Assembly: GCF_005281475.1 (NCBI RefSeq)
Contig: NZ_CP040106.1
Span: forward strand, 4,430,501-4,494,500
DNA: 64,000 nt
Source of the DNA: Echinicola rosea
Lineage (GTDB): Bacteria; Bacteroidota; Bacteroidia; Cytophagales; Cyclobacteriaceae
Direction of reading: 5' to 3'
Positions 1-64,000 of the stretch are shown in pieces. The stretch's first letter is position 1. Each line of letters begins with the position of its first letter. Made by a program: the position numbers and the translations under genes. A model generated the notes under the pieces. The model saw only the letters and a list, made by a program, of their open reading frames with translations, was not told where the DNA came from and searched no databases.

Positions 1-215
1 AGCAATAAGCTGCTAGGTTTTTTGTCGTATGTTTCCAATCCTTCGGTGATTTGCTCTTTGAGAATCTCACCATGGGATTTGGTACCGTCATTTGAGACAG
101 ATTTGGATTTTTTAAGCTCCGAATCAATGTTTTTCTGTCGCTTCTCCTCTTCCTTTTGTCGCTTTACCTCTTCCTTTTGACGCTGTACTTCTTCTTTATC
201 CAGTTTGTCGGCCAT
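1..215 (-). CDS. Formate/nitrite transporter-family protein, N-terminal part (cut by window edge)
   Basis: The frame opens with ATG at 215 and runs off the left edge, giving about 71 residues. Residues 1-33 are a very charged, repetitive K/E/R/Q stretch that probably forms a cytoplasmic helix. They are followed by a segment resembling HGEILKEQITEGL and then KPSSLL at the edge. A charged tail leading into an EIL-EQI-GL stretch just before the first membrane helix is what I recall from YfdC-like members of the formate/nitrite channel family in Bacteroidota, but the membrane part itself lies outside the window. The assignment is therefore tentative. It is divergent from the gene starting at 507. 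Confidence 0.42.
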   Translation of the reverse strand, partial: MADKLDKEEVQRQKEEVKRQKEEEKRQKNIDSELKKSKSVSNDGTKSHGEILKEQITEGLETYDKKPSSLL

Positions 216-506
216 AGATTTTATGCTTTAAAATCTCAATAACGCACAAAATACGTTTTATTCATAGTTTGAATTTATAAAATATAGAATTGATTTACTT
301 TGATGTTTATCCTAGATTAGTGTTCGCCGTCTCAATCGTAATTTCTATTATCAAACATTGTAATAACCGGTCTTTCCGAAGATAAAAACTTGAACATACT
401 TTGCGCTTTGTTCTTGCCCCTTTACTCTAATCTTATGTGTATATTTGTCCATTATTGCGTTTAACACATAATTTGTCAATGTTCAAAAAACACCTGACGT
501 AAAGAT

Positions 507-1709
507 ATGACATACGATATTGCAATTGTGGGTGGTGGAATTGTGGGACTTGCCACCGGCCTTAAGATCATTCAGCAGCGACCAGAACTTAAGGTAGTCG
601 TACTGGAAAAGGAAACCGAACTGGCCAAACACCAAACCGGCAATAATTCCGGGGTAATACATTCTGGTCTGTATTACAAGCCAGGGTCACTAAAAGCCAC
701 TAATTGCATTAAGGGCTACCAAGAACTGGTAGATTTCTGTGAAGAAGAAAATATCCCTTTTGAAATCACGGGTAAAGTAGTCGTAGCCACCAAAGATGAG
801 CAGCTCCCATTGCTCCAAAACCTGCTTAAGCGAGGGCTCCAAAATGGATTGAAAGGTACTCGCCAGATCACATTGGACGAACTCAAGGAATACGAACCTT
901 ATTGCCAAGGTGTAGCGGCCCTGCACGTGCCCCAAACCGGCATTGTGGACTATAAAAAAGTGGCTTTGGCATATGGTGAAAAATTCAAATCCCTGGGTGG
1001 AGAAATCCTGCTGAACCACAAAGTAAAAAAAATCCATCATAGAGCCGGTCAAACAGAGCTGATCACTTCCGGAAAAACGATCGTTTCCCGCTTAATGATC
1101 AATTGCGCGGGGCTTTATTCCGACAAAGTGGCCGACATGAACGGCGAACTTGACCTGGATGTCAAAATCATTCCTTTCCGTGGAGAATATTACAAACTCA
1201 AAAAAGAGCGGGAATACTTGGTCAAAAACCTGATTTATCCGGTTCCTGACCCTAATTTCCCATTCTTAGGTGTGCACTTTACCCGTATGATGAAAGGCGG
1301 TGTGGAAGCCGGACCAAATGCCGTCATGGCCTTCAAGCGCGAAGGATACAAAAGGACGGATTTTAACCTCAAAGAATTTCGAGAAGCCATTACCTGGCCG
1401 GGACTACAGAAAGTAGCAGCCAAATATTGGAAAACCGGTATTGGCGAATACTACCGATCCTTTTCGAAAGCAGCCTTTACTGCGGCCTTGCAAGAACTTA
1501 TTCCTGACGTTAAAGAAGATGATCTCATAGACGGAGGCGCTGGTGTGCGTGCCCAAGCTTGCGACCGTACAGGTGGATTATTGGATGATTTTGCCATTAC
1601 CGAAAATACCCATGCCATCAACGTCCTCAATGCCCCCAGTCCAGCGGCCACCTCTTCCCTATCCATTGGCGAAACGGTATCTGCACGGGCACTGAAACGG
1701 TTTTTATGA
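507..1709 (+). CDS. lhgO: L-2-hydroxyglutarate oxidase
   Basis: A FAD-dependent oxidase of the DAO fold, expected to oxidise L-2-hydroxyglutarate to 2-oxoglutarate and pass electrons to the membrane quinone pool. The N-terminus carries the dinucleotide-binding motif VGGGIVGLA (residues 8-16) followed by an acidic strand end (VVVLEKE). The HSGLYY motif near residue 52, the NCAGLYSD segment near 200 and the C-terminal GGAGVRAQ motif near 345 are typical of LhgO. The 400-residue length matches the family. ATG at 507 starts directly at the Rossmann strand, so no N-terminal residues are missing. It stands alone; the next gene begins 115 bp downstream. Confidence 0.93.
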   Translation: MTYDIAIVGGGIVGLATGLKIIQQRPELKVVVLEKETELAKHQTGNNSGVIHSGLYYKPGSLKATNCIKGYQELVDFCEEENIPFEITGKVVVATKDEQLPLLQNLLKRGLQNGLKGTRQITLDELKEYEPYCQGVAALHVPQTGIVDYKKVALAYGEKFKSLGGEILLNHKVKKIHHRAGQTELITSGKTIVSRLMINCAGLYSDKVADMNGELDLDVKIIPFRGEYYKLKKEREYLVKNLIYPVPDPNFPFLGVHFTRMMKGGVEAGPNAVMAFKREGYKRTDFNLKEFREAITWPGLQKVAAKYWKTGIGEYYRSFSKAAFTAALQELIPDVKEDDLIDGGAGVRAQACDRTGGLLDDFAITENTHAINVLNAPSPAATSSLSIGETVSARALKRFL

Positions 1710-1824
1710 TGATATAATTGTCTTCACCCAAAAGGAAAAGCACCACTATAACCCTGGAAGAAGACGGTATGCCCCCTCTCCTTCACTTTTGTGGCCACAA
1801 ATCTCTTGACAAATTTAAGCCAAA

Positions 1825-2241
1825 ATGCCGTTAACATATACCCGAGCAACACTACTTTCCTGCTTACTCTTCGTCTTTGCCTTTTCCTCCATATTGGCCC
1901 AAACCAAAAAATGGAAAGAAAAGGACTATGCGGACACCATCCAAACATTGATCGGCGGCGAGCGGGAGTATGCAGTCCAAAGTGGTCGGGTGGACCTGCT
2001 GACCGATGAGCACGCCTTTGAGGTGGAATGGGCCAACAAATGGAAAGATGCCATCGGCCAATCGCTATGGTACGGGCTCCAGACTAACCGTAAACCCGGT
2101 ATCGTCCTGATCCTCCGCTCCAAAAAAGACTACAAATACTACATCCAGCTAAATTCCGCCCTTAGCTATGCCAAATTGCAGGATGAAATAGCGGTCTATA
2201 TCTATCCGGAAGATTTTGAGGATAAAATGGGAAAACATTAA
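1825..2241 (+). CDS. Small exported protein with a possible PD-(D/E)XK nuclease-like core
   Basis: A 138-residue protein. Residues 1-25 form a clear signal peptide (hydrophobic stretch ending in SSILAQ), so it is probably exported to the periplasm. The mature part contains GGEREY, then RVDLLTDEHAFEVEWANKW and AIGQSLWYGL. An acidic residue after a beta strand (VDLL), an E-V-E turn and a following helix with K and Q-S-L-Y/W-Y is the layout of restriction-endonuclease-like folds, and I have seen a similar EV-x-A-x-KW-x-EAIGQSL-Y signature in uncharacterised bacterial proteins. No function is demonstrated. The nuclease reading is an inference; the export signal is directly visible. Confidence 0.7.
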   Translation: MPLTYTRATLLSCLLFVFAFSSILAQTKKWKEKDYADTIQTLIGGEREYAVQSGRVDLLTDEHAFEVEWANKWKDAIGQSLWYGLQTNRKPGIVLILRSKKDYKYYIQLNSALSYAKLQDEIAVYIYPEDFEDKMGKH

Positions 2242-2357
2242 AACCACAAGTGAGCAAGCTTTTAAAAATCAACCGCTAGATAAAATACGCCATTCTGGGT
2301 ATTGTGTACGCATGGGATAATGCTTATTTTAGGATTTTGTTATTCTAAATTTTTATC

Positions 2358-3188
2358 ATGATGAAATACATTGGATTTGCTTTTCTACTACTTATTAACC
2401 TTTCGCAATCCGTCCATGCTATTGACCCGGACAGGGAGTATATCCGCACACCTGATGCTGGTAATTGGCCTTATGAAGCACTTAAAATCACCACTGAAGA
2501 CAAAATAAAGCTCAACACCTGGATTTACGAAGCTGATAAAACCAAGAATAAGAACACCGTCATAGTGTTAGCCTACCCGGATGCTGGTAATATGTCTTAT
2601 TTTGTTTATCACGCATGGATCATGGCAAAGGCTGGATATACAGTAGTTACCTTTGACTACCGCGGATTTGGCAAAAGTGATGATTTTACAATCAATAAAA
2701 GTGCGCTTTATCACACTGAATTTATCACAGATTTAACTGCTATTGTGGATAATATTTACACCAGATTCCAAGATAAAAAGATAGGAATATGGGCCATGTC
2801 TATGGGAAGCATCATCACCTCTCGAGCTTATCCATCGATCAAAGGGAAAATAGACTTTATCATAGGCGAAGGTTATGTTACCGATACATCAGCCATTATC
2901 GACAAGTACCAAGCCCAGGAGAAGCATCTTGACCTTCCTGAGGCCTCAGGGACTTATATGAACTCGATCCAATCAATAAATATCCCGATGCTCATTTTTA
3001 CAGCTTCTGAGGATACCATCACCACACATGAAGATGCGCTGAAGTTGAAGGACAAGCTCGGAGATACCTGTCACATAATCCAATACCAAGCAGCACACCT
3101 TCAAGGTTTTCAGTATCTGTATGAATCCAAAGGCTTCGGAGGATGGTACATGGAGCAAATAGATGCATTCATAAAGTCCATTTCATGA
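2358..3188 (+). CDS. Exported alpha/beta hydrolase
   Basis: A 276-residue hydrolase with an N-terminal signal peptide (about residues 1-21, hydrophobic, ending near VHA). The alpha/beta-hydrolase fold shows in FDYRGFGKSDD (residues 99-109), the nucleophile elbow A-M-S-M-G with Ser148, an acidic residue in TASEDT (Asp219) and a late histidine in AAHLQG (His247), which together form a plausible Ser-Asp-His triad. The elbow has Ala instead of the usual first Gly. The substrate cannot be read from the sequence. A second, unrelated exported hydrolase follows 245 bp downstream. Two in-frame ATGs (2358 and 2361) are possible starts and differ by one residue. Confidence 0.85.
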   Translation: MMKYIGFAFLLLINLSQSVHAIDPDREYIRTPDAGNWPYEALKITTEDKIKLNTWIYEADKTKNKNTVIVLAYPDAGNMSYFVYHAWIMAKAGYTVVTFDYRGFGKSDDFTINKSALYHTEFITDLTAIVDNIYTRFQDKKIGIWAMSMGSIITSRAYPSIKGKIDFIIGEGYVTDTSAIIDKYQAQEKHLDLPEASGTYMNSIQSINIPMLIFTASEDTITTHEDALKLKDKLGDTCHIIQYQAAHLQGFQYLYESKGFGGWYMEQIDAFIKSIS

Positions 3189-3433
3189 TGACCTCCTATT
3201 TTTGCAAAAGTAGAAGGTAAATTCCAGCCCAACATTATTCTCGAAATTCCTATTGTTTTTAGATTGATAGGAAAAATACTTCCCTTATCGTAAACGGAAA
3301 ACACTTTATGATCGTTGATAAAGCAGATGAAATAAGTCAGCTTATCAATCAACAGGAACCATTACTTTTTACTGCACGATAAACCCTTTTTGTAACCTCC
3401 CCTTTTTGAATCATAAAACATTTGAAAACCATT

Positions 3434-4462
3434 ATGAAAACGAACTTGATTTTAGTTGTAGTCATGTTTTTTGGGGTGGCATATCATGTCTCTGCCCAAA
3501 ACCCAGACTTAAAATGGCTGGATATTGAACTTTCCAATTATCAATACCCTTATGACGTACACTCAATCGATCTGAATGTGCAGGGTCAACATCTCCACAT
3601 GGCCTACATGGATGTCAAACCTACCAACTACAATGGCAAAAACGTCCTCCTGCTACACGGCAAAAACTTTAATGGAGCTTATTGGGAGACCACCATTGAG
3701 GCACTTACCCAGAAAGGGTTCAGGGTAATCGTCCCTGATCAAATCGGTTTTGGCAAAAGCTCCAAACCGAGCCAATTTCATTACACCTTCCAGCAATTGG
3801 CCCAAAATACCAAAGCAGTTCTGGACGAGATCGGGGTGGACCAGGCCGCTGTGCTCGGCCATTCCATGGGCGGTATGCTGGCGACCCGATTTGCGCTGAT
3901 GTACCCCGAAATCACAGAAAAGCTGATTTTGGAAAATCCCATTGGGTTGGAAGATTGGAAACTAAAAGTCCCCTACAAACCTGTGGAGTGGTGGTACCAA
4001 AATGAGCTAAAAAAAGACTATGACGCCATCAAAGCCTATCAAACAGAAAACTACTATGACAATAAATGGAAACCTGAGTACGATGAATGGGTGAATTTAC
4101 TGGCCGGATGGACCTTTAATTCCAATTACGAGACCATTGCTTGGAATGCAGCCCTTACTTACGACATGATCTTTACCCAGCCTGTCGTATATGAATTTAA
4201 AAACATCACCGTACCTACACTACTGATCATCGGTACCCGTGACAGAACTGCCCTGGGAAAACCACTGGTTTCTGAAGAAGTCAGGGCAACAATGGGACGG
4301 TATGATGAGTTGGGGAAAAAGACCCAAGAACGTATTCCCGATGCCCAATTGGTGGAAATAGAGGATACTGGACACCTTCCCCATATTGAGCGATTCGAAC
4401 AGTTCATTTCCCCCTTGATTACCTTTTTGAAACCTATAGATACTGCCAAGCCACTAAGATAG
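3434..4462 (+). CDS. Exported alpha/beta hydrolase (epoxide hydrolase/haloperoxidase-like)
   Basis: A 342-residue alpha/beta hydrolase with a signal peptide (residues 1-22, ending VSAQ). LLLHGKNFNG (73-82) supplies the oxyanion-hole HG. PDQIGFGKSSKP follows at 101-112, then the nucleophile elbow GHSMGG (Ser144), Asp270 in IIGTRDR and His314 in DTGHLPH. This order and spacing is that of class-I hydrolases such as esterases, lactonases and C-C hydrolases. A TTG codon at 3422 lies in frame, but the ATG at 3434 is preferred because it gives a normal signal peptide with Lys at position 2. The substrate is unknown, and no operon partner is apparent. Confidence 0.87.
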   Translation: MKTNLILVVVMFFGVAYHVSAQNPDLKWLDIELSNYQYPYDVHSIDLNVQGQHLHMAYMDVKPTNYNGKNVLLLHGKNFNGAYWETTIEALTQKGFRVIVPDQIGFGKSSKPSQFHYTFQQLAQNTKAVLDEIGVDQAAVLGHSMGGMLATRFALMYPEITEKLILENPIGLEDWKLKVPYKPVEWWYQNELKKDYDAIKAYQTENYYDNKWKPEYDEWVNLLAGWTFNSNYETIAWNAALTYDMIFTQPVVYEFKNITVPTLLIIGTRDRTALGKPLVSEEVRATMGRYDELGKKTQERIPDAQLVEIEDTGHLPHIERFEQFISPLITFLKPIDTAKPLR

Positions 4463-4581
4463 TTATATCATTTCTTCATTGGAAAATAACTGATACAAGC
4501 CTCATTAATTGATATATTTACTTAAAATTAGTATATTTTACTTGTGAATTTTCCTACTTATTTAAATAAACACTTCCATTC

Positions 4582-5142
4582 ATGAGCACGGCTTCCCCTT
4601 CCACCGCTTTATTGGTAATGGACATGCAATCGGTGATCCTGAACTTCATGCCAAATCACGAAACCACCTTACACAATGTGGCCAAGTGCCTCAAAAAAGC
4701 ACGAGAGGATAAGATTCAGGTGATATACGTTCGATTGGGTTTTCGGGATGGCTTTCCTGAAATAAGTGAAAAGAACAAATCTTTTACAAATTTCAGGAAG
4801 TACCTAACCACCCTTGACCCATCGGAGATCAGCCAAATCCACCCGTCCATACTTCCTTTTGCAGAAGACATTGTGGTGACCAAAAAACGGATAAGTGCAT
4901 TTTCAGGAAGTGACTTGGAGATGATCTTAAGGTCTATGGACATTGACCATTTGATCCTCACTGGAGTGGCTACGAGTGGTGTGGTGCTTTGTACTTTTTT
5001 GGAAGCGATGGATAAGGATTACCAGCTCACGGTCATTTCAGATGCCTGTCAAGACAAAGACGAAACGTTACATCACATGGTAATCGACAAGTTGTTTTCT
5101 GAAAGGGGAAAAATCATCTCCACCAATGATTGGGTAGCATAA
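4582..5142 (+). CDS. Isochorismatase-like hydrolase lacking the usual catalytic cysteine
   Basis: A 186-residue protein of the isochorismatase/cysteine-hydrolase superfamily. Asp14 in LLVMDMQ and Lys101/102 in VVTKKRISAF match the Asp-Lys pair of the family. The third motif reads GVATSGVVLCTFLEA: compared with the usual G-x-x-T-x-x-C-V-x-x-T-x-x-x-A, the nucleophile position is Val134, and the only nearby Cys (137) is three residues later. Cysteine-less members exist (EntB-type isochorismatases), so it may hydrolyse a vinyl ether or be non-hydrolytic. Its stop codon is three bases before the ATG of the MFS gene, so the two are almost certainly co-transcribed and may act on one small molecule. 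Confidence 0.85.
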   Translation: MSTASPSTALLVMDMQSVILNFMPNHETTLHNVAKCLKKAREDKIQVIYVRLGFRDGFPEISEKNKSFTNFRKYLTTLDPSEISQIHPSILPFAEDIVVTKKRISAFSGSDLEMILRSMDIDHLILTGVATSGVVLCTFLEAMDKDYQLTVISDACQDKDETLHHMVIDKLFSERGKIISTNDWVA

Positions 5143-5145
5143 TGC

Positions 5146-6384
5146 ATGGGAAAAGTTCAAAACACCTTCAGAGCACTCCAATCTTCCAATTATAGGATTT
5201 TCATCGCCGGCCAAGCCATTTCACGTATTGGGACATGGATGGAAAGGACGGCCGTAAGCTGGGTCGTGTACGAAATGACCAACTCTACCTTTATGCTCGG
5301 ACTTACCGCCTTTGTGTCTCAGTTTCCCTCCTTCCTGTTTTCCTTGTATGGCGGCATTTTATCGGATAAGTATCCAAGGCACAAAATCGTCATGATCACT
5401 CAAATTGCCTCCTTTTTGCAAGCGGCCATTTTGGCTTTTATGGTGCTGAGAGGAGACACAACGATATGGCATATTCTGACCCTAATTACCCTGCTGGGCA
5501 TTATCAATGCCTTCGACATTCCTGCCAGGCAATCGCTCGTGCACCAGCTGCTTTCCGATCCGGCCGATTTATCAAACGCCGTAGCACTCAATTCTTCTGT
5601 AGTAAATTTGGCAAGGCTGATAGGGCCTGCTATAGCCGGGCTGGTACTGAGTACACTGGGTGCTGGTATTTGTTTTTCCCTTAATGCCCTGAGCTATTTG
5701 GCCGTGATCATTTCACTCTTATTTCTCCGGCTAGCGCCACAACCCAAAAAAGTCAAAAAGCAAAGCAACTTCTCCGAGATCAAAGAAACCTTTTCATACT
5801 TAAAGCATCACCCCATCCTCGCCCCTACGATGATCTACATCGCCATCATCAGCCTCTTGGTCATTCCTTACAATACCCTTTTGCCGGAATTCGCAAAGGC
5901 CGTATTTCAGGGAAATGCACAGACCTACGGTTTTATGGTCAGCAGCATCGGTCTGGGGGCATTTTTGGGAACCCTGTTTTTGGCATCTCTGCCTCCAGAA
6001 ACCAAAAAATCCCGGATCTTGATCATCAATGCGGCTATTCTGGGAATTTCCTTGATCATTTTTTCGATCACCGAGCTACTGCCTTTTGCCCTATTTTTGG
6101 CCGTCATCACAGGATTCACAGGACTGACCCAATCCACTATCTGCCTGACCATCGTCCAAACGGAAGCTGATGCGGAAAAAAGAGGCCAACTTATCAGCTT
6201 GTACGCCATGGCATTGTTTGGGATGATGCCCTTGGGAAGTTTATTGGTCGGATCAATCTCCAATCACATTGGGAGTTCTACCACACTGCTGATCCAAGGA
6301 ATAATCGCCATTGCTATTGCCATCTCTTTCTTTCGATTCCTGAGAAATAAAAAGCTGAAATCAATGAAGTATACCTTACGATAA
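5146..6384 (+). CDS. MFS transporter, EntS/MFS_3-type exporter
   Basis: A 412-residue polytopic membrane protein. The N-terminal FRALQSSNYRIFIAGQAIS, then RIGTWMERTA and the loop GGILSDKYPR between helices 2 and 3, are characteristic of the MFS_3/EntS branch of drug and siderophore exporters. About twelve hydrophobic segments are visible, with a basic central loop (QPKKVKKQ, near residue 205) between the two six-helix halves. It lies three bases after the isochorismatase-like gene. The C-terminus is a short basic cytoplasmic tail. Substrate unknown; export of a small hydrophobic or siderophore-like compound is the usual role. Confidence 0.88.
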   Translation: MGKVQNTFRALQSSNYRIFIAGQAISRIGTWMERTAVSWVVYEMTNSTFMLGLTAFVSQFPSFLFSLYGGILSDKYPRHKIVMITQIASFLQAAILAFMVLRGDTTIWHILTLITLLGIINAFDIPARQSLVHQLLSDPADLSNAVALNSSVVNLARLIGPAIAGLVLSTLGAGICFSLNALSYLAVIISLLFLRLAPQPKKVKKQSNFSEIKETFSYLKHHPILAPTMIYIAIISLLVIPYNTLLPEFAKAVFQGNAQTYGFMVSSIGLGAFLGTLFLASLPPETKKSRILIINAAILGISLIIFSITELLPFALFLAVITGFTGLTQSTICLTIVQTEADAEKRGQLISLYAMALFGMMPLGSLLVGSISNHIGSSTTLLIQGIIAIAIAISFFRFLRNKKLKSMKYTLR

Positions 6385-6429
6385 AAGTGTAACTATTTTT
6401 TGTTGTCATCTGCACCTTCTGTATGATCC

Positions 6430-6444
6430 TCCGCCAAAGGCGGA
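6430..6444. repeat. Short perfect hairpin repeat at start of gene-free region
   Basis: TCCGCC-AAA-GGCGGA is a perfect 6-bp inverted repeat with a 3-base loop, 45 bp after the MFS gene. It is directly followed by TTAAACCCGAAAC (6445-6457), a 13-mer repeated in the same orientation at 7201-7213. The hairpin is not followed by a T-run, so it is a poor intrinsic terminator and is better read as part of the repeat-rich block. Confidence 0.6.
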
Positions 6445-6458
6445 TTAAACCCGAAACC

Positions 6459-7202
6459 AATGCCGTTTAGTTAAGGCTATATCCCTATTTTCACCTGCTA
6501 GGAGTTTCTTTTCTATTTGACTTTAACTTTATGGCTTTGACCATTTTGGTGGATTTTATACTTTTCCTTTTTTCCATTGATGAAAAAAGAAAGAAAAAAA
6601 TCTAGGCCGGTGGTCTGCCCTTTAAAATGGGACATGGATTTACCCTGCGACGTGGATCCGTCACCCATTTTAATTTCCACCCGATGGCTACGACCTAAAA
6701 GCGAGTGGGTCTCGCTGTTCCACGACGCGAGCCAACTCCCTTTCTTAACGGCCTCCACCACCGGATGAAAAACAGGCATACCAAGGGCCGTCAAAAGGAA
6801 GCGATATATTTTTGGGACTTATTAACTGAATCCGCCTTGCAGGTATTGAGCGTTAAGAAATTAAAAAGCGGGCGGGCAATTAGGCAGGCTTGTTTGACGA
6901 AATGCTGCCCAAAAAGAATGTTGGCAGCTAAAGAAGGTTTACCTGGCTTTAAATTAGGCCTGCTTGGCTTTAGACAGGAGGAGTTTGCCTGCATGGGGGA
7001 AGGCTTTAATTTTAGGCCAATAGCTGCACACCTGTGCGCCGTGGCGTAGCGGCGGGGTTTTTTGGTTACTTTTTTGACCTGAAGCAAAAAAGTAACAAAG
7101 GTAAAGGGATGAAAACCACCTAGAAATTTAGCTAGAAAAATAACTGCCCAAGGAAAAAATATAGAACCCGTATTTTCCAGAGACACATAACTAAACGGCA
7201 TT
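6459..7202. repeat. 744-bp non-coding block bounded by perfect 15-bp inverted repeats
   Basis: AATGCCGTTTAGTTA at 6459-6473 is exactly the reverse complement of TAACTAAACGGCATT at 7188-7202. A 13-base direct repeat, TTAAACCCGAAAC, lies just outside the left arm (6445-6457) and at the right arm (7201-7213, overlapping it by two bases). The interior holds open frames of up to 149 codons, but they have no recognisable domain, no signal peptide and low-complexity basic composition, so I treat it as non-coding. The arms fit a mobile or formerly mobile element, but no transposase is present. The whole gene-free interval runs from 6385 to 7349. Confidence 0.55.
7065..7096. repeat. Perfect 12-bp inverted repeat within the non-coding block
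   Basis: GTTACTTTTTTG (7065-7076) and CAAAAAAGTAAC (7085-7096) are perfect reverse complements separated by eight bases. On either strand the transcript would form a 12-bp A/U-rich stem. I recall this GTTACTTTTTTG/CAAAAAAGTAAC pair as a frequent intergenic motif in Bacteroidota genomes, which supports repeat rather than gene-specific function. Confidence 0.6.
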
Positions 7203-7292
7203 AAACCCGAAACATGCATTAGCCTATCTTTGCCACGCACAGGCGATGAATAAAAAAATCCGCACCATTTTTTAAACTTTTCATTAATTTAA

Positions 7293-7304
7293 ATCGTTTA
7301 CGAT
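7293..7304. promoter_or_regulatory. Candidate OhrR operator upstream of ohr
   Basis: ATCGT-TT-ACGAT is a perfect inverted repeat 45 bp before the ohr start. It overlaps a -7-like octamer TATATTCG (7304-7311; consensus TAnnTTTG), so a bound dimer would block the promoter. A MarR-family OhrR is encoded two genes downstream, and OhrR proteins normally repress the adjacent ohr. The operator assignment is inferred from position and symmetry only. Confidence 0.4.
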
Positions 7305-7349
7305 ATATTCGCTTGTGAATAAAATTAGAAAACTTAAATGTAATCCATT

Positions 7350-7772
7350 ATGAAAACATTATTTGAAACTCGTGCCACGGCCGTTGGCGGTAGAAATGGC
7401 CATGTAAAAAGTGAGGATGGTATTCTGGACTTTGACGTCCGCGTACCGACGGGAATGGGCGGCAAAGGCGGTAAATTTACCAATCCAGAGCAGCTTTTTG
7501 CAGCAGGATATGCCGCTTGCTTTGACAATGCCATTATCCACGTGGCAGCTATGAAAAAAGCAAAAATACAGTCCCAAACCACCGCCAATGTCGGATTGGT
7601 AATGACAGACGACAAAAGCTATCAGTTGACCGTCTCCCTTGATGTCACGATAAAAGGTACCGATCAGGCCACAGCCGAAGAAATCGTTACCTCTGCACAC
7701 GCTACATGCCCCTACTCCAATGCTGTAAAAGGTAATGTGGAAGTCAATATTACTGTAAATGCAGATGATTAA
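7350..7772 (+). CDS. ohr: Organic hydroperoxide resistance protein Ohr (OsmC family)
   Basis: A 140-residue thiol peroxidase that reduces organic and lipid hydroperoxides in the cytoplasm. The two redox cysteines sit in AACFDNA (Cys57) and ATCPYSNA (Cys120), and the conserved catalytic Arg and Glu are expected around VRVPTG (residue 31) and NPEQLF (46-50). The sequence is full length and typical of Ohr rather than OsmC. It heads a three-gene set with a DoxX-type membrane protein and an OhrR-type regulator, which fits peroxide-induced expression. A perfect hairpin follows at 7785. Confidence 0.95.
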   Translation: MKTLFETRATAVGGRNGHVKSEDGILDFDVRVPTGMGGKGGKFTNPEQLFAAGYAACFDNAIIHVAAMKKAKIQSQTTANVGLVMTDDKSYQLTVSLDVTIKGTDQATAEEIVTSAHATCPYSNAVKGNVEVNITVNADD

Positions 7773-7784
7773 CCTACATTCCTA

Positions 7785-7816
7785 ATCCATGAAGCCTCAA
7801 ACGTGGCTTCATGGAT
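7785..7816 (+). terminator. Hairpin terminator after ohr
   Basis: ATCCATGAAGCC (7785-7796) and GGCTTCATGGAT (7805-7816) form a perfect 12-bp stem with an 8-base loop, 12 bases after the ohr stop codon, followed by ATTTTG. The strong stem with a modest U-tract suggests at least partial termination, leaving doxX and ohrR to read-through or a separate promoter. Confidence 0.65.
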
Positions 7817-7856
7817 ATTTTGAATCACATGTTGCACCTTATACCCCCTTGAGACC

Positions 7857-8282
7857 ATGACCATTCCATCCGTCAAAACAACTTTAGTACAAAATATTTT
7901 CCGTATCATATTAGGCCTGAACATGCTTTTCGCAGGAATCGGGCATATGACCTTTCTGCGGGCAGAATTCCAAGCTCAGGTTCCAGATTGGACACCTTTC
8001 TCAAAAGATTTTATTGTTCTTGCTTCAGGAGTGGCAGAGATCATCTTAGGTCTTGCCATGATCATCGGCACTAAATACAAAGTACATACCGGGCTTGCAT
8101 TGGGGCTATTTTTCATAGCGGTCTTCCCTGGTAATATCTCACAATACGTAAATGGTATCGATGCCTTTGGCCTGGATACGGACACCAAACGATTGGTCAG
8201 GCTATTTTTCCAACCCGTGCTGATCGCTTGGGCGCTTTGGAGTAGTGGCGCGTACCGGTATTGGATAAAATCGAAAAACTGA
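7857..8282 (+). CDS. DoxX-family membrane protein
   Basis: A 141-residue inner-membrane protein with four hydrophobic segments (about residues 12-28, 52-72, 78-96 and 112-132). The pattern FRIILGLNMLFAGIGHMTF at the N-terminus, and a helix with GVAEIILGLAMI, are typical of the DoxX/DUF417-like family. Its molecular role is not established; relatives are often found with redox or peroxide-stress genes, as here between ohr and ohrR. ATG at 7857 is the only sensible start. Confidence 0.85.
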   Translation: MTIPSVKTTLVQNIFRIILGLNMLFAGIGHMTFLRAEFQAQVPDWTPFSKDFIVLASGVAEIILGLAMIIGTKYKVHTGLALGLFFIAVFPGNISQYVNGIDAFGLDTDTKRLVRLFFQPVLIAWALWSSGAYRYWIKSKN

Positions 8283-8320
8283 TGTAAATTGGATTGATAG
8301 AACGAACAGATACCCTGACC

Positions 8321-8764
8321 ATGGCAAAAACTGTAGATTATTCAAGCCTTTTCCTTGAAAACCAACTTTGTTTCCCACTCTATGCAGCCTCCCGACTGAT
8401 GATAAAAGCCTATCAGCCGCACTTGGGCAAACTGGACCTGACCTATCCACAGTATTTGGTGCTGTTGGTCCTTTGGGAAAAAGACCACCTTACGGTCAGC
8501 CAAATATCCCAAGCACTTATGCTGGAATCAAACACCCTTACGCCACTTTTGAAAAGGCTTGAAGAAAAAGGTTTGCTAAAAAGAACGCGGGACAAGGATG
8601 ACGAACGAAAGGTGTTTGTCACCTTGACCTCTAATGGAAAAACCATGAGGGAAAAAGCAGTTTGCATCCCTACCGAAATAATGAAAAATGTAGATGTGCT
8701 CAATTTGGAGGAAATGAAAGCGCTTTATGATCATCTTGGCAAATTGATCAAGCACTTAAAGTAG
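8321..8764 (+). CDS. ohrR: MarR-family organic peroxide sensor OhrR
   Basis: A 147-residue winged-helix regulator. LENQLCFPLYAASRLM (residues 12-27) contains Cys17, the position of the peroxide-sensing cysteine of OhrR proteins. The recognition region LTVSQISQALMLESNTLTPLLKRL and the wing RTRDKDDERKV follow. A TTG at 8294 is in frame upstream, but the ATG at 8321 aligns with the usual OhrR N-terminus and is chosen. It should dissociate from DNA when Cys17 is oxidised by organic hydroperoxide. The operator is probably the palindrome at 7293. The stop is 154 bp before a dispersed repeat element. Confidence 0.9.
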   Translation: MAKTVDYSSLFLENQLCFPLYAASRLMIKAYQPHLGKLDLTYPQYLVLLVLWEKDHLTVSQISQALMLESNTLTPLLKRLEEKGLLKRTRDKDDERKVFVTLTSNGKTMREKAVCIPTEIMKNVDVLNLEEMKALYDHLGKLIKHLK

Positions 8765-8918
8765 CTCTAAACAGGACAAACTTTTTCTTCTCCTATTACT
8801 GGGTTCTTACTTCCCATTTGATACAAGTTATTGGGGACTGACTCGATTACGTAAACTCATTTAAGCTACCACCTACTGACTCAATGTACTTCCTGATTAG
8901 TGCTGACCGGATTAATAG

Positions 8919-9091
8919 TAACCTCAGTTCGATTATAAAACCGTTACTGCGAGGCTTAGAGGGTGGCCTGAGCGGGTGGAAGCCGTGGCAGCTCGCCGCG
9001 GCGAGTTGCCACACCCTTTTCCAACCCACATCCACCTATAAAGGGTTTGCAATGACGCTTTTAATGCTAAAAATAAGTCGAGCTCAGGTTA
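8919..9091 (+). repeat. MITE/REP-like element, copy A
   Basis: A 173-bp element between two convergent genes. It starts TAACCTCAGTTCGA and ends TCGAGCTCAGGTTA; the ends are inverted repeats matching at 12 of 14 positions. A 28-bp near-perfect GC-rich palindrome occupies 8985-9012 (outer arms GTGGCA and TGCCAC, core CTCGCCGCGGCGAG). Copies B (42562-42736) and C (48913-49084, inverted) share the whole sequence at roughly 80-90 percent by eye. There is no open frame inside, so it is non-autonomous. The rest of the 8765-9249 gap holds only a short hairpin at 9179. Confidence 0.85.
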
Positions 9092-9178
9092 GTAGTTTTC
9101 ATTATCAATTATTGTAATCGCTAGTCATTTACTAAAATCCTATTGTATTTCTCTTCGCTCCATAATAACCCCACCTAA

Positions 9179-9197
9179 CCTCTCCTAAAAGGGGAGG
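9179..9197. repeat. Short hairpin downstream of the FMN oxidoreductase gene
   Basis: CCTCTCC and GGGGAGG pair around a TAAAA loop with one G-U-type pair. This kind of hairpin is common between Bacteroidota genes. It lies 53 bp past the stop codon of the minus-strand gene ending at 9250, so it could help stabilise or end that transcript, although no clear U-tract follows. Confidence 0.4.
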
Positions 9198-9249
9198 ATC
9201 GTCTCAATACAATGTACATTTGTCTCAAGACTCACTTCTAAAAACCACA

Positions 9250-10758
9250 TCAATCCACCCTGTTCAGGACAGAATCAGGGAAATATTTATTGGTCAAGGC
9301 AACCATTTCATCTCCTTTTACAAACATACTGATGTCAATTTCATTGGTATGTTTGACACCACATGCTCCCAAAAGTTCTAGTACGGCATGCATGGTATTG
9401 CGATGGAAATTAAAGACCCTTTCTGCCTTATCTTCCACCACCAAGCCTTTTGTCAGCATTTTATTTTGTGTGGCGACACCTGTGGGGCAATCGTTGGTAT
9501 TGCAACGGAGTGCCTGAATGCAGCCTACTGTAAACATGAAGGCGCGGGCGGAATTGCACATATCAGCTCCCAGCGCCCGCATCCTCAATATAGAAAAAGC
9601 CGTGAGCACTTTGCCACTTGCAATTACTTTCACTTCTTGTCGCAGCCCAAATTTTTCCAAGGTCCTGTGCACAAAAATCAAGGCCGGCTCAAGTGGAATA
9701 CCGACTGAATCAGAAAACTCCAGCGGAGCAGCTCCTGTACCACCTTCGGCACCGTCCACCGTGATAAAATCCGGTACTACGCCATGCTGCTTCATGGCCG
9801 CACAGAGGTCAATAAACTCCTCCGTCCTACCGACGCAAAGCTTAAACCCGATGGGCTTGCCATCGCTAAGTTTCCTTAACTCACTGATAAACTTTATCAG
9901 GCCATCAGGATCTGAAAATTTCCGGTGGCTGGGCGGTGAAACAATCGTGGTATGGGGTTTTACACCCCTTATTTTAGCAATTTCGGGTGTATTTTTTTCC
10001 CCTGGAAGAACGCCCCCATGACCCGGCTTAGCTCCTTGGGATATTTTGATTTCTATCATCTTTACCTGCTCAAGGGCTGCATTTTGCTTAAATTTTTCAG
10101 GATCAAAATCGCCATCTTCCGTACGGCAGCCAAAATACCCGGTACCGATCTGCCAAACCAAATCTCCTCCACCTTCCAAGTGATAGGGAGAAAGCCCTCC
10201 TTCACCCGTATTATGATAAAAATGACCTTTCTTAGCTCCTCGGTTTAGGGCCATGATGGCATTTTTGCTCAGTGAACCAAAACTCATCGCTGAGACATTC
10301 AAAATCGAAGCACTGTACGGATGCTTGCAGGCCTTGCTGCCGACAATCACCCTGGGAATCTCTGAAACGGGCGGGGTAGCATATATCGAATGCCGAATGG
10401 CTTCGTAGTTTTCCCCCGTGATCTCCAGCTGTGTACCAAAGGGATGGGTATCATTCACATCCTTGGCGCGTCTGTACACCAAAGCCCTGTGGTTTCGGCT
10501 GAAAGGTTTACCGTCGGTAGTCCGTTCGATAAAATATTGCTGGATTTCTGGGGAGATCATCTCAAAGAAATACCTGAAATATCCCAAAATCGGAAAGTTC
10601 CTTAAAATGGTATGACGTTTCTGAAACCGATTGTAAATACCGATAATTACTATCGGTCCTATGATCAGAAAAGCCCAAATCCATTGTTCATAATAGTAAG
10701 CCAAGATGCCAAAGAATACAACTAGGATAATGGTGATATTATAAAAAAGATAACGCAT
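9250..10758 (-). CDS. FMN-binding glutamate synthase-family protein
   Basis: A 502-residue protein corresponding to the synthase (GltS) domain of glutamate synthase, without the glutamine amidotransferase domain. Residues 1-40 hold two hydrophobic segments, so it is probably membrane anchored. The barrel follows with the FMN-site motif GEGGLSPYH, the ISQGAKPGHGG and PSHRKFSDP segments, and the VDGAEGGTGAAP loop. The cysteine cluster C-x5-C-x4-C (in GCIQALRCNTNDCPTG) would bind a 3Fe-4S cluster. Upstream in-frame codons reach 10827, but the ATG at 10758 matches the family start and gives a clean membrane anchor. Physiological substrate unknown: stand-alone members lack a proven role. Confidence 0.9.
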   Translation of the reverse strand: MRYLFYNITIILVVFFGILAYYYEQWIWAFLIIGPIVIIGIYNRFQKRHTILRNFPILGYFRYFFEMISPEIQQYFIERTTDGKPFSRNHRALVYRRAKDVNDTHPFGTQLEITGENYEAIRHSIYATPPVSEIPRVIVGSKACKHPYSASILNVSAMSFGSLSKNAIMALNRGAKKGHFYHNTGEGGLSPYHLEGGGDLVWQIGTGYFGCRTEDGDFDPEKFKQNAALEQVKMIEIKISQGAKPGHGGVLPGEKNTPEIAKIRGVKPHTTIVSPPSHRKFSDPDGLIKFISELRKLSDGKPIGFKLCVGRTEEFIDLCAAMKQHGVVPDFITVDGAEGGTGAAPLEFSDSVGIPLEPALIFVHRTLEKFGLRQEVKVIASGKVLTAFSILRMRALGADMCNSARAFMFTVGCIQALRCNTNDCPTGVATQNKMLTKGLVVEDKAERVFNFHRNTMHAVLELLGACGVKHTNEIDISMFVKGDEMVALTNKYFPDSVLNRVD

Positions 10759-10968
10759 AATAATGGTGTTTACTGCTAAACTTGGGAAATAGGCATGCTG
10801 TTTTTTTAGGCTGCCTATTTTATTCACTCAGCTAAATATAAGCTTTTTGGAGGATGTGGAAAACTATTTAATATCCTAAACTATCAAATCGGCAAAAGGT
10901 TTTGATCACTAGGTAATGATAGTGGATATAAGCATCAATCTAAAAAAACACCTAAGATTCACCTCATA

Positions 10969-11934
10969 TCATTTCGAAGCCAAAAACTCTAGCAGCCTTT
11001 CCTCGACCCAGCTAAACTCCTTTCCCTTAACAGCGAACCCAGTATGTCCCCCCCTTTCAGGCATTTCCAAATGAATCAGTTTATGCTTTCTCGCCAACGC
11101 CACAGGATAGCATCGGTCAATCAGCAACGGATCATTTTTAGCGTTTACAATGAGCGTGGGAACCGTGATTTCTGCCATCCAATTGTCAGGGCTGACAGTC
11201 CGATAAAAGTCCTGACCATCCCTAAAACCGTGAAGCTTTGCCGTAAAATGGTCATCAAAAGTATCAAAATCCTTTACATTCGGGAGTAACGATTCGTCCA
11301 AAATGCCTGGAAACTGCTTGGCTTTCTCGGCCATCTTCACCTTTAGCTTGGCGAGGAACTTATTTTTATAAAAGATGTTTTTGGTCAATCGCAACGTCGC
11401 CGCACTGTCCGGTAAATTACAGGGAGTGCTATAGACCGCAGCCTTTTTTAAAGGCTGAGGAAGCGCACTTCCTTCTTCGCCGAGGTATTTTAGTGTTTGG
11501 GCACCTCCCATACTGATCCCAGCAAGGTAAATTTCAGCATAATCCTCCGTCGCCAGCACGTGCTCGATTACTGCTTTCAGATCATGTGAGGCGCCATGGT
11601 GGTAAAGTACTTGCTGACGGTTCATCTCCCCGCTGCACGAGCGATTGTTCCAGGCCAATGCATCTATCTGGTGTTGGTTAAACAATTTCACCAAACCGGT
11701 GACATAGTGTCTTTCGGAGCTACCTTCCAGCCCATGGGAAATGATCAGGAGCCTCTTGCTCCCCACCTTACTCCAATCCAAATCCAAAAAATCCCTGTCC
11801 GGCGTATCGATCCGTTCACGCTCGTAAACGACCCCCATAATCTTCCGAAATACACTGGGCAATATCGTTTCGAAGTGCCCATTAAAGTGATGTATAGGTG
11901 GGCCGGGATAGGAGGATTTTTTAATGATGGGCAT
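10969..11934 (-). CDS. YheT/EMB8-family alpha/beta hydrolase
   Basis: A 321-residue cytoplasmic hydrolase. The N-terminal pattern FNGHFETILPSVFR is the signature of the YheT family. The oxyanion SHGLEGSSERHY (residues 66-77), WNNRSCSGE (95-103), the nucleophile elbow GISMGG with Ser141, an Asp in VNAKNDPL and a late His in ERGGHTGF complete the Ser-Asp-His machinery. Family members are predicted carboxylesterases with poorly defined substrates. The gene is flanked by gaps of 210 and 363 bp and appears monocistronic. Confidence 0.92.
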   Translation of the reverse strand: MPIIKKSSYPGPPIHHFNGHFETILPSVFRKIMGVVYERERIDTPDRDFLDLDWSKVGSKRLLIISHGLEGSSERHYVTGLVKLFNQHQIDALAWNNRSCSGEMNRQQVLYHHGASHDLKAVIEHVLATEDYAEIYLAGISMGGAQTLKYLGEEGSALPQPLKKAAVYSTPCNLPDSAATLRLTKNIFYKNKFLAKLKVKMAEKAKQFPGILDESLLPNVKDFDTFDDHFTAKLHGFRDGQDFYRTVSPDNWMAEITVPTLIVNAKNDPLLIDRCYPVALARKHKLIHLEMPERGGHTGFAVKGKEFSWVEERLLEFLASK

Positions 11935-12297
11935 GGAAATTCAGCTCGTTAATGACCGACAAAGTAAATGGTCTTAGCCTATTGAAGCAATAAACTGGCT
12001 GAAAAATCACCATAAGTGAAGCGTATTTTTCCAGCCAAAATTTCGTCCCATAAACATTGTTCTATCTTCAACTATTCTGCTTGAACCAGAATCCACTCCG
12101 GTCCTGGGTATATAACGTTATATTATAAACAAATCCTGTTCGTGAAGAAATACAATTAGCAGCAGTAGTAATTAATTTACACCCCAATATGATCGAAAAA
12201 ATCAACTTATCAATACTTTACTAGTAAATTAATGGGCAAAAAAGTAGTGTGAAGTAGTAGCAGTTAGCAATCCTCTATTGGCAAACGAAATTTGCAC
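11935..12297. other. Gene-free interval
   Basis: 363 bp between two minus-strand genes. I see no open frame with coding character, no strong hairpin and no repeat shared with the rest of the window. It is AT-rich and probably carries the promoter of the hydrolase that starts at 11934. Confidence 0.6.
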
Positions 12298-12666
12298 TCA
12301 GTTACTCATTTCATAAATCTCGCGAAGCAATTCATCAATTGCCTTCAAAAACTGATCGTGATGGTCATTGACTTTATCCTCCGATTCGTCATGACGGATA
12401 ACCTGTTTTCCTTCATCCAATACTTGGCTGAGATTTCTTAATTCAAAAATGGTCACCGTAGGCCTTACCTTATGTCTGGCTTGGTGTAGCAAGTCCTCAT
12501 CGCGCTGAACCATTGCTTCTGTATATCTATCCTTTAATTCCTCTACAGAACTAGCAATAGCCTGAAGCAACTCCTTCTGAAATTCCAAATCTCCTTCTGA
12601 CATTTCATGGACTTTATCCATGTTGATATTCCTGCTTTTAATCATGTTAGGCATGGTGTTGATCAT
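12298..12666 (-). CDS. Hpt-like small helical protein
   Basis: A 122-residue, wholly helical and acidic protein. It resembles a histidine phosphotransfer domain: a helix carrying LLHQARHKVRPT with His65 is positioned like the phospho-accepting His of the H-x-L-K-G motif, although Arg68 replaces the usual Lys and Pro follows. The second long helix holds NLSQVLDEGKQVI. No receiver or kinase gene is adjacent. It begins two bases after the stop of the upstream flavoprotein gene and is probably co-transcribed with it. Several ATGs lie near the start; the first is used. A second Hpt-like protein is encoded at 50124. Confidence 0.65.
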   Translation of the reverse strand: MINTMPNMIKSRNINMDKVHEMSEGDLEFQKELLQAIASSVEELKDRYTEAMVQRDEDLLHQARHKVRPTVTIFELRNLSQVLDEGKQVIRHDESEDKVNDHHDQFLKAIDELLREIYEMSN

Positions 12667-12668
12667 AG

Positions 12669-13877
12669 TTAGTTATGTGTTGATTGTCCTGCAATATATC
12701 CCGTGGTCCAAGCAGCTTGAAAGTTAAAACCGCCTGTAATTCCATCAATATCTAAGACTTCTCCTGCAAAAAACAAATTCGGTACCAAGCGACTCTCCAT
12801 AGTAGTTGGATTTACTTCATTTAGGGCGATTCCCCCAGCGGTAACGAATTCCTCTTTGAAGGTTGTCTTTCCTTTCACTTGTAATATATAGCAAAAAATA
12901 TGCTGTTCCAAAATATTTATTTGTTTTTTGACACATTCCTGCCAAGTGAGTGAGCCGCTAATACCAGCACTTGCTAAAAGGTGCTCCCATAGTCTTTTGG
13001 GTAAATCAAACAGGGGATATCCATGCATTTTACGCTTGGGATGCTGATGCTTGTATGCTCTCAATGCCTCACGGATTTCTTCTTCTTTCATATCTGCTCT
13101 CCACCTTATGTGCACATTGGTGTGGTACATTTGCTCATTCAACCATTTTGCACCAAATGCTGACAATTTCAAAACCACTGGCCCACTGATTCCCCAGTGG
13201 GTGATCAGCAGTGGCCCTTGATAGGCCAATTTCGTCCCTTCTATCCTAACTAGGGCATTGGGTACGGTCAATCCTGGCATCTTTTTGAGGTCTGATTCAG
13301 GTGAATTAAATGTAAAAAGACTCGGGATAGGATCTACTACCTGGTGCCCCAGATCCCTGTACATTTGGTAACTCTTCGATTTTGGGCTTCCTCCTGCAGA
13401 AACGATCACTTTGTCCACCAACCTATCTTTTCCATTCACCTTAAGCATAAATCCTTCTCCCTTACGGACAATATGCTCCACAGAAGCCCGAAGCTCGACC
13501 ACTACCCCAAATTTCTCCGCTTCTTTACGAAGCAGGTCAATGATGGTCTGTGAACTGTCCGTGACGGGAAACATCCTACCGTCGCTCTCTGTCTTTAGTT
13601 TTACGCCCCTGGACTCGAACCACTCCACGGTATCCTTGGCATGGAATTTCATAAACGATTTCTTGAGAAACTTCTCTCCTCTTGGATAATGCTTTACCAA
13701 CGCTGATACTTGAAATGCTTCATGGGTCACGTTACACCTGCCACCCCCCGAGACTTTTACTTTCGACAGGGTCTTGCCTGTTTTCTCGAAGATGATCACG
13801 TTGTTTCCTTTTTGCGCTGCGTGAATAGCGGCAAAAAAACCAGCTGCCCCGCCACCAATTACTCCTATAACTCCCAT
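12669..13877 (-). CDS. HI0933-family flavoprotein (NAD(P)/FAD-dependent oxidoreductase)
   Basis: A 402-residue flavoprotein of the HI0933/YhiN family. GVIGGGAAGFFAAIHAAQKG at the N-terminus binds the ADP part of FAD. The motif VKVSGGGRCNVTH near residue 40 is diagnostic of this family, and the C-terminal block LFFAGEVLDIDGITGGFNFQ closes the FAD site. Members are annotated as aminoacetone oxidases or tRNA-modifying-like proteins, with little biochemical proof. The gene overlaps a good promoter just upstream (13884-13917) and is followed almost directly by the Hpt-like gene. Confidence 0.93.
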   Translation of the reverse strand: MGVIGVIGGGAAGFFAAIHAAQKGNNVIIFEKTGKTLSKVKVSGGGRCNVTHEAFQVSALVKHYPRGEKFLKKSFMKFHAKDTVEWFESRGVKLKTESDGRMFPVTDSSQTIIDLLRKEAEKFGVVVELRASVEHIVRKGEGFMLKVNGKDRLVDKVIVSAGGSPKSKSYQMYRDLGHQVVDPIPSLFTFNSPESDLKKMPGLTVPNALVRIEGTKLAYQGPLLITHWGISGPVVLKLSAFGAKWLNEQMYHTNVHIRWRADMKEEEIREALRAYKHQHPKRKMHGYPLFDLPKRLWEHLLASAGISGSLTWQECVKKQINILEQHIFCYILQVKGKTTFKEEFVTAGGIALNEVNPTTMESRLVPNLFFAGEVLDIDGITGGFNFQAAWTTGYIAGQSTHN

Positions 13878-13883
13878 AGTTTA

Positions 13884-13917
13884 CAAAAATATCCATCTCA
13901 CCCCTTATTTTAACAAA
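13884..13917 (-). promoter_or_regulatory. Bacteroidota-type promoter for the HI0933 flavoprotein gene
   Basis: On the minus strand TATTTTTG (plus 13884-13891) fits the -7 consensus TAnnTTTG, with a TTTG at plus 13914-13917 as -33 element and a spacer of 22 bases. The predicted transcription start lies within a few bases of the ATG at 13877, implying a very short leader. Confidence 0.4.
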
Positions 13918-13986
13918 TCATTACTGATTTCTCCTTTTAAATTAGGATGTATGGACTAAGATAGAAATATCTTGCAAAAATTAAAA

Positions 13987-15516
13987 CTATCTTCGCTTTC
14001 CAGTCAATGTCCCCAAGATACTTCTGGTTAACTCTCGGAAAATCGTCCGTCCGATCTGTCTCACCATGGTGTTTTTTGACAATTCTTCAAACAGGTTGTC
14101 CCCTTCTTTTGTGGCAGACTTGCCTGCACCCCTCGAAGCTACTTTTTCTTTGGCTGTTTCTTCAGCCAGCTTGAGTTTCGCCTCGATCATTTCATGCGCA
14201 CTCTCCCGGTCTATTTGCTGATTATATTTAGCAGCAATACTCGAACTATTGACCAATTCGTTGATCTCTCGCTGCGAAAGGACATCCATTCGTGAAATAG
14301 GTGCCCTGACCAATGTATGCGCCAGTGGTGTAGGAAGCCCCTTTTCACTTAAGGCTGTAACCAGCGCTTCTCCTATTCCCATTGAGGTGAGTACTGCTTT
14401 GGTATCATAGAATTCGGAAAGGGGATAATTTTCGGAGGTTTTGCCGATTGCCTTGCGGTCTTTGGCCGTAAAAGCCCTTAAAGCATGCTGGACTTTTAGC
14501 CCCAATTGCCCTAAGACCTTGTCGGGAATATCAGTGGGACTTTGGGTACAGAAATACACCCCTACGCCTTTTGACCTGATCAGTTTCACAATAGCCTCGA
14601 TCTTATCAATTAGGTCTTTGGAGGCATTATCAAATACAAGATGTGCCTCATCGATAAACAAACATAACTTGGGCTTATCCCCATCGCCCTGCTCGGGAAA
14701 GGTCTCATAAATCTCCGACAACAGGCTCAACATAAAGGTAGAAAATAGCTTTGGCCGATCCTGAATATCCGTCAAGCGAATTATGGAAACCACTCCTTTA
14801 CCGTCCTTTTGCCTTACCAAATCATTGACGTCAAAGGACACTTCTCCAAAAAATGATGTCGCTCCCTGCTGCTCCAATTCGATGATCTTACGCATGATGG
14901 TATTCACAGAGGCAGAGGACACTGCTCCAAACTCCTTTTTTATTTCTTCCTTGCCCTCATTGATCACATACTGTAAGACCTCTTTCAAGTCTTCCAAATC
15001 CAGCAGGGGTAATTGCTTGATATCACAAAACCTAAAAATCAAAGCGATGATCCCTTGTTGGGTACTGTTCAGGTCCAGGATCTGCGAAATCAGTACCGGA
15101 CCGAACTCCGTAACTGTAGCCCGCAGCCGCGTTCCAGGCTGCTGACTGATCGTCAGCAGCTCCACAGGAAGACCGGTGGCCTCATAATCCACCCCGATGG
15201 CATCACTTCGCCAGACAATGTGTTCGTTAGAGGCACCTGGACAAGCCAGACCAGAAAGATCACCTTTTAGGTCCATGAGCACGCTCGGGACGCCTTTCAG
15301 CGAAAGCTGCTCCGCTATCACTTGTAAGGTCTTGGTCTTACCAGTACCGGTAGCACCTGCGATCAAGCCATGGCGATTAAGCGTCTTAAGGGGGATCTTG
15401 ACAGTAGCTCCCTTTACTGGATCCTGTCCCAATACGCCTGTTCCTAAGATAAAAAAATCCTTTTTCGTTTGGTACCCTGCCGAAATACATTGCTGGAAAT
15501 CTTCTTTGGTCTTCAT
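13987..15516 (-). CDS. HerA-like ATPase, DUF853 (YjgR) family
   Basis: A 509-residue P-loop ATPase of the FtsK/HerA class. The Walker A motif GATGTGKT occupies residues 54-61 and the Walker B motif LCLFIDEAH has Asp289-Glu290. MDLKGDLSG (81-89) and the CTQSPTDIPDKVLGQLG block are characteristic of DUF853. The C-terminal tail contains a basic, low-complexity stretch. The frame is open to 15666, but the ATG at 15516 gives the family's N-terminus. Members are assumed to be DNA-translocating or hexameric motor ATPases of unknown process. There is no NurA-like nuclease next to it. Confidence 0.88.
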   Translation of the reverse strand: MKTKEDFQQCISAGYQTKKDFFILGTGVLGQDPVKGATVKIPLKTLNRHGLIAGATGTGKTKTLQVIAEQLSLKGVPSVLMDLKGDLSGLACPGASNEHIVWRSDAIGVDYEATGLPVELLTISQQPGTRLRATVTEFGPVLISQILDLNSTQQGIIALIFRFCDIKQLPLLDLEDLKEVLQYVINEGKEEIKKEFGAVSSASVNTIMRKIIELEQQGATSFFGEVSFDVNDLVRQKDGKGVVSIIRLTDIQDRPKLFSTFMLSLLSEIYETFPEQGDGDKPKLCLFIDEAHLVFDNASKDLIDKIEAIVKLIRSKGVGVYFCTQSPTDIPDKVLGQLGLKVQHALRAFTAKDRKAIGKTSENYPLSEFYDTKAVLTSMGIGEALVTALSEKGLPTPLAHTLVRAPISRMDVLSQREINELVNSSSIAAKYNQQIDRESAHEMIEAKLKLAEETAKEKVASRGAGKSATKEGDNLFEELSKNTMVRQIGRTIFRELTRSILGTLTGKRR

Positions 15517-15701
15517 ACGTAATGATTGAGCTGGTGACTGGACTTCAGAAACCCCAAAATACTTCATGATGAGGTCCTTGCTGACTGCCCTAAGTTTTTG
15601 TTCTTTACTTGATAAGCACTTTTTCATGAATCCATCAGCACAATTGGATGGAAAGCATATTCTCATGCTATGCCGAAAGATCGGTCATGCTAAAATGAAA
15701 A

Positions 15702-15729
15702 CACCTTGGACGACAAACCATCCAAGGTG
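15702..15729 (-). terminator. Terminator of the DUF4332 gene
   Basis: CACCTTGGA (15702-15710) and TCCAAGGTG (15721-15729) form a perfect 9-bp stem with a 10-base loop, 19 bp beyond the minus-strand stop at 15749. Read on the minus strand the stem is followed by TTTTCATTTT, a good U-tract. Confidence 0.75.
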
Positions 15730-15748
15730 CTTTATTTTATTACTGATA

Positions 15749-16156
15749 TCAATGGGTAACCACAGGATCCAATGATTTGGCCTGATCGATAAAATCTTCA
15801 ATTTGGCTCAAGGCAGGTACCACTCTGGTCAACTTTTTGGATTCATTTGTTTCGGTGAGCGCTTTGTGCAGATTTTCGGGATTTCGGGTACGAAGTTCTT
15901 TGACTGTGTCCACACCGGTGGCTTTCAGTAATTCTGCAAACTGGCTGGCGACACCGTTGATTCTAAAAAGATCAGCCATATTGACAAAGTCCAAGATCTT
16001 ACCTTCATCAATTCCTGTAGCTTCGGCCAGTGCTTTTCTCCCTTTCTTGGAAGCGCCTTTTTCCAATAATGCTTCCACGGTTTTTACTGCTGCTTTGGCC
16101 AGTTTTTCCTGGTTCACAGGTCCTATTCCTTCAATACTTGTGATGGTTTTTGACAT
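15749..16156 (-). CDS. DUF4332 helix-hairpin-helix protein
   Basis: A 135-residue cytoplasmic protein built of helix-hairpin-helix-like units. SIEGIGPVNQEKLAKA at residues 7-22 is a classical HhH signature (I-x-G-I-G-P), and a second unit follows around FRINGVASQFAELLKATGV (residues 65-83). This arrangement and length define DUF4332. HhH units bind DNA or mediate protein contacts; no specific role is known. It lies directly upstream of the HerA-like gene, with a terminator between them. Confidence 0.85.
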   Translation of the reverse strand: MSKTITSIEGIGPVNQEKLAKAAVKTVEALLEKGASKKGRKALAEATGIDEGKILDFVNMADLFRINGVASQFAELLKATGVDTVKELRTRNPENLHKALTETNESKKLTRVVPALSQIEDFIDQAKSLDPVVTH

Positions 16157-16303
16157 GGTTGTAAATGAATTATATAATTTGAAAATAAACAGTAAGTCGT
16201 GCTATGATAACATTCCGAAACATAAAGGAGCTGAAAACAACACGTGGATGACAGTACTCAATACGATCACCAATCAATAATTTTGTATCTAAACGCTTGA
16301 TGA

Positions 16304-16753
16304 TCATTTAAACATATTTCCCAATCCACCGAGCATATCACCTGCCTTTCCTTTGAGGATGTCGCCGGCACTGCCTCCGATAAGCTTCATCAAATCTCCC
16401 TTTCCAGCATTGCCACCTGTTTGGCCTACGATTTTGTCAAGAACCAGTGGGAGCACAAAGTTGCTGATCTGCCTAGCTATGCCTTCAGAAACTCCCAGCT
16501 TGGAGATGTAATCACTGGCCAGGTTTCCTGCAAATTTTTGAAACATACTACCGCCCGCAGCCCCGCTACCTTGATTGATCATATCGAGAAGACCATCCAG
16601 ATTACCACCTGCGGCTTCTTTGGTGGCAGTAGCGGTTAACGACTCCTGAGTTGTGTCCACTGCCTTGGAAGCTTGCTCTTCTGACAATCCGAATTGGCTG
16701 GTAATTTTGGAAATCACCTCTGGCCCCACGTTTTTTAAAATTTCATTGATCAT
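16304..16753 (-). CDS. DUF937-like small protein
   Basis: A 149-residue protein rich in Gly, Ala and Lys. The N-terminal half (VGPEVISKITSQFGLSEEQA) and the repeated G-rich segments GGNLDGLLDMIN, GSAGDILKGKAGDML and GGLGNMFK resemble the DUF937/YidB group of small proteins in which short helices are joined by Gly-rich turns. No signal peptide or catalytic motif is seen, and no function is established. Confidence 0.7.
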   Translation of the reverse strand: MINEILKNVGPEVISKITSQFGLSEEQASKAVDTTQESLTATATKEAAGGNLDGLLDMINQGSGAAGGSMFQKFAGNLASDYISKLGVSEGIARQISNFVLPLVLDKIVGQTGGNAGKGDLMKLIGGSAGDILKGKAGDMLGGLGNMFK

Positions 16754-17189
16754 GATAAAACAGTTAAGTTGTATAGTGCATCAAAAAGACCGCAGTGACT
16801 ATTCATCAATTACACTGGCCACTTTTTAATAAATAATTTTTAATATAATAAAAATTTACAAATCATTTAACCACGACCTATCATATTAACTATTAATTAT
16901 AAAATCCTTAACAATAGATTAGTAAATAATACTTAAAACAATTTATTTTCATCAGGTATAATTAAGAGGTACCATTGGATTGGCCCGGCACCATTAGGCA
17001 TTCATTAATAGCCTACCTAAAATTGGCAAAAGGGTCAATATTTTTGGCGTCACATCATCAAAACCACTTGGCCAAAAGGCGTTCTAAAAGCATAATGATG
17101 TTAATAAAACTTAAAAAAAGGGGAAAAACTGCGGACAATTCCTACAAATTTAAGTTCTTTAGGCTCGATTAGACAGAGAGTAGATTACT
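16754..17189. other. Gene-free AT-rich interval
   Basis: 436 bp between divergent genes, especially AT-rich from 16825 to 16960. No convincing open frame, perfect long inverted repeat or copy of the dispersed elements was seen. It must contain the promoters of both flanking genes, but no clear TAnnTTTG box could be assigned. Confidence 0.55.
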
Positions 17190-17945
17190 ATGCCGCGAAA
17201 GAGAAATATCCAGGACCTATCCTTCCTTCCCATACTCCTTCTTATGACCATATCCCTAATGCTGGGAACGGGGATTCACAACACTTCTTTGGCCCAGGGC
17301 AGTCCGAATTTGGGCAAGACGGATCGGTTGATGGAGATGGCCAAAGCCTCCATTGCCAAAAACGAATATAAAAAAGCCAATTATTATTTCCGCCAAATCA
17401 TAGAAAGCAGTGCTTCTATCCCACCAGAAATGCCGTATTATTTTGCAGAAACGCTTTACGAACTAAAGCAATATGACAATAGCGCAAAATTTCTCAACAA
17501 ATATTTAGAGATCAATGGATTCAAAGCCGATAATTACGAGTCTGCCAAAACCCTCGAAAAGAAATTAAAAGCCCCGTTAGAGGCCATTGCAGCCTGTAAA
17601 CTGTGTGACTCCAAGGGATATCGATACCAAATGTGCCCCACATGCCATGGAGAGAAAGTCATCCAGCAGGATTGTAGCTATTGCAAAGGAAACGGCATCG
17701 TGGGATGCAGCCGCTGTAAAGCCACTGGCATCGTCACCAAAAAAAATGTTTTCAACATTACGGAATATTACCAATGCTCCCGCTGCAAAGGAGAAGGCAG
17801 GCTCACCTGTCCGCGATGTGATGGCAGCCTAAAAGAAGTCAGCGCCTGTCACACCTGCTCTGGTTTTGGTGAAGTACATTCAGAAGAACTATGTGACCAT
17901 CAAGTGCAGGATAAGCACCATGATGAGAACATTACAGTCCAATAA
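17190..17945 (+). CDS. Exported TPR protein with seven CxxC zinc-finger-like motifs
   Basis: A 251-residue protein. Residues 1-36 are a signal peptide with an unusually long basic start (MPRKRNIQ), ending near SLAQG. Residues 45-125 form two or three TPR-like helical pairs (for example KNEYKKANYYFRQII and LKQYDNSAKFLNKYL). Residues 132-235 carry seven CxxC pairs (CKLC, CPTC, CSYC, CSRC, CSRC, CPRC, CHTC), several with the following G-x-G of DnaJ-type zinc fingers. Such CxxCxGxG domains bind zinc and unfolded or partner proteins. In an exported protein they may suggest a chaperone-like or redox role. No J-domain is present. Confidence 0.75.
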   Translation: MPRKRNIQDLSFLPILLLMTISLMLGTGIHNTSLAQGSPNLGKTDRLMEMAKASIAKNEYKKANYYFRQIIESSASIPPEMPYYFAETLYELKQYDNSAKFLNKYLEINGFKADNYESAKTLEKKLKAPLEAIAACKLCDSKGYRYQMCPTCHGEKVIQQDCSYCKGNGIVGCSRCKATGIVTKKNVFNITEYYQCSRCKGEGRLTCPRCDGSLKEVSACHTCSGFGEVHSEELCDHQVQDKHHDENITVQ

Positions 17946-17969
17946 TTCATCCCAACTTTTGCATTGATC

Positions 17970-18314
17970 ATGTCAGATATAATCCCTTGCCCAAAGTGCA
18001 ATTCGACCTATACTTATCCAACAGGAATTTCGATGATGTGCCCTGAGTGTGGCCACGAGTGGAACCCAGAAACAGCAACAGTAGCGGAAACTGAAGAAAG
18101 TCTAGTCGTCAAGGATGCCAATGGCAATTCCCTTCAGGATGGCGACGATGTGATCGTCATCAAAAATCTCCCTGTAAAAGGTGCAGCCCACCCCATAAAA
18201 GCCGGCACCAAGGTGAAAAACATTCGTTTGGTAGAGGGAGATCATAACATCGATTGTAAAATCCCTGGCTTCGGTGCAATGGCCTTGAAGGCCATTTTTG
18301 TAAAAAAAGCCTAA
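17970..18314 (+). CDS. PhnA/YjdM-family zinc-ribbon protein
   Basis: A 114-residue cytoplasmic protein with an N-terminal zinc ribbon (CPKC at residues 7-10, CPECGHEW at 24-31) and a C-terminal SH3-like barrel with [13 protein letters not shown] and KNLPVKGA, the standard PhnA/YjdM layout. Despite the historical name it is not a proven phosphonate enzyme. A TTG at 17964 is in frame, but the ATG at 17970 gives the conserved [10 protein letters not shown] start. It lies 24 bp after the TPR/CxxC gene and may share its transcript. Confidence 0.93.
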
Positions 18315-18495
18315 CGACCATCCGATACTATTTCCCGTATATTCTCCAAGAACTATAGCTCCATCACATTTCTTCAGGCAGTGGTACCGGTTATGGAGCC
18401 TTTCATCCTATAATTAGTTAAGAAAATCTTATATTGGCAATGTAATTAGCAAACTGCTATTTTTTCATCAATCGACTTTATTTTACCATTAATGT

Positions 18496-20823
18496 ATGGC
18501 CGAAAATCACGAAAAGCTGGACTTGCTCCTAAAAAAACTGGATGTATTGCTGGAAAAACAGGAAGCGTTTTCCAAGGAAGTCAATCAACTGCAATCTGAA
18601 ATCCAACTTCTTAAAGGAACGGCTGCCTCCGCTGTAAAAAAGGAGCATACCCAATCCGAAATACCCCAAAAGAAACCAATACCCCAACTCCGTCCTTTCC
18701 GTAAACAGGAAAAGTCAAAAGCCGCCCTGGCCTGGGATTATCCCCCAAAGCCTAAAAAATCTAAAACCGATTTCGAAAAGTTCATTGGTGAAAATCTGGC
18801 CAATAAGATCGGGATAATCATCGTCATTATTGGAGTCGCCATAGGTGCCAAATACACGATCGAAAACCAACTTGTCGGGCCTATGACCAGGGTTGTCATT
18901 GGCTACATCATGGGAATTGGTCTAATGGGCTTTGCCATAAAGCTGAAAAAGAAGTACGAAAACTTCAGTGCCGTATTGCTCAGTGGAGCAATGGCCATCA
19001 TGTACTTCATTACTTTTGCGGCATTTAGTTTTTACGGGCTGATCGGGCTTCCAATTACTTTTGTGCTAATGGTTGTTTTCACAGCTTTCACCGTGCTGGC
19101 AGCATTGCACTATGATAAGCAGGTCATCGCGCATATTGGATTGGTCGGCGCTTATGCCGTCCCCTTTCTGCTCAGTGATGGATCCGGAAATGTCGGTTTT
19201 CTCTTTTCATATATCGCTATTATCAATGCGGGAATCCTGGTCATTGCTATCAAAAAATACTGGAAAGCACTTTACTATTCCGCTTTTGGACTGACTTGGA
19301 TCATCTATCTGGCCTGGTTCATTTTGGACTATAGTCGAGGGTATCATTTTGGCTTGGCCATGACGTTTCTGGCGGTCTTTTTTGTGCTCTTCTACTTGGC
19401 TTTCCTTGCGTATAAATTCCTCCAAAAAGAAACGTTCAATTCCGCAGACATCATCATGCTGCTGAGCAATGCCTTTATCTTTTATGGAATAGGTTATGCA
19501 CTCCTTTCAGGTCAATCGGAAAATGCATCCTTTTTGGGAATGTTTACACTGGGAAATGCCATTATCCACTTCTTGGTCAGCTTGCCCATTTATAAACGTA
19601 AACTAGCGGATCGTAACCTCTTCTATTTGGTGATAGGATTGGTCCTGATATTTGTAACTTTGACTTTCCCAGTACAGTTTGATGGCAACTGGGTGACACT
19701 GATGTGGACTGGAGAAGCGGCATTGTTATACTGGATAGGAAGGACCAAGCAGGTAGCATTTTATGAAAAAATGGCTTATCCCCTGATGCTCCTTGCTTTC
19801 TTTAGCCTTGTCCAAGACTGGTCTATCGTCTATGGTACATCTTATCAGGAAATGGAAGGTTCTCATTTTAAGCCACTGCTCAATATTCATTTCTTGTCCT
19901 CCCTACTATTTTTGGCCGGCTTTGGGTGGATCTTTTGGATTCAGTCTAAAATAGATTTCGCCCCGTCTTGGAAACCGGCCAAAGGAACAGCCCGTATTAT
20001 TTCTTATGGGATCCCCGCGATCCTGCTCTTCACTGCTTTCTATGCATTCTTCGCAGAAATCACTACATATTGGCAGCAGCTGTATGTAACCTCTGAAGTG
20101 GCAATTGTCAACAACGGATATTTAAGGGACGACGACTTGCTGCATTTCAAGAGCATCTGGGCCATCTGCTATTCACTGGCTTTTGTGGTAAGTTTGGCTG
20201 TTTTGAATTTCAAGAAACTCCGCAGCCAGCGGCTCGGGTTTGTCAACATGGTTTTAATAGCCTTTACCCTGTTGATCTTCTTGACCAATGGTCTCTATGC
20301 GCTGAGTGAACTTAGGGTAACTTATCTGAAACCACCACATCCGGAATACTTCACCTATGATCTTGAAAATATTATCATCCGATACATCTCCTTTGTATTT
20401 GCGGGTCTAGCCCTCATTGCAGCCTATTTCTACCGAAAACAAGCTTTTATGAAGCGTTCGTTTGTGATGGCTTTTGACTTTGTCCTGCACTTAACGCTGG
20501 TTTGGATCCTCAGTAGTGAACTGATCCATTGGATGGACATGGCCGGTTGGTCCCGTCAATATAAGCTTGGACTCAGTATATTTTGGGGTGTCTATGCGCT
20601 GACAGTGATAGGAATTGGAATCTGGAAAAACAAAAAGTACCTGCGGATAGCGGCGATTGCGCTGTTTGGCCTTACACTGCTCAAACTGTTCTTCTATGAC
20701 ATCAGTCACTTGGACACCATCGCCAAAACCGTGGTTTTCATTTCCCTTGGTATTTTATTGCTGATCATTTCATTTCTGTATAACAAATTCAAGCACAGTA
20801 TTTCTGATGAGACCAATCATTAA
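18496..20823 (+). CDS. DUF2339 polytopic membrane protein
   Basis: A 775-residue protein. Residues 1-45 form a predicted coiled coil (repeated LDLLLKKLDVLLEKQ pattern), 50-90 a basic linker, and from about residue 98 onward the chain is almost continuous hydrophobic segments, starting with GENLANKIGIIIVIIGVAIG, the conserved opening of DUF2339. Function unknown; I recall it adjacent to DUF3999 genes in other genomes, and here its 3' end overlaps the DUF3999 start by 17 bases, implying translational coupling and a joint membrane complex, possibly in envelope or exopolysaccharide biology. Confidence 0.88.
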   Translation: MAENHEKLDLLLKKLDVLLEKQEAFSKEVNQLQSEIQLLKGTAASAVKKEHTQSEIPQKKPIPQLRPFRKQEKSKAALAWDYPPKPKKSKTDFEKFIGENLANKIGIIIVIIGVAIGAKYTIENQLVGPMTRVVIGYIMGIGLMGFAIKLKKKYENFSAVLLSGAMAIMYFITFAAFSFYGLIGLPITFVLMVVFTAFTVLAALHYDKQVIAHIGLVGAYAVPFLLSDGSGNVGFLFSYIAIINAGILVIAIKKYWKALYYSAFGLTWIIYLAWFILDYSRGYHFGLAMTFLAVFFVLFYLAFLAYKFLQKETFNSADIIMLLSNAFIFYGIGYALLSGQSENASFLGMFTLGNAIIHFLVSLPIYKRKLADRNLFYLVIGLVLIFVTLTFPVQFDGNWVTLMWTGEAALLYWIGRTKQVAFYEKMAYPLMLLAFFSLVQDWSIVYGTSYQEMEGSHFKPLLNIHFLSSLLFLAGFGWIFWIQSKIDFAPSWKPAKGTARIISYGIPAILLFTAFYAFFAEITTYWQQLYVTSEVAIVNNGYLRDDDLLHFKSIWAICYSLAFVVSLAVLNFKKLRSQRLGFVNMVLIAFTLLIFLTNGLYALSELRVTYLKPPHPEYFTYDLENIIIRYISFVFAGLALIAAYFYRKQAFMKRSFVMAFDFVLHLTLVWILSSELIHWMDMAGWSRQYKLGLSIFWGVYALTVIGIGIWKNKKYLRIAAIALFGLTLLKLFFYDISHLDTIAKTVVFISLGILLLIISFLYNKFKHSISDETNH

Positions 20824-22039
20824 ACTGCTAACCCCCATTTTGCTGCTGATGTGCCAAGGTGCCCTTGGGCAAGTAAAGGAGTACGCGTACATGCGTGAAT
20901 TGGAAGGAATCACGGATACCTGGCACCAGATCAATTTGCCGGATGACATTTTCGGGAAAGTCAATCAACAGCTCACCGATATCCGAATCTATGGCATCAC
21001 CACACAGCAGGACACGATAGAGGCTCCTTACCTCCTTCGTTCCTCCGCCCCAAAAGCAGACAAAACAGCCATTGATTTCAACATACTCAACACTTCGCAT
21101 CATGGCCAAAAGTACTTTTACACATTCGAAGTAGCGGATGAAACGATAACGGACCATATTGCCTTAAAGTTTGATCAACATAACTTTGACTGGAAAATCA
21201 AATTGGAAGGAAGCCATGACCAAAGCGAATGGTTCACCTTACTGGAAGATTACAGGATTCTCTCCATCAAAAACACTTCCACTGACTTTCAGTTTACCAC
21301 CCTGAAGTTTCCAGCAGCCAATTATTCCTTCTATCGACTGACCATCCCCAATAACAAAAACCCCAACCTTCAACATGCTGGACTAACGCGACAGGTCATC
21401 GAAAAAGGAACGTACCAAGACCACCAAGTTACGAACATGCAGTCCCGTCATGACAATCAATCAAAATCAACGCATATCGAGGTAAAATTGGCCATGGCGG
21501 TACCGATAAGTCAGGTAAAGGTAAATATTAAGGAAGATTTTGACTATTATCGCCCTATTACTATTAGCTACCTTTCTGATAGCGTAAAAACAGAAAAAGG
21601 CTGGCACTACCAATACCGGCAATTGGCTTCGGGGACACTAAATTCCCTCTCGGGCAACCAATTCTCCCTGCCTCCAACCACCCTTCAGCAGCTCCACATC
21701 ACCATCCATAACCAGGACAATGCCCCACTTACCATCAATGATGTAGAAGCCAAAGGGTTTGAATATAGTTTAACTGCCCGCTTCACCACACCGGCTGATT
21801 ATTTTCTAGTGTATGGCCATACCAATGGGGTGAAACCAGACTATGATATCGCCAAATTCCCTGAAAACATCCCTTCATCTCCAAAAACACTTACGCTAAA
21901 ACCGGCAATAGCCGTCCAGCCAACACCAGATGCAGCCCCATTGCCGCTATTTGGCAATAAAGCGTGGCTTTGGGCTGTTATGGCGGTCATTATTGCTGTT
22001 CTGGGTTGGTTTTCGCTCAAGATGATCAAAAATGCCTGA
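20807..22039 (+). CDS. DUF3999 exported membrane-anchored protein
   Basis: A 410-residue protein with a signal peptide (residues 1-21, ending GALGQ), a long beta-rich periplasmic region that begins with the interaction-prone YAYMRELEGI segment, and a single C-terminal membrane helix (about residues 385-405, KAWLWAVMAVIIAVLGWF) with a short basic tail. This topology is that of DUF3999. Its start lies inside the 3' end of the DUF2339 gene, so the two products are likely made together. It converges on the gene at 22055 with only 15 bp between the stops. Confidence 0.83.
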   Translation: MRPIIKLLTPILLLMCQGALGQVKEYAYMRELEGITDTWHQINLPDDIFGKVNQQLTDIRIYGITTQQDTIEAPYLLRSSAPKADKTAIDFNILNTSHHGQKYFYTFEVADETITDHIALKFDQHNFDWKIKLEGSHDQSEWFTLLEDYRILSIKNTSTDFQFTTLKFPAANYSFYRLTIPNNKNPNLQHAGLTRQVIEKGTYQDHQVTNMQSRHDNQSKSTHIEVKLAMAVPISQVKVNIKEDFDYYRPITISYLSDSVKTEKGWHYQYRQLASGTLNSLSGNQFSLPPTTLQQLHITIHNQDNAPLTINDVEAKGFEYSLTARFTTPADYFLVYGHTNGVKPDYDIAKFPENIPSSPKTLTLKPAIAVQPTPDAAPLPLFGNKAWLWAVMAVIIAVLGWFSLKMIKNA

Positions 22040-22054
22040 TATCCATTCAAAAAT

Positions 22055-23080
22055 TCACTTTCCAATGCAAAACAACGTCTCCCCTTTGTTTACAGGTGGT
22101 GTGCCCACTTTGTAGAGTACAGTACCTGAGGCGGGGGCTGAAATATCTGCTAGCTTCTCACCAAAAACATTCGTGATCACTCCAAGGACTTGGCCTTCCG
22201 CCACCTTGTCACCACTTTTGATATTGCTGTAAAAAATCCCTGTGGATGGGCACTTTAAATAAACTTGCTCTTTTAACCATTTTTGGTTCACATGTCTCTT
22301 TTCATCAAAAGGGTACATTTCCATGGTGGCCAGCATGTTCATTACCCCCTCGGTAATCATCGCAACCATAGCTGGCTGGACATTGCCCAACTTACCTGCC
22401 TCAATGCTCAAGGCCGTTTTGCCCTGCTGGACAGCCTCTTTAAAAGCATATTCCGATGGTGCATCCGGCGACAAGGTGTAGGGATAGACCACATTGTATT
22501 CAAAGTTGGCCGCTTTGGTAAGTCGATGTGCAAGCGCTACCTGGTCAGGTGTGTCCTTGCGGTTGTAATAGCAAACAAACGGTAACAAATCCTCACTGGC
22601 ATCTCCTCCATGGATGTCCAAAAACACATCCGATACGGGAATCACTTCCTTACTGATCCAGTGCGCAATCTGCTCGGTAATGGAGCCCCCAGCTTTTCCG
22701 GGAAAAACACGGTTAAGATTTTTACCATCTTTCGGATTGGTAAAGACCGAACGACCGTAAAAAGCAGCTTCATTGGCGAGAGGAAGGATTACCAAAGTGC
22801 CATGTAGCTTTTCGGGTTGAATCCTTTTCATCAAATCCTGAATGGCCAATATGGGGGGATACTCAAATCCGTGAACCCCTGCTACCAAGGTAAATACTGG
22901 GCCATCGTGCTTTCCCTTTATCATGGTAACTGCCAACGAATCTTCGCTCCCAAGGTACACCATAGTATCCCTCCTGCAGCCAGAAGGAAAGTCCGTAAGC
23001 TGTTGGGCAGTTGTCGCCGTTCCTAAACAAAATAGCACGATCACTCCGAAAAGTGACACTAATAGATTTCGATTTTTCAC
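22055..23080 (-). CDS. Exported succinylglutamate desuccinylase/aspartoacylase-like zinc hydrolase
   Basis: A 341-residue protein of the M14-like aspartoacylase family. The first 25 residues are a signal peptide (ending TATTAQ). Zinc ligands are His70 and Glu73 in GVHGFEYP and His157 in FLDIHGGD; NLNRVFPG (121-128) carries the conserved substrate-binding Arg. The C-terminal domain has a barrel-sandwich look (GDKVAEGQVLG, SAPASGTVLY). Export is unusual for a classical aspartoacylase, so the substrate is more likely an extracellular N-acyl compound or peptide than N-acetylaspartate. The upstream CobW gene ends 21 bp away and may be co-transcribed. Confidence 0.88.
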   Translation of the reverse strand: MKNRNLLVSLFGVIVLFCLGTATTAQQLTDFPSGCRRDTMVYLGSEDSLAVTMIKGKHDGPVFTLVAGVHGFEYPPILAIQDLMKRIQPEKLHGTLVILPLANEAAFYGRSVFTNPKDGKNLNRVFPGKAGGSITEQIAHWISKEVIPVSDVFLDIHGGDASEDLLPFVCYYNRKDTPDQVALAHRLTKAANFEYNVVYPYTLSPDAPSEYAFKEAVQQGKTALSIEAGKLGNVQPAMVAMITEGVMNMLATMEMYPFDEKRHVNQKWLKEQVYLKCPSTGIFYSNIKSGDKVAEGQVLGVITNVFGEKLADISAPASGTVLYKVGTPPVNKGETLFCIGK

Positions 23081-23090
23081 GCTAGGGATT

Positions 23091-23124
23091 TTCAGGGTTG
23101 GTCATTGTTCAGGGTTGGTCATTG
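23091..23124. repeat. Tandem 17-bp duplication at the 3' end of the CobW gene
   Basis: TTCAGGGTTGGTCATTG occurs twice in tandem without any mismatch (23091-23107 and 23108-23124). The duplication covers the last codons and stop of the CobW-family gene. Removing one copy would still leave the frame running to a nearby stop, so it only alters the extreme C-terminus. Perfect identity suggests a recent slippage event. Confidence 0.9.
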
Positions 23125-24094
23125 ATTGCTTAATATCTGAGGATTGGGACGTTGTTTCATGATCAAGTCCTTTGGCGAATAGTTTCTCTATCCCTTTTCT
23201 GGTTAGCCCTTTTCCTATGACCACCAAAAATGGTGCTTGTTCCTCCTCCTGTGTGACAGGCGAAATACTTAGCTGCTGCCCCACACTTTGGACCAATTGT
23301 AGCCTTTTACTTTCACTGATATGGACAAAGCCTTTTATCCTGTAGATCTGATGGTAATGGAGAAATAAGGACACTGTCAAGATACTTCGCAAGCGCCCAA
23401 GGTCAAATATGGCATCCTTGAAATCCAACTTAATGGACTTGACATTGCTATGTTCATGAGGAAGTGTTTCTTTGTACGTTAGCAGCTGAGAATTTCGAGT
23501 AAAGTCCTTTTCCAGCAGCTCTTCGGTGAAGTTACCGTAATTGGTAGGAAACACCATGGATAGTGGATTTATATGTTTGATTTTCTGGACAAGTGAATGG
23601 ATATAGTCTTTGGTGACCATTGCTTCCTTGTTTAACAAAATCAGGTCAGCGATGGCCAGCTGTCTCCCCGCCTCTGCCACTTCAGCCAAACTATCCTCAA
23701 ACAAAACAGCATCCACCACTCCTATGACAGCCTTTACGGTAAAATACTCACTGATCGTTTCGAAGATAAAAACACTCGCCAATGCCCCCGGATCTGCCAT
23801 TCCTGAAGCCTCTATAAACACGTTGTCCGGTGGTGTGGACAATTGGGCTATATCCCTCAGTACCGCATATAATTCCTCTCCCAACGAACAGCAAATGCAG
23901 CCATTATTCAACTCAAAGACACGGTCATACTTCAAGTTCACCAAACCTCCATCCACCGATGCTGCCCCAAACTCATTTTCGATCACCATGTTTTTTTGTT
24001 CGGAATAATGGGCAAGCAAATTATTGAGCACAGATGTCTTACCAGCTCCCAAAAAGCCAGTCAGGATAGTGACGCTTATTTTTTTGTTCGGCAT
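23102..24094 (-). CDS. CobW/G3E-family GTPase, putative metal chaperone
   Basis: A 330-residue GTPase. The P-loop GFLGAGKT is at residues 13-20, the metal-binding motif C-I-C-C at Cys66-Cys69 in NNGCICCSLG, and the guanine motif LLNKEA (NKxD-like) near residue 155. The C-terminal CobW domain follows from about 225. CICC-containing members hand zinc, or in other cases cobalt or nickel, to client enzymes. Here the zinc hydrolase directly downstream is a possible client, which is only inference. The frame is open to 24136, but the ATG at 24094 begins directly at PNKKISVTILTGF. A 7-3-7 palindrome lies upstream. Confidence 0.88.
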   Translation of the reverse strand: MPNKKISVTILTGFLGAGKTSVLNNLLAHYSEQKNMVIENEFGAASVDGGLVNLKYDRVFELNNGCICCSLGEELYAVLRDIAQLSTPPDNVFIEASGMADPGALASVFIFETISEYFTVKAVIGVVDAVLFEDSLAEVAEAGRQLAIADLILLNKEAMVTKDYIHSLVQKIKHINPLSMVFPTNYGNFTEELLEKDFTRNSQLLTYKETLPHEHSNVKSIKLDFKDAIFDLGRLRSILTVSLFLHYHQIYRIKGFVHISESKRLQLVQSVGQQLSISPVTQEEEQAPFLVVIGKGLTRKGIEKLFAKGLDHETTSQSSDIKQSMTNPEQ

Positions 24095-24164
24095 AGTCGT
24101 TTTCCTTTGTCCCAATACAATTGGGGAAAGATTCATTGAAGTTCAGATAGGCAAACTTAATAGC

Positions 24165-24181
24165 TGCAAATAATATTTGCA
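24165..24181. promoter_or_regulatory. 7-3-7 palindrome upstream of the CobW gene, candidate metalloregulator site
   Basis: TGCAAAT-AAT-ATTTGCA is a perfect inverted repeat 71 bp upstream of the CobW start. Fur-family regulators, including Zur, bind AT-rich palindromes of about this size and often control CICC-type CobW genes. A second, smaller palindrome (CCCAAT-ACA-ATTGGG, 24111-24125) lies in the leader. The gap continues to 24530 without further features. Confidence 0.4.
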
Positions 24182-24530
24182 ACATAGTTGCGATATAGTT
24201 TATGCAAGATGCGAGGATGAATTTAGCCATCTTTCACACACCATACGATAGGCTTACCATCCTTCCAACAAAGTCCCTGGCTAGTAACTTTAAGTAAGCC
24301 AGTATGGTATCAGACTCATTATAGAGAATCGGGGGTGCACTTTACTACACTTATATTGATGAAGGAATGCATTGCTTTTAATACGCCTACTATTAAAATT
24401 AGTAACAATTAAGTTTTAAAAACACCATCTCTTCTTATCTTTTATTAAATAAATCACATTAACCATTTGCCAACAAGTTAATTTTGATTATTTTCATCAA
24501 AAGAATTACACTCTACTAGATCTACAAAAA

Positions 24531-24752
24531 ATGAAGAAGCACCTCATCGACTTTGAGTTGTTCAAAGTACTATTCCCTTCACTGTTAAAGCTCGAGATAA
24601 ATCGGTTCAAAATAGCCATAGGCCAAGCCGAAGAAGTCTATTTTTTGGAGGGCACCAAAAAGGTGAAAATCCATTCATTCTCAGAATTCAAAAAAACCCT
24701 ATACAGAAAACTTCCAGTAGAAATTTATAGAAAGTGTTTCCCTAAAAGCTAA
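24531..24752 (+). CDS. Small hypothetical protein
   Basis: A 73-residue basic protein (MKKHLIDFELFKVLFPSLL at the start, then an EEVYFLEG strand and a C-terminal Lys/Arg-rich helix) with no signal peptide, membrane helix or known motif. Codon use and amino-acid composition look coding, and the ATG follows an AAAAA-rich leader typical of Bacteroidota starts. The length and lack of a family make the call uncertain. It stands between two gene-free stretches of 436 and 647 bp. Confidence 0.5.
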   Translation: MKKHLIDFELFKVLFPSLLKLEINRFKIAIGQAEEVYFLEGTKKVKIHSFSEFKKTLYRKLPVEIYRKCFPKS

Positions 24753-25399
24753 CCTGTATTTTATTCTATTTCATACCCCTATGGACCTGGTCAAGCTCTA
24801 TTTCTAGGGCGACGAATGTTGATATGGTCTATAAAAGAAAATTTAATTTCATACCGTTAAAACGTTGGGCTTTCTTCAAAGGGAAATCGCTTTTACCCCA
24901 TGAAGTTATTTAATTCTGGCAAAAAGCGTCAGCCTGAGCGGAGTCGAGGTCCAACGTATAGCCTTCGACTCCGCTCAGGCTGACATCTCTTTACTAATAG
25001 TTTAAAAGCGATTTTCCTAGCCTCCTCCATCCGCTTGATTGGGTTTTAGCGGGAATTCATGGGGAATAAGGAGGAAAATGAATCTAAAAACGAAAACGTT
25101 GGATGGGCAATTTACCATGGGATGCACCCGTGGCTATAAATATGTCGCCTCTCTGAGACTAGCTTTCGAGTGTAATCTTTCAATGTAGGTTCAAAATGCA
25201 CTTGGTGCCTTTCGGACTTCGTGGCATTTTTATGTTTCGGGGGTTTTGCCATTAAGAAAACTGGCAGCCCCCAACTTTGACGCTTGATCCGGAATACTTT
25301 TCGACACTTTCATAAAATTGCTTTTCAAGTTGAAGAATAAAATCAGCGCAGATCTTAATCACCTGAGCTCCTATTTCGTTACAATCTTTCGCCTAGGTC
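24753..25399. other. Gene-free interval with repeat-like remnants
   Basis: 647 bp without a credible gene. It contains the perfect 20-bp inverted repeat at 24928-24984 and, around 25120-25170, a segment reading like CCGTGGCTATAAATATGTCG, a type of sequence I recall as a common decayed intergenic repeat in this phylum. The remainder shows no promoter or gene. The interval separates the small gene at 24531 from the 3' end of the acylase gene at 25400. Confidence 0.55.
24928..24984. repeat. Perfect 20-bp inverted repeat (intergenic hairpin element)
   Basis: GTCAGCCTGAGCGGAGTCGA at 24928-24947 is exactly complementary to 24965-24984, with 17 bases between. The stem is GC-rich and extends by a few further pairs into the loop. 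GTCAGCCTGAGCGGAGTCGA is a sequence I recognise as a widespread intergenic repeat in Bacteroidota. Only this one copy is seen in the window. Confidence 0.85.
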
Positions 25400-26431
25400 C
25401 TATAAACCAGCAAATTCGAAAGGTTCAGCGTCAATAAAATGATCCAGTGCGTCTCCTTCATAGGTCTCATTGTTGGACAGGGCCAGTTTCCGTGTGGGAG
25501 TAGTCCCAAAATCCACCCTCTTGATATCGACCCAAAAGGTATTTGGTGTCATGATTGACTCAAAATAATAGACCAGGTGCTTTTGATCTGAAACGGTACG
25601 CCATCTGGTAGATGAAATATTTGGTTCACTTTCAGAAGATATACCATAAGGAACTGAGCAATTTCTGATCACACTAAAAACGCTCGCGACTGCTGTACGC
25701 CTGTCAGTTGACTTGGGGATGGCGTCAATATAGTAAGATGCTCGAACAAACCGATCGGCAGCATTATTGGTCCCTGGTAGCATCATCGTCCCCGGAATTC
25801 GACTCCAATATGCATTTAAAGCCAACTGCTGTTCATAAACAGGGGAATTGGTCATCACCACGTACGAGGGATCATGATGGATGACAAGCTTTCCACCGAC
25901 ATACTCAAAAACTGCATTATCTCCTTTAGCATCTGAAATGGATAAATGACAGGTAGCAAACCGTTCTGTACCAGGAATATTGCTGGAGACAACCACATAA
26001 TCCTCCTTTTCCATTCTTCGCACTGCTTCTTCTACTGTGGCAAAGTTATCCAAAACATATTGCGCCCAAGCAGCTATAGACAGTCCCTGCTGTTTTCCAT
26101 CGTAGGGAGGATATTCGGATTCTGTTAGCCAAAGGATATTGGCGACTAATCCTTTCTCATTCATCCCATCCACGGTGGCAATACCAAATGAACTGGCCAC
26201 GATGCTTCCGTACTTAGAACGCCACGTCAAAGAGTTGGGGCCTACTTTACCTTCTCGATCCATCGCCCGTGGGAAAATCCACAAATCTGCTGGAATTTCA
26301 TCCTTCCAGTCCATCGACCTTGCTGTAATCACCAAATTCTCTGATCCCTTATACACCACACGTGTACACGGAATCGCTATCCGCACCAAGAAAAAGAGAA
26401 CAAAAACAATCAACACGTGTTTGGTATTCAT
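25400..26431 (-). CDS. Linear amide C-N hydrolase (penicillin V acylase/choloylglycine hydrolase family)
   Basis: A 343-residue Ntn hydrolase. A hydrophobic signal segment (residues 4-20) ends directly before IPCTR, so cleavage would expose Cys22 as the N-terminal nucleophile, as expected for the family. ITARSMDWKDE (residues 35-45), with the conserved Arg and Asp, and TVDGMNEKGL and TNSPVYEQQ further on are family motifs. It hydrolyses amide bonds of acylated substrates (penicillin V, bile-salt conjugates or N-acyl-homoserine lactones); the actual substrate is not deducible. It is probably periplasmic. A 395-bp AT-rich gap precedes it. Confidence 0.88.
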   Translation of the reverse strand: MNTKHVLIVFVLFFLVRIAIPCTRVVYKGSENLVITARSMDWKDEIPADLWIFPRAMDREGKVGPNSLTWRSKYGSIVASSFGIATVDGMNEKGLVANILWLTESEYPPYDGKQQGLSIAAWAQYVLDNFATVEEAVRRMEKEDYVVVSSNIPGTERFATCHLSISDAKGDNAVFEYVGGKLVIHHDPSYVVMTNSPVYEQQLALNAYWSRIPGTMMLPGTNNAADRFVRASYYIDAIPKSTDRRTAVASVFSVIRNCSVPYGISSESEPNISSTRWRTVSDQKHLVYYFESIMTPNTFWVDIKRVDFGTTPTRKLALSNNETYEGDALDHFIDAEPFEFAGL

Positions 26432-26826
26432 AACATCATTTCTTTTAAGATAAATAAGTACTTAACACCTATTAAACAAACCCAAAAAATGAAAAAACCG
26501 CTCACAACAACTGGGAATTATTCAAAAATAAAATAAGGAAACCACGCAATTTTAGTAGATTTCACAAAATAAATATAACTTTTTAAACTCACTATTTCTG
26601 TATTTCACTTAAAAAATAGCAATCCTCCGCACACAAAAGCAGCATCAAATTTAGTATTGTCGCGCATTAGGTTCCTTACCGCACAGCATGTGCTTTTGCC
26701 ATTCCTAAAAGGATTAAGTAAAAAATAAGCCTATAATTTGATCATTTAAGTAAACAATCATCAAAATTTAAAATAATTATGTAAATAGCGTGTTTATGTA
26801 ATTAGCAAGTAAATAATCCCAAATAA
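26432..26826. other. Gene-free AT-rich interval between divergent genes
   Basis: 395 bp of very AT-rich sequence separating the acylase gene from the small membrane-protein gene. I see no open frame, no long inverted repeat and no copy of the window's dispersed elements; it presumably carries the two divergent promoters. Confidence 0.55.
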
Positions 26827-27276
26827 ATGATCTTAATCACCATCATTTTACCCACCCTTCTTTCATTGGTTTTTTCTTGGTTTGTAGGAGTTATGGTCTG
26901 TCATTGGACCAAAGGACACCTTCTCTATCCAAAGTATGAAAATCGTTTCCTCATCCACGACCGAAAATGGGAAAAATTCATCGCACTAAAATGGTTCGAA
27001 AAATTCATTTCTTACTTTCCATTGGAATATTGGGAATTCAAATTGATGTATGGCAAAAAGCCCGACAGCTATAGGCTGGAGGAAATAAGAGAAAAACACT
27101 TCACCCGAGAAATGGAATACTTTATTGCCTTTACCGTCTTGGCAGGCCTTACCTTATTTATATATTTCACCCACAACACTTTGTTTTTTTACCCTCTGTT
27201 GGCAGCCAATGTCTTTGGGAACATATACCCCTTCTTGGTTCATCAACGCATCAGGAGAAAACTGCAAAGAAATTAG
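26827..27276 (+). CDS. Small membrane protein, possibly CrtO-type acyltransferase-like
   Basis: A 149-residue protein with hydrophobic helices at about residues 2-24 and 98-128 and a basic C-terminal tail. The C-terminal pattern ANVFGNIYPFLVHQRIRRKL resembles the N-x-YP-x-x-Q-R-Y-N-R-x-R ending of glycosyl-diaponeurosporenoate acyltransferase (CrtO) family proteins, as does the short length. No carotenoid gene is near, so the specific activity is unsupported. The start ATG at 26827 begins directly with the first membrane helix. Confidence 0.6.
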   Translation: MILITIILPTLLSLVFSWFVGVMVCHWTKGHLLYPKYENRFLIHDRKWEKFIALKWFEKFISYFPLEYWEFKLMYGKKPDSYRLEEIREKHFTREMEYFIAFTVLAGLTLFIYFTHNTLFFYPLLAANVFGNIYPFLVHQRIRRKLQRN

Positions 27277-27449
27277 TAAAAGACACTAACCGCGGTTTAA
27301 AAATCACCATTGCAAACCATAACAAGGGAATTTGGGGGAAAGTTGCCTATCCCTTTTCAAACTACTTCTTCATTAAAAACAAGACCGATTCTTACCGACT
27401 GCCGTCATAATTTTACGGCCAGTTTTTATCAACTTATATTAAAACAGGA

Positions 27450-29921
27450 TCAATATGCATCAATAGTCACCTCTCCTTTTTTAAGGCCTTTCCCAGTGGC
27501 TTTCAACTGGATAGCACCCACATTTTCTGGCGAAACGATAAGTGTGAGCTGACCGTTAAATACCCGCATATGAGGCTTATGAAACAGTTCTAGGCTAGTC
27601 GGATCACCATTGGCCACTGCTTTAAAATTGCCAGCACCTTCCACGGTAAAAGATAGGGAACGCTGATCTGTAGGGCAAACCCGTCCCTTTTTATCCACGA
27701 CCTGCACACGGACAAAAGCCAATTCCTTACCATCCACAGACACTTTCTCTTTTTCTGGAATGAGTTTGATGTGATGGGCTTTTCCTGCCGTATGTAGGAG
27801 TTTCTCCGCTGCCTTATTACCATTGTCATCATAAGCGATCACCTTTACCTCCCCAGGTTCATATACCACATCCATCCACATTAGCCGGTAGCGTTCCTGC
27901 AAGTTTCCCTCTTTGTTCTTGGTCTTTTTCCCTTGGCTCTTGCCATTGATGAAGAGTTCGGCAGACGGATAGTTGGTATAAACAAAAACAGGAGTTTGCT
28001 CCCCTTCTCTTCCTTCCCAGTTCCAATGTGGTAAAATATGAAGGGTCTCTTCTTCTGGCTTCCAGACACTCTTGTACAGATAGTACCTGTCCTTTGGGAT
28101 ACCTGCCAAGTCAACAATTCCGAACATCGAACTGTGATTGGGCCAAGCGTCGGTATCGTAAGGAGTAGGCTCTCCCAAATAATCGAAACCCGTCCACACA
28201 AATTGCCCCAAGGTCCAGTCATAATCTTCGGCCAGTGCAAAATCATCCTCCGGGAGGTTTGACCAGCTGCAATACTCCAACCCATAGGCACTGGACTGTT
28301 GATCTTCATGAATGACCTGTGCCACCTTTTCTACAGGAAAATGATATACACCACGAGAACTCACGGTAGATCCTGTTTCTGAGCCCAACACCAAACTGTG
28401 CGGGAGCTTTTCATAACCTTCCTGGTATCGATGGGTGCGGTAATTAAAACCCGTCACATCGATCATGGCGGCAAAACCATTGTCCAATACACATGAAATA
28501 CGATCCATCCCTGCGGTAACCAAGCGGGTAGGATCTTCACGATGACAAATATCTTGGAGAAATTTGGCTACTTTATACCCGTCAGCACTGCATTGCGTAG
28601 GCACCTCATTGCCGATGCTCCACATGACCACGCTGGGGTTGTTACGGTAATGACGCACCATATTGACCAGGTCTTTTTCAGCCCACTCGTCAAAAAAGCG
28701 GTGATAACCGTTTTTGCATTTGGCCACATCCCATTCATCAAAGGACTCTACCATCACCATCAAGCCCATCTCATCGCACAGCTCCACCAGTTCTGGAGCA
28801 GGCATGTTATGTGAAGTCCTGATGGCATCAGCGCCCATATCCTTCATGAGCTGCAGTTGTCGCTTAATAGCAGAGCGGTTCACAGCCGCACCCAGAGGAC
28901 CAAGGTCATGGTGCAGATTTACCCCTTGGAATTTTCTTCGTTGTCCGTTAAGAAAGAAACCCTTGTCCGCAATGAAGTCAATCTTTCGGATGCCAAAACG
29001 TGTCGTAAACGCATCCACCTTCTTCCCATCAATTGAAATGACCGATTTAGCAAAATAAAGGTAAGGAGTCTCCGGAGACCACATATGCGGATTGTCAACC
29101 GTCAAAAACTGCTCCAAAGGTCTCCCATGGTTAAGCCTTTGGACATTCTCTTTCCTTGCTACCACTTCACCCTTAACATCCAGGATCAAGGTCTCAATCG
29201 AAACGTCCGTTCCTTCGGCTACCTGTTCGAGCTCAGTTTTGATATTAACAGAAGCATATGCTTCCGAGACGTACGGAGTCGTCACAAATGTCCCCCAAAC
29301 GGGCACATGGGTTTTCGGTGTGACCAATACATGGACATTCCGGTACAGTCCGGCCCCGGGGTACCAGCGAGACGATTGCTCCTTGTTTTCCAGCCTGACG
29401 GCCAATTGATTTAAGGATCCGTCCGCATTCAGAAAATCTGTCACATCGAAATAGAATGTATTATAACCATACGGCCAAAAACCAACTTTTTCACCATTGA
29501 CATACACTTGTGCCTCGCTCATGGCCCCATCAAAAATCAGTTTTACCCGTTGCCCATCAGGGTCAAAATCAGGAACCTCAAACGTCCTTCTGTACCAGCC
29601 GACTCCCATATAGGGCAATCCACCTGTTCGTCCGGTTTTCTTGGTAGCCACTTTTTCGCCGTTTTGAGTGACCGCTACGATCTGCAAATCATGGCTTTCA
29701 TCAAAGGGACCATAAATAGCCCAGTCATGCGGCACCGTTACTTCCTCCCAATCATCATCGTCAAAGTCCATAGCATAGGCTTCCTCTTGTGTTCCTTTAC
29801 TGAACTTCCAATCATCTTCCAGCGTCCATGACTTCCGTACATTCTGGGCAAAAAGGACTGTGGAAACACTACATAAGAAAAGGAAACAAGAAATAACAAA
29901 TGGGGTACGCATGATCTTCAT
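27450..29921 (-). CDS. Exported glycoside hydrolase family 2 protein (beta-galactosidase-like)
   Basis: An 823-residue retaining glycosidase. The signal peptide ends near residue 26 (VLFAQ). Next come the sugar-binding jelly-roll (WKFSKGT onward, residues 38-200), the immunoglobulin-like domain (205-310) and the TIM barrel, with Glu439 in WSIGNEV as acid/base and Glu515 in VLGSETGS as nucleophile. The C-terminal part from about 610 holds a DUF4982-like and a further Ig-like domain (VYEPGEVKVIAYD). Likely a periplasmic or surface beta-galactosidase acting on plant or algal glycans. There is no SusC/SusD pair next to it, so it is not part of a visible polysaccharide locus. ATG at 29912 is an alternative start. 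Confidence 0.93.
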   Translation of the reverse strand: MKIMRTPFVISCFLFLCSVSTVLFAQNVRKSWTLEDDWKFSKGTQEEAYAMDFDDDDWEEVTVPHDWAIYGPFDESHDLQIVAVTQNGEKVATKKTGRTGGLPYMGVGWYRRTFEVPDFDPDGQRVKLIFDGAMSEAQVYVNGEKVGFWPYGYNTFYFDVTDFLNADGSLNQLAVRLENKEQSSRWYPGAGLYRNVHVLVTPKTHVPVWGTFVTTPYVSEAYASVNIKTELEQVAEGTDVSIETLILDVKGEVVARKENVQRLNHGRPLEQFLTVDNPHMWSPETPYLYFAKSVISIDGKKVDAFTTRFGIRKIDFIADKGFFLNGQRRKFQGVNLHHDLGPLGAAVNRSAIKRQLQLMKDMGADAIRTSHNMPAPELVELCDEMGLMVMVESFDEWDVAKCKNGYHRFFDEWAEKDLVNMVRHYRNNPSVVMWSIGNEVPTQCSADGYKVAKFLQDICHREDPTRLVTAGMDRISCVLDNGFAAMIDVTGFNYRTHRYQEGYEKLPHSLVLGSETGSTVSSRGVYHFPVEKVAQVIHEDQQSSAYGLEYCSWSNLPEDDFALAEDYDWTLGQFVWTGFDYLGEPTPYDTDAWPNHSSMFGIVDLAGIPKDRYYLYKSVWKPEEETLHILPHWNWEGREGEQTPVFVYTNYPSAELFINGKSQGKKTKNKEGNLQERYRLMWMDVVYEPGEVKVIAYDDNGNKAAEKLLHTAGKAHHIKLIPEKEKVSVDGKELAFVRVQVVDKKGRVCPTDQRSLSFTVEGAGNFKAVANGDPTSLELFHKPHMRVFNGQLTLIVSPENVGAIQLKATGKGLKKGEVTIDAY

Positions 29922-29990
29922 ATCTATTGTTTAGGCTAAAAAATAAAGATAATGACTTTAAGAACATCTCCCTCAATACGGTAGTAAAAT

Positions 29991-30815
29991 TCAGTTCCCT
30001 TGTGCTGTACTGTGCTGTTTTCTAAGGTATGCCCGAAGCAATCGCTGACTGTCCCTATCGTCTGTTTTGGATTGAATGACGTCGCTTAGACGAACATCTT
30101 TTTCCAGCTCTCCCTTAAAAAAACCATAGCCTCTGTAAACACCATTTTCGATCAAGACTACTCCCCGCTCCCCTTCCGTTCTACCATCCAGCAGGAGGAC
30201 CTGATTCTCATTAGGCAGGCTAACATCCTGGACAAATTGCCGCACCCTTTCGTTATACATCCAAGTAGGCTCTATCCCTATGCAGGCACCTTTACACGTT
30301 TTCAAAGTGAACTGGAAGCAGGCCCCTTTGGAAGGATATAACCCATTTATTTTTTGGCAAAGTTGATACCGTTCGGTTATGCGAAACAGGTATTCCTTTC
30401 CTTCGGTTTTGGCGGTAAAAGCCATCAGTTCCCGCTGTTCTTTGTTGATTTTTTGCAATTTCAAGGCCAAATATCCATCTTCCGTATCCACTAAATAAAG
30501 CCCCCACAGAAACACACTCCTCCTTAACGCTCTGTTAAACACAGGCTTGTGCGCTTTGATCAGCTCCGATTCCCGTAATAAGGCCATCAGTTCATTGCCC
30601 ATGTTTTCATACTTCACCTGGTGCACTTGATGTTGCATCCTGACAGCCTTGGAAGTCGTGTGCTGAAAATGCTGCTGGACACGTTTTCTGATATCGTTGC
30701 TCTTACCGATGTAGATGATGCGGTCATGCTCATCCATAAAAAAATATACCCCCGTGATGGCCGGAGGTATATGGTGGAGTATATGTTTTAATTTTTCTGA
30801 TAACATTTTTTCCAA
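29991..30815 (-). CDS. GIY-YIG nuclease, UvrC-N/Cho-like
   Basis: A 274-residue protein. GVYFFMDEHDRIIYIGKS (residues 22-39) is the GIY-YIG core; RKRVQQHF supplies the conserved Arg and LLRESELIKAHKPVFN the catalytic Glu and the terminal Asn. The remaining part resembles the region after the nuclease domain of UvrC and Cho, including CKGACIGIEP with clustered cysteines. The UvrC C-terminal endonuclease domain is absent, and so is the DnaQ-type exonuclease domain often fused to this module in Bacteroidota. It may act in nucleotide-excision-type repair as Cho does; this is by family analogy. Confidence 0.85.
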   Translation of the reverse strand: MEKMLSEKLKHILHHIPPAITGVYFFMDEHDRIIYIGKSNDIRKRVQQHFQHTTSKAVRMQHQVHQVKYENMGNELMALLRESELIKAHKPVFNRALRRSVFLWGLYLVDTEDGYLALKLQKINKEQRELMAFTAKTEGKEYLFRITERYQLCQKINGLYPSKGACFQFTLKTCKGACIGIEPTWMYNERVRQFVQDVSLPNENQVLLLDGRTEGERGVVLIENGVYRGYGFFKGELEKDVRLSDVIQSKTDDRDSQRLLRAYLRKQHSTAQGN

Positions 30816-30888
30816 TACAAACGCCGAAGGTTAAACCTATGTAATAACGTCAACCTTTTGCAAGCAAAAAATGTTACCGATTTTATCA

Positions 30889-32556
30889 TTAATTTTGATA
30901 CTGAGGGTTGGTATTTCTTACCAAGCCTTTTTCGATTCCACCGTTTAAATGAGTTGATCCTCTTTTTTTGGTTTCCGTTGCTTTAGATGAGGGCTGCTTT
31001 TTCACCTTGCTGGCCACCCACAGGGACGTGGCACCGAGCACCAGCCATAAAAAGTCAACTGTAAACATCTGATAGAATCCCACTTGATAGGATTTCCATA
31101 ACCAATTTCCTGTCACAAGGCCATTGGCCACAGGCACGGCCAGTCCTAAAACCCCACCTGAAACGAGGCAAAATTTATTGATAAAGTAATTGTTTCTGGT
31201 TACGGCAAGACCTACACTGCACACCAACCAAGCGTAAAAGAACACTTGATAAATGAAAGTCATTCTGGTATCATCCAACTCCAGTGGCGAAATTTTGACC
31301 ATAATAAAGGTAAAGGCAGAAACCGGCAGCATACTGAGGCAAATCGCCAAGTACGAGGCCACTAACCAAGCATTAAACTTCCTCTTGGCCGGGGATACAT
31401 GTTTCTTGTCCCTGGCCACCAGCCAGATCATGACACCGGAAATGATGACAAAACAGGTCACCAATCCAAGGATAAAATAAATGACCCTGAGCGGTATCCC
31501 TCCAAAATCACCATAATGGAGTTGGGTAATTACAGCTGCTGCGGCATCCGTGTAGCTGGTCTCGGTAAAAGGGTTCACCTCGTAAACCTGCTCACCCGTC
31601 GCCATATTGTACATCACCCCTCCTCTGCCGAGAAACTTGGCATCCGTATGGGTATTTCCCTCGATGAGGGCATGCATGTTTTGATCACCAAAATTGAACA
31701 GCTGAACGGATTTCACTTCAAAATCCGTCCATTTTTCCTCTACCCTGTCCACAAAGCTATTGACACTGGGTACAGTGGCCATAGACTGACCTGCTGGTGC
31801 TATCTTGGGGGGATTAAAACCAAAATCATCATACAACTTGGTCATATCCCCATCATACATATACGTTACAATAGCAGGTGAAAGCACCGTCGTACCAATG
31901 ATCAAATAACATCCTGTCACGGCAAAGACAAACTGATAAGGCAAGCCCAACACTCCTAAAGCGGTATGGGCATCTGTCCAAATATTCTTCAGGCTTGCTT
32001 TTGGCCGAAAGACATAAAAGTTAGAAACGATTTTTTTCCAATGCACCAGCACTCCGGTCACCACAGCAAATAAAAAGAAAAACGCCACAAACCCTGCTAA
32101 AAGATAACCAGATGTTCCCCAAAGGTTGAGCTGTGCAAAAAAGTGGAGTCTATAAAAAAACTCCCCAAGGCTGTAACTGCTTCTATACGTATATGCATCT
32201 AAGGTTTCGGGATCCAAATAAAAAAACTCCCCCCTTCTCCTGCCTTCATCCTGGGCAGTGGTATCCTTAGGCGCACTTAAATTCACATTGATCCGGCGTT
32301 CCTCAAAGTGCTTATAAAAGGAAATATCCCTTCCGGCTAGCCCTTTTCTGGCATCCAACGTATCCAAAACATGATCCAGATCAAGGTGTTTGAGATTGGC
32401 ATTCTCACTGATCGGTTCATTCCGCTCCCACCCGATGATTTCGTCCCGGAAAAAAGAAAGGGAACCGGCAAAGAAAATCACGTACAAAGCTGCACTAATG
32501 ATGATCCCGCTGATCGTATGGGTGTGAAAAAGGATATTGTAAATTCTATTACTCAT
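30889..32556 (-). CDS. PepSY-associated TM protein (iron-regulated membrane reductase-like)
   Basis: A 555-residue membrane protein of the PepSY-TM/PiuB family. The N-terminal helix HTISGIIISAALYVIFFAGS has the conserved His of the family, followed by a periplasmic PepSY region, the helices around residues 145-170 and 200-225, a large second periplasmic part (240-350) and four or five C-terminal helices. Family members are linked to release of iron from siderophores or heme, possibly as flavin- or heme-dependent reductases. It is the last gene of a minus-strand operon with the DUF3649-like and DUF3325-like genes (gaps of 3 and 2 bp), opposite a TonB siderophore receptor. Confidence 0.88.
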   Translation of the reverse strand: MSNRIYNILFHTHTISGIIISAALYVIFFAGSLSFFRDEIIGWERNEPISENANLKHLDLDHVLDTLDARKGLAGRDISFYKHFEERRINVNLSAPKDTTAQDEGRRRGEFFYLDPETLDAYTYRSSYSLGEFFYRLHFFAQLNLWGTSGYLLAGFVAFFFLFAVVTGVLVHWKKIVSNFYVFRPKASLKNIWTDAHTALGVLGLPYQFVFAVTGCYLIIGTTVLSPAIVTYMYDGDMTKLYDDFGFNPPKIAPAGQSMATVPSVNSFVDRVEEKWTDFEVKSVQLFNFGDQNMHALIEGNTHTDAKFLGRGGVMYNMATGEQVYEVNPFTETSYTDAAAAVITQLHYGDFGGIPLRVIYFILGLVTCFVIISGVMIWLVARDKKHVSPAKRKFNAWLVASYLAICLSMLPVSAFTFIMVKISPLELDDTRMTFIYQVFFYAWLVCSVGLAVTRNNYFINKFCLVSGGVLGLAVPVANGLVTGNWLWKSYQVGFYQMFTVDFLWLVLGATSLWVASKVKKQPSSKATETKKRGSTHLNGGIEKGLVRNTNPQYQN

Positions 32557-32559
32557 ATA

Positions 32560-32859
32560 TCAGAATATTGGCAGGTACATTTTATTGAAGTATATCACCA
32601 CACTAAATATCACGGTGATGATAAGGTAAATCCCCCAAGCCTTCCATCCATTCCGGAACAAAAAGGCAAGTAAAAACAAGGTGGCCCAAAGCATAAATCC
32701 TCCAAACCGTAGTGTCATCAAGACATTGACGTGATCCAACCAGTAAGCGACCATCATAAACGCCGCAACAGTCACTGCATAGCCCCCAAAAAAGCCTGCT
32801 GTGATCTTGGCAAAGCGCTGAAAGGGTGAAGTAGTCAAGTATTTTTTATTTGCTGGCAT
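32560..32859 (-). CDS. DUF3649-like small membrane protein of the iron operon
   Basis: A 99-residue protein with three hydrophobic segments (about residues 18-40, 48-66 and 73-92). The FAKITAGFFGGYAVTVAAF and RFGGFMLWATLFLLAFLFRN parts fit the DUF3649 pattern of small iron-operon proteins known mainly from Proteobacteria, where DUF3325, DUF3649 and PepSY genes lie together in this same order. Its own role is unknown. It starts two bases after the DUF3325-like stop and ends three bases before the PepSY gene, so all three are translated from one message. Confidence 0.7.
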   Translation of the reverse strand: MPANKKYLTTSPFQRFAKITAGFFGGYAVTVAAFMMVAYWLDHVNVLMTLRFGGFMLWATLFLLAFLFRNGWKAWGIYLIITVIFSVVIYFNKMYLPIF

Positions 32860-32861
32860 CT

Positions 32862-33188
32862 TTAAAGTAATTCAAGTAGTAAACTCACTGTAAACATCAG
32901 CACCAATACCTTAGGATCGAGTACCCTAAGGGGATTAAGCAATACCACCAAACTCCCCACCGTCATCAAGACGACGCTGTAGGCAAATATGCCTGCTCCA
33001 ATTCCCAAAGCCACGATCGAAAGTGCTCCTCCAATAATGAGCAGTGCACTTCCTACTCTTTTAGCCATTAAGGGTTGTTGCTGGCCCCATTTCACGAGTG
33101 GAAGCTCTTTGGTTAGGACAGCCCTTTTTGAGGTGATATAAAAGCAGACAAAACCTGCTAAAGCAATTAAGACAGTAATGGTGATCAT
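32862..33188 (-). CDS. DUF3325-like small membrane protein of the iron operon
   Basis: A 108-residue protein with three hydrophobic segments (1-17, 46-67, 68-105) separated by the basic stretch TSKRAVLTKELPLVKW. Length, helix spacing and position fit DUF3325, a small protein accompanying siderophore receptors and PepSY genes. It is the first gene of the minus-strand iron operon and has a well-formed promoter at 33208-33238. The name rests on pattern and context rather than strong sequence identity. Confidence 0.65.
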   Translation of the reverse strand: MITITVLIALAGFVCFYITSKRAVLTKELPLVKWGQQQPLMAKRVGSALLIIGGALSIVALGIGAGIFAYSVVLMTVGSLVVLLNPLRVLDPKVLVLMFTVSLLLELL

Positions 33189-33207
33189 TTTTCAGTTCGA
33201 TTTCCCA

Positions 33208-33238
33208 CAAATATAGAAGCACACCTGATGCCTCGCAA
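33208..33238 (-). promoter_or_regulatory. Bacteroidota-type promoter of the DUF3325-DUF3649-PepSY operon
   Basis: On the minus strand TATATTTG (plus 33208-33215) matches the -7 box TAnnTTTG exactly. TTG at plus 33236-33238 forms the -33 element with a 20-base spacer. The -7 box ends 19 bases before the ATG at 33188. Confidence 0.65.
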
Positions 33239-33258
33239 CTTTAATTAGATTTAATTTA

Positions 33259-33304
33259 AATAATCACACAACAAAGATGATGGAGGCTATACTTTGTGAT
33301 TATT
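33259..33304. promoter_or_regulatory. Long-spaced inverted repeat between divergent iron-uptake genes
   Basis: AATAATCACA (33259-33268) and TGTGATTATT (33295-33304) are perfect 10-bp inverted repeats, 26 bases apart, about 20 bp beyond the minus-strand -33 box. Their position in the shared control region suggests binding by a regulator acting on both operons; the AT-rich arms could suit an iron-responsive regulator, but no Fur-type 19-mer could be recognised. Confidence 0.45.
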
Positions 33305-33461
33305 TCGAAAAATGTCATTGATCAAAACAAACATCACCCGCATCCATAATCAATAGAAAAAATCAATGGTAAAAAAAATAATTTTCTTACCGCCAATCTT
33401 TCTTGTTTACTAGTTTTGAAAATATTTAGATCAAATCTAAATTAATACATATCAATAATGA

Positions 33462-35924
33462 ATGAGTAAACCATTTAAGGATTTACTAAAAATTATAACC
33501 TTTAACCGATCACAACACACTAAAATGAAGCACATTTTACCTCCTTTACCCTTTTTGAGCCATTGCCTTCAAAGAAATACTATTTTCTATTTACTGGTTT
33601 TGCTAACCCTTGCTACTTCGCTTTCAGCCTCCGCCCAAACCGGTTCTATCAGTGGAAAAGTAACCACCAGCGACGGAGAACCGGCTGAATTTTCGACAGT
33701 AAGTTTGGGTAACAACCAATTTACCTTGGTAAACCATGAAGGTGAATTTTCCTTTAAAGGATTGGCGGCTGGAAACTATACCTTGGAAGTCAGTTTTGTA
33801 GGGTTGGAATCCCAAACAAAAACTGTCCAAGTAAAGCAGGGGAAACCCGTGAAGGTAAATTTCATCCTTTCGGCCAGTTCAAACTCCCTAAATGAATTTA
33901 TGGTAATCGGTGACAAATATACCGTCACTTCCCGAAAAGAAAGTCCCTATGTGGCCCGACTGCCCATCAAAAACCTCGAAAACCCACAAGTGTACAGCGT
34001 AGTCGATATAGAACTGATCAATGAACAAATGGCGCTTACGTTAGAAGAATCATTTCGCAATGTTCCAGGGGCTGCTCCAGCCAAAACCGGCGCGGGGATG
34101 CCTGCCTTTTTTAGCCGTGGTTTCCAAACCTCTGATAATCTCAGGAACGGTCTTGCCACTTCCCTCAAAACCGGAATAGACCTTGTCATGGTAGAGCGGG
34201 TAGAAGCCATCAAAGGCCCCTCTTCTACCCTTTTTGGAGCGTCGATGGTATCTTTTGGCGGTTTGGTGAATTACGTGACAAAAAAACCTCATGAGCGTTT
34301 TAGTGGCGAAGTTTCCTATCTCCAAGGAAGCTGGGACCTCAGCAGGATCACGGCTGACATCAACACGCCGCTAAACGACGACAACACGTTACTCTTCAGG
34401 CTAAACACGGCGTTTCAAAAGGAAAACTCCTTTCAGGACCAAGGCCATGGTACCACCTTCGTAATCGCACCGTCCTTGACCTATAAAGCCAGTGACCGCT
34501 TGACCTTCCGCTTGGACGCTGATCTACAAAAATTTAAAGGCACCTCCAACACTGCCTGGGCCATAAACAGCGGTGTTACGGCGACTTCTTACGACGAATT
34601 GCCCATCGCCTATGACCGCTCCCTAATCGACAATTCGTTCGTGGGCAATCAACTGTCCGGTAATGTCTTCCTACAGGCCGAGTATAAACTATCTGAAAAC
34701 TGGACCTCCAGTACCAACTATGCTTATGGCAATGGGGAATACAATGACCTGCTTTATTTTAACCAGTATTGGATCGATAATACTACTATCCGCAGGGCCA
34801 TGGGCGTTTTTTCCCCCGACAAAACCGGCAGAAAACAATTTCAACAAAACTTTACAGGGGAATTTAATATTGGTGCCATGAAAAACCGTCTTGTTGTAGG
34901 ATTGGATTTTATGGACCAATTCCGGAACATGAAATATTCTTACCTCTGGCTGGACACGGTGAATGTGATGGAGCCGACGCCCGATATACGTCTCCAGACA
35001 GTAGAAAACACGTTGGGAGAAACCGTCACCCCTGAGCGGCTGAGCAAGCAACGTACCTACTCCGCCTACTTCTCCGATGTGCTTAACCTGACAGAAAACT
35101 TCCTAGTGATGGTCAGCCTTCGAGCCGACCGGTTTGCCAACAAAGGCACCACAAACCCGCTGACTTCAGAAACAACAGGAAGCTATTATCAAACGGCCTT
35201 TTCTCCAAAGTTAGGGGCAGTTTACCAACCGGTAAAGGATAAGGTAGCGATCTTTGCCAACTATATGAACGGTTTCAAAAACGTGGACAATGCCAACCAG
35301 CCACAACCTGATGGAACCGTGGCCAACTTCAAACCGCAACAGGCCAATCAATTGGAAGGCGGCGTAAAACTGGACCTGCTTGAAAATAAATTAAACGCTA
35401 CCATAAGCTATTATGATATTCAAGTGACCAATTCCACCCGTTCCGCAACGGATGAAAATGGTGCTACTTTCACCGTTCAAGACGGTACTCAGCAAAGTCG
35501 GGGATTGGAGGTGGAAGTAATCGGAAACCCTTTTCCAGGCTTCAATTTCGTGACCGGGTATGGTTATAATGACAACGAATATACCAATGCTGCTGAAAAT
35601 ATCGAGGGGAACCGTGCCTTGGGAACCCCAGCGCATGTGGCCAATGCCTGGCTCAGCTACTCACTACTGAAAGGCAACTTACAAGGGCTTGGACTGGGAA
35701 CAGGAGTAATCTATGTTTCGGATGTATTTTTCAATGACACCAACACCTTCACCCTTCCCTCTTACACGGTACTGGATGCAACGCTCTTTTACAATCGCCC
35801 AAAATACCGCATCAGCATTAAGGCCAACAACTTGACCGACGAGCCTTATTGGGTAAGTGATGGATATTATGTGCGACCACAAAAACCCGCACACTTTATT
35901 ACCAGCTTCACTTTTAAATTTTAA
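33462..35924 (+). CDS. TonB-dependent siderophore receptor with carboxypeptidase-like N-terminal domain
   Basis: An 820-residue outer-membrane receptor. After a signal peptide ending SLSASAQ comes a carboxypeptidase-D-like regulatory domain (GSISGKVTTSDGEPAEF, about residues 62-145), the plug domain (LEESFRNVPGAAPAKTGAG, VERVEAIKGPSSTLFGA, about 160-270), and a beta barrel ending in the aromatic FTFKF typical of outer-membrane proteins. RVEAIKGPSS and the FSRGFQTSDN segment point to ferric-siderophore receptors. The ATG at 33525 gives a more conventional signal peptide (799 residues) and may be the real start. A -7-like TAGTTTTG lies at 33411. It is divergent from the PepSY operon, a standard iron-uptake arrangement. 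Confidence 0.92.
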   Translation: MSKPFKDLLKIITFNRSQHTKMKHILPPLPFLSHCLQRNTIFYLLVLLTLATSLSASAQTGSISGKVTTSDGEPAEFSTVSLGNNQFTLVNHEGEFSFKGLAAGNYTLEVSFVGLESQTKTVQVKQGKPVKVNFILSASSNSLNEFMVIGDKYTVTSRKESPYVARLPIKNLENPQVYSVVDIELINEQMALTLEESFRNVPGAAPAKTGAGMPAFFSRGFQTSDNLRNGLATSLKTGIDLVMVERVEAIKGPSSTLFGASMVSFGGLVNYVTKKPHERFSGEVSYLQGSWDLSRITADINTPLNDDNTLLFRLNTAFQKENSFQDQGHGTTFVIAPSLTYKASDRLTFRLDADLQKFKGTSNTAWAINSGVTATSYDELPIAYDRSLIDNSFVGNQLSGNVFLQAEYKLSENWTSSTNYAYGNGEYNDLLYFNQYWIDNTTIRRAMGVFSPDKTGRKQFQQNFTGEFNIGAMKNRLVVGLDFMDQFRNMKYSYLWLDTVNVMEPTPDIRLQTVENTLGETVTPERLSKQRTYSAYFSDVLNLTENFLVMVSLRADRFANKGTTNPLTSETTGSYYQTAFSPKLGAVYQPVKDKVAIFANYMNGFKNVDNANQPQPDGTVANFKPQQANQLEGGVKLDLLENKLNATISYYDIQVTNSTRSATDENGATFTVQDGTQQSRGLEVEVIGNPFPGFNFVTGYGYNDNEYTNAAENIEGNRALGTPAHVANAWLSYSLLKGNLQGLGLGTGVIYVSDVFFNDTNTFTLPSYTVLDATLFYNRPKYRISIKANNLTDEPYWVSDGYYVRPQKPAHFITSFTFKF

Positions 35925-35945
35925 TTAACTACCACTAGCAGCCGT

Positions 35946-35977
35946 TCCCCTGGGGCTTCCGTCCTCAGGGGATTTTT
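35946..35977 (+). terminator. Terminator of the TonB receptor gene
   Basis: TCCCCTG (35946-35952) pairs with CAGGGGA (35966-35972) and is followed by TTTTTATTTT. The T-run overlaps the stop codon of the convergent methyltransferase gene, so the hairpin sits in the 52-bp gap between the two genes and could also aid 3' end formation on the opposite strand. Confidence 0.8.
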
Positions 35978-36665
35978 ATTTTGCTGCATAAAAACTCCGG
36001 ATATGTGCCTCCACGTTTTTGACGACACTTTTGTACCATCGGAAGCGGATTTCGGCCTTTTCCTCTTCACTCAGGTAGTAGATTTCCGGTTTGGAGCGTA
36101 CGATTTTTTGCTGCAAATCATACAGACAGATCGATGCACTGACCGAAATATTAAAACTCTCTGTAAAACCTGTCATCGGAATATGGACGACCCCATCACT
36201 CTTTCGGATGACCTCATCACTTACTCCTGCATGCTCATTGCCAAAGACCAAGGCCGTTTTCTGATCTGCCTCCAGCTCATGCAATGGGACGCTCTCTCCA
36301 TGTGGAGAAGTGGCCATGATCTTATACCCCTGCGACCTCAACTCCCCAAAACATGCATCGACGGAAGATCGATCAGGGCCATCTTGGTACTTGTGGATAT
36401 CCACCCATTGGGCTGAGCCTCTGGTAACATAGGGGTTGACGTCATAGGAATTGGCTTTTTCGATGATGTGAATGTCCTGCACACCAAAGCAATCACAGGT
36501 CCTGATCACTGCACTGGCATTATGAGGCTTGTAAATATCCTCCAACACCACCGTAAAAAATCGAGACCGTAAAGCCAGGACTTCTTCCATCCTGGCTTTT
36601 TTATGGTCTGTTATATATTGGGATAGGTAAGCTAATAGATCCTTGTCCAAAAAACTACTTTCCAT
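35976..36665 (-). CDS. TrmH/SpoU-family RNA 2'-O-methyltransferase
   Basis: A 229-residue SPOUT methyltransferase, probably modifying tRNA guanosine-18 or another loop ribose. Motif 1 is HNASAVIRTCDCFG (about residues 42-55), motif 2 ALVFGNEHAGVS near 133, and motif 3 IPMTGFTESFNISVSASICL near 155, together forming the trefoil-knot SAM site. Its ATG lies 11 bases inside the parC reading frame, so translation may be coupled to the topoisomerase gene. Confidence 0.9.
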   Translation of the reverse strand: MESSFLDKDLLAYLSQYITDHKKARMEEVLALRSRFFTVVLEDIYKPHNASAVIRTCDCFGVQDIHIIEKANSYDVNPYVTRGSAQWVDIHKYQDGPDRSSVDACFGELRSQGYKIMATSPHGESVPLHELEADQKTALVFGNEHAGVSDEVIRKSDGVVHIPMTGFTESFNISVSASICLYDLQQKIVRSKPEIYYLSEEEKAEIRFRWYKSVVKNVEAHIRSFYAAK

Positions 36666-39282
36666 TCTTAAACAAGCCTAGCTGATCCTTATCGTCATCT
36701 TCCTCATCCTTTACTTTCAGGTCAATGGTAGATCCGACTTCCAAATTTTCCTTATCCCCTTTCTCCTCTTTGGCGGGAGATTCTTTTTTCACCGGCTCCA
36801 GTAGTTTGATACTTTTCACGGGGTGCGCACTCAGCTTATTCCCAACTGACTTCCACCCTTTCACATCAATGACCATGTCCAGATCGTATTCTACTTTTTC
36901 GGTTTCCTTGCCTTTTTTAAGGACAACCTCCACTTGGGGTTGTTTGTCCGTGGAGACAATATCCAACGTGGACTTCCGGTGATCGGAAATAAAATTAAAT
37001 TTCTTGTTTACCGTGCTCGTCTCTATATTAAATCGCTTTACGTAATGATTTTTGCTGGCACCATCAAAGTAAACACATGAAATGACCGCTTGCGGATCAA
37101 ATTTCTCTATCAACAAGAGCGTGTTGGGGTCATAGCGATTGGTCAATTCATAGGAGGTGAGCTCATAACTGCCATCTTTATAGAAAGCGATAATCTTATC
37201 GTCCCCAAGGAAATTACCGATCACCTTGCCTCTTTCATCTGTATTGATCCTGCCGACAGCCTCGTCATAGTACACGTCCAGTCCGCCCAGTGTCGATACC
37301 CCTTCCATCTTCAACTGGATCTTTCTGACAGGATACTTAGTCAGGATATTGCCTCCGGCCCCACGGCCTTTGATATCCAATTCCTTAAAGTCATAGTCAA
37401 AGACTTTCACCCTTGCCTTGCTTCCTTGCGTGAGGTAAACGGTCACGATCTCCGCTTCTCCATTGGCATTGGCAGTAAAATACAACACTTTGGAGCCTTT
37501 GGTACCTTTGGTAAGGACGTATTCCCTGTCACGGGTCACGCTTAGGATCTGGAAGCGCTTCACCATCGTCCGCCCGGATGTGCCATCCAGATAAATCATA
37601 TTATAGACCATCCGTTCATCCCCCTTACGGAAAATACCCACATGGATAATGTCTTTGCCGACGAATACCTTGTCCTGAATTCTGGTCACTACACAAGTAC
37701 CATCCTTCTTAAAGGCAATGATATCATCAAGGTCCGAACAGTCGCAAACAAACTCGTCCTTTTTCAGCCCAGTACCGATAAATCCATCTTTTCGGTTCAC
37801 ATACAACTTTGCATTGTTTGCTGCTACCACCGTGGCTTGGATCGTTTCAAAATTGCGTATTTCTGTTTTCCTTTCCCTGCCCTTTCCGAATTTCTTCAGG
37901 AGGTTTTTATAATAGTCTATGGCAAATTCCGTGAGATGCTCCAAGTGGTGCTCGACTTCTTTCAGCTCATCTTCCAGCTTCCGCATCAGCTCATCTGCTT
38001 TGAAACTGTCAAACTTAGAAATCCTTTTGATCTTGATCTCCGTCAGTCGTACGATGTCATCTTTTGTGATTTCACGGTAAAAGTCAGGCTTGTAGGGATC
38101 CAGCCCCTTATCGATCGTAGCAATGACATCTTCCCATGTCTCACATTCCTCAATGTCACGGTAAATCCTATTTTCTATAAATATCTTTTCCAAGGAAGAG
38201 AAGAGCAATTTCTCCATCAGCTCTCCTTTTCGGATCTCCAGTTCCCTTTTCAGCAACTCCTTGGTCTGACGGGTATTGTAGGCCAAGATATCATTTACGC
38301 CCATGAAAACCGGTTTGTCCTCGATAATCACACAGGAGTTTGGAGAAATCGACTGCTCACAATCCGTAAAGGCATACAGGGCATCAATGGTCATGTCCGG
38401 GGACTGGCCAGGAGCCAAAAACACTTGTATTTCCACGTCTTTGGCGGTATTGTCCACCACCTTTTTGATCTTGATCTTGCCCTTGTCATTTGCCTTGATG
38501 ATGGAATCGATCAGTGAAGTGGTCGTCGTCCCGAAAGGAATATCCTTGATCAAAAGGCTCTTGCCGTCTCCTTCTTCGATCCGGGCACGCACTTTGATCT
38601 TCCCTCCTCGCAGGCCTTCATTATATTCCGAAAAATCTGCCAGGCCACCGGTGGGAAAGTCAGGGACAATATTGGCTTTTTTACCCTTCAGTATATCGAC
38701 AGAGGCATTGATCAGCTCGCAGAAGTTATGGGGAAGGATCTTGGTGGAAAGCCCTACGGCAATCCCTTCTACACCTTGCGCCAACAGCAAAGGAAACTTT
38801 ACGGGTAACGTTACCGGTTCCCGCTTCCTGCCATCATAGGACACCTGCCATTCCGTGGTTTGTGGATTAAAGACTACTTCCAGTGCAAACTTGGACAATC
38901 GTGCTTCAATGTATCGCGCTGCAGCTGCTCCATCACCGGTACGGATATCGCCCCAGTTTCCCTGTGTTTCGATCAGCAGGTCTTTTTGGCCCAAATTGAC
39001 AATGGCGTCACTGATGGAAGCATCTCCATGAGGGTGGTACTGCATGGTTTGGCCGATGATATTGGCCACCTTGTTAAAGCGGCCATCGTCCATTTCCTTC
39101 ATCGCATGCAGGATCCTGCGCTGAACGGGCTTAAAACCATCCTCGATAGCAGGAACCGCCCGCTCCAAGATCACATAGGATGCATAATCTAAAAACCACT
39201 CTTGATACATGCCGGTCACCGGCACGGAGTCATGCAATGCATCTCCATTTTCACCTTGACCGTTATTTTCTATATCACTCAT
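36655..39282 (-). CDS. parC: DNA topoisomerase IV subunit A
   Basis: An 875-residue type IIA topoisomerase subunit. KPVQRRILHAM (51-61), HGDASISDAIV and the active-site Tyr124 in AAARYIEARL form the breakage-reunion domain. A coiled coil (VEHHLEHLTEFAIDY) comes near 430-460 and a beta-pinwheel C-terminal domain with YDLDMVIDVKG and related repeats near 790-830. A charged K/E/D-rich tail follows. The adjacent parE-like ATPase gene and the lack of the gyrase-type GQRGRGG box favour ParC over GyrA. It decatenates daughter chromosomes with ParE. The 162-bp gap to parE holds no gene. Confidence 0.9.
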   Translation of the reverse strand: MSDIENNGQGENGDALHDSVPVTGMYQEWFLDYASYVILERAVPAIEDGFKPVQRRILHAMKEMDDGRFNKVANIIGQTMQYHPHGDASISDAIVNLGQKDLLIETQGNWGDIRTGDGAAAARYIEARLSKFALEVVFNPQTTEWQVSYDGRKREPVTLPVKFPLLLAQGVEGIAVGLSTKILPHNFCELINASVDILKGKKANIVPDFPTGGLADFSEYNEGLRGGKIKVRARIEEGDGKSLLIKDIPFGTTTTSLIDSIIKANDKGKIKIKKVVDNTAKDVEIQVFLAPGQSPDMTIDALYAFTDCEQSISPNSCVIIEDKPVFMGVNDILAYNTRQTKELLKRELEIRKGELMEKLLFSSLEKIFIENRIYRDIEECETWEDVIATIDKGLDPYKPDFYREITKDDIVRLTEIKIKRISKFDSFKADELMRKLEDELKEVEHHLEHLTEFAIDYYKNLLKKFGKGRERKTEIRNFETIQATVVAANNAKLYVNRKDGFIGTGLKKDEFVCDCSDLDDIIAFKKDGTCVVTRIQDKVFVGKDIIHVGIFRKGDERMVYNMIYLDGTSGRTMVKRFQILSVTRDREYVLTKGTKGSKVLYFTANANGEAEIVTVYLTQGSKARVKVFDYDFKELDIKGRGAGGNILTKYPVRKIQLKMEGVSTLGGLDVYYDEAVGRINTDERGKVIGNFLGDDKIIAFYKDGSYELTSYELTNRYDPNTLLLIEKFDPQAVISCVYFDGASKNHYVKRFNIETSTVNKKFNFISDHRKSTLDIVSTDKQPQVEVVLKKGKETEKVEYDLDMVIDVKGWKSVGNKLSAHPVKSIKLLEPVKKESPAKEEKGDKENLEVGSTIDLKVKDEEDDDKDQLGLFKNGK

Positions 39283-39444
39283 ATTCGGATTACATTAATT
39301 GGAAAATTGTAAAATTGGAAGGTTATCGGCCTTGGAAGACACTTTTAATGATAGCCTACGATCTTTGATATCCGCCTATACATTCCCAATTCATCATTCT
39401 TAATTCAATCATATTCATTTCTAATCCTAAACTCTTCATTCTCA

Positions 39445-41349
39445 TCATGCTGCCTCTGTCTCTTCGGTATCGGCCTTGACGTCGTCCGCTTTCTCCTCCA
39501 CTATGTCTTTTTCTACTTTTAAGTTGTCGATGATAAAACTCTGCCTGTTTGGCGTGTTTTTCCCCATAAAGAAAGTCAGCAGGTCTGCTATCTTGGTATC
39601 CTTGTTCAGGATAATCGGTTCTAAGCGGATATCTTCACCGATAAATCCACCAAACTCATCTGGTGATATCTCCCCCAGCCCCTTAAATCGGGTGATTTCT
39701 GGTTTATTTCCCAGCTTGGCAATGGCTTTTCTCTTTTCGTCCTCCGAATAACAGTAAATGGTCTCCTTCTTATTTCTTACCCTAAAGAGTGGGGTATCAA
39801 GGATGTATAAATGGCCGTTTTTCACCAGTTCAGGAAAAAACTGCAGGAAATAAGTCATGATCAACAACCTGATGTGCATGCCGTCCACATCCGCATCGGT
39901 GGCAATGACGATCTTACGGTACCGCAAGCCATCGATCCCATCTTCGATGTTCAGCGCGTGCTGCAGCAGGTTAAACTCTTCATTTTCATACACCACCTTC
40001 TTGGTCATCCCAAAGCAGTTTAGCGGCTTTCCCCTGAGGGAAAACACGGCTTGAGTCTGTACATCCCTGGATTTGGTGATAGAACCTGAAGCCGAATCCC
40101 CTTCTGTAATAAACAGCATCGTATCGTTTTTTTTCTCCTCGTTGGCCTTGGCGTCATCATAATGTACCCGACAGTCCCTCAGCTTTCGGTTATGAAGGTT
40201 GGCCTTCTTGGCCCTTTCATTGGCCAGCTTCTTAATACCTGAGATTTCTTTTCGCTCCCTTTCCGATTGCAGGATACGTTTGAGCAGGGCATTGGCTGTC
40301 TCGGTATTTTTATGGAGGTAATTGTCCAGCTCTGTCTTTACAAAATCATTGACAAAGGTTCGCAACGTCGGCCCATCTGGCCCCACACTGTGAGAGCCTA
40401 GCTTGGTCTTGGTCTGCGATTCAAACACGGGTTCTTGCACCCGAACGGCTATGGCACCGGCGATGCTCTGCCTGATATCCGCTGCATCGTAATCTTTCTT
40501 GAAAAACTCCCTTACGGCCTTGACAATCGCCTCCCTAAATGCAGCGAGGTGCGTCCCCCCCTGAGTGGTATATTGACCATTTACAAAGGAATGGTACTCC
40601 TCTCCATACTGATTGGTATGGGTAAGGGCCATCTCGATATCATTGCCCTTGAGGTGAATGATCGGGTACCGCTTGCTATCATCATCGACTTTTCTGTCCA
40701 ATAGATCATGAAGGCCTTTATCGGAAAAGTATTTTTTCCCGTTGAAATTTATCGTCAACCCGGAGTTCAAAAAAGCATAATTCCATATTTGGTTTTCCAA
40801 ATATTCCGGGATAAAATGGTAATTCTTAAAAACCGTAGCATCTGGACTGAAGACGATTTTGGTACCGTTTCTATCGGAACTCTTGTCCACTGGCCTGTCC
40901 TCCTTGAGCACACCTTTTTCGAATTCGGCCACTTTGGTCTGTCCATCACGATAGGATTGTACTTTGAAATATTGGGAGAGCGCATTCACGGCTTTGGTAC
41001 CCACGCCGTTTAGTCCCACGGACTTTTGAAAGGCACCGGAATCATACTTGCCACCGGTATTGATTTTCGAAACACAATCCACCACTTTGCCCAGCGGAAT
41101 GCCACGACCATAATCCCTTACTTCTACTTTGTGCTCGCTGATCTTAATGTCAATGGTTCGCCCAAATCCCATCATATGCTCATCGATACTATTGTCTAGC
41201 ACCTCTTTCACAAGCACATAAATACCATCATCCTGGGCACTACCATCTCCCAACTTCCCGATATACATCCCCGGACGAAGCCGGATATGCTCTTTCCAGT
41301 CGAGTGACTTGATACTATCTTCGGTATATTGTACGTTTTTTTCTGCCAT
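39445..41349 (-). CDS. parE: DNA topoisomerase IV subunit B
   Basis: A 634-residue GHKL-type ATPase subunit. [10 protein letters not shown] (25-34), the ATP-site [11 protein letters not shown] with the catalytic Glu, [23 protein letters not shown] and the lysine loop near QTKTKLGS form the ATPase and transducer domains. [14 protein letters not shown] starts the TOPRIM region and [14 protein letters not shown] supplies its Mg-binding aspartates. The C-terminus is an acidic tail. It precedes parC on the same strand and follows a small membrane-protein gene by 45 bp, so the three are likely co-transcribed. Confidence 0.92.
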
Positions 41350-41394
41350 GCGTGGTTGTATGTTTTCTTGGCTACTTAATTTTCTCTTAGGTCC

Positions 41395-41889
41395 TTATTT
41401 GATGGACTGGACACTCTTCATTTTTCGGGTCAACAATATAAATAAAATGACGGTCCAGATTACAAATAAAACAGGCAAAATATATAATCCAAATCCCGAT
41501 GGCCGGCCGGTCTCTTCCATGATTCCATTCAACTGGAATATGTACATCACCACGACGATGATCGAAACATTGATGATACCTACAAAAGAGTAAATCCATG
41601 TCAACATCTGGTCGCGAAAAGGATCGCCTTTGGCAAATAACCTTTTTATATTAGGGCTAGCACCATTCTCTATGAGTTTTGCGGGGGTCACCAGCAAGAT
41701 ATTCAACACTAAAAAAATCCCTATAACAATATAGAAAAACATGTTCTTATCCATCACTCCATGAGCAAACCCTTCCTCGTTCAGTTCAAAACCTACCATC
41801 CCGGGCAGCCCTGAATAGATGTACATGAAAACAACAATAAAAGCCAATACTGTAATTAAGTGGAATGCTTTAGCAAATCTATGATTCAT
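41395..41889 (-). CDS. Small membrane protein upstream of parE
   Basis: A 164-residue protein with four clear membrane helices (about residues 7-28, 48-66, 93-115 and 131-155), an acidic periplasmic loop after the first (PGMVGFELNEEGFAHG), and a basic C-terminal tail. It resembles DUF1648-type small membrane proteins in layout. I recall similar proteins beside parE in related genomes, sometimes mislabelled as topoisomerase, although nothing in the sequence points to DNA. Function unknown. Confidence 0.75.
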   Translation of the reverse strand: MNHRFAKAFHLITVLAFIVVFMYIYSGLPGMVGFELNEEGFAHGVMDKNMFFYIVIGIFLVLNILLVTPAKLIENGASPNIKRLFAKGDPFRDQMLTWIYSFVGIINVSIIVVVMYIFQLNGIMEETGRPSGFGLYILPVLFVIWTVILFILLTRKMKSVQSIK

Positions 41890-42232
41890 ATATACGCGTT
41901 TTAAACTGCTAATATAAGGGTTAAGATTATAGTATGCCTGTTTCTGAAGTATTAGATTTTTGCTTCATTCTAGCCCCCTGATTTTGGGAAGACATAATCT
42001 ACTGACAATAAGTAGAATTTGAAAGAAAAGTGGTAGTAGTCCTCCTTGGTCAAGTTCAGGCAAGCACTCTTTGAAAGATCGTTTTTTGGAGAAATACATA
42101 GGTATATAGGGCGCCATAGAGGGAAGCTCCTACAGATTCAATGGCTCTCAAATCTCACGTCTCGCATCTCCTATCTAATGACTCCATATTCAGATAAGCT
42201 TATGCAGTTTCCAATGTACAAATCGGGCCAAA

Positions 42233-42322
42233 GTGCCAGCGGCACGATAAATTTTGTAACCTGCGGATTCATCCGCAGGAGCTCAAGCTCTCCTCTGCCT
42301 CCCGAAGGAGTGCCATCGGCAC
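42233..42322. repeat. Cluster of three short perfect hairpins
   Basis: GTGCC-AGC-GGCAC (42233-42245), CCTGCGGAT-TC-ATCCGCAGG (42260-42279) and GTGCC-ATC-GGCAC (42310-42322) are perfect inverted repeats within 90 bp; the first and third differ only in the loop. Such units are typical of decayed intergenic repeat arrays in Bacteroidota. Confidence 0.7.
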
Positions 42323-42357
42323 GGATCATAGCTATGCCTACACGAAAAGTGTTTTCC

Positions 42358-42533
42358 TTCAACCCGGATTATGCGTTAGGAATCGTAGTGAGAGCTGAAA
42401 TTGCAAGAAAATCAGTTAGTGTGGAGGCATTAGCGTAGCACCGCTACGGTTATGCCGAAAACTAAAGTGAAACGGCTGATTTTGAAGCAGTTTAAGGTCG
42501 CAACAGATAGGCTAATGCATATTCCGGGTTCAA
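42358..42533. repeat. Second MITE-like element (176 bp) with terminal inverted repeats
   Basis: The left end TTCAACCCGGATTATGC and the right end GCATATTCCGGGTTCAA are inverted repeats with two mismatches in 17, and similarity extends to the neighbouring GTTAG/CTAAT. The centre carries a hairpin, GGCATTAGCGTAGC (42426-42439) against GCTACGGTTATGCC (42443-42456), with two mismatches. Length and layout (ends plus central palindrome) parallel the 173-bp family, but the sequence is different. Its right end recurs, inverted, at 7201-7229. Confidence 0.65.
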
Positions 42534-42561
42534 TAAACTCTATGCGTTTGCCCAGTGCTAA

Positions 42562-42736
42562 TAACCTCAGTTCGATTATAAAACCGTCACTGCGAGGCTT
42601 GGAGGTAGGCCTGAGCGGGTGGAAGCCGTGGCAGTCTCAGTATTTCGGGATTGCCACACCCTTTTCCACCCCATATCCTCCTAAAAAGGGTTCGCAATGA
42701 CGCTTTTTATACTAAAATTAAGTCGAGCTCAGGTTA
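42562..42736 (+). repeat. MITE/REP-like element, copy B
   Basis: 175 bp with the same ends as copy A (TAACCTCAGTTCGA and TCGAGCTCAGGTTA) and the same orientation. The central palindrome is degenerate here: GTGGCA and TGCCAC arms remain, but the GC core is replaced by GTCTCAGTATTTCGGGAT. It lies in a divergent intergenic region, unlike A and C, and ends 14 bp before the promoter of the lipoprotein gene. Confidence 0.85.
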
Positions 42737-42749
42737 ATAGTAACCACAC

Positions 42750-42780
42750 TTGTATCCGCCCATTTCTTAAACTACCTTTG
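42750..42780 (+). promoter_or_regulatory. Bacteroidota-type promoter of the lipoprotein gene
   Basis: TTG at 42750-42752, a 20-base spacer, and TACCTTTG at 42773-42780 match the -33/-7 consensus exactly. The ATG follows 29 bp later. The promoter begins just outside the end of repeat copy B. Confidence 0.65.
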
Positions 42781-42809
42781 GCATCTAATCGTCAAGAAAC
42801 TTTCAACAG

Positions 42810-43202
42810 ATGAAAAGTAGCCTCCTTCCAGCGATCATTTTTGTGCTGTTTTTAGCCATTTTCGCTAGCTGTGTATCCAAGCTGGACACTGGAAACATCA
42901 ATATGGAAAATTGGAAAAATGACCGCTACGGCTGCAAAGGCCTTCGCATCCAAGACCTGACAGAGCTAGAATCCCTGAAAAACACGTTTCTGGGAGCGAC
43001 CAATCAAGAGCTTATTGTTACTTTTGGACGTCCTGACAGGGTCGAACTGCTGAATAAGAGTCAGAGCTTTTTCTTTTATTTCCTCGAACCCTCCGGCGAA
43101 TGTGACAATCATGAAAAAGAAAAAGAGCCCCTAAAGGCCCTTTTTCGTTTGAATGCCATAAATAAGGTCAGTGAGGTAACTATTACAACCCTTAATCCTT
43201 AA
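42810..43202 (+). CDS. Small predicted lipoprotein, SmpA/BamE-like fold possible
   Basis: A 130-residue protein with a signal sequence ending in FASC (Cys21), a plausible lipidation site. The mature part contains FLGATNQELIVTFGRPDRVE followed by a hydrophobic strand (FFFYFLEP). A helix with a G-x-t-x-x-x-v-x-x-x-f-G-x-P turn followed by strands is the pattern of SmpA/BamE-like domains. An outer-membrane-associated role would fit but is inferred from fold pattern only. Confidence 0.75.
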   Translation: MKSSLLPAIIFVLFLAIFASCVSKLDTGNINMENWKNDRYGCKGLRIQDLTELESLKNTFLGATNQELIVTFGRPDRVELLNKSQSFFFYFLEPSGECDNHEKEKEPLKALFRLNAINKVSEVTITTLNP

Positions 43203-43269
43203 GCATCGTTTTTTCATACCACGTCGATATAAATTGCTGATCGGTTCATGCATTTCAGTAAATCCCCGA

Positions 43270-44187
43270 CTAAAAACACAATGCCGCAGCACCTTGGGTA
43301 CCGGCATTATTGCCCAACGTGGCCTTTTTGAGCTGGAGGTCGTTGGTATAATAATGCGTAAGATATTGCCTTACGGTCTTTTCCAATGCGGGCATCATAA
43401 ATTCAAGGCCAGCTGAAATTCCTCCTCCAAAATAAACCTCATTGACATCCAAAATCCGAATGGTAGATACGATCGCCTCTCCAAGAATGCTGCCCACTTC
43501 TTCAAAAGTAAGCAAGGAGACTTCATTTCCTTCTCTTGCAGTATCTACCAGCAAATGTGTTCCTAATTCTTTATCCATCAGCTCGCCGGACTTTTGGGGA
43601 TAAGCATTGATCATTCGCTCAAGGATATTCAAAATGCCATTTCTACCAATAATGGTTTCCAAGCGGGCATTTCCCCTGGAAAGCATATGCCCCATTTCCA
43701 TAGCATTGCCGCGTGCTCCCTTAAAAATCTTCCCATCCACCACAGCGGCGCTGCCGATACCAGTTCCCATGGTGATAAACAGGAAATTAGCAGTAGGCTT
43801 GGAGGAGGCAAACTTAAATTCTCCCATGGCCGCTGCACTCGCGTCATTTTCAAGAAAAAAGCTTTTTTCTGGATACTTGTCCAAAAGCGCCCCTTTCAGG
43901 TCAAATCCGTCGAGTTCGGGGATCGCAGGAATCTCCAGTGTGGTGGTACGCGCTTTATTGATCAAGCCCGGCAGGCCGATGCCTACTTTATTGATATCAG
44001 GATATTTTGACAAGTACTTGCCAATAACATCCACAAAACAGGAATTAAAGCCTTTGGGGTCTTCCTTATAATGACTGGTATCTTCTTTATCAAAGGAAAC
44101 GATATCTCCTTGCTGGCTCACTTTACCAATTTTTAGGTGGGTTCCCCCTACATCTACACCCAGAAAGTGTTCGTTTTGATTACTCAT
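43270..44187 (-). CDS. ROK-family sugar kinase/polyphosphate glucokinase-like protein
   Basis: A 305-residue ASKHA-fold kinase. The phosphate-1 loop GVDVGGTHLKIGK (residues 9-21), GIGLPGLIN near 72, the catalytic Asp in FLENDASAAAMGE near 115 and the adenosine motif GTGIGSA (about 141-147) place it in ROK. The zinc-binding C-x-C-G-x-x-G-C motif of many ROK proteins is absent: after MEMGHMLSRGN the sequence reads ARLETIIGRNG. It may phosphorylate glucose or a related hexose, but the substrate is not certain. It appears monocistronic. Confidence 0.88.
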   Translation of the reverse strand: MSNQNEHFLGVDVGGTHLKIGKVSQQGDIVSFDKEDTSHYKEDPKGFNSCFVDVIGKYLSKYPDINKVGIGLPGLINKARTTTLEIPAIPELDGFDLKGALLDKYPEKSFFLENDASAAAMGEFKFASSKPTANFLFITMGTGIGSAAVVDGKIFKGARGNAMEMGHMLSRGNARLETIIGRNGILNILERMINAYPQKSGELMDKELGTHLLVDTAREGNEVSLLTFEEVGSILGEAIVSTIRILDVNEVYFGGGISAGLEFMMPALEKTVRQYLTHYYTNDLQLKKATLGNNAGTQGAAALCF

Positions 44188-44236
44188 GGTTTACGGTTTA
44201 ATAGGTTTTGGCTTCTAAAATAGTAAACAGATAAGC

Positions 44237-44725
44237 TTACTTCCTAAATTCTTTTGAAAAGTCTTGAAAGATTTCATGAACGGCAGGACAGACCAAGGTA
44301 TTTTTTAGGCTCAAACCTAAAATTCCGTGCATGTTTTTTCGGTTGGTATGGGGATATTCCCGGCATGCCTTGGGCCGTGATTCATACACAAAACACTTAT
44401 TGTCATTACCCAAAAATGGACATGGAGAACTATTCAACACAAAATCTCCCTCCTCATCCCGGTGTAAGTAGGTGTCGATAAATTCAGAGGATTTCATCCG
44501 CAGCTTCTTTGCCAATCGATCGATATCAATTTGCAGGAAAATAGGACTGGTGGTCTTACAACAATTGGCACACTCCAAGCAATCGATCTTTTCAAACTGT
44601 TCTTCATGCGCTGTTGCAAACTTCTCATCGAGCACTTTAGGCTTGACTTTTCGCAATCGCGTCCGGAGCTTTTTATGATAGCTATAATCTGAAAGGGATT
44701 TTTGTCTGAAATTTTCTAGGTCCAT
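44237..44725 (-). CDS. YkgJ-family cysteine-cluster protein
   Basis: A 162-residue cytoplasmic protein with a CxxCxxCC-type cluster (CLECANCCKT, about residues 49-58), then SPCPFLGNDNKCFVYESRPKAC further on. These eight or so cysteines in the order of the YkgJ family probably hold a zinc ion or iron-sulfur cluster. Function undefined. The N-terminus is basic and helical. It lies 49 bp upstream of the ROK gene on the same strand. Confidence 0.88.
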   Translation of the reverse strand: MDLENFRQKSLSDYSYHKKLRTRLRKVKPKVLDEKFATAHEEQFEKIDCLECANCCKTTSPIFLQIDIDRLAKKLRMKSSEFIDTYLHRDEEGDFVLNSSPCPFLGNDNKCFVYESRPKACREYPHTNRKNMHGILGLSLKNTLVCPAVHEIFQDFSKEFRK

Positions 44726-44925
44726 ACATCCTTGTGTTGAATTGTCCTATCGCCTAAAGGGTAATTCGTAGGTGACTACTCAATAGTCTTAAACGTTCAT
44801 CATTTACACACTCACCAAGCCCTTAAAACCATATTTTCACCTATCACTGGTATATTATAAGGTAAAATATTTTGATTTTACAATATTTTTCGTATTTTTA
44901 TTGGTAACATAAACCCAGTTTCGAC

Positions 44926-45285
44926 ATGAAAATGCATCCAAGTGAATTGTTCTTCTATTATATTCCTTCGCACACTATAGACAAGCAAGCGAGGGCATAT
45001 GCGCGATCGGTTTCTCGGTATGTCAATGAGATCAATATTGAGAAAGAGCACATCACCACGACAGGATGGAGAACTATCCTGGATAAGTTACACTTGCGGG
45101 CCAAGGACCTACTCAACCGGGCTCATCCGCAATACCAAAGTCACATTGCAGGTAAAACCTGGGATGACGAAAGCTGGCTGCACATATTGGTCAAACACCC
45201 TTACCTGCTCAAAGCTCCCATTGCCATCAAGCGGGGCAAAGCAGTGCTTTGTATAAAACCAAGCGAGATATTTAAGTTAAACTAA
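44926..45285 (+). CDS. ArsC/Spx-like thioredoxin-fold protein without active-site cysteines
   Basis: A 119-residue protein. The C-terminal part (WLHILVKHPYLLKAPIAIKRGKAVLC, from about residue 84) matches the conserved end of the ArsC/Spx/YffB family, with cis-Pro and the Arg-Gly region. However the N-terminal position of the redox Cys (normally CxxC or Cys-x3-x) reads YIPSHTIDKQ, without cysteine. It is therefore unlikely to be an arsenate reductase and may have a structural or regulatory role. An inverted repeat GTAAAAT-N6-ATTTTAC (44862-44881) lies in its upstream region. It overlaps the convergent CvfB gene by four bases. Confidence 0.8.
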   Translation: MKMHPSELFFYYIPSHTIDKQARAYARSVSRYVNEINIEKEHITTTGWRTILDKLHLRAKDLLNRAHPQYQSHIAGKTWDDESWLHILVKHPYLLKAPIAIKRGKAVLCIKPSEIFKLN

Positions 45286-46121
45286 CCTGCTAATGCAATA
45301 CCATCCGGCTTAATTTCGATTTTCCTACTTTTATATAGTTGACCAATGGATTGTTTGAAGTGCTTTTTACTCATCCCTAACGTCTTTTTGATTTCTTCGG
45401 GGGATGATTTATCATGAAGGGGCAAAAAACGCTTAACTTTTAAAAGGTTTAAGATTTTTTCTGCCCCTTCTTCATATTTCTGGCGACCGATTGGGGTAAG
45501 TTGTAAGTCCAGTTTCCCATCATCCCGACGCTTTTTGATAAAGGCTTTTACATTATCCCCTACCGCTATATCCTTAAAGGTTTCATTTCCATATAACAAT
45601 CCCTCGTAATGCTGATCAATAAGTACCTTAAATCCCAGATCTGTGGATTCAAATACCAGTCCATCTACCTCTTGTCCTTCTTCAAAAACAGCCGTATCAC
45701 TTAGCATAAAATCCTGGTACTTCGATACACCGATCAGGCGATTGGTTTTGAAATCCACACAGATCATGACCAAGTGCTGCTCCCCCTGCCTCATAGGCTT
45801 GCCCATTTCTGAAATGGGTACAAACAGGTCCTTTGGCAGTCCCCACTCCATAAAAGCCCCAAACTTGGTGACCTCTTTTACCTCCATTACGGCAAATTCA
45901 TCCACTAAGGCTACCGGTCTGTCGGTTATGGCCACGGGACGGTCTTCACTATCTGTATAGACAAACACCGCTACTTCCTCCCCTTCTTTTTCATCTCCCA
46001 AAAGGTAGCCCTTTGGCAATAACACTTCCTCCCCATTGGATAAATTTAAATATGCACCATTTGCTGTAAAGCGGGTTATCGGAAGGGTAGAAATCTTCCC
46101 AAGTTCTTTCATAGTATCCAT
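45282..46121 (-). CDS. CvfB/YitL-family S1-domain RNA-binding protein
   Basis: A 279-residue protein. Three S1/OB-type barrels can be followed: residues 5-60, 70-140 (VTKFGAFMEWGLPKDLFVPI, the most canonical S1 motif) and 150-210 (STDLGFKVLIDQHYEGLLYG). A C-terminal winged helix begins near 225, with SPEEIKKTLGMSKKHFKQSI. This order defines CvfB. Such proteins bind RNA and affect expression of virulence or stress genes in other bacteria. A -7-like TACCTTTG on the minus strand (plus 46128-46135) lies so close to the first ATG that the next ATG (46112) may be the true start. Confidence 0.9.
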   Translation of the reverse strand: MDTMKELGKISTLPITRFTANGAYLNLSNGEEVLLPKGYLLGDEKEGEEVAVFVYTDSEDRPVAITDRPVALVDEFAVMEVKEVTKFGAFMEWGLPKDLFVPISEMGKPMRQGEQHLVMICVDFKTNRLIGVSKYQDFMLSDTAVFEEGQEVDGLVFESTDLGFKVLIDQHYEGLLYGNETFKDIAVGDNVKAFIKKRRDDGKLDLQLTPIGRQKYEEGAEKILNLLKVKRFLPLHDKSSPEEIKKTLGMSKKHFKQSIGQLYKSRKIEIKPDGIALAG

Positions 46122-46176
46122 ATTCTACAAAGGTAACTAAAAGTGAGGAAATATAAGTAGGCCGTAGTTAAGTGAC

Positions 46177-46383
46177 CTAAGCCCAATCTGAATCTTCCAA
46201 TTTAAAAATTTCGCTTATTTCAACCTCAAAAATTTGAGCTAACCTCAATGCTAAAACTGTTGACGGGACATATTTACCTAATTCCATCGCATTAATGGTT
46301 TGTCTGCTAACTTTTGCCAATTTTGCCAATTCAGCTTGGGTAATATTTTTTTTTGCTCGCTCAACTTTAATACTATTCTTCAT
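46177..46383 (-). CDS. XRE-family small transcriptional regulator
   Basis: A 68-residue protein that is essentially one helix-turn-helix domain: ITQAELAKLAKVSRQTINAMELGKYVPS covers the two DNA-binding helices, followed by LALRLAQIFEVEISEIF, as in many small Cro/CI-like proteins. It starts 11 bases inside the 3' end of the upstream membrane-protein gene, so the two are translated together. In such pairs the regulator typically controls its own operon; the likely operator is the inverted repeat at 46874-46916. Confidence 0.88.
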   Translation of the reverse strand: MKNSIKVERAKKNITQAELAKLAKVSRQTINAMELGKYVPSTVLALRLAQIFEVEISEIFKLEDSDWA

Positions 46384-46849
46384 AGCTAATGGATCTTTTT
46401 AGTTTGGAAATTTGCCAGTTAAACCGAATAATGAAAAACAGCAAAATTGTAAACATGTTAAATATCATAACCCATAAAAAGGACAGCTCAAAAACGAATA
46501 AAAATAATATTAAAAGAATTGCGTAATTGAAATAAACAGCCCAAACCAACGATTCCAACCTAATTTTTGAAATATATTCATCTTCCAACTTTTCTTTAGA
46601 AAAGGCAACTAATAACGAACTCAATAATATTAGAACACCTAAAATCTCATTTAACACATTGTTCTTTACATTTCCAACAACACCCTTATCCCCGAAAGCA
46701 TCATTAATAAAAATAGCAGGGACATTAAAATCCAAATAATTAGGTTCAAGATCTAAAACAAGAGTTATCATACCAATAATTGCGGAGGGAATAAGGATTA
46801 ACCATCCAATTTTCTTGTACTTGTTAGGAAACAGATAATTTAATTTCAT
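46373..46849 (-). CDS. Four-helix membrane protein paired with an XRE regulator
   Basis: A 158-residue membrane protein with hydrophobic helices at about residues 14-32, 68-86, 100-120 and 124-144. The loop between helices 1 and 2 holds acidic and Asn-rich sequence (LEPNYLDFNVPAIFINDAFGD), probably exposed. The pairing of a short polytopic protein with a single-domain XRE regulator, the ORFs overlapping, is common in Bacteroidota, where the role is unknown. No catalytic motif was found. Confidence 0.78.
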   Translation of the reverse strand: MKLNYLFPNKYKKIGWLILIPSAIIGMITLVLDLEPNYLDFNVPAIFINDAFGDKGVVGNVKNNVLNEILGVLILLSSLLVAFSKEKLEDEYISKIRLESLVWAVYFNYAILLILFLFVFELSFLWVMIFNMFTILLFFIIRFNWQISKLKRSISYEE

Positions 46850-46871
46850 AATGCTCAGATTTAATTCGATT

Positions 46872-46916
46872 TAAATGTAAAGCATATAATTCATTTTGTC
46901 AAATAAACTTTACATT
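46872..46916 (-). promoter_or_regulatory. Promoter with flanking 9-bp inverted repeat (XRE operon)
   Basis: AATGTAAAG (46874-46882) and CTTTACATT (46908-46916) are perfect inverted repeats 25 bases apart. On the minus strand a TTTG at plus 46900-46903 and TACATTTA at plus 46872-46879 (one mismatch to TAnnTTTG) are spaced by 20 bases. One arm overlaps the -7 box and the other lies just upstream of the -33 box, so binding could block transcription. A further TTAAGTA/TACTTAA pair sits at 46915-46938. The rest of the 393-bp gap (to 47242) has no feature. Confidence 0.5.
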
Positions 46917-47242
46917 AAGTAATATAAACACTACTTAAATTTAGAAACACAGCTTATTACAAGGCAAGTGACTGACTTGAAAGCTTAGACCTAATTAGAA
47001 TGTCAAATGTAACCTTAAACCCGATGAATTAATCCGCCAACGTTAATCCAAGACCTGAACATGTTCCTCCCTCCTGCGGTGGAGAGGCTGGATAAGGGTA
47101 AAAGTGCATTGTGATGGAGCTGTTATACTTTTTGCCCAACACTTGCTAAACCCAGTGATAACATTTAGTTTTAATTAAAGAATAACAAACCAAGCTATAA
47201 ACCGCCCCAAGCGCTTTCATCCCTTGGGCATAATGTACTTTC

Positions 47243-48133
47243 ATGTCAAAAATAGCCGTAATAGGATCTGGCACCATGGGGAATGGTATCGCCCATGTAT
47301 TTGCCCAACATGACCATCAGGTATCGCTTATAGATACCAATGATAAAGCCTTGGAAAAAGCCTTGGCGACGATTTCCAAGAATTTGGACCGGCAGCTCTC
47401 CAAAGGGGTCATCCAGACAGAAGAAAAAGAGTCCGCATTGGCCAATATCACCACCCATACCGAATTGGCTGACGGCGTGAAAAACGCAGACATCGTGGTA
47501 GAAGCCGCCACCGAAGACACCAAACTAAAGCTGGATATTTTTCGCCAGCTGGATCAGCACTGCCCAAAAAACACCATTTTGGCCACGAACACTTCCTCCA
47601 TTTCCATCACCAAAATAGCCGCTGCTACTAACCGGCCGCAGCAAGTTATCGGGATGCACTTCATGAATCCAGTTCCTATCATGCCGCTAGTAGAAGTCAT
47701 CAAAGGATATAAAACGTCTAAAGAAACTACCCATCAGATCATGTCCATAGCAAAGGGACTGGAGAAGGAACCGGTAGCCGTAAATGACTACCCGGGTTTC
47801 GTCGCCAATCGTATCCTGATGCCCATGATCAATGAGGCGATTTACTCCCTGTATGAAGGTGTGGCTGGTGTACAGGAAATCGATACCGTCATGAAACTGG
47901 GCATGGCACATCCTATGGGACCACTGCAATTGGCAGACTTTATTGGACTGGATGTATGCCTTTCTATCCTAAATGTACTCTACGAAGGCCTGGGCAACCC
48001 GAAATACGCACCTTGCCCCTTACTGGTCAACATGGTCGAAGCAGGAAACAAGGGCGTCAAATCCGGGGAAGGTTTTTATAAGCACCTTTCAGGAAGTAAA
48101 GATCTTATCGTTTCAGAACGGTTTAAGAATTAA
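47243..48133 (+). CDS. 3-hydroxybutyryl-CoA dehydrogenase
   Basis: A 296-residue enzyme. The Rossmann motif VIGSGTMGNGIAHVFA (residues 5-20), LATNTSSISITKIA (about 113-126) with the catalytic Ser, GMHFMNPVPIMPLVEVI with the catalytic His, and the C-terminal helical domain with NDYPGFVANRI and GMAHPMGPLQLADFIGLD are standard. It reduces acetoacetyl-CoA or oxidises 3-hydroxybutyryl-CoA with NAD(P)H, in fatty-acid or butyrate/PHB metabolism. It stands alone, with the nucleoside kinase 114 bp downstream. Confidence 0.95.
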   Translation: MSKIAVIGSGTMGNGIAHVFAQHDHQVSLIDTNDKALEKALATISKNLDRQLSKGVIQTEEKESALANITTHTELADGVKNADIVVEAATEDTKLKLDIFRQLDQHCPKNTILATNTSSISITKIAAATNRPQQVIGMHFMNPVPIMPLVEVIKGYKTSKETTHQIMSIAKGLEKEPVAVNDYPGFVANRILMPMINEAIYSLYEGVAGVQEIDTVMKLGMAHPMGPLQLADFIGLDVCLSILNVLYEGLGNPKYAPCPLLVNMVEAGNKGVKSGEGFYKHLSGSKDLIVSERFKN

Positions 48134-48247
48134 GCAGTATTAATGTTAAGGAAAATGAATGTATTTTCTGGGGAAGCACACTCACCATTTGGCCATCCGG
48201 TGACACTCCACTCACTGACCAATATTCACGTAACTTAATCACTAACC

Positions 48248-48865
48248 ATGCACATCGCTATCGCTGGTAATATCGGAAGTGGCAAAACGACACTGGCAAA
48301 AAAACTTGGCCATCATTACGGCTGGAAGGTCGAGTTAGAAGATGTAGAGGCCAATCCTTATTTGGAGGATTTTTATGCGGACATGAAAAAGTGGTCCTTT
48401 CATCTACAGGTATATTTCCTGAACAGCCGCTTCAATCAAATTAAGGAAATTTCCCAATCATCGGTTTCGACGGTCCAAGACAGAACAATCTATGAAGACG
48501 CGTACATTTTTGCGGCAAACCTTCACCAGTCGGGATGCTTCGAAGACCGTGATTACCAAAATTACCTGAAGCTTTTCCATTCAATGATGGCGTATGCCTC
48601 GCCCCCTGACTTATTGATCTACCTTCGAGCAGATATTCCTAAACTGGTAAGCCAGATAGAAAAAAGAGGGCGTGATTACGAAACCACCATCAGCATCCAT
48701 TATCTCAGAAACCTCAATATGCACTATGAAGACTGGATCGGTCACTATGACAAAGGCAAGCTGCTCATCATTGATGTGAATGAACTGGATTTTGTTTCCA
48801 AAATGGAGGATTTTAGCTTCATCGTCAATCAGATCGACAGGGAAATCAATGGGCTGTTTTCTTGA
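48248..48865 (+). CDS. Deoxynucleoside kinase (deoxyguanosine/deoxyadenosine kinase-like)
   Basis: A 205-residue kinase. The P-loop GNIGSGKTT (residues 7-15), an ED-rich substrate segment (VELEDVEANPYLEDFY), the DRTIYEDAYIF motif (78-88) containing the DRS-like Asp-Arg, and the LID region KRGRDYETTI are the marks of dNKs of the dGK/dCK type. It salvages deoxynucleosides by phosphorylating the 5'-OH with ATP. A dispersed repeat element begins 47 bp after its stop. Confidence 0.92.
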   Translation: MHIAIAGNIGSGKTTLAKKLGHHYGWKVELEDVEANPYLEDFYADMKKWSFHLQVYFLNSRFNQIKEISQSSVSTVQDRTIYEDAYIFAANLHQSGCFEDRDYQNYLKLFHSMMAYASPPDLLIYLRADIPKLVSQIEKRGRDYETTISIHYLRNLNMHYEDWIGHYDKGKLLIIDVNELDFVSKMEDFSFIVNQIDREINGLFS

Positions 48866-48912
48866 TGCTTTTTATAGCGGAAAAACATGCCGTTGCTATC
48901 TTATGGACATAG

Positions 48913-49084
48913 TAACCTGAGCTCGACTTAATTTTAGTATAAAAAGCGTCATAGCGAACCCTTTTAAGGAGGATGTGGGTTGGAAAAGGATGTGGCAACT
49001 CGCCGCGGCGAGCTGCCACGGCTTCCACCCCTCATATCTCCCTCTAAGCCTCGCAGTGACGATTTTATAATCGAACTGAGGTTA
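48913..49084 (-). repeat. MITE/REP-like element, copy C (inverted)
   Basis: 172 bp. The plus strand starts TAACCTGAGCTCGA and ends TCGAACTGAGGTTA, so relative to copies A and B it is reversed. Its 28-bp palindrome (48992-49019) has the same GC-rich core as copy A. It sits between two convergent genes, 47 bp after the kinase and 33 bp before the stop of the minus-strand gene at 49118. Confidence 0.85.
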
Positions 49085-49117
49085 GGAAGTTTTACAGCTT
49101 TTTGAGCGATCCAATTC

Positions 49118-49762
49118 TCAAACAGCCTTTCGCTGTAGCCAATTGAGGATAGCATTGTAATTTTCCTCTTTTGGATTCATGAGGAGTTGGTCGATTTTTT
49201 TTAGGCTACCACCGGTCATGATGTTTTCGTACATGGGGATTCGGATAATTTTATAGCCGTGCAGCCTCGTGAGCAAATCATATTGGGCATCATTATAGGC
49301 GTTTAGCTTCCAGCCTGCGGCGCCATTTCCCGTAAGATCTCCTGGCTCCATGGATTCCCCAAAGCACTTGGCTGCAATGGGCGGGCCATTCCATATTCGA
49401 TCATGCAGGCCGGCCTTATGGCACTCCCGCTCAAATGTCCTGCACAGCCGCTTATAACTGTCCACCCATGAAAATGTAAACACCTCATACAATGAGGCCT
49501 TCAGTGTGGCCAAACGATAGCGGTTAAAATGCACTGCATCATCATAGATAAACAGAAAACGGTCAATTCTAAAATCAGCCCGTAACCGCTCCAGCAAAAT
49601 GGGCTTCCCCAAACCTCCCAAACATGCGTAAAGTTCCGCCTGCAAACTGGTAGCTTTATCGTCCAATAACTTTTTATTGATATCCAACCGGAAATCTTCT
49701 TCCAATTCGACATTATTCTCCAGCAGTACTTTGATGAGGTTTTGAACTTTTAATTGGTGCAC
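49118..49762 (-). CDS. Conserved hypothetical protein with nuclease-like feel
   Basis: A 214-residue soluble protein, not assigned to a family with confidence. Its N-terminal helix (residues 1-45) is followed by ELYACLGGLGKPILLERLRADF, IYDDAVHFNRYRL, a Cys-containing stretch CRTFERECHKAG, the turn IWNGPPIAAKCFGESMEPGDL, and YKIIRIPMYENIM near the end. Alternating acidic, His and Arg residues on predicted strands suggest an enzyme, perhaps a nuclease, but no motif is definitive. It ends 33 bp from repeat copy C. Confidence 0.7.
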   Translation of the reverse strand: MHQLKVQNLIKVLLENNVELEEDFRLDINKKLLDDKATSLQAELYACLGGLGKPILLERLRADFRIDRFLFIYDDAVHFNRYRLATLKASLYEVFTFSWVDSYKRLCRTFERECHKAGLHDRIWNGPPIAAKCFGESMEPGDLTGNGAAGWKLNAYNDAQYDLLTRLHGYKIIRIPMYENIMTGGSLKKIDQLLMNPKEENYNAILNWLQRKAV

Positions 49763-49800
49763 TTATAATTTTTTTTCGGTAATAATTTAGATGATTGACA

Positions 49801-49950
49801 CTATTCAGTATCAGAATTGATAATCCTCTCTTTTAGGTTACCCTTAGATCCTGGAAAAGTCGTTTTGGAAGAAATATCAAGCCCGATCAAGATCATAATG
49901 ATCAGAAAAATGATACTTAGCAGTAGAAATATTTTTTTCTTTGTTTTCAT
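49801..49950 (-). CDS. Very small single-pass membrane protein
   Basis: 49 residues: a basic start (MKTKKK), one hydrophobic helix (about residues 7-24, IFLLLSIIFLIIMILIG) and an acidic tail LDISSKTTFPGSKGNLKERI. The short positive N-terminus, strong helix and conserved-looking tail suggest a real small membrane protein. The frame is open to 50025, but the ATG at 49950 matches a small membrane protein start. Function unknown. Confidence 0.6.
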   Translation of the reverse strand: MKTKKKIFLLLSIIFLIIMILIGLDISSKTTFPGSKGNLKERIINSDTE

Positions 49951-50123
49951 ATTGAAATCTTTTGGCCTATTTTTCCAATATAAATTTCGCCAAAAATAGT
50001 TTAAACTTAACGTATATAAAAACACTTTAAGCCCCTAACCGTTAAAACTACCAAACATTGGTTTATTTTATAATTGGCAAATTAACAGACTATTACTTCT
50101 TAACCATTTTCTTTGACAACTAA

Positions 50124-50456
50124 ATGTACGAACTTATCAATAAGGATGTTATTTTTCAGTTTTTAGGAGATGATCCTGAACTTATTCGCCCTATGTTGGA
50201 AATGATGCTGAATAACAGCCTCACTGATCTGGAGGACCTTGACAGCCTCTATCAGCAGGGAAAGTATGAAGAAGTGCGGATAAAAGTGCACAAAGGAAAA
50301 TCAATGATGGGCTATGTCGGGGCTTCTTCTACAAAAAAAATGCTACAGGAAATCGAAAAGGATGTCCCTAATGCCTATCCAAGGAACATTAATGCACTGA
50401 AAGCAGACATTGAAATTCTCAAAAATGAAATTTCTGATTTCTTGAAGGAAATTTAA
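50124..50456 (+). CDS. Hpt-domain-like phosphotransfer protein
   Basis: A 110-residue helical protein. The helix VRIKVHKGKSMMGYVGAS (residues 51-68) holds His56 in a H-K-G-K-S context, close to the H-x-L-K-G-S motif around the phosphorylated His of Hpt domains, followed by a second helix of the bundle and an EIEKDV turn. The N-terminal acidic helix (FLGDDPELIRPMLEMMLNN) matches Hpt helix 1. It would relay phosphate from a histidine kinase to a response regulator; no such gene is adjacent, so the partner is unlinked. Confidence 0.75.
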   Translation: MYELINKDVIFQFLGDDPELIRPMLEMMLNNSLTDLEDLDSLYQQGKYEEVRIKVHKGKSMMGYVGASSTKKMLQEIEKDVPNAYPRNINALKADIEILKNEISDFLKEI

Positions 50457-50529
50457 CCCAGTTTTTATTCATAAGCTTTCGTAACCATTTAACCTTTTTG
50501 CCTTGCAAGGAAAGGACTTCTTGATCATA

Positions 50530-50546
50530 TTGGGAAAAAATCCCAA
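50530..50546 (+). promoter_or_regulatory. Hairpin directly before the S9 peptidase start codon
   Basis: TTGGGA-AAAAA-TCCCAA is a perfect inverted repeat whose 3' arm ends two bases before the ATG at 50549. In the mRNA it would form a small stem directly at the initiation site, where Bacteroidota genes normally have unstructured A-rich leaders. Confidence 0.45.
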
Positions 50547-50548
50547 AT

Positions 50549-52924
50549 ATGAAAAAAGTTTGCTTGCTGTTATTAGTAGTTTTTGGTACGTTCATAAGTG
50601 CCCCCGCCCAAAAAAGTGCCCTTTCTGTAGAAGAAATCATGCGAGATCCCTCTTGGATGGGTACATTCCCTTCAAATGTCCAATGGAGTGCGGATAGCAA
50701 AACCATTTACTTCAACTATAATCCAGAAAATAACCCTGCCGATTCGCTCTACAAAATACAGGTATCCGATACCGAAAAGATCATCAAGGTTCCCCTCAAA
50801 GAAGCAAAAGGCCTTATCCCCTCTTCCGGTGACTTTAATGAAGCCCTCGACCGTAAAGTCTATACAAGAAATGGCATTTTATTTTTGTATGATTACAACG
50901 AACATCAGGAAAAACAACTCCTGGAGCTGGAAGACAGAATTTCCCACCCAGAATTCCTAGCGAACGAAGCGGTCATTGCCTTTCAGCTTTCTAACAACCT
51001 CTTCACCTATCACCTGACTTCAGGTGAAGTCAGAAAACTTACCCACATCAGTGACGGGGAAAAGCCAGAAAAAAAAGAGGCAAAATCATCCGTAAAAGAC
51101 AAGTGGCTGAAATCCGAAAATCTTGACTTGCTCCAGGTCATCCATGAACGCGAGAACAAAAAAGAAAAACAAAAAGCCTATCGTGAGGCGACGAAAGAAA
51201 AGGAAAAATTCACCTTTTATACCGGCAAAAAGCGATTGGCCAACCTGCAGATTTCTCCTGACGCGAAATTCGTCACCTTTAGTCTAATCACCCCTGCCGA
51301 AGAGCGGAAAAACACCTTTGTCCCCGATTACACCGATGTCACAGGCTATACCACGGACTTGGATGCCCGCCCAAAAGTAGGCGCAGAGGCCTCAAAGGTG
51401 GAAACGGCTATTTATAACCTGGAAAAGGATACCGTTTACTACATCCAAACGGACCGCTTACCGGGCATTAAGGATCTTCCTGACTATGTCACAGATTATC
51501 CTGAACGGGAATGGAAAGCGGAAAACCGTACAGTCATCACCTCAGGAGCTTATTTTGCACAAAACAGTCAAGCGATAATCAACATTCGCTCCACAGACAA
51601 TAAGGACCGGTGGATTGCCCTGCTTAACTTGGAAGACGGCTCCTTACAAACACTGGACAGGCAGCGTGATGAAGCTTGGATAGCTGGTCCCGGCATTGGT
51701 TATAGTTTTGGCGGAGGCACCTTGGGATGGCTTCCTGATGGGGAACACATCTACTTCCAATCAGAAGCCACCGGATATTCTCACTTGTACCTGTACAATG
51801 TAAAAACCAATAAGAAAAAGGCCCTTACAAAAGGAGAGTTTGAAGTGTTTTCCCCATCACTCTCACGGGATGGTAAATATTGGTATTTGACCACTTCTGA
51901 AGTCCATCCGGGAGAACGGCATTTCTACCGCATGCCCGTGTTGGGTGGAAAAATGGAAAAACTTACCTCCAAGGAAGGAAACAACAGGACAAGTCTCTCT
52001 CCGGATGAAAAGCACTTGGCCATCTTGCACAGCTACAGTAACCAGCCCTGGGAACTGTACCTTAAACCAAACGATGGCAAAGCCAAAGCCGTCCAGCTCA
52101 CAAATGGTCAAAGTGAAGCCTTCAAATCCTATGAATGGCGGGATCCCGAATTGGTTCATTTTGAGGCCCAAGACGGTGCTCAAGTACCAGCCAGGCTGTA
52201 CACCCCTACTCCCTCTACCGCCAATGGTGCCGCAGTGATATTTGTCCACGGAGCAGGATACCTCCAAAACGCCCATAAATGGTGGTCAAGCTATTTCAGG
52301 GAATATACATTTCACAATTTACTGGCCGATTTAGGCTATACCGTTTTGGATATCGACTACAGGGGAAGCGCCGGATACGGCCGGGACTGGCGAACGGGCA
52401 TCTACCGACACATGGGCGGCAAGGACCTCTCCGACCAAGTGGATGGCGCCAAATACCTGATCGATGAATTAGGAATCGATTCCGAAAAAATCGGTATTTA
52501 CGGCGGCAGCTATGGAGGGTTCATCACGCTGATGGCTTTGTTTAACGAGTCCGAGACCTTTGCAGCAGGAGCTGCCTTGCGCTCCGTTACGGACTGGGCC
52601 CACTATAACCACGGCTACACTTCCAATATCCTTAACGAGCCTTTCAATGACCCTATTGCTTACCGGAGAAGTTCGCCCATTTACTTTGCCGAAGGCCTTC
52701 AAGGACACCTCCTGATCGCACATGGAATGGTAGATGTAAATGTGCACTTTCAAGATGTGGTAAGGCTTTCACAACGGTTGATCGAATTGGGAAAGGACAA
52801 CTGGGAGATGGCCGTATATCCGGTGGAAGACCATGGTTTTGTGGAGCCAAGCAGCTGGACAGATGAGTACAAGCGCATTCTCAAGCTCTTTAACAGCACA
52901 CTGTTGGACGAATCCACTGACTAA
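50549..52924 (+). CDS. Exported S9-family (prolyl oligopeptidase/DPP-type) peptidase
   Basis: A 791-residue serine peptidase. The signal peptide (residues 1-21) ends SAPAQ. A beta-propeller N-terminal region (about 40-560, with repeated SPDEKHLAIL- and SRDGKYWYLT-type blades) precedes the hydrolase domain, where Ser654 in GGSYGGF, Asp729 in MVDVNVHF and His762 in VEDHGF form the catalytic triad. Length and domain order are those of dipeptidyl-peptidase/acylaminoacyl-peptidase members. Probably periplasmic, degrading peptides. Stand-alone gene. Confidence 0.93.
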   Translation: MKKVCLLLLVVFGTFISAPAQKSALSVEEIMRDPSWMGTFPSNVQWSADSKTIYFNYNPENNPADSLYKIQVSDTEKIIKVPLKEAKGLIPSSGDFNEALDRKVYTRNGILFLYDYNEHQEKQLLELEDRISHPEFLANEAVIAFQLSNNLFTYHLTSGEVRKLTHISDGEKPEKKEAKSSVKDKWLKSENLDLLQVIHERENKKEKQKAYREATKEKEKFTFYTGKKRLANLQISPDAKFVTFSLITPAEERKNTFVPDYTDVTGYTTDLDARPKVGAEASKVETAIYNLEKDTVYYIQTDRLPGIKDLPDYVTDYPEREWKAENRTVITSGAYFAQNSQAIINIRSTDNKDRWIALLNLEDGSLQTLDRQRDEAWIAGPGIGYSFGGGTLGWLPDGEHIYFQSEATGYSHLYLYNVKTNKKKALTKGEFEVFSPSLSRDGKYWYLTTSEVHPGERHFYRMPVLGGKMEKLTSKEGNNRTSLSPDEKHLAILHSYSNQPWELYLKPNDGKAKAVQLTNGQSEAFKSYEWRDPELVHFEAQDGAQVPARLYTPTPSTANGAAVIFVHGAGYLQNAHKWWSSYFREYTFHNLLADLGYTVLDIDYRGSAGYGRDWRTGIYRHMGGKDLSDQVDGAKYLIDELGIDSEKIGIYGGSYGGFITLMALFNESETFAAGAALRSVTDWAHYNHGYTSNILNEPFNDPIAYRRSSPIYFAEGLQGHLLIAHGMVDVNVHFQDVVRLSQRLIELGKDNWEMAVYPVEDHGFVEPSSWTDEYKRILKLFNSTLLDESTD

Positions 52925-53017
52925 CAAATCATATTACTTAAAAAAAACAAAAATTTATTTTAACTTTAGAATATTCACGATCTAATATTCGTCATATTAT
53001 AACCCAACCATAATATC

Positions 53018-53557
53018 ATGAAAATTCTAAAGACCGCTCTTCTTGCCATCCTAGGGCTGGCTGTTTTAGTGCTCATCATCGCTGCGTTTGTCCCTCGCGA
53101 AATGAATGTGGAAAAAAGCGTGGTTATCAATCGTCCCGTTGAGGAAGTTTTTGATTATGTGAAGATGCTGAAAAACCAAAATGAGTTTTCGGTGTGGATG
53201 ACGATAGATCCCAAAATGAAAAAGTCGTACGAAGGGGTGGATGGCACGGTGGGAGCCGTTACCAAATGGGACAGCCAAAACGAAGAGGTAGGCAAGGGCG
53301 AACAAGAAATCACAGCCATAGAAGCCAATAAACGGATCGATTCCGAGCTGCGCTTTATAAGGCCCTATGAATCAACCGCACAGGCATACATGATCACCCA
53401 AAAGGCTTCTGCCCATCAGACCAAGGTGATTTGGGGCTTTCATGGAGAAAGTAAATACCCAATGAACCTGCTCCAAAAAATCATTGGAATAGAAGAAATA
53501 CTTGGAGATCAACTGCAGCAAGGACTGGACACGCTCAAAGACCAAATGGAAGGATGA
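53018..53557 (+). CDS. SRPBCC-family protein with N-terminal membrane helix
   Basis: A 179-residue protein. Residues 5-25 are one hydrophobic helix (anchor or signal). The remainder is a START/Bet v 1-like barrel: KSVVINRPVEEVFDYV opens the fold as in polyketide-cyclase-type SRPBCC proteins, with the GxxxTWD-like GAVTKWDSQ strand and the final long helix GDQLQQGLDTLKDQ. Such barrels bind hydrophobic ligands; the ligand is unknown. Confidence 0.85.
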   Translation: MKILKTALLAILGLAVLVLIIAAFVPREMNVEKSVVINRPVEEVFDYVKMLKNQNEFSVWMTIDPKMKKSYEGVDGTVGAVTKWDSQNEEVGKGEQEITAIEANKRIDSELRFIRPYESTAQAYMITQKASAHQTKVIWGFHGESKYPMNLLQKIIGIEEILGDQLQQGLDTLKDQMEG

Positions 53558-53735
53558 GTGGCTGTCTCACAAATCCTACAATGTCAGTATGAGTGGCGTG
53601 AAGTGGTCTTTTCGCATTTACGGGGGCTTACCTGTCTAAAGGACAAAAGGCAGGCCTCTCCCGTAACTGCTACTGATTGATGAAAACCCTGTCCCTGATT
53701 TAATGCCGACAAGGTCCCTGATTTGCAATTCCCCC

Positions 53736-55544
53736 TCAATCTAATATAACCATTTCCACTCGCCTGTTTTTTTCCCTTCCTTCGGTGGAGCCATTATCTG
53801 CAATAGGCTCACTCCCCCCCATTCCACGAAGCATGATGCGCTCAAATTGGATCCCATGGTCCACCATATAATCCCTGATCGCACTGGCCCGCTCCATAGA
53901 AAGTTGCTTGTTTAGGGCTGCATTGCCTACATTATCGGTATGACCTTCCAGTCTGATCTTCTTGGAGGGGTTCTCCTTCATAAAATCCACCAGTTGATCA
54001 ATATAGGTCAAGGAGTTTTGGTCAGCCAGATCGGCTGTTCCTTTCATAAACAAAACCTCTTGCAAAACCAAACTTGTCCCTTTATCTGCTGGCGTGAGCA
54101 TCACCAACTCTTTTTCTCGTAAATCATTCACCAAGATCGTCTCAGGAAGGTAGTTTTCGGACGATATGGTCACTTTTATGGCCCTTTCCCGGAGGGGGAG
54201 CTCGTGGGCTCCTTTTAGCCCTTCCTCGACACCTACTTTATCTCCATTTGCGTTCTTGAACGTCACCTTAAAAGGAATCTCAGCATTGGTATTTTTATCC
54301 AATGCACTAACCTTGATCTTGGAATTGAGGAGGGGTGTTTCTGCTATCGCTTCCTTCTCGTCCACCGGTGATATTACCGATTTCTCCGCCAAACCTTCTT
54401 TTACTTTTTGTGGCTCCACAGGCTCCGCTGGCACTTCTTCAGCCACTTGTGCCTGCTCCTTAGCAGGCATGGATGTAGCATTACTTTCCTCCTCAGCAAT
54501 AGCAGCCTCTTTAGGTGCCGAAGAGGCAATGGATGTTCCCAAATTTACCTCAGCTGTGTTGGCTTCTGAAGCCGGACTATTCTCGCTGACGGGGAAACTA
54601 GCGGCCAAAAAACGCTCGTTTGCAGCAGGTGCAATTTCCTCCAGCACAATTTCCTCTTTTCTTCTCATCAGGATATCTCCATAGCCTTCACTGTTTTGGG
54701 TAGTCGTGACAAAAGCCGTATAGGGGCTGTTAGGGTCGATAAAATACGAGAGCTCTACCCCTCTGGAATTGATATCGTCTTTAAGCATTTTGGGGGCAGT
54801 CCACCTTTCCCAAGAATCATCAATCCGCTGGGAATAATAAATGTCCCTGCCCTCTCCGGTCCCATGACCGTTGGAAGAAAAATAGAGCACTTGCTTGTCG
54901 TCGGACAAAAAAGGCGTCATCTCCTGCTCATAGCTGTTTACATCAGCACCAATGTTCTTTGGTACTGACCATTTCCCTTCAGACTGTTTGAAACTTACAT
55001 AGATATCCTCATTACCAAAAGTCCCATAGGTATTCATGGACATGATGAGGATTTCGCCGGACGGATGCAAGCGAGCGCTAAAAGTCTTTCCATTGTTTTT
55101 AAAACTTCCAAAATCCAACTGGTATTCATATTTCCAATCCGTTTCACCTGTTCGGCGGTACAGGTGGATACCATGGGGTTTCTTCTTTCCATCATGGTAC
55201 ACCAATGCCGTGTTATCATCTGGAAACCCAATAAACAAGTCGTAGCCTGTCGTACTCAAGCTGGCCACAGGCTTGGCTTCTTGCCATTGGTTAAAATCAT
55301 CTTTTTTGCTGTACCAGACATCCCCATAATCCCTGCTGCCACCAGTATTGTCAGGGTGGAAAGCCACGCTGAGAAACAGCTCTTCCCTTGAGGAAAGCAC
55401 GGGCTGCTGCTCATCGTATGGGGTATTGACCTGCTTGAGGGCATAGATCCCTTGGCCAAAAGACGGTGTAAATGCACAAAAAGCAAGCACCGGAACCGTG
55501 CTTGCTTTTAGAATTGTTGATTTTAGTTTTTCTGTTACCTTCAT
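53736..55544 (-). CDS. OmpA-family protein with PD40-like propeller
   Basis: A 602-residue exported protein. The signal peptide (residues 1-31) ends PSFGQ. Residues 40-290 contain repeated beta-propeller-like segments (FLSDDKQVLYFSSNGHGTG is a classical PD40 unit). Residues 310-400 form a low-complexity, Glu/Ala-rich linker, and the C-terminal 110 residues are an OmpA/MotB peptidoglycan-binding domain (IRLEGHTDNVGNAALNKQLS, NRRVEMVIL). It probably links the outer membrane to the cell wall. It is transcribed after the DHS-like gene's neighbour on the same strand; the adjoining stop lies one base before its start. Confidence 0.9.
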   Translation of the reverse strand: MKVTEKLKSTILKASTVPVLAFCAFTPSFGQGIYALKQVNTPYDEQQPVLSSREELFLSVAFHPDNTGGSRDYGDVWYSKKDDFNQWQEAKPVASLSTTGYDLFIGFPDDNTALVYHDGKKKPHGIHLYRRTGETDWKYEYQLDFGSFKNNGKTFSARLHPSGEILIMSMNTYGTFGNEDIYVSFKQSEGKWSVPKNIGADVNSYEQEMTPFLSDDKQVLYFSSNGHGTGEGRDIYYSQRIDDSWERWTAPKMLKDDINSRGVELSYFIDPNSPYTAFVTTTQNSEGYGDILMRRKEEIVLEEIAPAANERFLAASFPVSENSPASEANTAEVNLGTSIASSAPKEAAIAEEESNATSMPAKEQAQVAEEVPAEPVEPQKVKEGLAEKSVISPVDEKEAIAETPLLNSKIKVSALDKNTNAEIPFKVTFKNANGDKVGVEEGLKGAHELPLRERAIKVTISSENYLPETILVNDLREKELVMLTPADKGTSLVLQEVLFMKGTADLADQNSLTYIDQLVDFMKENPSKKIRLEGHTDNVGNAALNKQLSMERASAIRDYMVDHGIQFERIMLRGMGGSEPIADNGSTEGREKNRRVEMVILD

Positions 55545-55545
55545 T

Positions 55546-56517
55546 TTATTGATCTAATACAATCGCAAATACTAATGGCGCCACAATGGTCGCATCAGAT
55601 TCGATGATGTATTTTGGCGTGTCGATCCCCAGTTTTCCCCAAGTGATCTTTTCATTGGGGACCGCTCCCGAATAAGAGCCATATGAGGTCGTCGAGTCAG
55701 AAATCTGGCAAAAATAGCCCCAAAGCGGCACATTTTCGCGTTGCAGATCCTGATGAAGCATCGGCACCACGCAAATGGGAAAATCCCCTGCGATGCCTCC
55801 TCCTACTTGGAAAAAACCAACGGTACTCTCCTCCTTGGCATTTTCCGTGTACCATTCTGCCAAATACATCATGTACTGAATACCGGTTTTTACGGTATGG
55901 ACATTTTTCACATCTCCGGTGATCACATGTCCTGCAAACATATTGCCCAATGTAGAATCTTCCCATCCTGGTACGATGATCGGAAGGTTCTTTTTGGCTG
56001 CTTCGAGCAGCCAACTGTTTTTAGGGTCAATCTGATAATGTTCCTCCAGTTTTCCAGAAAGCAGGATTTTGTAGAAAAACTCATGGGGAAAGTAGCTTTC
56101 GCCGGCACGATCGGCTTTTACCCATTCCTCCAAGATGACATCTTCTATTCTTCTCATCGCTTCCATCTCTGGAATACAGGTATCCGTGACCCTGTTCATA
56201 TGCCTGTCTAGCAAATCCTGTTCCTCTTCTGGTGAAAGATGCCGATAATGTGGTACTCTTTCATAATAATCGTGCGCCACTAGGTTAAAAACATCTTCTT
56301 CGAGGTTGGCTCCGGTACAGGTGATGATATGCACCTTGTCCTCCCGGATCATTTCTGCCAGTGAAATGCCCAATTCTGCTGTGGACATGGCACCCGCAAG
56401 GGTGACCATCATTTTTCCGTTGTTGTCCAAGTGGGCCTTGTAGCCTTCTGCCGCGTCAATCAAAGCGGCAGCATTAAAATGTCTGTAATGGTGTTTGAGA
56501 AATGCTGTTATTTTCAT
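55546..56517 (-). CDS. Deoxyhypusine synthase-family enzyme
   Basis: A 323-residue NAD-dependent enzyme of the deoxyhypusine synthase fold. TLAGAMSTAELG and IITCTGANLEEDVFN (about residues 40-82) form the NAD site. The C-terminal part has SGAVPNEKITWGKLG, whose Lys aligns with the catalytic lysine in the SWGK motif of deoxyhypusine synthase, followed by a conserved ESDATIVAPL end. Bacteria lack eIF5A, so the true reaction is more likely homospermidine synthesis or a related aminobutyl transfer in polyamine metabolism. The first codon of the open frame is TTG (56520); the ATG at 56517 is used. Confidence 0.9.
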   Translation of the reverse strand: MKITAFLKHHYRHFNAAALIDAAEGYKAHLDNNGKMMVTLAGAMSTAELGISLAEMIREDKVHIITCTGANLEEDVFNLVAHDYYERVPHYRHLSPEEEQDLLDRHMNRVTDTCIPEMEAMRRIEDVILEEWVKADRAGESYFPHEFFYKILLSGKLEEHYQIDPKNSWLLEAAKKNLPIIVPGWEDSTLGNMFAGHVITGDVKNVHTVKTGIQYMMYLAEWYTENAKEESTVGFFQVGGGIAGDFPICVVPMLHQDLQRENVPLWGYFCQISDSTTSYGSYSGAVPNEKITWGKLGIDTPKYIIESDATIVAPLVFAIVLDQ

Positions 56518-56569
56518 CAAGAATAATGTTTACGTCCTCATTAAAATTACTGATATTATCCGATACAAA

Positions 56570-56595
56570 AAAAGCCCGGAACGTACCGGGCTTTT
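56570..56595 (-). terminator. Terminator of the OmpH-like gene
   Basis: AAAAGCCCGG (56570-56579) and CCGGGCTTTT (56586-56595) form a perfect 10-bp stem with a 6-base loop AACGTA. With A- and T-runs on both sides it can act in both directions. It separates the OmpH-like gene (stop 56625) from the DHS-like gene (start 56517) on the same strand. Confidence 0.88.
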
Positions 56596-56624
56596 GATAT
56601 TTTTCAATTTCCCATCAGGGAGAA

Positions 56625-57263
56625 TCATTCACCTGCTGCAGTACTGTCTTTGTCAGCTTTTGCCGGTACAGCAGTATCGCCGGACTTATAAGCCTCATTA
56701 AGTCCCTTGGTGACGTCCTTGGTCACATCCATGGCATCGTGTGCATACCATACGCCTCCGCCCCTGGTATAACTCAACACCATTTCCAGGCCATTTTCTT
56801 CTGCATAGCCTTTCATGAACACCTGAATCTTGTCATATACCTTATTGTAGAGCTCCGTTTCATCAGCAGAGAGTTCTTGCATCAAGTTATTTCTGTACGT
56901 CATGAGATTTTGCTCCTTTTTCATCAAGTCCTCTTGTTTGGCCCTGGATTGGTTAGGAGTCATGTTTTGCGCAGATTGCTGAAAATTGGCCACTTCCTGC
57001 TCAAACCCCTTGGCACGATTGGCCAGCTCACTCTCGTAGCGCTTGCCCTTTTCAGAAATCTCATCTGATTTGTCCTTAAAAAACTGGTAGTTATTAATCA
57101 CACTGTCGGTATTGATATAAGCAATTTTCAATTCGCTCAAATCGACCGTACCACCATTTGATCCTTCGTTACTTGTAGAGTTAGTTTGGTTTCCTTGGTT
57201 ACAGGCCGTAAAAAGAATTGCAGCCATTCCCAAAATGCCTAATGCTTTGCTAATGTTTTTCAC
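56625..57263 (-). CDS. OmpH/Skp-family lipoprotein
   Basis: A 212-residue protein. The signal sequence ends LFTAC with Cys21 as lipidation site. A Ser/Asn/Gly-rich linker (residues 22-45) is followed by a Skp/OmpH-like domain: KIAYINTDSVINNYQFFKDK opens it, then two long helices with EISEKGKRYESELANRAKGFEQ and the return helix end in VYDKIQVFMKGYAEENGLEMVL. It is a periplasmic chaperone-like or envelope protein anchored in a membrane. It has an excellent promoter at 57292-57321 and its own terminator. Confidence 0.9.
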   Translation of the reverse strand: MKNISKALGILGMAAILFTACNQGNQTNSTSNEGSNGGTVDLSELKIAYINTDSVINNYQFFKDKSDEISEKGKRYESELANRAKGFEQEVANFQQSAQNMTPNQSRAKQEDLMKKEQNLMTYRNNLMQELSADETELYNKVYDKIQVFMKGYAEENGLEMVLSYTRGGGVWYAHDAMDVTKDVTKGLNEAYKSGDTAVPAKADKDSTAAGE

Positions 57264-57291
57264 TTTTCTTGTTTATTATTTCAACTTGCCG

Positions 57292-57321
57292 CAAATATAA
57301 ACAAAGTTCTCATTCTACAAA
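57292..57321 (-). promoter_or_regulatory. Bacteroidota-type promoter of the OmpH-like gene
   Basis: On the minus strand TATATTTG (plus 57292-57299) matches the -7 box exactly and TTTG (plus 57318-57321) the -33 box, with an 18-base spacer. The -7 box ends 28 bases before the ATG at 57263. Confidence 0.7.
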
Positions 57322-57367
57322 TTGGTTGTTGGGTTATTTAGCAGGGTTAATGCATTTAAAAAATGTT

Positions 57368-58271
57368 CTAAAAAAATATATCCTGCGCAAGCCGGTACGT
57401 ATTGGCGTGGGCTTCGATGATATGGCCGATCTTTTCGGAATACCCGCCTCCCATACAGCACATGATGGGCAGCCCATGCTGATAGGCCGTCTCCAGTACT
57501 ATTCTATCGCGGTCCCGGCAACCTTGGATGCTCAATCCCAGCCTGCCCAGCTTGTCTGTGGACAGTACGTCCACACCACATTGGTAGATGATAAAATCGG
57601 GCATTACCCGATCGATCAGTCGTGGCAAATATTCTTTTAGTGTCTTTATGTAGAATTCATCCCCCACTTTGTCGGGCAAGGGCACATCGAGATCAGACTT
57701 TTCCTTGTGCAAAGGGTAATTGGCAGCACCATGCATGCTGAACGTGAACACCGCCTCTTCGTCTTTGAAGATCTCGGCAGTGCCATTGCCCTGGTGGACG
57801 TCCAGATCGACCACAAGCACCTTCTTTGACAGCTGGTTTTTGATCAGGTAATGTGCGGAGATCGCAATGTCATTGAGCAGGCAGAAGCCTTCCCCCCTTG
57901 TCCGAAAACGCATGATGAGTGCCCCCAGCGACATTCATGGCGATGCCATTTTCTAGCGCAAACAGGCACGCCTGTACAGAGCCGTCCATGATGTGAACCT
58001 CACGTTCTACCAATGCGGCACTCATCGGAAACCCTGTTTTCCGGATTTCCGATTTGGAAAGGGTAAGTTCTGTTAGTTTCTGGAGATAGCCTTCTTTGTG
58101 AGGGCCGATGATCCACTTCCGGTCCAAGGCTCGCGGCTCAAATAGGTTTCCTTGTGTTATGGTACCTTCGTATAGTAATTGTTGAGGTAAAAGTTCATAC
58201 TTTTCCATCGGAAATCTGTGCCCAGCGGGCAATGGATGTGCATATCTGGAAGACCAGGCGATCTTTAACAT
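57368..58271 (-). pseudogene. Histone deacetylase/AcuC-family hydrolase, interrupted by a single-base frameshift
   Basis: Two overlapping frames together encode one deacetylase-like protein of about 300 residues. The first (from ATG 58271) carries YAHPLPAGHRFPMEKYELLP and ends in AGGTHHAFSDKGGR; the second continues with RGEGFCLLNDIAISA, VVDLDVHQGNGTAEIF and MGGGYSEKI. Joining them restores the conserved THHA-x7-GFC-x-x-ND core and the zinc-site Asp-x-His. The break is at a run of six C on the plus strand (57892-57897, six G in the gene); five would restore the frame. The total length (904 bp = 3n+1) agrees. Either a true frameshift, a variable homopolymer, or a sequencing error. Confidence 0.88.
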
Positions 58272-58284
58272 AGACGACAAAATA

Positions 58285-58315
58285 AAACCGTTTGATGGGT
58301 TTCAACAAACGGTTT
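58285..58315 (-). terminator. Terminator of the acidic protein gene
   Basis: AAACCGTTTG (58285-58294) and CAAACGGTTT (58306-58315) form a perfect 10-bp stem with an 11-base loop. On the minus strand it follows the stop at 58344 and leads into TTATTTTG. It separates this gene from the deacetylase-like gene downstream. Confidence 0.75.
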
Positions 58316-58343
58316 GGCCAATAAGTTTTAGTAAGAACAATGA

Positions 58344-58901
58344 TTACTCCTCAATATCCTCAGACTGAAAAGAATAAAGGGTATCGTCAAGCTTAATGGT
58401 ATCGTCGTTAAATTCCTTTATGAATTTTTTAATCACGGCGTCATCGATTTGGTCCACATGCAGAGCAGCGTCCACACCGATACCAAAATCATGATTGGTG
58501 TCCATATCTATAAACTCCTGAACCTTTACAGCCTCTTCTTCTTCCAGGTCCATGATGATTTCTGTGATAAACCAGCCAATCTCCTCTTCATCATTGTCCA
58601 GGGGCTTGAGGTTTCCGTTTTCATCCTCCTCATAGTGAATCCCTTTAAAATCCGGGAATTTCTGTGCAGCTTTGTGCTCTGCCAGTTCATAGATTTCACT
58701 AGAGTGATGCAGCCTCAACGTATAGAGTGCAGCATCATAAATCACTTCCCTTCCCTCAAACATCCCTATAAAGTAAAAATTTTTGAACTCATCGTTGTTC
58801 CCATCTGAAGGTATCACCTTGTAGGATTTCCCTGAAGCCTTTAACTCTTCCTTCAAGGCTTTGATTGTCTCGGGCTTAAACCCATCATTCTTATATAACA
58901 T
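58344..58901 (-). CDS. Acidic hypothetical protein
   Basis: A 185-residue, strongly acidic cytoplasmic protein (many DE-rich stretches such as HYEEDENGNLKPLDNDEEEIG). It has no signal peptide or membrane helix. The pattern YKVIPSDG, FYFIGMFEGREVIYDAALYTLRL and a late helix with DDAVIKKFIKEFNDD suggests alternating strands and helices. I do not recognise a family. The open frame begins with TTG at 58913, but ATG at 58901 is preferred. Separated from its neighbours by a terminator. Confidence 0.72.
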   Translation of the reverse strand: MLYKNDGFKPETIKALKEELKASGKSYKVIPSDGNNDEFKNFYFIGMFEGREVIYDAALYTLRLHHSSEIYELAEHKAAQKFPDFKGIHYEEDENGNLKPLDNDEEEIGWFITEIIMDLEEEEAVKVQEFIDMDTNHDFGIGVDAALHVDQIDDAVIKKFIKEFNDDTIKLDDTLYSFQSEDIEE

Positions 58902-59084
58902 ATCTACTGTCAAAAGGGTGTATTAATTAATATTCTAATCAATTGATATAAAAATGTACATCCTGAATTGCATCAATCTACACTCAAACTCTACTAAGTA
59001 ATTAAATTACAACTAATTACAATAAAAAAAAATGAATGCAGAAAAATTTCAGGTCCCAAATTCTATCATCAGCCATGTGCTGAA

Positions 59085-59456
59085 CTACTTCTCGCTATCA
59101 AACAACGAAACGCCAAAGAGGGCATTGATGATTGATAAAATAAAACTGAACAATAATGCCCACCAAAATCCATCCACGACAAACCCAGGGATGATTTCTG
59201 CAGCAAACAAAATAATCAGTGCATTAATTACTAGCAAAAACAAGCCCAATGTCACAATCGTGATCGGAATGGTCAAAATGATCAATATAGGTTTTATGGT
59301 ATAATTCAACAAACTGATGACCGCAGCAATGACCACCGCGATCCAGAAATCTTCTACATAAACCCCTGGCAAAAGATATCCCGTAATAATGACAGCCAAA
59401 CCAGCCACAACTAACTGGACGAGGATATTACCCCAGCTATTGCGTTTATCACTCAT
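59085..59456 (-). CDS. Phage-holin-4-superfamily (YvlD-like) membrane protein
   Basis: A 123-residue protein with four membrane helices. WGNILVQLVVAGLAVIITGYLLPGV (residues 8-32) with the GYLLPGVYVEDFW turn, SLLNYTIKPILIILTIPITIVTLG in the middle and a final helix are the standard signs of the YvlD/Phage_holin_4_2 family. In bacteria these proteins are not holins in the lytic sense; the role is unknown. Single gene between the acidic-protein gene and the desaturase. Confidence 0.9.
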   Translation of the reverse strand: MSDKRNSWGNILVQLVVAGLAVIITGYLLPGVYVEDFWIAVVIAAVISLLNYTIKPILIILTIPITIVTLGLFLLVINALIILFAAEIIPGFVVDGFWWALLFSFILSIINALFGVSLFDSEK

Positions 59457-59613
59457 ATTATTACCTATTAGATTTTAAGTTTAGCATAAAATACAAGTGC
59501 ATAATACCAGATTAATAATGCTTATACAATAAAAATCATCACTAAAAATCATGAAAGATATCATCTTTAACAAAATTTATCAGGCCTTACTCAAATTTTA
59601 CGGTTTAAGAAAT

Positions 59614-59621
59614 TATCTTTG
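59614..59621 (+). promoter_or_regulatory. -7 promoter element of the desaturase gene
   Basis: TATCTTTG matches the TAnnTTTG consensus exactly and lies 26 bases before the GTG start at 59648. No convincing -33 TTG is found at the usual distance, so this is only a partial promoter. Its position supports the GTG start. Confidence 0.4.
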
Positions 59622-59647
59622 TAATCTAAAATCAACAATAAAATCAA

Positions 59648-60397
59648 GTGATATTAATAGTATTCTTCCTTCTTCACTGGTATTTCTCCCTGTTTTGCCA
59701 GAGTTTCTTTCTGCACCGCTATGCAGCCCACCAGATGTTCATCATGAACAAATTCTGGGAAAAGTTCTTTTACCTTTTCACTTGGGCATGTCAAGGCAGT
59801 TCCTATCTGTCTCCAAGGGCTTATGCCATTCTTCACAGAATGCACCATGCCTATAGTGATACACCTAAGGATCCACACAGTCCACACCATACAGAGAATC
59901 TTTTTACCATGATGTGGAAGACCAAGAACATCTATAACGAATATTTCAGCTTTAGACTCAAGCCTGAAGAACGGTTTTCAAAAGACGTTCCTGACTGGAA
60001 TAAATTTGACCTCATGGCAGACAGTATGTTTGTCCGCGTGGCTTGGGGATTAGTTTATGTCGCCATATATGTACTAAGCATCAGCGTGTTTGAACTACCG
60101 GGAACACATTGGTGGATGTACTTTCTTCTTCCTATTCATTTTTTGATGGGGCCGGTACACGGTGCCATTGTGAATTGGAGCGGGCACAAGTACGGTTACG
60201 CCAACTTTGACAATAATGATCATTCTAAAAACAGCTTGCTGTTGGATGTGTTAATGCTGGGTGAATTGTTCCAAAACAACCACCACAAGCTTCCTAACCG
60301 TCCTAATTTTGCAGTAAAGTGGTATGAGTTTGACCCGACCTATCCGGTGGTAAAGCTCCTGCACCTTACCCGTATCATTAAATTGAGAACGACTTGA
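59648..60397 (+). CDS. Acyl-CoA (delta-9-type) fatty acid desaturase
   Basis: A 249-residue membrane di-iron enzyme. Histidine boxes: HRYAAH (residues 23-28), HRMHH (about 63-67) and QNNHH (about 211-215), in the order and spacing of acyl-CoA desaturases; hydrophobic helices lie around 2-20 and 128-150, with further ones after. It introduces cis double bonds in membrane fatty acids. The start is GTG at 59648, the only in-frame start that keeps the first helix; the sequence before it has no in-frame ATG. A strong terminator follows. Confidence 0.9.
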   Translation: MILIVFFLLHWYFSLFCQSFFLHRYAAHQMFIMNKFWEKFFYLFTWACQGSSYLSPRAYAILHRMHHAYSDTPKDPHSPHHTENLFTMMWKTKNIYNEYFSFRLKPEERFSKDVPDWNKFDLMADSMFVRVAWGLVYVAIYVLSISVFELPGTHWWMYFLLPIHFLMGPVHGAIVNWSGHKYGYANFDNNDHSKNSLLLDVLMLGELFQNNHHKLPNRPNFAVKWYEFDPTYPVVKLLHLTRIIKLRTT

Positions 60398-60422
60398 TCT
60401 AATGCTGCTATTAGATATCTCC

Positions 60423-60457
60423 AAAAGGACTGCCCTACTCGAGCAGTTCTTTTTTTG
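60423..60457 (+). terminator. Terminator of the desaturase gene
   Basis: AAAAGGACTGC (60423-60433) pairs with GCAGTTCTTTT (60443-60453), with one G-U pair and a 9-base loop, followed by further Ts. It ends 60 bp after the stop of the desaturase. Confidence 0.85.
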
Positions 60458-60611
60458 TTTACAGACAACTAATCTTTTAATTAAAACTAATAAAACAGTT
60501 GTTAAACTAAATTTTTAATTGTATTTTTATACTTGCCAAAAGGAAGACCGGTTCTTATTTGCTATTTTCAAACTAAATGATTAAGTTGACAGAAAAACAT
60601 AAAGAACCAAA

Positions 60612-60974
60612 ATGAGAGAGTTAACAAGAGCTGAGGAACAAGTAATGCAAATCTTATGGGGTATCGAGAAAGGCTTCGTCAAGGATATCCTGGCCAAAAT
60701 GTCATCACCCAAACCGGCCTACAACACCGTATCCACGATCATTAGGATTTTGGAGAAGAAGGGTTTTGTCAAGCATAAGGCTTATGGCAAATCCCATGAA
60801 TATTACCCCATCGTCACAAAAGACCAATACAGAAGCTTTTCAATCAAAAACCTGTTGACCGGATATTTTGGTGGTTCATTTTCCAAACTGGCTTCCTTCT
60901 TTGCCAAAGACGAAAACCTGGACATTAAAGAATTAGAAAAATTGATGAATGAGGTTAAAGACGATGTAAAATAA
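60612..60974 (+). CDS. BlaI/MecI-family transcriptional repressor
   Basis: A 120-residue winged-helix protein. LTRAEEQVMQILWGIEKGFV at the N-terminus and KPAYNTVSTIIRILEKKGFVKHKAYGKSHEYYPIVTKDQY are the signature of the family, with the dimerising C-terminal helix. It normally represses the gene set downstream until cleaved by its partner peptidase. The stop is five bases before the M56 peptidase start. Two AAACTAA direct repeats (60484-60490, 60504-60510) lie upstream, but no classic operator palindrome could be identified. Confidence 0.92.
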   Translation: MRELTRAEEQVMQILWGIEKGFVKDILAKMSSPKPAYNTVSTIIRILEKKGFVKHKAYGKSHEYYPIVTKDQYRSFSIKNLLTGYFGGSFSKLASFFAKDENLDIKELEKLMNEVKDDVK

Positions 60975-60979
60975 ACTAG

Positions 60980-63448
60980 ATGGCACATCTGATCGACTAT
61001 ATCTGGCAGAGTTCCTTCTGCCTCTTATTTTTTTTCGGGATATATTGGTGTTTCCTGAGAAGGGAAAAAGTTTTTGGCTTTACGCGGGTGTTTCTACTGG
61101 TCACACCCGTACTGGCCTTGTTATTCCCCTTGATAGAAATACCGGTGGAATTTTCCAAGCCCACCATATCCCTGGAAAACACGGACTTTTTACAATACTT
61201 GACAGCGCAGGAGGCCAAAGAAGGCATTGCAGCAAGTTATGGACTTCCTGAAGTAACCGTAGAAAGCACCAAGCTCCCCATTCTCTTGGAGTGGAAAGAC
61301 TATTTGTTTTTAGGGTATTTGACGATAGCAATATTACTTATTTTCAGGCTGTTGTGGCAGTTCCTGCAATTAAGGCTGCTGACCGAAAAGGGTTGGTACC
61401 AAACGGTATTCAATTTGAAAAACAGCTATTTTTTGATACCTACATTCGGTCTGGCACCGGTATTTTCATTTTTCAACAGACTCTTTTGGGACGATAGCCA
61501 GCAACTAAAACCTGAAGAAAAGGCACATATCATCAAGCATGAAATAGAGCATATTCGCCAGGGGCATTCATGGGATATGATGTATTACCAGATATTGAGT
61601 ATTTTATTTTGGTTTAACCCCGGTATCCATTTAATGCGAAGTGCATTAATTGACACCCACGAATATTCGGCAGACGCCAATGTCGTGAAGCAAACCGCAA
61701 ACAAAGACACCTATACGAATCTTATTGTCAAAATAGCATTTAAAGGACTGGATCTTCCTGTTGGCAACTATTTCATTAGATCGACAACCTTAAAACGCAT
61801 TATGATGATGAAGAACAACAAAAAAACCAATTGGTTTAAGTTGGTGATGGTGGTACCCCTGACAGCCATGTTACTGGCTCTGGTCTCCATGAAGACCATT
61901 TCTACCTCCAGCTTTTTTGAGACAGGATCCAGCTTGAGCTTGGCCAACATGAAAGAACTGATCAAACAAGCGCAGGATACGATAAATGTGAGTACTAAGG
62001 TGATGCATATTCCAAACCCTGAGCACTACGAATATGTATCAGCCCTAAAGGATGGCAAAGTCATTGCCCAACTGGGAAACCTACAATATGAAATCGGGAA
62101 CATTTCCGATGATGAGGAATATGCTGACGTGATGGGAATGATAAACATCTTCAAACACCACAGCAGCTTTGTTAAAAGATACGACACCCCGGAACTGCAT
62201 ACCACAGCAGATAAAATGCCCGTGGCAAAAGGCGGCATAGAGGAATGGAATAAGTTTCTATCCAAAAATCTCAAGTACCCCACCGAGGCAAGAAGGCTGG
62301 GAATGACCGGTAATATTTACATCGAGTTTGTGGTGAGCAAAGAAGGCAAAGTCCTACAACCCACTCTTAAACGATCTTTGGGCATGGGCTTGGATGATGA
62401 GATTTTGAGAATTTTCTCTTTGGAAAGTATGCCTGAATGGAATCCAGGCATCATCGATGGAAACGCCGTCAATACGCTCATGGTCCTTCCTATCAGGTTT
62501 AAACTTAAGGGAGAAGTGGCCAAGTCCTCATCGTTTTTTGACACTCCTTCTTACACCCCCAAAAAGGAGGTTTTTGATGTGGTCGAAAAAATGCCTGTTC
62601 CTAAAGGAGGTATGGATGGCTGGAAAGAATATGTTTCTAACAATTTAACTTACCCGCAAGCCGCTCAGGAAAAAGGTGTAGAAGGGACAGTCTATGTCAG
62701 CTTTATCGTAGATGAAGACGGCACACCTCAAAATCCTAAAATCCTTAGGGGTATCGGCAGCGGAGCGGATGAAGAAGCCATGAGGCTAGTGGCAAACGCC
62801 CCCAAATGGACTCCAGGTCAGCAACAAGGCAAAACCGTTCCTGTAGAGATGAAAGTACCCATTAAGTTTCAACTGGATATTCAGGCTATTGGTGCTCCCA
62901 AACCAAACCAACTCGATGACATAGTGGTCGTTGGCTACAGTGCTGTGAGCATAGAGAAAGACAGAAAAAGCCGTCCATCAAAACCTTCCATAAATTCTTC
63001 AGATAAGACCGAAGACAACGGAGAAGACCCGCTTTATATAATTAACGGTGAAGAATATCAAAAGGCAGATATCAGTAAAGTTTCCCCTGAGGACATTAAA
63101 TCCATCAATGTCCTGAAAGGAGAATCAGCCATTGAAAAATATGAAAAGAAAGGTGAAAATGGTGCTATTGAAATCACTTTAAAGGAGGGTGTCCAACCTC
63201 CAAAAAAATCCGATAAATCCAACAACAACCTTCTGCAAGCCCCCAATAAAGATCTCCCAACCTTTGCCAAAGGCGAAGAACCGATCTATCAAGTGGATGG
63301 TGTTGTTTACAAAGCTTCCAAGGTTAAGCTTGAGCTGTCCCCAAAAGACATCAAATCCATTGAAGTGATCAAAAGTGAAGAAGCCGGTATTTATGGCTCA
63401 GCTGCTAAAAATGATATTGTTGTCATTACCACAAAAAACAAACCTTAA
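60980..63448 (+). CDS. M56 (BlaR1-like) metallopeptidase fused to two TonB and two plug-like domains
   Basis: An 822-residue membrane protein. The BlaR1/MecR1-like part (1-315) has four hydrophobic segments (about 5-25, 35-52, 107-127, 287-303) and the zinc motif H187-E-I-E-H191. Residues 405-510 and 530-640 are two TonB C-terminal domains (LKYPTEARRLGMTGNIYIEFVV; LTYPQAAQEKGVEGTVYVSFIV are cut here to fragments YPTEARRLG and YPQAAQEKG). After about 675 two modules resemble the plug of TonB receptors (PLYIINGEEYQKADISKV; EPIYQVDGVVYKASKVK). The upstream BlaI-like repressor is its presumed substrate. It lacks the penicillin-sensing domain of BlaR1; the trigger is unknown. Confidence 0.9.
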   Translation: MAHLIDYIWQSSFCLLFFFGIYWCFLRREKVFGFTRVFLLVTPVLALLFPLIEIPVEFSKPTISLENTDFLQYLTAQEAKEGIAASYGLPEVTVESTKLPILLEWKDYLFLGYLTIAILLIFRLLWQFLQLRLLTEKGWYQTVFNLKNSYFLIPTFGLAPVFSFFNRLFWDDSQQLKPEEKAHIIKHEIEHIRQGHSWDMMYYQILSILFWFNPGIHLMRSALIDTHEYSADANVVKQTANKDTYTNLIVKIAFKGLDLPVGNYFIRSTTLKRIMMMKNNKKTNWFKLVMVVPLTAMLLALVSMKTISTSSFFETGSSLSLANMKELIKQAQDTINVSTKVMHIPNPEHYEYVSALKDGKVIAQLGNLQYEIGNISDDEEYADVMGMINIFKHHSSFVKRYDTPELHTTADKMPVAKGGIEEWNKFLSKNLKYPTEARRLGMTGNIYIEFVVSKEGKVLQPTLKRSLGMGLDDEILRIFSLESMPEWNPGIIDGNAVNTLMVLPIRFKLKGEVAKSSSFFDTPSYTPKKEVFDVVEKMPVPKGGMDGWKEYVSNNLTYPQAAQEKGVEGTVYVSFIVDEDGTPQNPKILRGIGSGADEEAMRLVANAPKWTPGQQQGKTVPVEMKVPIKFQLDIQAIGAPKPNQLDDIVVVGYSAVSIEKDRKSRPSKPSINSSDKTEDNGEDPLYIINGEEYQKADISKVSPEDIKSINVLKGESAIEKYEKKGENGAIEITLKEGVQPPKKSDKSNNNLLQAPNKDLPTFAKGEEPIYQVDGVVYKASKVKLELSPKDIKSIEVIKSEEAGIYGSAAKNDIVVITTKNKP

Positions 63449-63483
63449 GCGGACTTCTTTTACATCTACCCTTAGAGCATTTG

Positions 63484-63511
63484 TTGTTCTCTTTTATGGC
63501 CATTACCTTCG
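63484..63511 (+). promoter_or_regulatory. Possible promoter of the THX gene
   Basis: TTG at 63484-63486 and TACCTTCG at 63504-63511 (one mismatch to TAnnTTTG) are separated by 17 bases, about 45 bp before the ATG at 63557. Confidence 0.4.
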
Positions 63512-63556
63512 CATGTATAGATGAAATAAATTCTTAACCGTAAAATCATAAAAACT

Positions 63557-63673
63557 ATGGGCAAAGGAGATATGAAATCCAAAAGAGGTAAAATCCACCA
63601 AGGGACGTTTGGTAAAAGCAGACCGCGCAAAAACCAAAATATAGCGACCAAAAAAGAGCAATCACAAGCCTAA
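63557..63673 (+). CDS. 30S ribosomal protein THX
   Basis: A 38-residue highly basic peptide beginning MGKGDMKSKRGKI and continuing HQGTFGKSRPRK, the unmistakable signature of ribosomal protein THX (Thx family), which sits in the head of the small ribosomal subunit and stabilises 16S RNA. Being so short, it is easily missed by gene finders. It is monocistronic, with a possible promoter at 63484 and a terminator at 63707. Confidence 0.92.
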   Translation: MGKGDMKSKRGKIHQGTFGKSRPRKNQNIATKKEQSQA

Positions 63674-63706
63674 AGGATCGGTATAAGACACAAGCACTTC
63701 AAAACC

Positions 63707-63737
63707 AAGGCTCGAGAAATACTCGGGCCTTTTCTCT
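63707..63737 (+). terminator. Terminator of the THX gene
   Basis: AAGGCTCGAG (63707-63716) and CTCGGGCCTT (63722-63731) form a 10-bp stem with one G-U pair and a 5-base loop, followed by TTCTCTTTTTT. It lies 33 bp after the THX stop. Confidence 0.85.
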
Positions 63738-63886
63738 TTTTTGGGCTTTCTCTTTATTTTTCGTTTATATATTTCCCCGTATTATACACATATTACACTA
63801 TTTAATATACCATTCGTAATATTCAAACGATCCAATCCATCCAGAAGCATCGTAGATAGTTTGTATAAATCACAACTCACTATCTT

Positions 63887-64000
63887 ATGAAAACAATAGC
63901 AAAAACAATTTTAAGAACAACACTCATCGCCCTACCTACATTAGGCTTCTATTCCTGTGACAACGATGAGGAAATGGACATGCCGGAAAATGAAGTGGCA
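63887..64000 (+). CDS. Predicted lipoprotein, N-terminal part (cut by window edge)
   Basis: ATG at 63887 opens a frame that runs off the right edge (38 residues seen). A basic start (MKTIAKTILRT), a hydrophobic core (LIALPTLGF) and YSC at residue 24 form a lipoprotein signal, followed by an acidic, Met-rich stretch DNDEEMDMPENEVA. The mature domain is outside the window, so no function is given. Confidence 0.7.
   Translation, partial: MKTIAKTILRTTLIALPTLGFYSCDNDEEMDMPENEVA

Follow-up and report, generated by a model that had tools for sequence, protein, structure and literature searches.

The three full-length repeats in the window, the 64,000-nucleotide stretch of an Echinicola genome analysed here, very probably belong to a family of IS982-type MITEs that were moved in trans by an IS982-family DDE transposase inserting at TANTA-like sites. 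Their core carries CGTC-tagged palindromes, which recur beside genes for small GIY-YIG nucleases.

Results and Discussion

Three copies in the window

Copies A, B and C lie at 8919-9091, 42562-42736 and 48913-49084, where the initial annotation had placed them. Their parts, together with one related empty site, are as follows.

6814..6833, + strand: larger genomic repeat, GGGACTTATTAACTGAATCC, in a copy that lacks the element
8916..8920, unstranded: copy A, left target duplication, TAGTA (flank comparison)
8921..9089, + strand: copy A, 169-bp element proper (ACCT...AGGT) with a type 1 core (sequence and self-comparison)
8985..9012, unstranded: copy A, core palindrome, 28 bp, GTGGCAGCTCGCCGCGGCGAGTTGCCAC, one mismatched pair (self-match, opposite strand)
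9090..9094, unstranded: copy A, right target duplication, TAGTA (flank comparison)
42559..42563, unstranded: copy B, left target duplication, TAATA (flanks and empty site)
42564..42734, + strand: copy B, 171-bp element proper with a type 2 core, GTCTCAGTATTTCGGGAT (G010 has the exact empty site)
42585..42595, + strand: copy B core, left CGTC tag, CGTCACTGCGA
42692..42702, - strand: copy B core, right CGTC tag, CGTCATTGCGA on the minus strand
42735..42739, unstranded: copy B, right target duplication, TAATA (flanks and empty site)
48910..48914, unstranded: copy C duplication, minus-strand sequence TACTA, one mismatch against the other side
48915..49082, - strand: copy C, 168-bp element proper with a type 1 core
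48947..48957, + strand: copy C core, CGTC tag, CGTCATAGCGA
48992..49019, - strand: copy C, core palindrome, 28 bp
49051..49061, - strand: copy C core, CGTC tag, CGTCACTGCGA on the minus strand
49083..49087, unstranded: copy C duplication, minus-strand sequence TCCTA

The 14-bp ends that had been described are present at all six termini, with the correction that their first two bases are part of the duplicated target (5 bp), which leaves ACCT and AGGT as the termini of the element proper. Without mismatches, the 14-bp motif occurs in the window at these six ends only, and with up to three mismatches it is at chance level (13 observed, 12.0 expected). The 28-bp central palindromes of A and C were seen as annotated. 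Both of these copies do lie between convergent genes, and B lies between divergent genes. The larger repeat that is empty at 6814..6833 holds a MITE at TATTA in other copies. An Rfam search of the window gave no match.

A family of about 100 copies with a 5-bp target duplication

The 6.06 Mb genome contains about 100 copies of the element. A 35-base left-end pattern, allowing three mismatches, was found at 98 places (43 forward and 55 reverse), against none for the reversed control. This is far above the limit of about five copies that the initial annotation had set for a mobile repeat family, and its proposal of a non-autonomous one holds. There were likewise 98 distinct genome matches of at least 85 bits. 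Both ends were recognisable in 92 of them, and the six with one unrecognisable end were excluded from the duplication count. The copies are 153-172 bp long, apart from four shorter, internally deleted ones, and are too short for a transposase gene. Their terminal inverted repeats, ACCT(C/G)AG(T/C)TCGA(T/C)T, are imperfect.

When the ends are set at ACCT/AGGT, the flanking 5 bp (consensus TANTA) agree at 90.8% identity. The duplication is exact in 66 of the 92 copies and has one mismatch in 15, and 11 have three or fewer matching bases. Because 18 of the 92 have repeat flanks, they need not be independent insertions; these were excluded from the offset scan, and among the 74 copies with non-repeat flanks the duplication is exact in 53 and has one mismatch in 15. 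Empty sites in close strains, which the annotation had proposed for inspection, bear this out for copy B, whose exact empty site in the congener G010 (...GTGCTAATAGTAACC vs ...GTGCTAATA, element, TAATAGTAACC) shows the 5 bp. The copy C site lacks the element in the congener G004, where 42 bp separate the aligned flanks instead of 259; the alignment does not cover the boundary itself. In G002 and G003, related elements have the same ends and mostly TANTA-like flanks.

A core with CGTC-tagged palindromes

The core is of two kinds. Fifty-eight of the 92 copies have the GC-rich core or a variant of it, and 34 have the kind seen in copy B or a variant; the core of B, previously described as decayed, is thus a member of a second subfamily. 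CGTC...GACG bounds the core in copies B and C, and the left tag of copy A reads CGTT. The CGTC motif occurs 155 times in this genome and the end-plus-CGTC pattern at 106 places. The core is a pair of CGTC-tagged palindromes that face outward.

The hairpin could also be a selected RNA or terminator element whose mobility is incidental, which we consider unlikely. The folds are strong, with z-scores of -5.2 (A), -3.9 (A, other strand), -6.2 (B) and -8.2 (C), and the better fold is on the plus strand in 81 of 92 copies. Convergent gene pairs surround 37 of 85 copies; among all gaps, those with elements included, the figure is 37 of 165. This excess is also expected if insertions there do little harm. 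Changes that keep a pair (G-U) and changes that break one (A-C) are equally frequent (17 v 17 and 20 v 20 distinct pair types), and compensatory swaps among the copies number one per subfamily. Selection on the RNA fold was not seen among the MITE copies.

The likeness to REP/BIME elements that had been pointed out is real, with a strong internal palindrome and a high copy number, but the tag is CGTC and not the GTAG of RAYT-linked REPs, so the resemblance is of a different kind. Movement by a RAYT tyrosine transposase is very improbable, as the target duplication and the fixed inverted ends speak for a DDE transposase.

IS982 as the probable source of movement

The congener G004 carries an IS982-family element in seven copies of 1131 bp, with ends ACCTGAGTTCGATT and a transposase matching PF13612 (E 2.4e-71). 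All seven have exact 5-bp duplications (TATTA, TTATT, TATCA, TAGTA, TTGTA, TGTGA and AATTA). The MITE terminal inverted repeats match this element, starting 5' AC: its right end, ACCTGAGTTCGATTTTAAAAC, and the MITE left end, ACCTCAGTTCGATTATAAAAC, are alike at 19 of 21 bases, and beyond about 20 bp there is no agreement. An IS982-family DDE transposase acting in trans would recognise the MITE ends, and its insertion at TANTA-like sites would generate the 5-bp duplication. The TA...TA at the copy ends had been taken as a mariner-like boundary, yet it is duplicated target, so the MITE is not mariner-type; with a 5-bp duplication, also at the G010 empty site, and with matching ends on an IS982 element, a Tc1/mariner-IS630 MITE with a TA duplication can be set aside almost entirely.

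The four internally deleted copies have duplications of their own (TAATA, TTTTA, TAAGA and CATTA). Since these copies lack the central palindrome, it would be cargo for IS982 movement.

A PF13612 profile search of 11 genomes gave seven matches in G004 and none in the nine others or in this genome, where the parental IS982 was thus not found. We therefore infer movement in trans from the congener, by comparison of sequences. The family is presumably immobile in this genome now, its partner gone; the MITE would illustrate how a palindrome can spread with the help of a borrowed transposase that is afterwards absent from the genome.

Three transposase families were searched in all (PF13701, PF01609 and PF13612). 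The single IS1380 (PF13701) match above cut-off, in G004, has CC-type ends that differ from those of the MITE and a TTCAA duplication. Six of the seven PF01609 matches in this genome were examined, and none has MITE ends. Across the genus, PF01609 gave 53 matches in 5 of the 11 genomes; at 30 loci the ends, where found, differ, mostly with 9-bp duplications. Among the listed matches for end pairs in congeners (a subset for G003 and G004), a search for an autonomous element returned only MITE-sized pairs and one pair in G009, one end of which falls inside a long ORF.

Relation to known elements

Cardinium, like Echinicola, belongs to the Bacteroidota. MITECca01 of Cardinium cOegib is an IS982-derived (ISCca4) MITE of about 240 bp in 169 copies (PMC9769881). 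It resembles the window MITE in having IS982-family ends and no transposase gene, and in sharing with its IS only a short stretch near the ends (about 20 bp in the window MITE). It differs in that intact copies of the parental IS982 are present in the same genome, whereas ours was found only in a congener, and in that the excerpts of PMC9769881 make no mention of the CGTC palindromes present in our element. Members of the IS982 family are about 1 kb long, with ends beginning 5' AC, direct repeats of variable length and listed transposases near 290-330 aa (PMC7335449); the window elements lack the transposase gene, and MITEs are not mentioned in the excerpts of that source. The window MITE represents a variant within an established class of elements, the IS982-derived MITEs.

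The core has a known counterpart as well. The CGTC-tagged REP superfamily (Di Nocera 2013, PMC3733652) has the tag at one end of the palindrome, occurs mostly as dimers, and was reported from Bacteroidetes, Neisseriae, Azospirillum lipoferum, Novosphingobium and others, with the conclusion that a dedicated transposase is apparently missing. Tags at the outer ends of a palindrome pair are common to both. The REPs have 8-9 bp stems and 4-5 nt loops, and the window pair is longer, imperfect and enclosed by IS982 ends. At L392, a nuclease locus of this genome with the same core kind, a search of the 300 bp around the gene, with loops of at most 28, found no 6-bp stem after GTCA; we therefore call the core CGTC-tagged without placing it in one of the four families of PMC3733652.

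CGTC-tagged palindrome pairs without IS982 ends occur in congeners, and such palindromes lie beside a GIY-YIG gene in this genome. From these shared parts, we interpret the MITE as a pair of CGTC palindromes apparently packed between IS982 ends. An IS982 derivative may have received the pair, or the pair may have come to be flanked by captured IS982 ends.

Association of CGTC palindromes with a GIY-YIG nuclease

A 750-bp relative of the MITE in this genome (82% identity over 144 bp to copy A, duplication TATAA) holds a 99-aa nuclease gene between CGTC palindromes. The protein matches GIY-YIG (PF01541, E 1.8e-14), and its NCBIfam match is weak and below cut-off. CGTC-type palindromes flank GIY-YIG genes in 39 of 70 Cyclobacteriaceae loci, compared with 16 of 340 control windows. 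Relatives of the nuclease occur in 33 plasmid-collection records; the flank tests used 16, mostly of Proteobacteria, leaving out 17 (many near-identical), and palindromes flank the gene in 14 of the 16. No relatives were found in phage records. Among the open-licence literature matches listed, none gives the nuclease a role with palindromic repeats, and the link seems unreported in the open-licence literature searched.

Chance or a shared intergenic preference is a very poor explanation of this association. CGTC palindromes are common in some records (18 lie far from the nuclease gene at a Photobacterium locus), and the reversed tag is somewhat raised beside the gene (4/20 vs 6/83 gaps), but when only intergenic sequence is compared, CGTC hairpins are present in 11 of 20 gaps adjacent to the gene, as against 3 of 83 others (Fisher 2.3e-7). 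In Cyclobacteriaceae, 82.8 kb contain 109 motifs and 337 kb from the same genomes contain 1; the 55% identity cut used there was chosen after the list had been seen. Palindrome types also cluster on the nuclease tree.

We see roughly even chances that small single-domain GIY-YIG nucleases are the dedicated partners of the CGTC superfamily, comparable to RAYTs for GTAG REPs, and that an ancestral mobile unit of palindrome, gene and inverted palindrome gave rise to the pairs as miniatures. The unit would measure about 380-430 bp in clean cases, gene-free pairs would be its miniature copies, and in Echinicola such a pair would have become enclosed by IS982 ends to give the window MITE. That the nuclease mobilises the palindromes is our inference. 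Exact empty sites for the unit were not found; gene-free relatives occur in Azospirillum, Sphingobium, Shinella and Novosphingobium plasmids, and their boundaries align only inexactly.

Alternatively, the gene may encode a stand-alone homing endonuclease: the enzyme would cut CGTC palindromes, into which its gene is then copied, and would not be the agent that spreads them. We consider this possible but less likely than not. Inverted CGTC palindromes bracket the gene in several loci. One orthologous site in Sphingobium differs between records: some have the bracketed gene, and a related plasmid has one short CGTC...GACG palindrome in its place. That palindrome could equally be a deletion product, and homing alone leaves unexplained why the palindromes are many but the gene rare.

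If the nucleases are indeed dedicated partners, two distinct enzyme systems could have contributed to the spread of the window MITE. The association matters more than the MITE itself. It is clade-specific and often two-sided, in Bacteroidota and in alpha-, beta- and gammaproteobacterial records, and provides a concrete, testable partner candidate for the palindromes, which are present in several phyla, as well as a testable candidate role for the large "GIY-YIG nuclease family" protein group, which has at least 8000 scored matches.

The family and its boundaries

The three repeats that the initial annotation had located in the window are present in its sequence, with copies A and C lying between convergent genes as it had claimed. 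The genes flanking copy B are divergent.

8921..9089 (+): copy A, GC-rich core, target duplication TAGTA/TAGTA
42564..42734 (+): copy B, second kind of core, target duplication TAATA/TAATA
48915..49082 (-): copy C, GC-rich core, target duplication TCCTA/TACTA
6814-6833: unoccupied copy of a larger genomic repeat that elsewhere carries the MITE

In the window, the end motif without mismatch occurs solely at the six ends of these copies; genome-wide, at no more than one mismatch, it was found at 192 places versus 3 in the control. A 35-base left-end pattern allowing up to three mismatches occurred at 98 places (43 forward, 55 reverse) and nowhere in the reversed control, which puts the proposed mobile family above the limit of about five copies set for it at the outset. 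When copy A was used as a genome-wide query, 40 of 121 first-look candidates were scored, and all 40 aligned across 160 or more of its 173 bases. The same query matched 7 of 39 genomes, own genome counted, all within Echinicola. The genus assignment comes from G009, whose sequence matches Echinicola shivajiensis at 100% identity across 3615 bp. Two other Echinicola genomes, G002 and G003, contain elements with MITE-type ends and mostly TANTA-like flanks.

The loci examined gave 98 distinct hits scoring 85 bits or more; both ends were found in 92 of them, and not in 6. TA had been proposed as the element edge, and this did not hold: the flanks agree best as a 5-bp duplication outside ACCT...AGGT. 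In the 74 copies whose flanks are not repeats, this setting gave 90.8% identity, compared with 81.1% for the best 6-bp setting, and moving both 5-bp boundaries by one base lowered it to 79.5% or 77.0%. The duplications agreed at 5, 4, 3, 2, and 1 positions in 66, 15, 6, 3, and 2 of the 92 copies, respectively, and the commonest exact ones were TATTA (25), TAATA (10), and TAGTA (4).

Evidence of movement

The check for empty sites in congeners succeeded at copy B, where another Echinicola genome (G010) reads through the site exactly, with a single TAATA. At the copy C site, G004 has 42 bp between the aligned flanks versus 259, with a boundary that does not align base by base. At 16 listed loci, at least one flank of the MITE comes from a larger repeat, several hundred bases long and present in multiple copies in the genome (window member at about 6600-7240), and the MITE is inserted at the TATTA of this repeat; the left flank is different in 3 of the 16. 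Four copies without about 66 central positions share an identical junction and keep their own exact duplications (TAATA, TTTTA, TAAGA, and CATTA). Thus, the core palindrome is dispensable for movement.

Two other insertions were seen beside or inside family members. One MITE copy (G000:2936454, locus L136) contains an IS with a PF01609 transposase and a 9-bp duplication, of which the genome has three more copies. Beside copy B lies a second, unrelated MITE-like insert of 166 bp (42363-42528) with ends CCCGGATTATGC and a 5-bp TTCAA duplication at 42358-42362 and 42529-42533; its ends resemble an IS1380-family element of G004 (L135), and it is absent from G010.

Two core subfamilies

By sequence, the core is GC-rich in 58 of the 92 copies and of the second kind in 34 (a scripted split gave 57 and 35, having placed one decayed GC-rich core in the second group). 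Copies A, B, and C all fold strongly. At paired positions, G-U and A-C changes were equally frequent by distinct pair types (17 versus 17 and 20 versus 20; 31 versus 56 and 36 versus 30 by copies), and each subfamily showed one compensatory swap. Therefore, no selection on the RNA fold after insertion is visible in the pair changes among MITE copies. Crude ORF calling, to which genes broken by insertion are invisible, placed the 85 copies with callable flanks in 37 convergent, 37 tandem, and 10 divergent settings and one at an edge; all gaps of at least 60 bp in 50 loci, element gaps counted, were 37 convergent, 86 tandem, and 42 divergent.

A probable IS982-type partner

As candidate partners, PF13701 and PF01609 transposases were rejected, the loci examined in the genus being without MITE-type ends. 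A PF13612 search of the 11 Echinicola genomes found an IS982-family element in G004 only: seven copies of 1131 bp encoding a 298-aa transposase, with ACCTGAGTTCGATT at both ends and an exact 5-bp duplication at 7/7 copies. Of 21 bases at its right end, 19 match the left end of copy A. IS982 ends are described as beginning with AC, with direct repeats of varying length (PMC7335449), and Cardinium has an IS982-derived MITE with 169 copies (PMC9769881). Given the matching ends and duplications in G004, these family traits, and the Cardinium precedent, we read the window family as an IS982-type MITE. An IS982 transposase would move it in trans, and this partner would since have been lost from the E. 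rosea genome.

CGTC-tagged palindromes inside and outside IS982 ends

The core edges in copies B and C are the outward-facing CGTCACTGCGA and CGTCATWGCGA; the left tag of copy A is CGTT. The motif CGTCAYWGCGA was counted throughout the genus, with 0-5 per strand in reversed controls and none in the controls for an adjoining IS982-type end.

Table. CGTC motifs per Echinicola genome (G000, own genome): CGTCAYWGCGA count; CGTC motif with an IS982-type end just outside
G000: 155; 106
G003: 125; 15
G010: 66; 40
G001: 62; 0
G004: 58; 1
G002: 57; 5
G008: 30; 0
G006: 18; 0
G007: 12; 1
G009: 12; 0
G005: 5; 0

These counts show that the palindromes of the genus can stand without IS982 ends and that, in some species, they lie within such ends. 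The MITE is thus probably a CGTC pair packed between IS982 ends. In G002, 26 CGTC motifs cluster in 6.6 kb (C1:162785-169371, L479). Di Nocera et al. (2013) defined CGTC-tagged repeats and concluded that no transposase is apparently dedicated to them (PMC3733652).

A GIY-YIG nuclease accompanies the palindromes in Cyclobacteriaceae

A 750-bp relative of the MITE (G000:2248774-2249523) has IS982-type ends and the duplication TATAA, and its right part is 82% identical to copy A over 144 bp. It contains an intact 99-aa ORF, with CGTC motifs at both sides, whose product is a GIY-YIG nuclease (PF01541, E = 1.8 × 10−14). Relatives at E ≤ 10−6 occur in 77 of 118 Cyclobacteriaceae genomes, and we examined 70 loci (30 from the search and 40 further down its list). 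With a 55% identity cut that was picked after the list was seen, CGTCAYNGCGA lay within 500 bp of the gene at 19/27 loci at or above the cut (14 two-sided), 1/37 at 45-55%, and 0/6 below; the corresponding motif counts were 109, 1, and 0 in 82.8, 119.7, and 22.7 kb, respectively. Controls gave 1 in 337 kb (17 regions, same genomes) and 3 in 1,426 kb (80 named loci).

Other nuclease loci have other repeats, with GTCA or TGAC beside a palindrome in many of 15 examples. At 55/70 loci, locally repeated 12-mers made up 10% or more of the 400-bp flanks, versus 7/340 control windows, and either tag test was positive at 39/70 loci (29 two-sided) versus 16/340 windows (none two-sided). On a tree of 86 nucleases, the flank classes (CGTCAYNGCGA, 21; GTCA hairpin, 33; none, 32) required 17 changes against a shuffled mean of 40.0, with 0/200 shuffles as low, on only 99 columns with many unresolved forks and with near-copies adding to the clustering.

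The association beyond the family

No nuclease relative was found in phage records. A plasmid collection contained 33 records with one, several chromosome-sized: Rhizobium (9), Sphingobium (7), Shinella (4), Sinorhizobium (4), Neisseria (2), and also Azospirillum, Novosphingobium, Photobacterium, Aeromonas, Planktothrix, and Spirosoma. Flanks were tested at 16 loci from these records. CGTC stem-loops lay within 600 bp of the gene at 11 of them, with 38 in 23.5 kb near the gene versus 53 in 256 kb far from it; the other five (Planktothrix, Spirosoma, Sinorhizobium K101, Rhizobium K1/93, and R. tumorigenes) had none near it. The R. tumorigenes locus has CCTC-tagged pairs, two versus one in a related plasmid. 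A wider tag test was positive at 14/16 loci, 8 of them two-sided.

Five loci have a forward palindrome 53-91 bp upstream of the gene and an inverted one 32-92 bp downstream, CGTC outward:
A. caviae
Neorhizobium
Novosphingobium
Rhizobium CIAT894
Shinella PSBB067

A Sphingobium locus shows the same outward bracket, and an Azospirillum locus has an entire palindrome pair at each side of the gene. Counting only intergenic gaps in ten loci, CGTC hairpins occurred in 11/20 beside the nuclease gene versus 3/83 elsewhere (Fisher, P = 2.3 × 10−7); the reversed tag gave 4/20 versus 6/83, so part of this signal reflects palindromes in general.

Several settings were observed along the way. In Azospirillum lipoferum (L489 10001-10294), the gene and CGTC pairs lie in the suf operon, between sufB and sufC, and three relatives are without the gene. 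On a Planktothrix plasmid (L481 9986-10270), the nuclease gene lies within a DISARM defence cluster and is surrounded by repeats of TGACA type. In a related Sphingobium plasmid, a single short CGTC...GACG palindrome (L500 1034-1062) occupies the place that the bracketed gene takes in others; this palindrome could be either a deletion product or a target. For the nuclease unit, the loci compared gave no exact signature of insertion.

In the open-licence papers listed, we found no report linking GIY-YIG to REP, RAYT, REPIN, dRS3, BIME, palindromes, or CGTC. The nuclease is associated with CGTC-type palindromes, and its placement beside them suggests that it may act on them.
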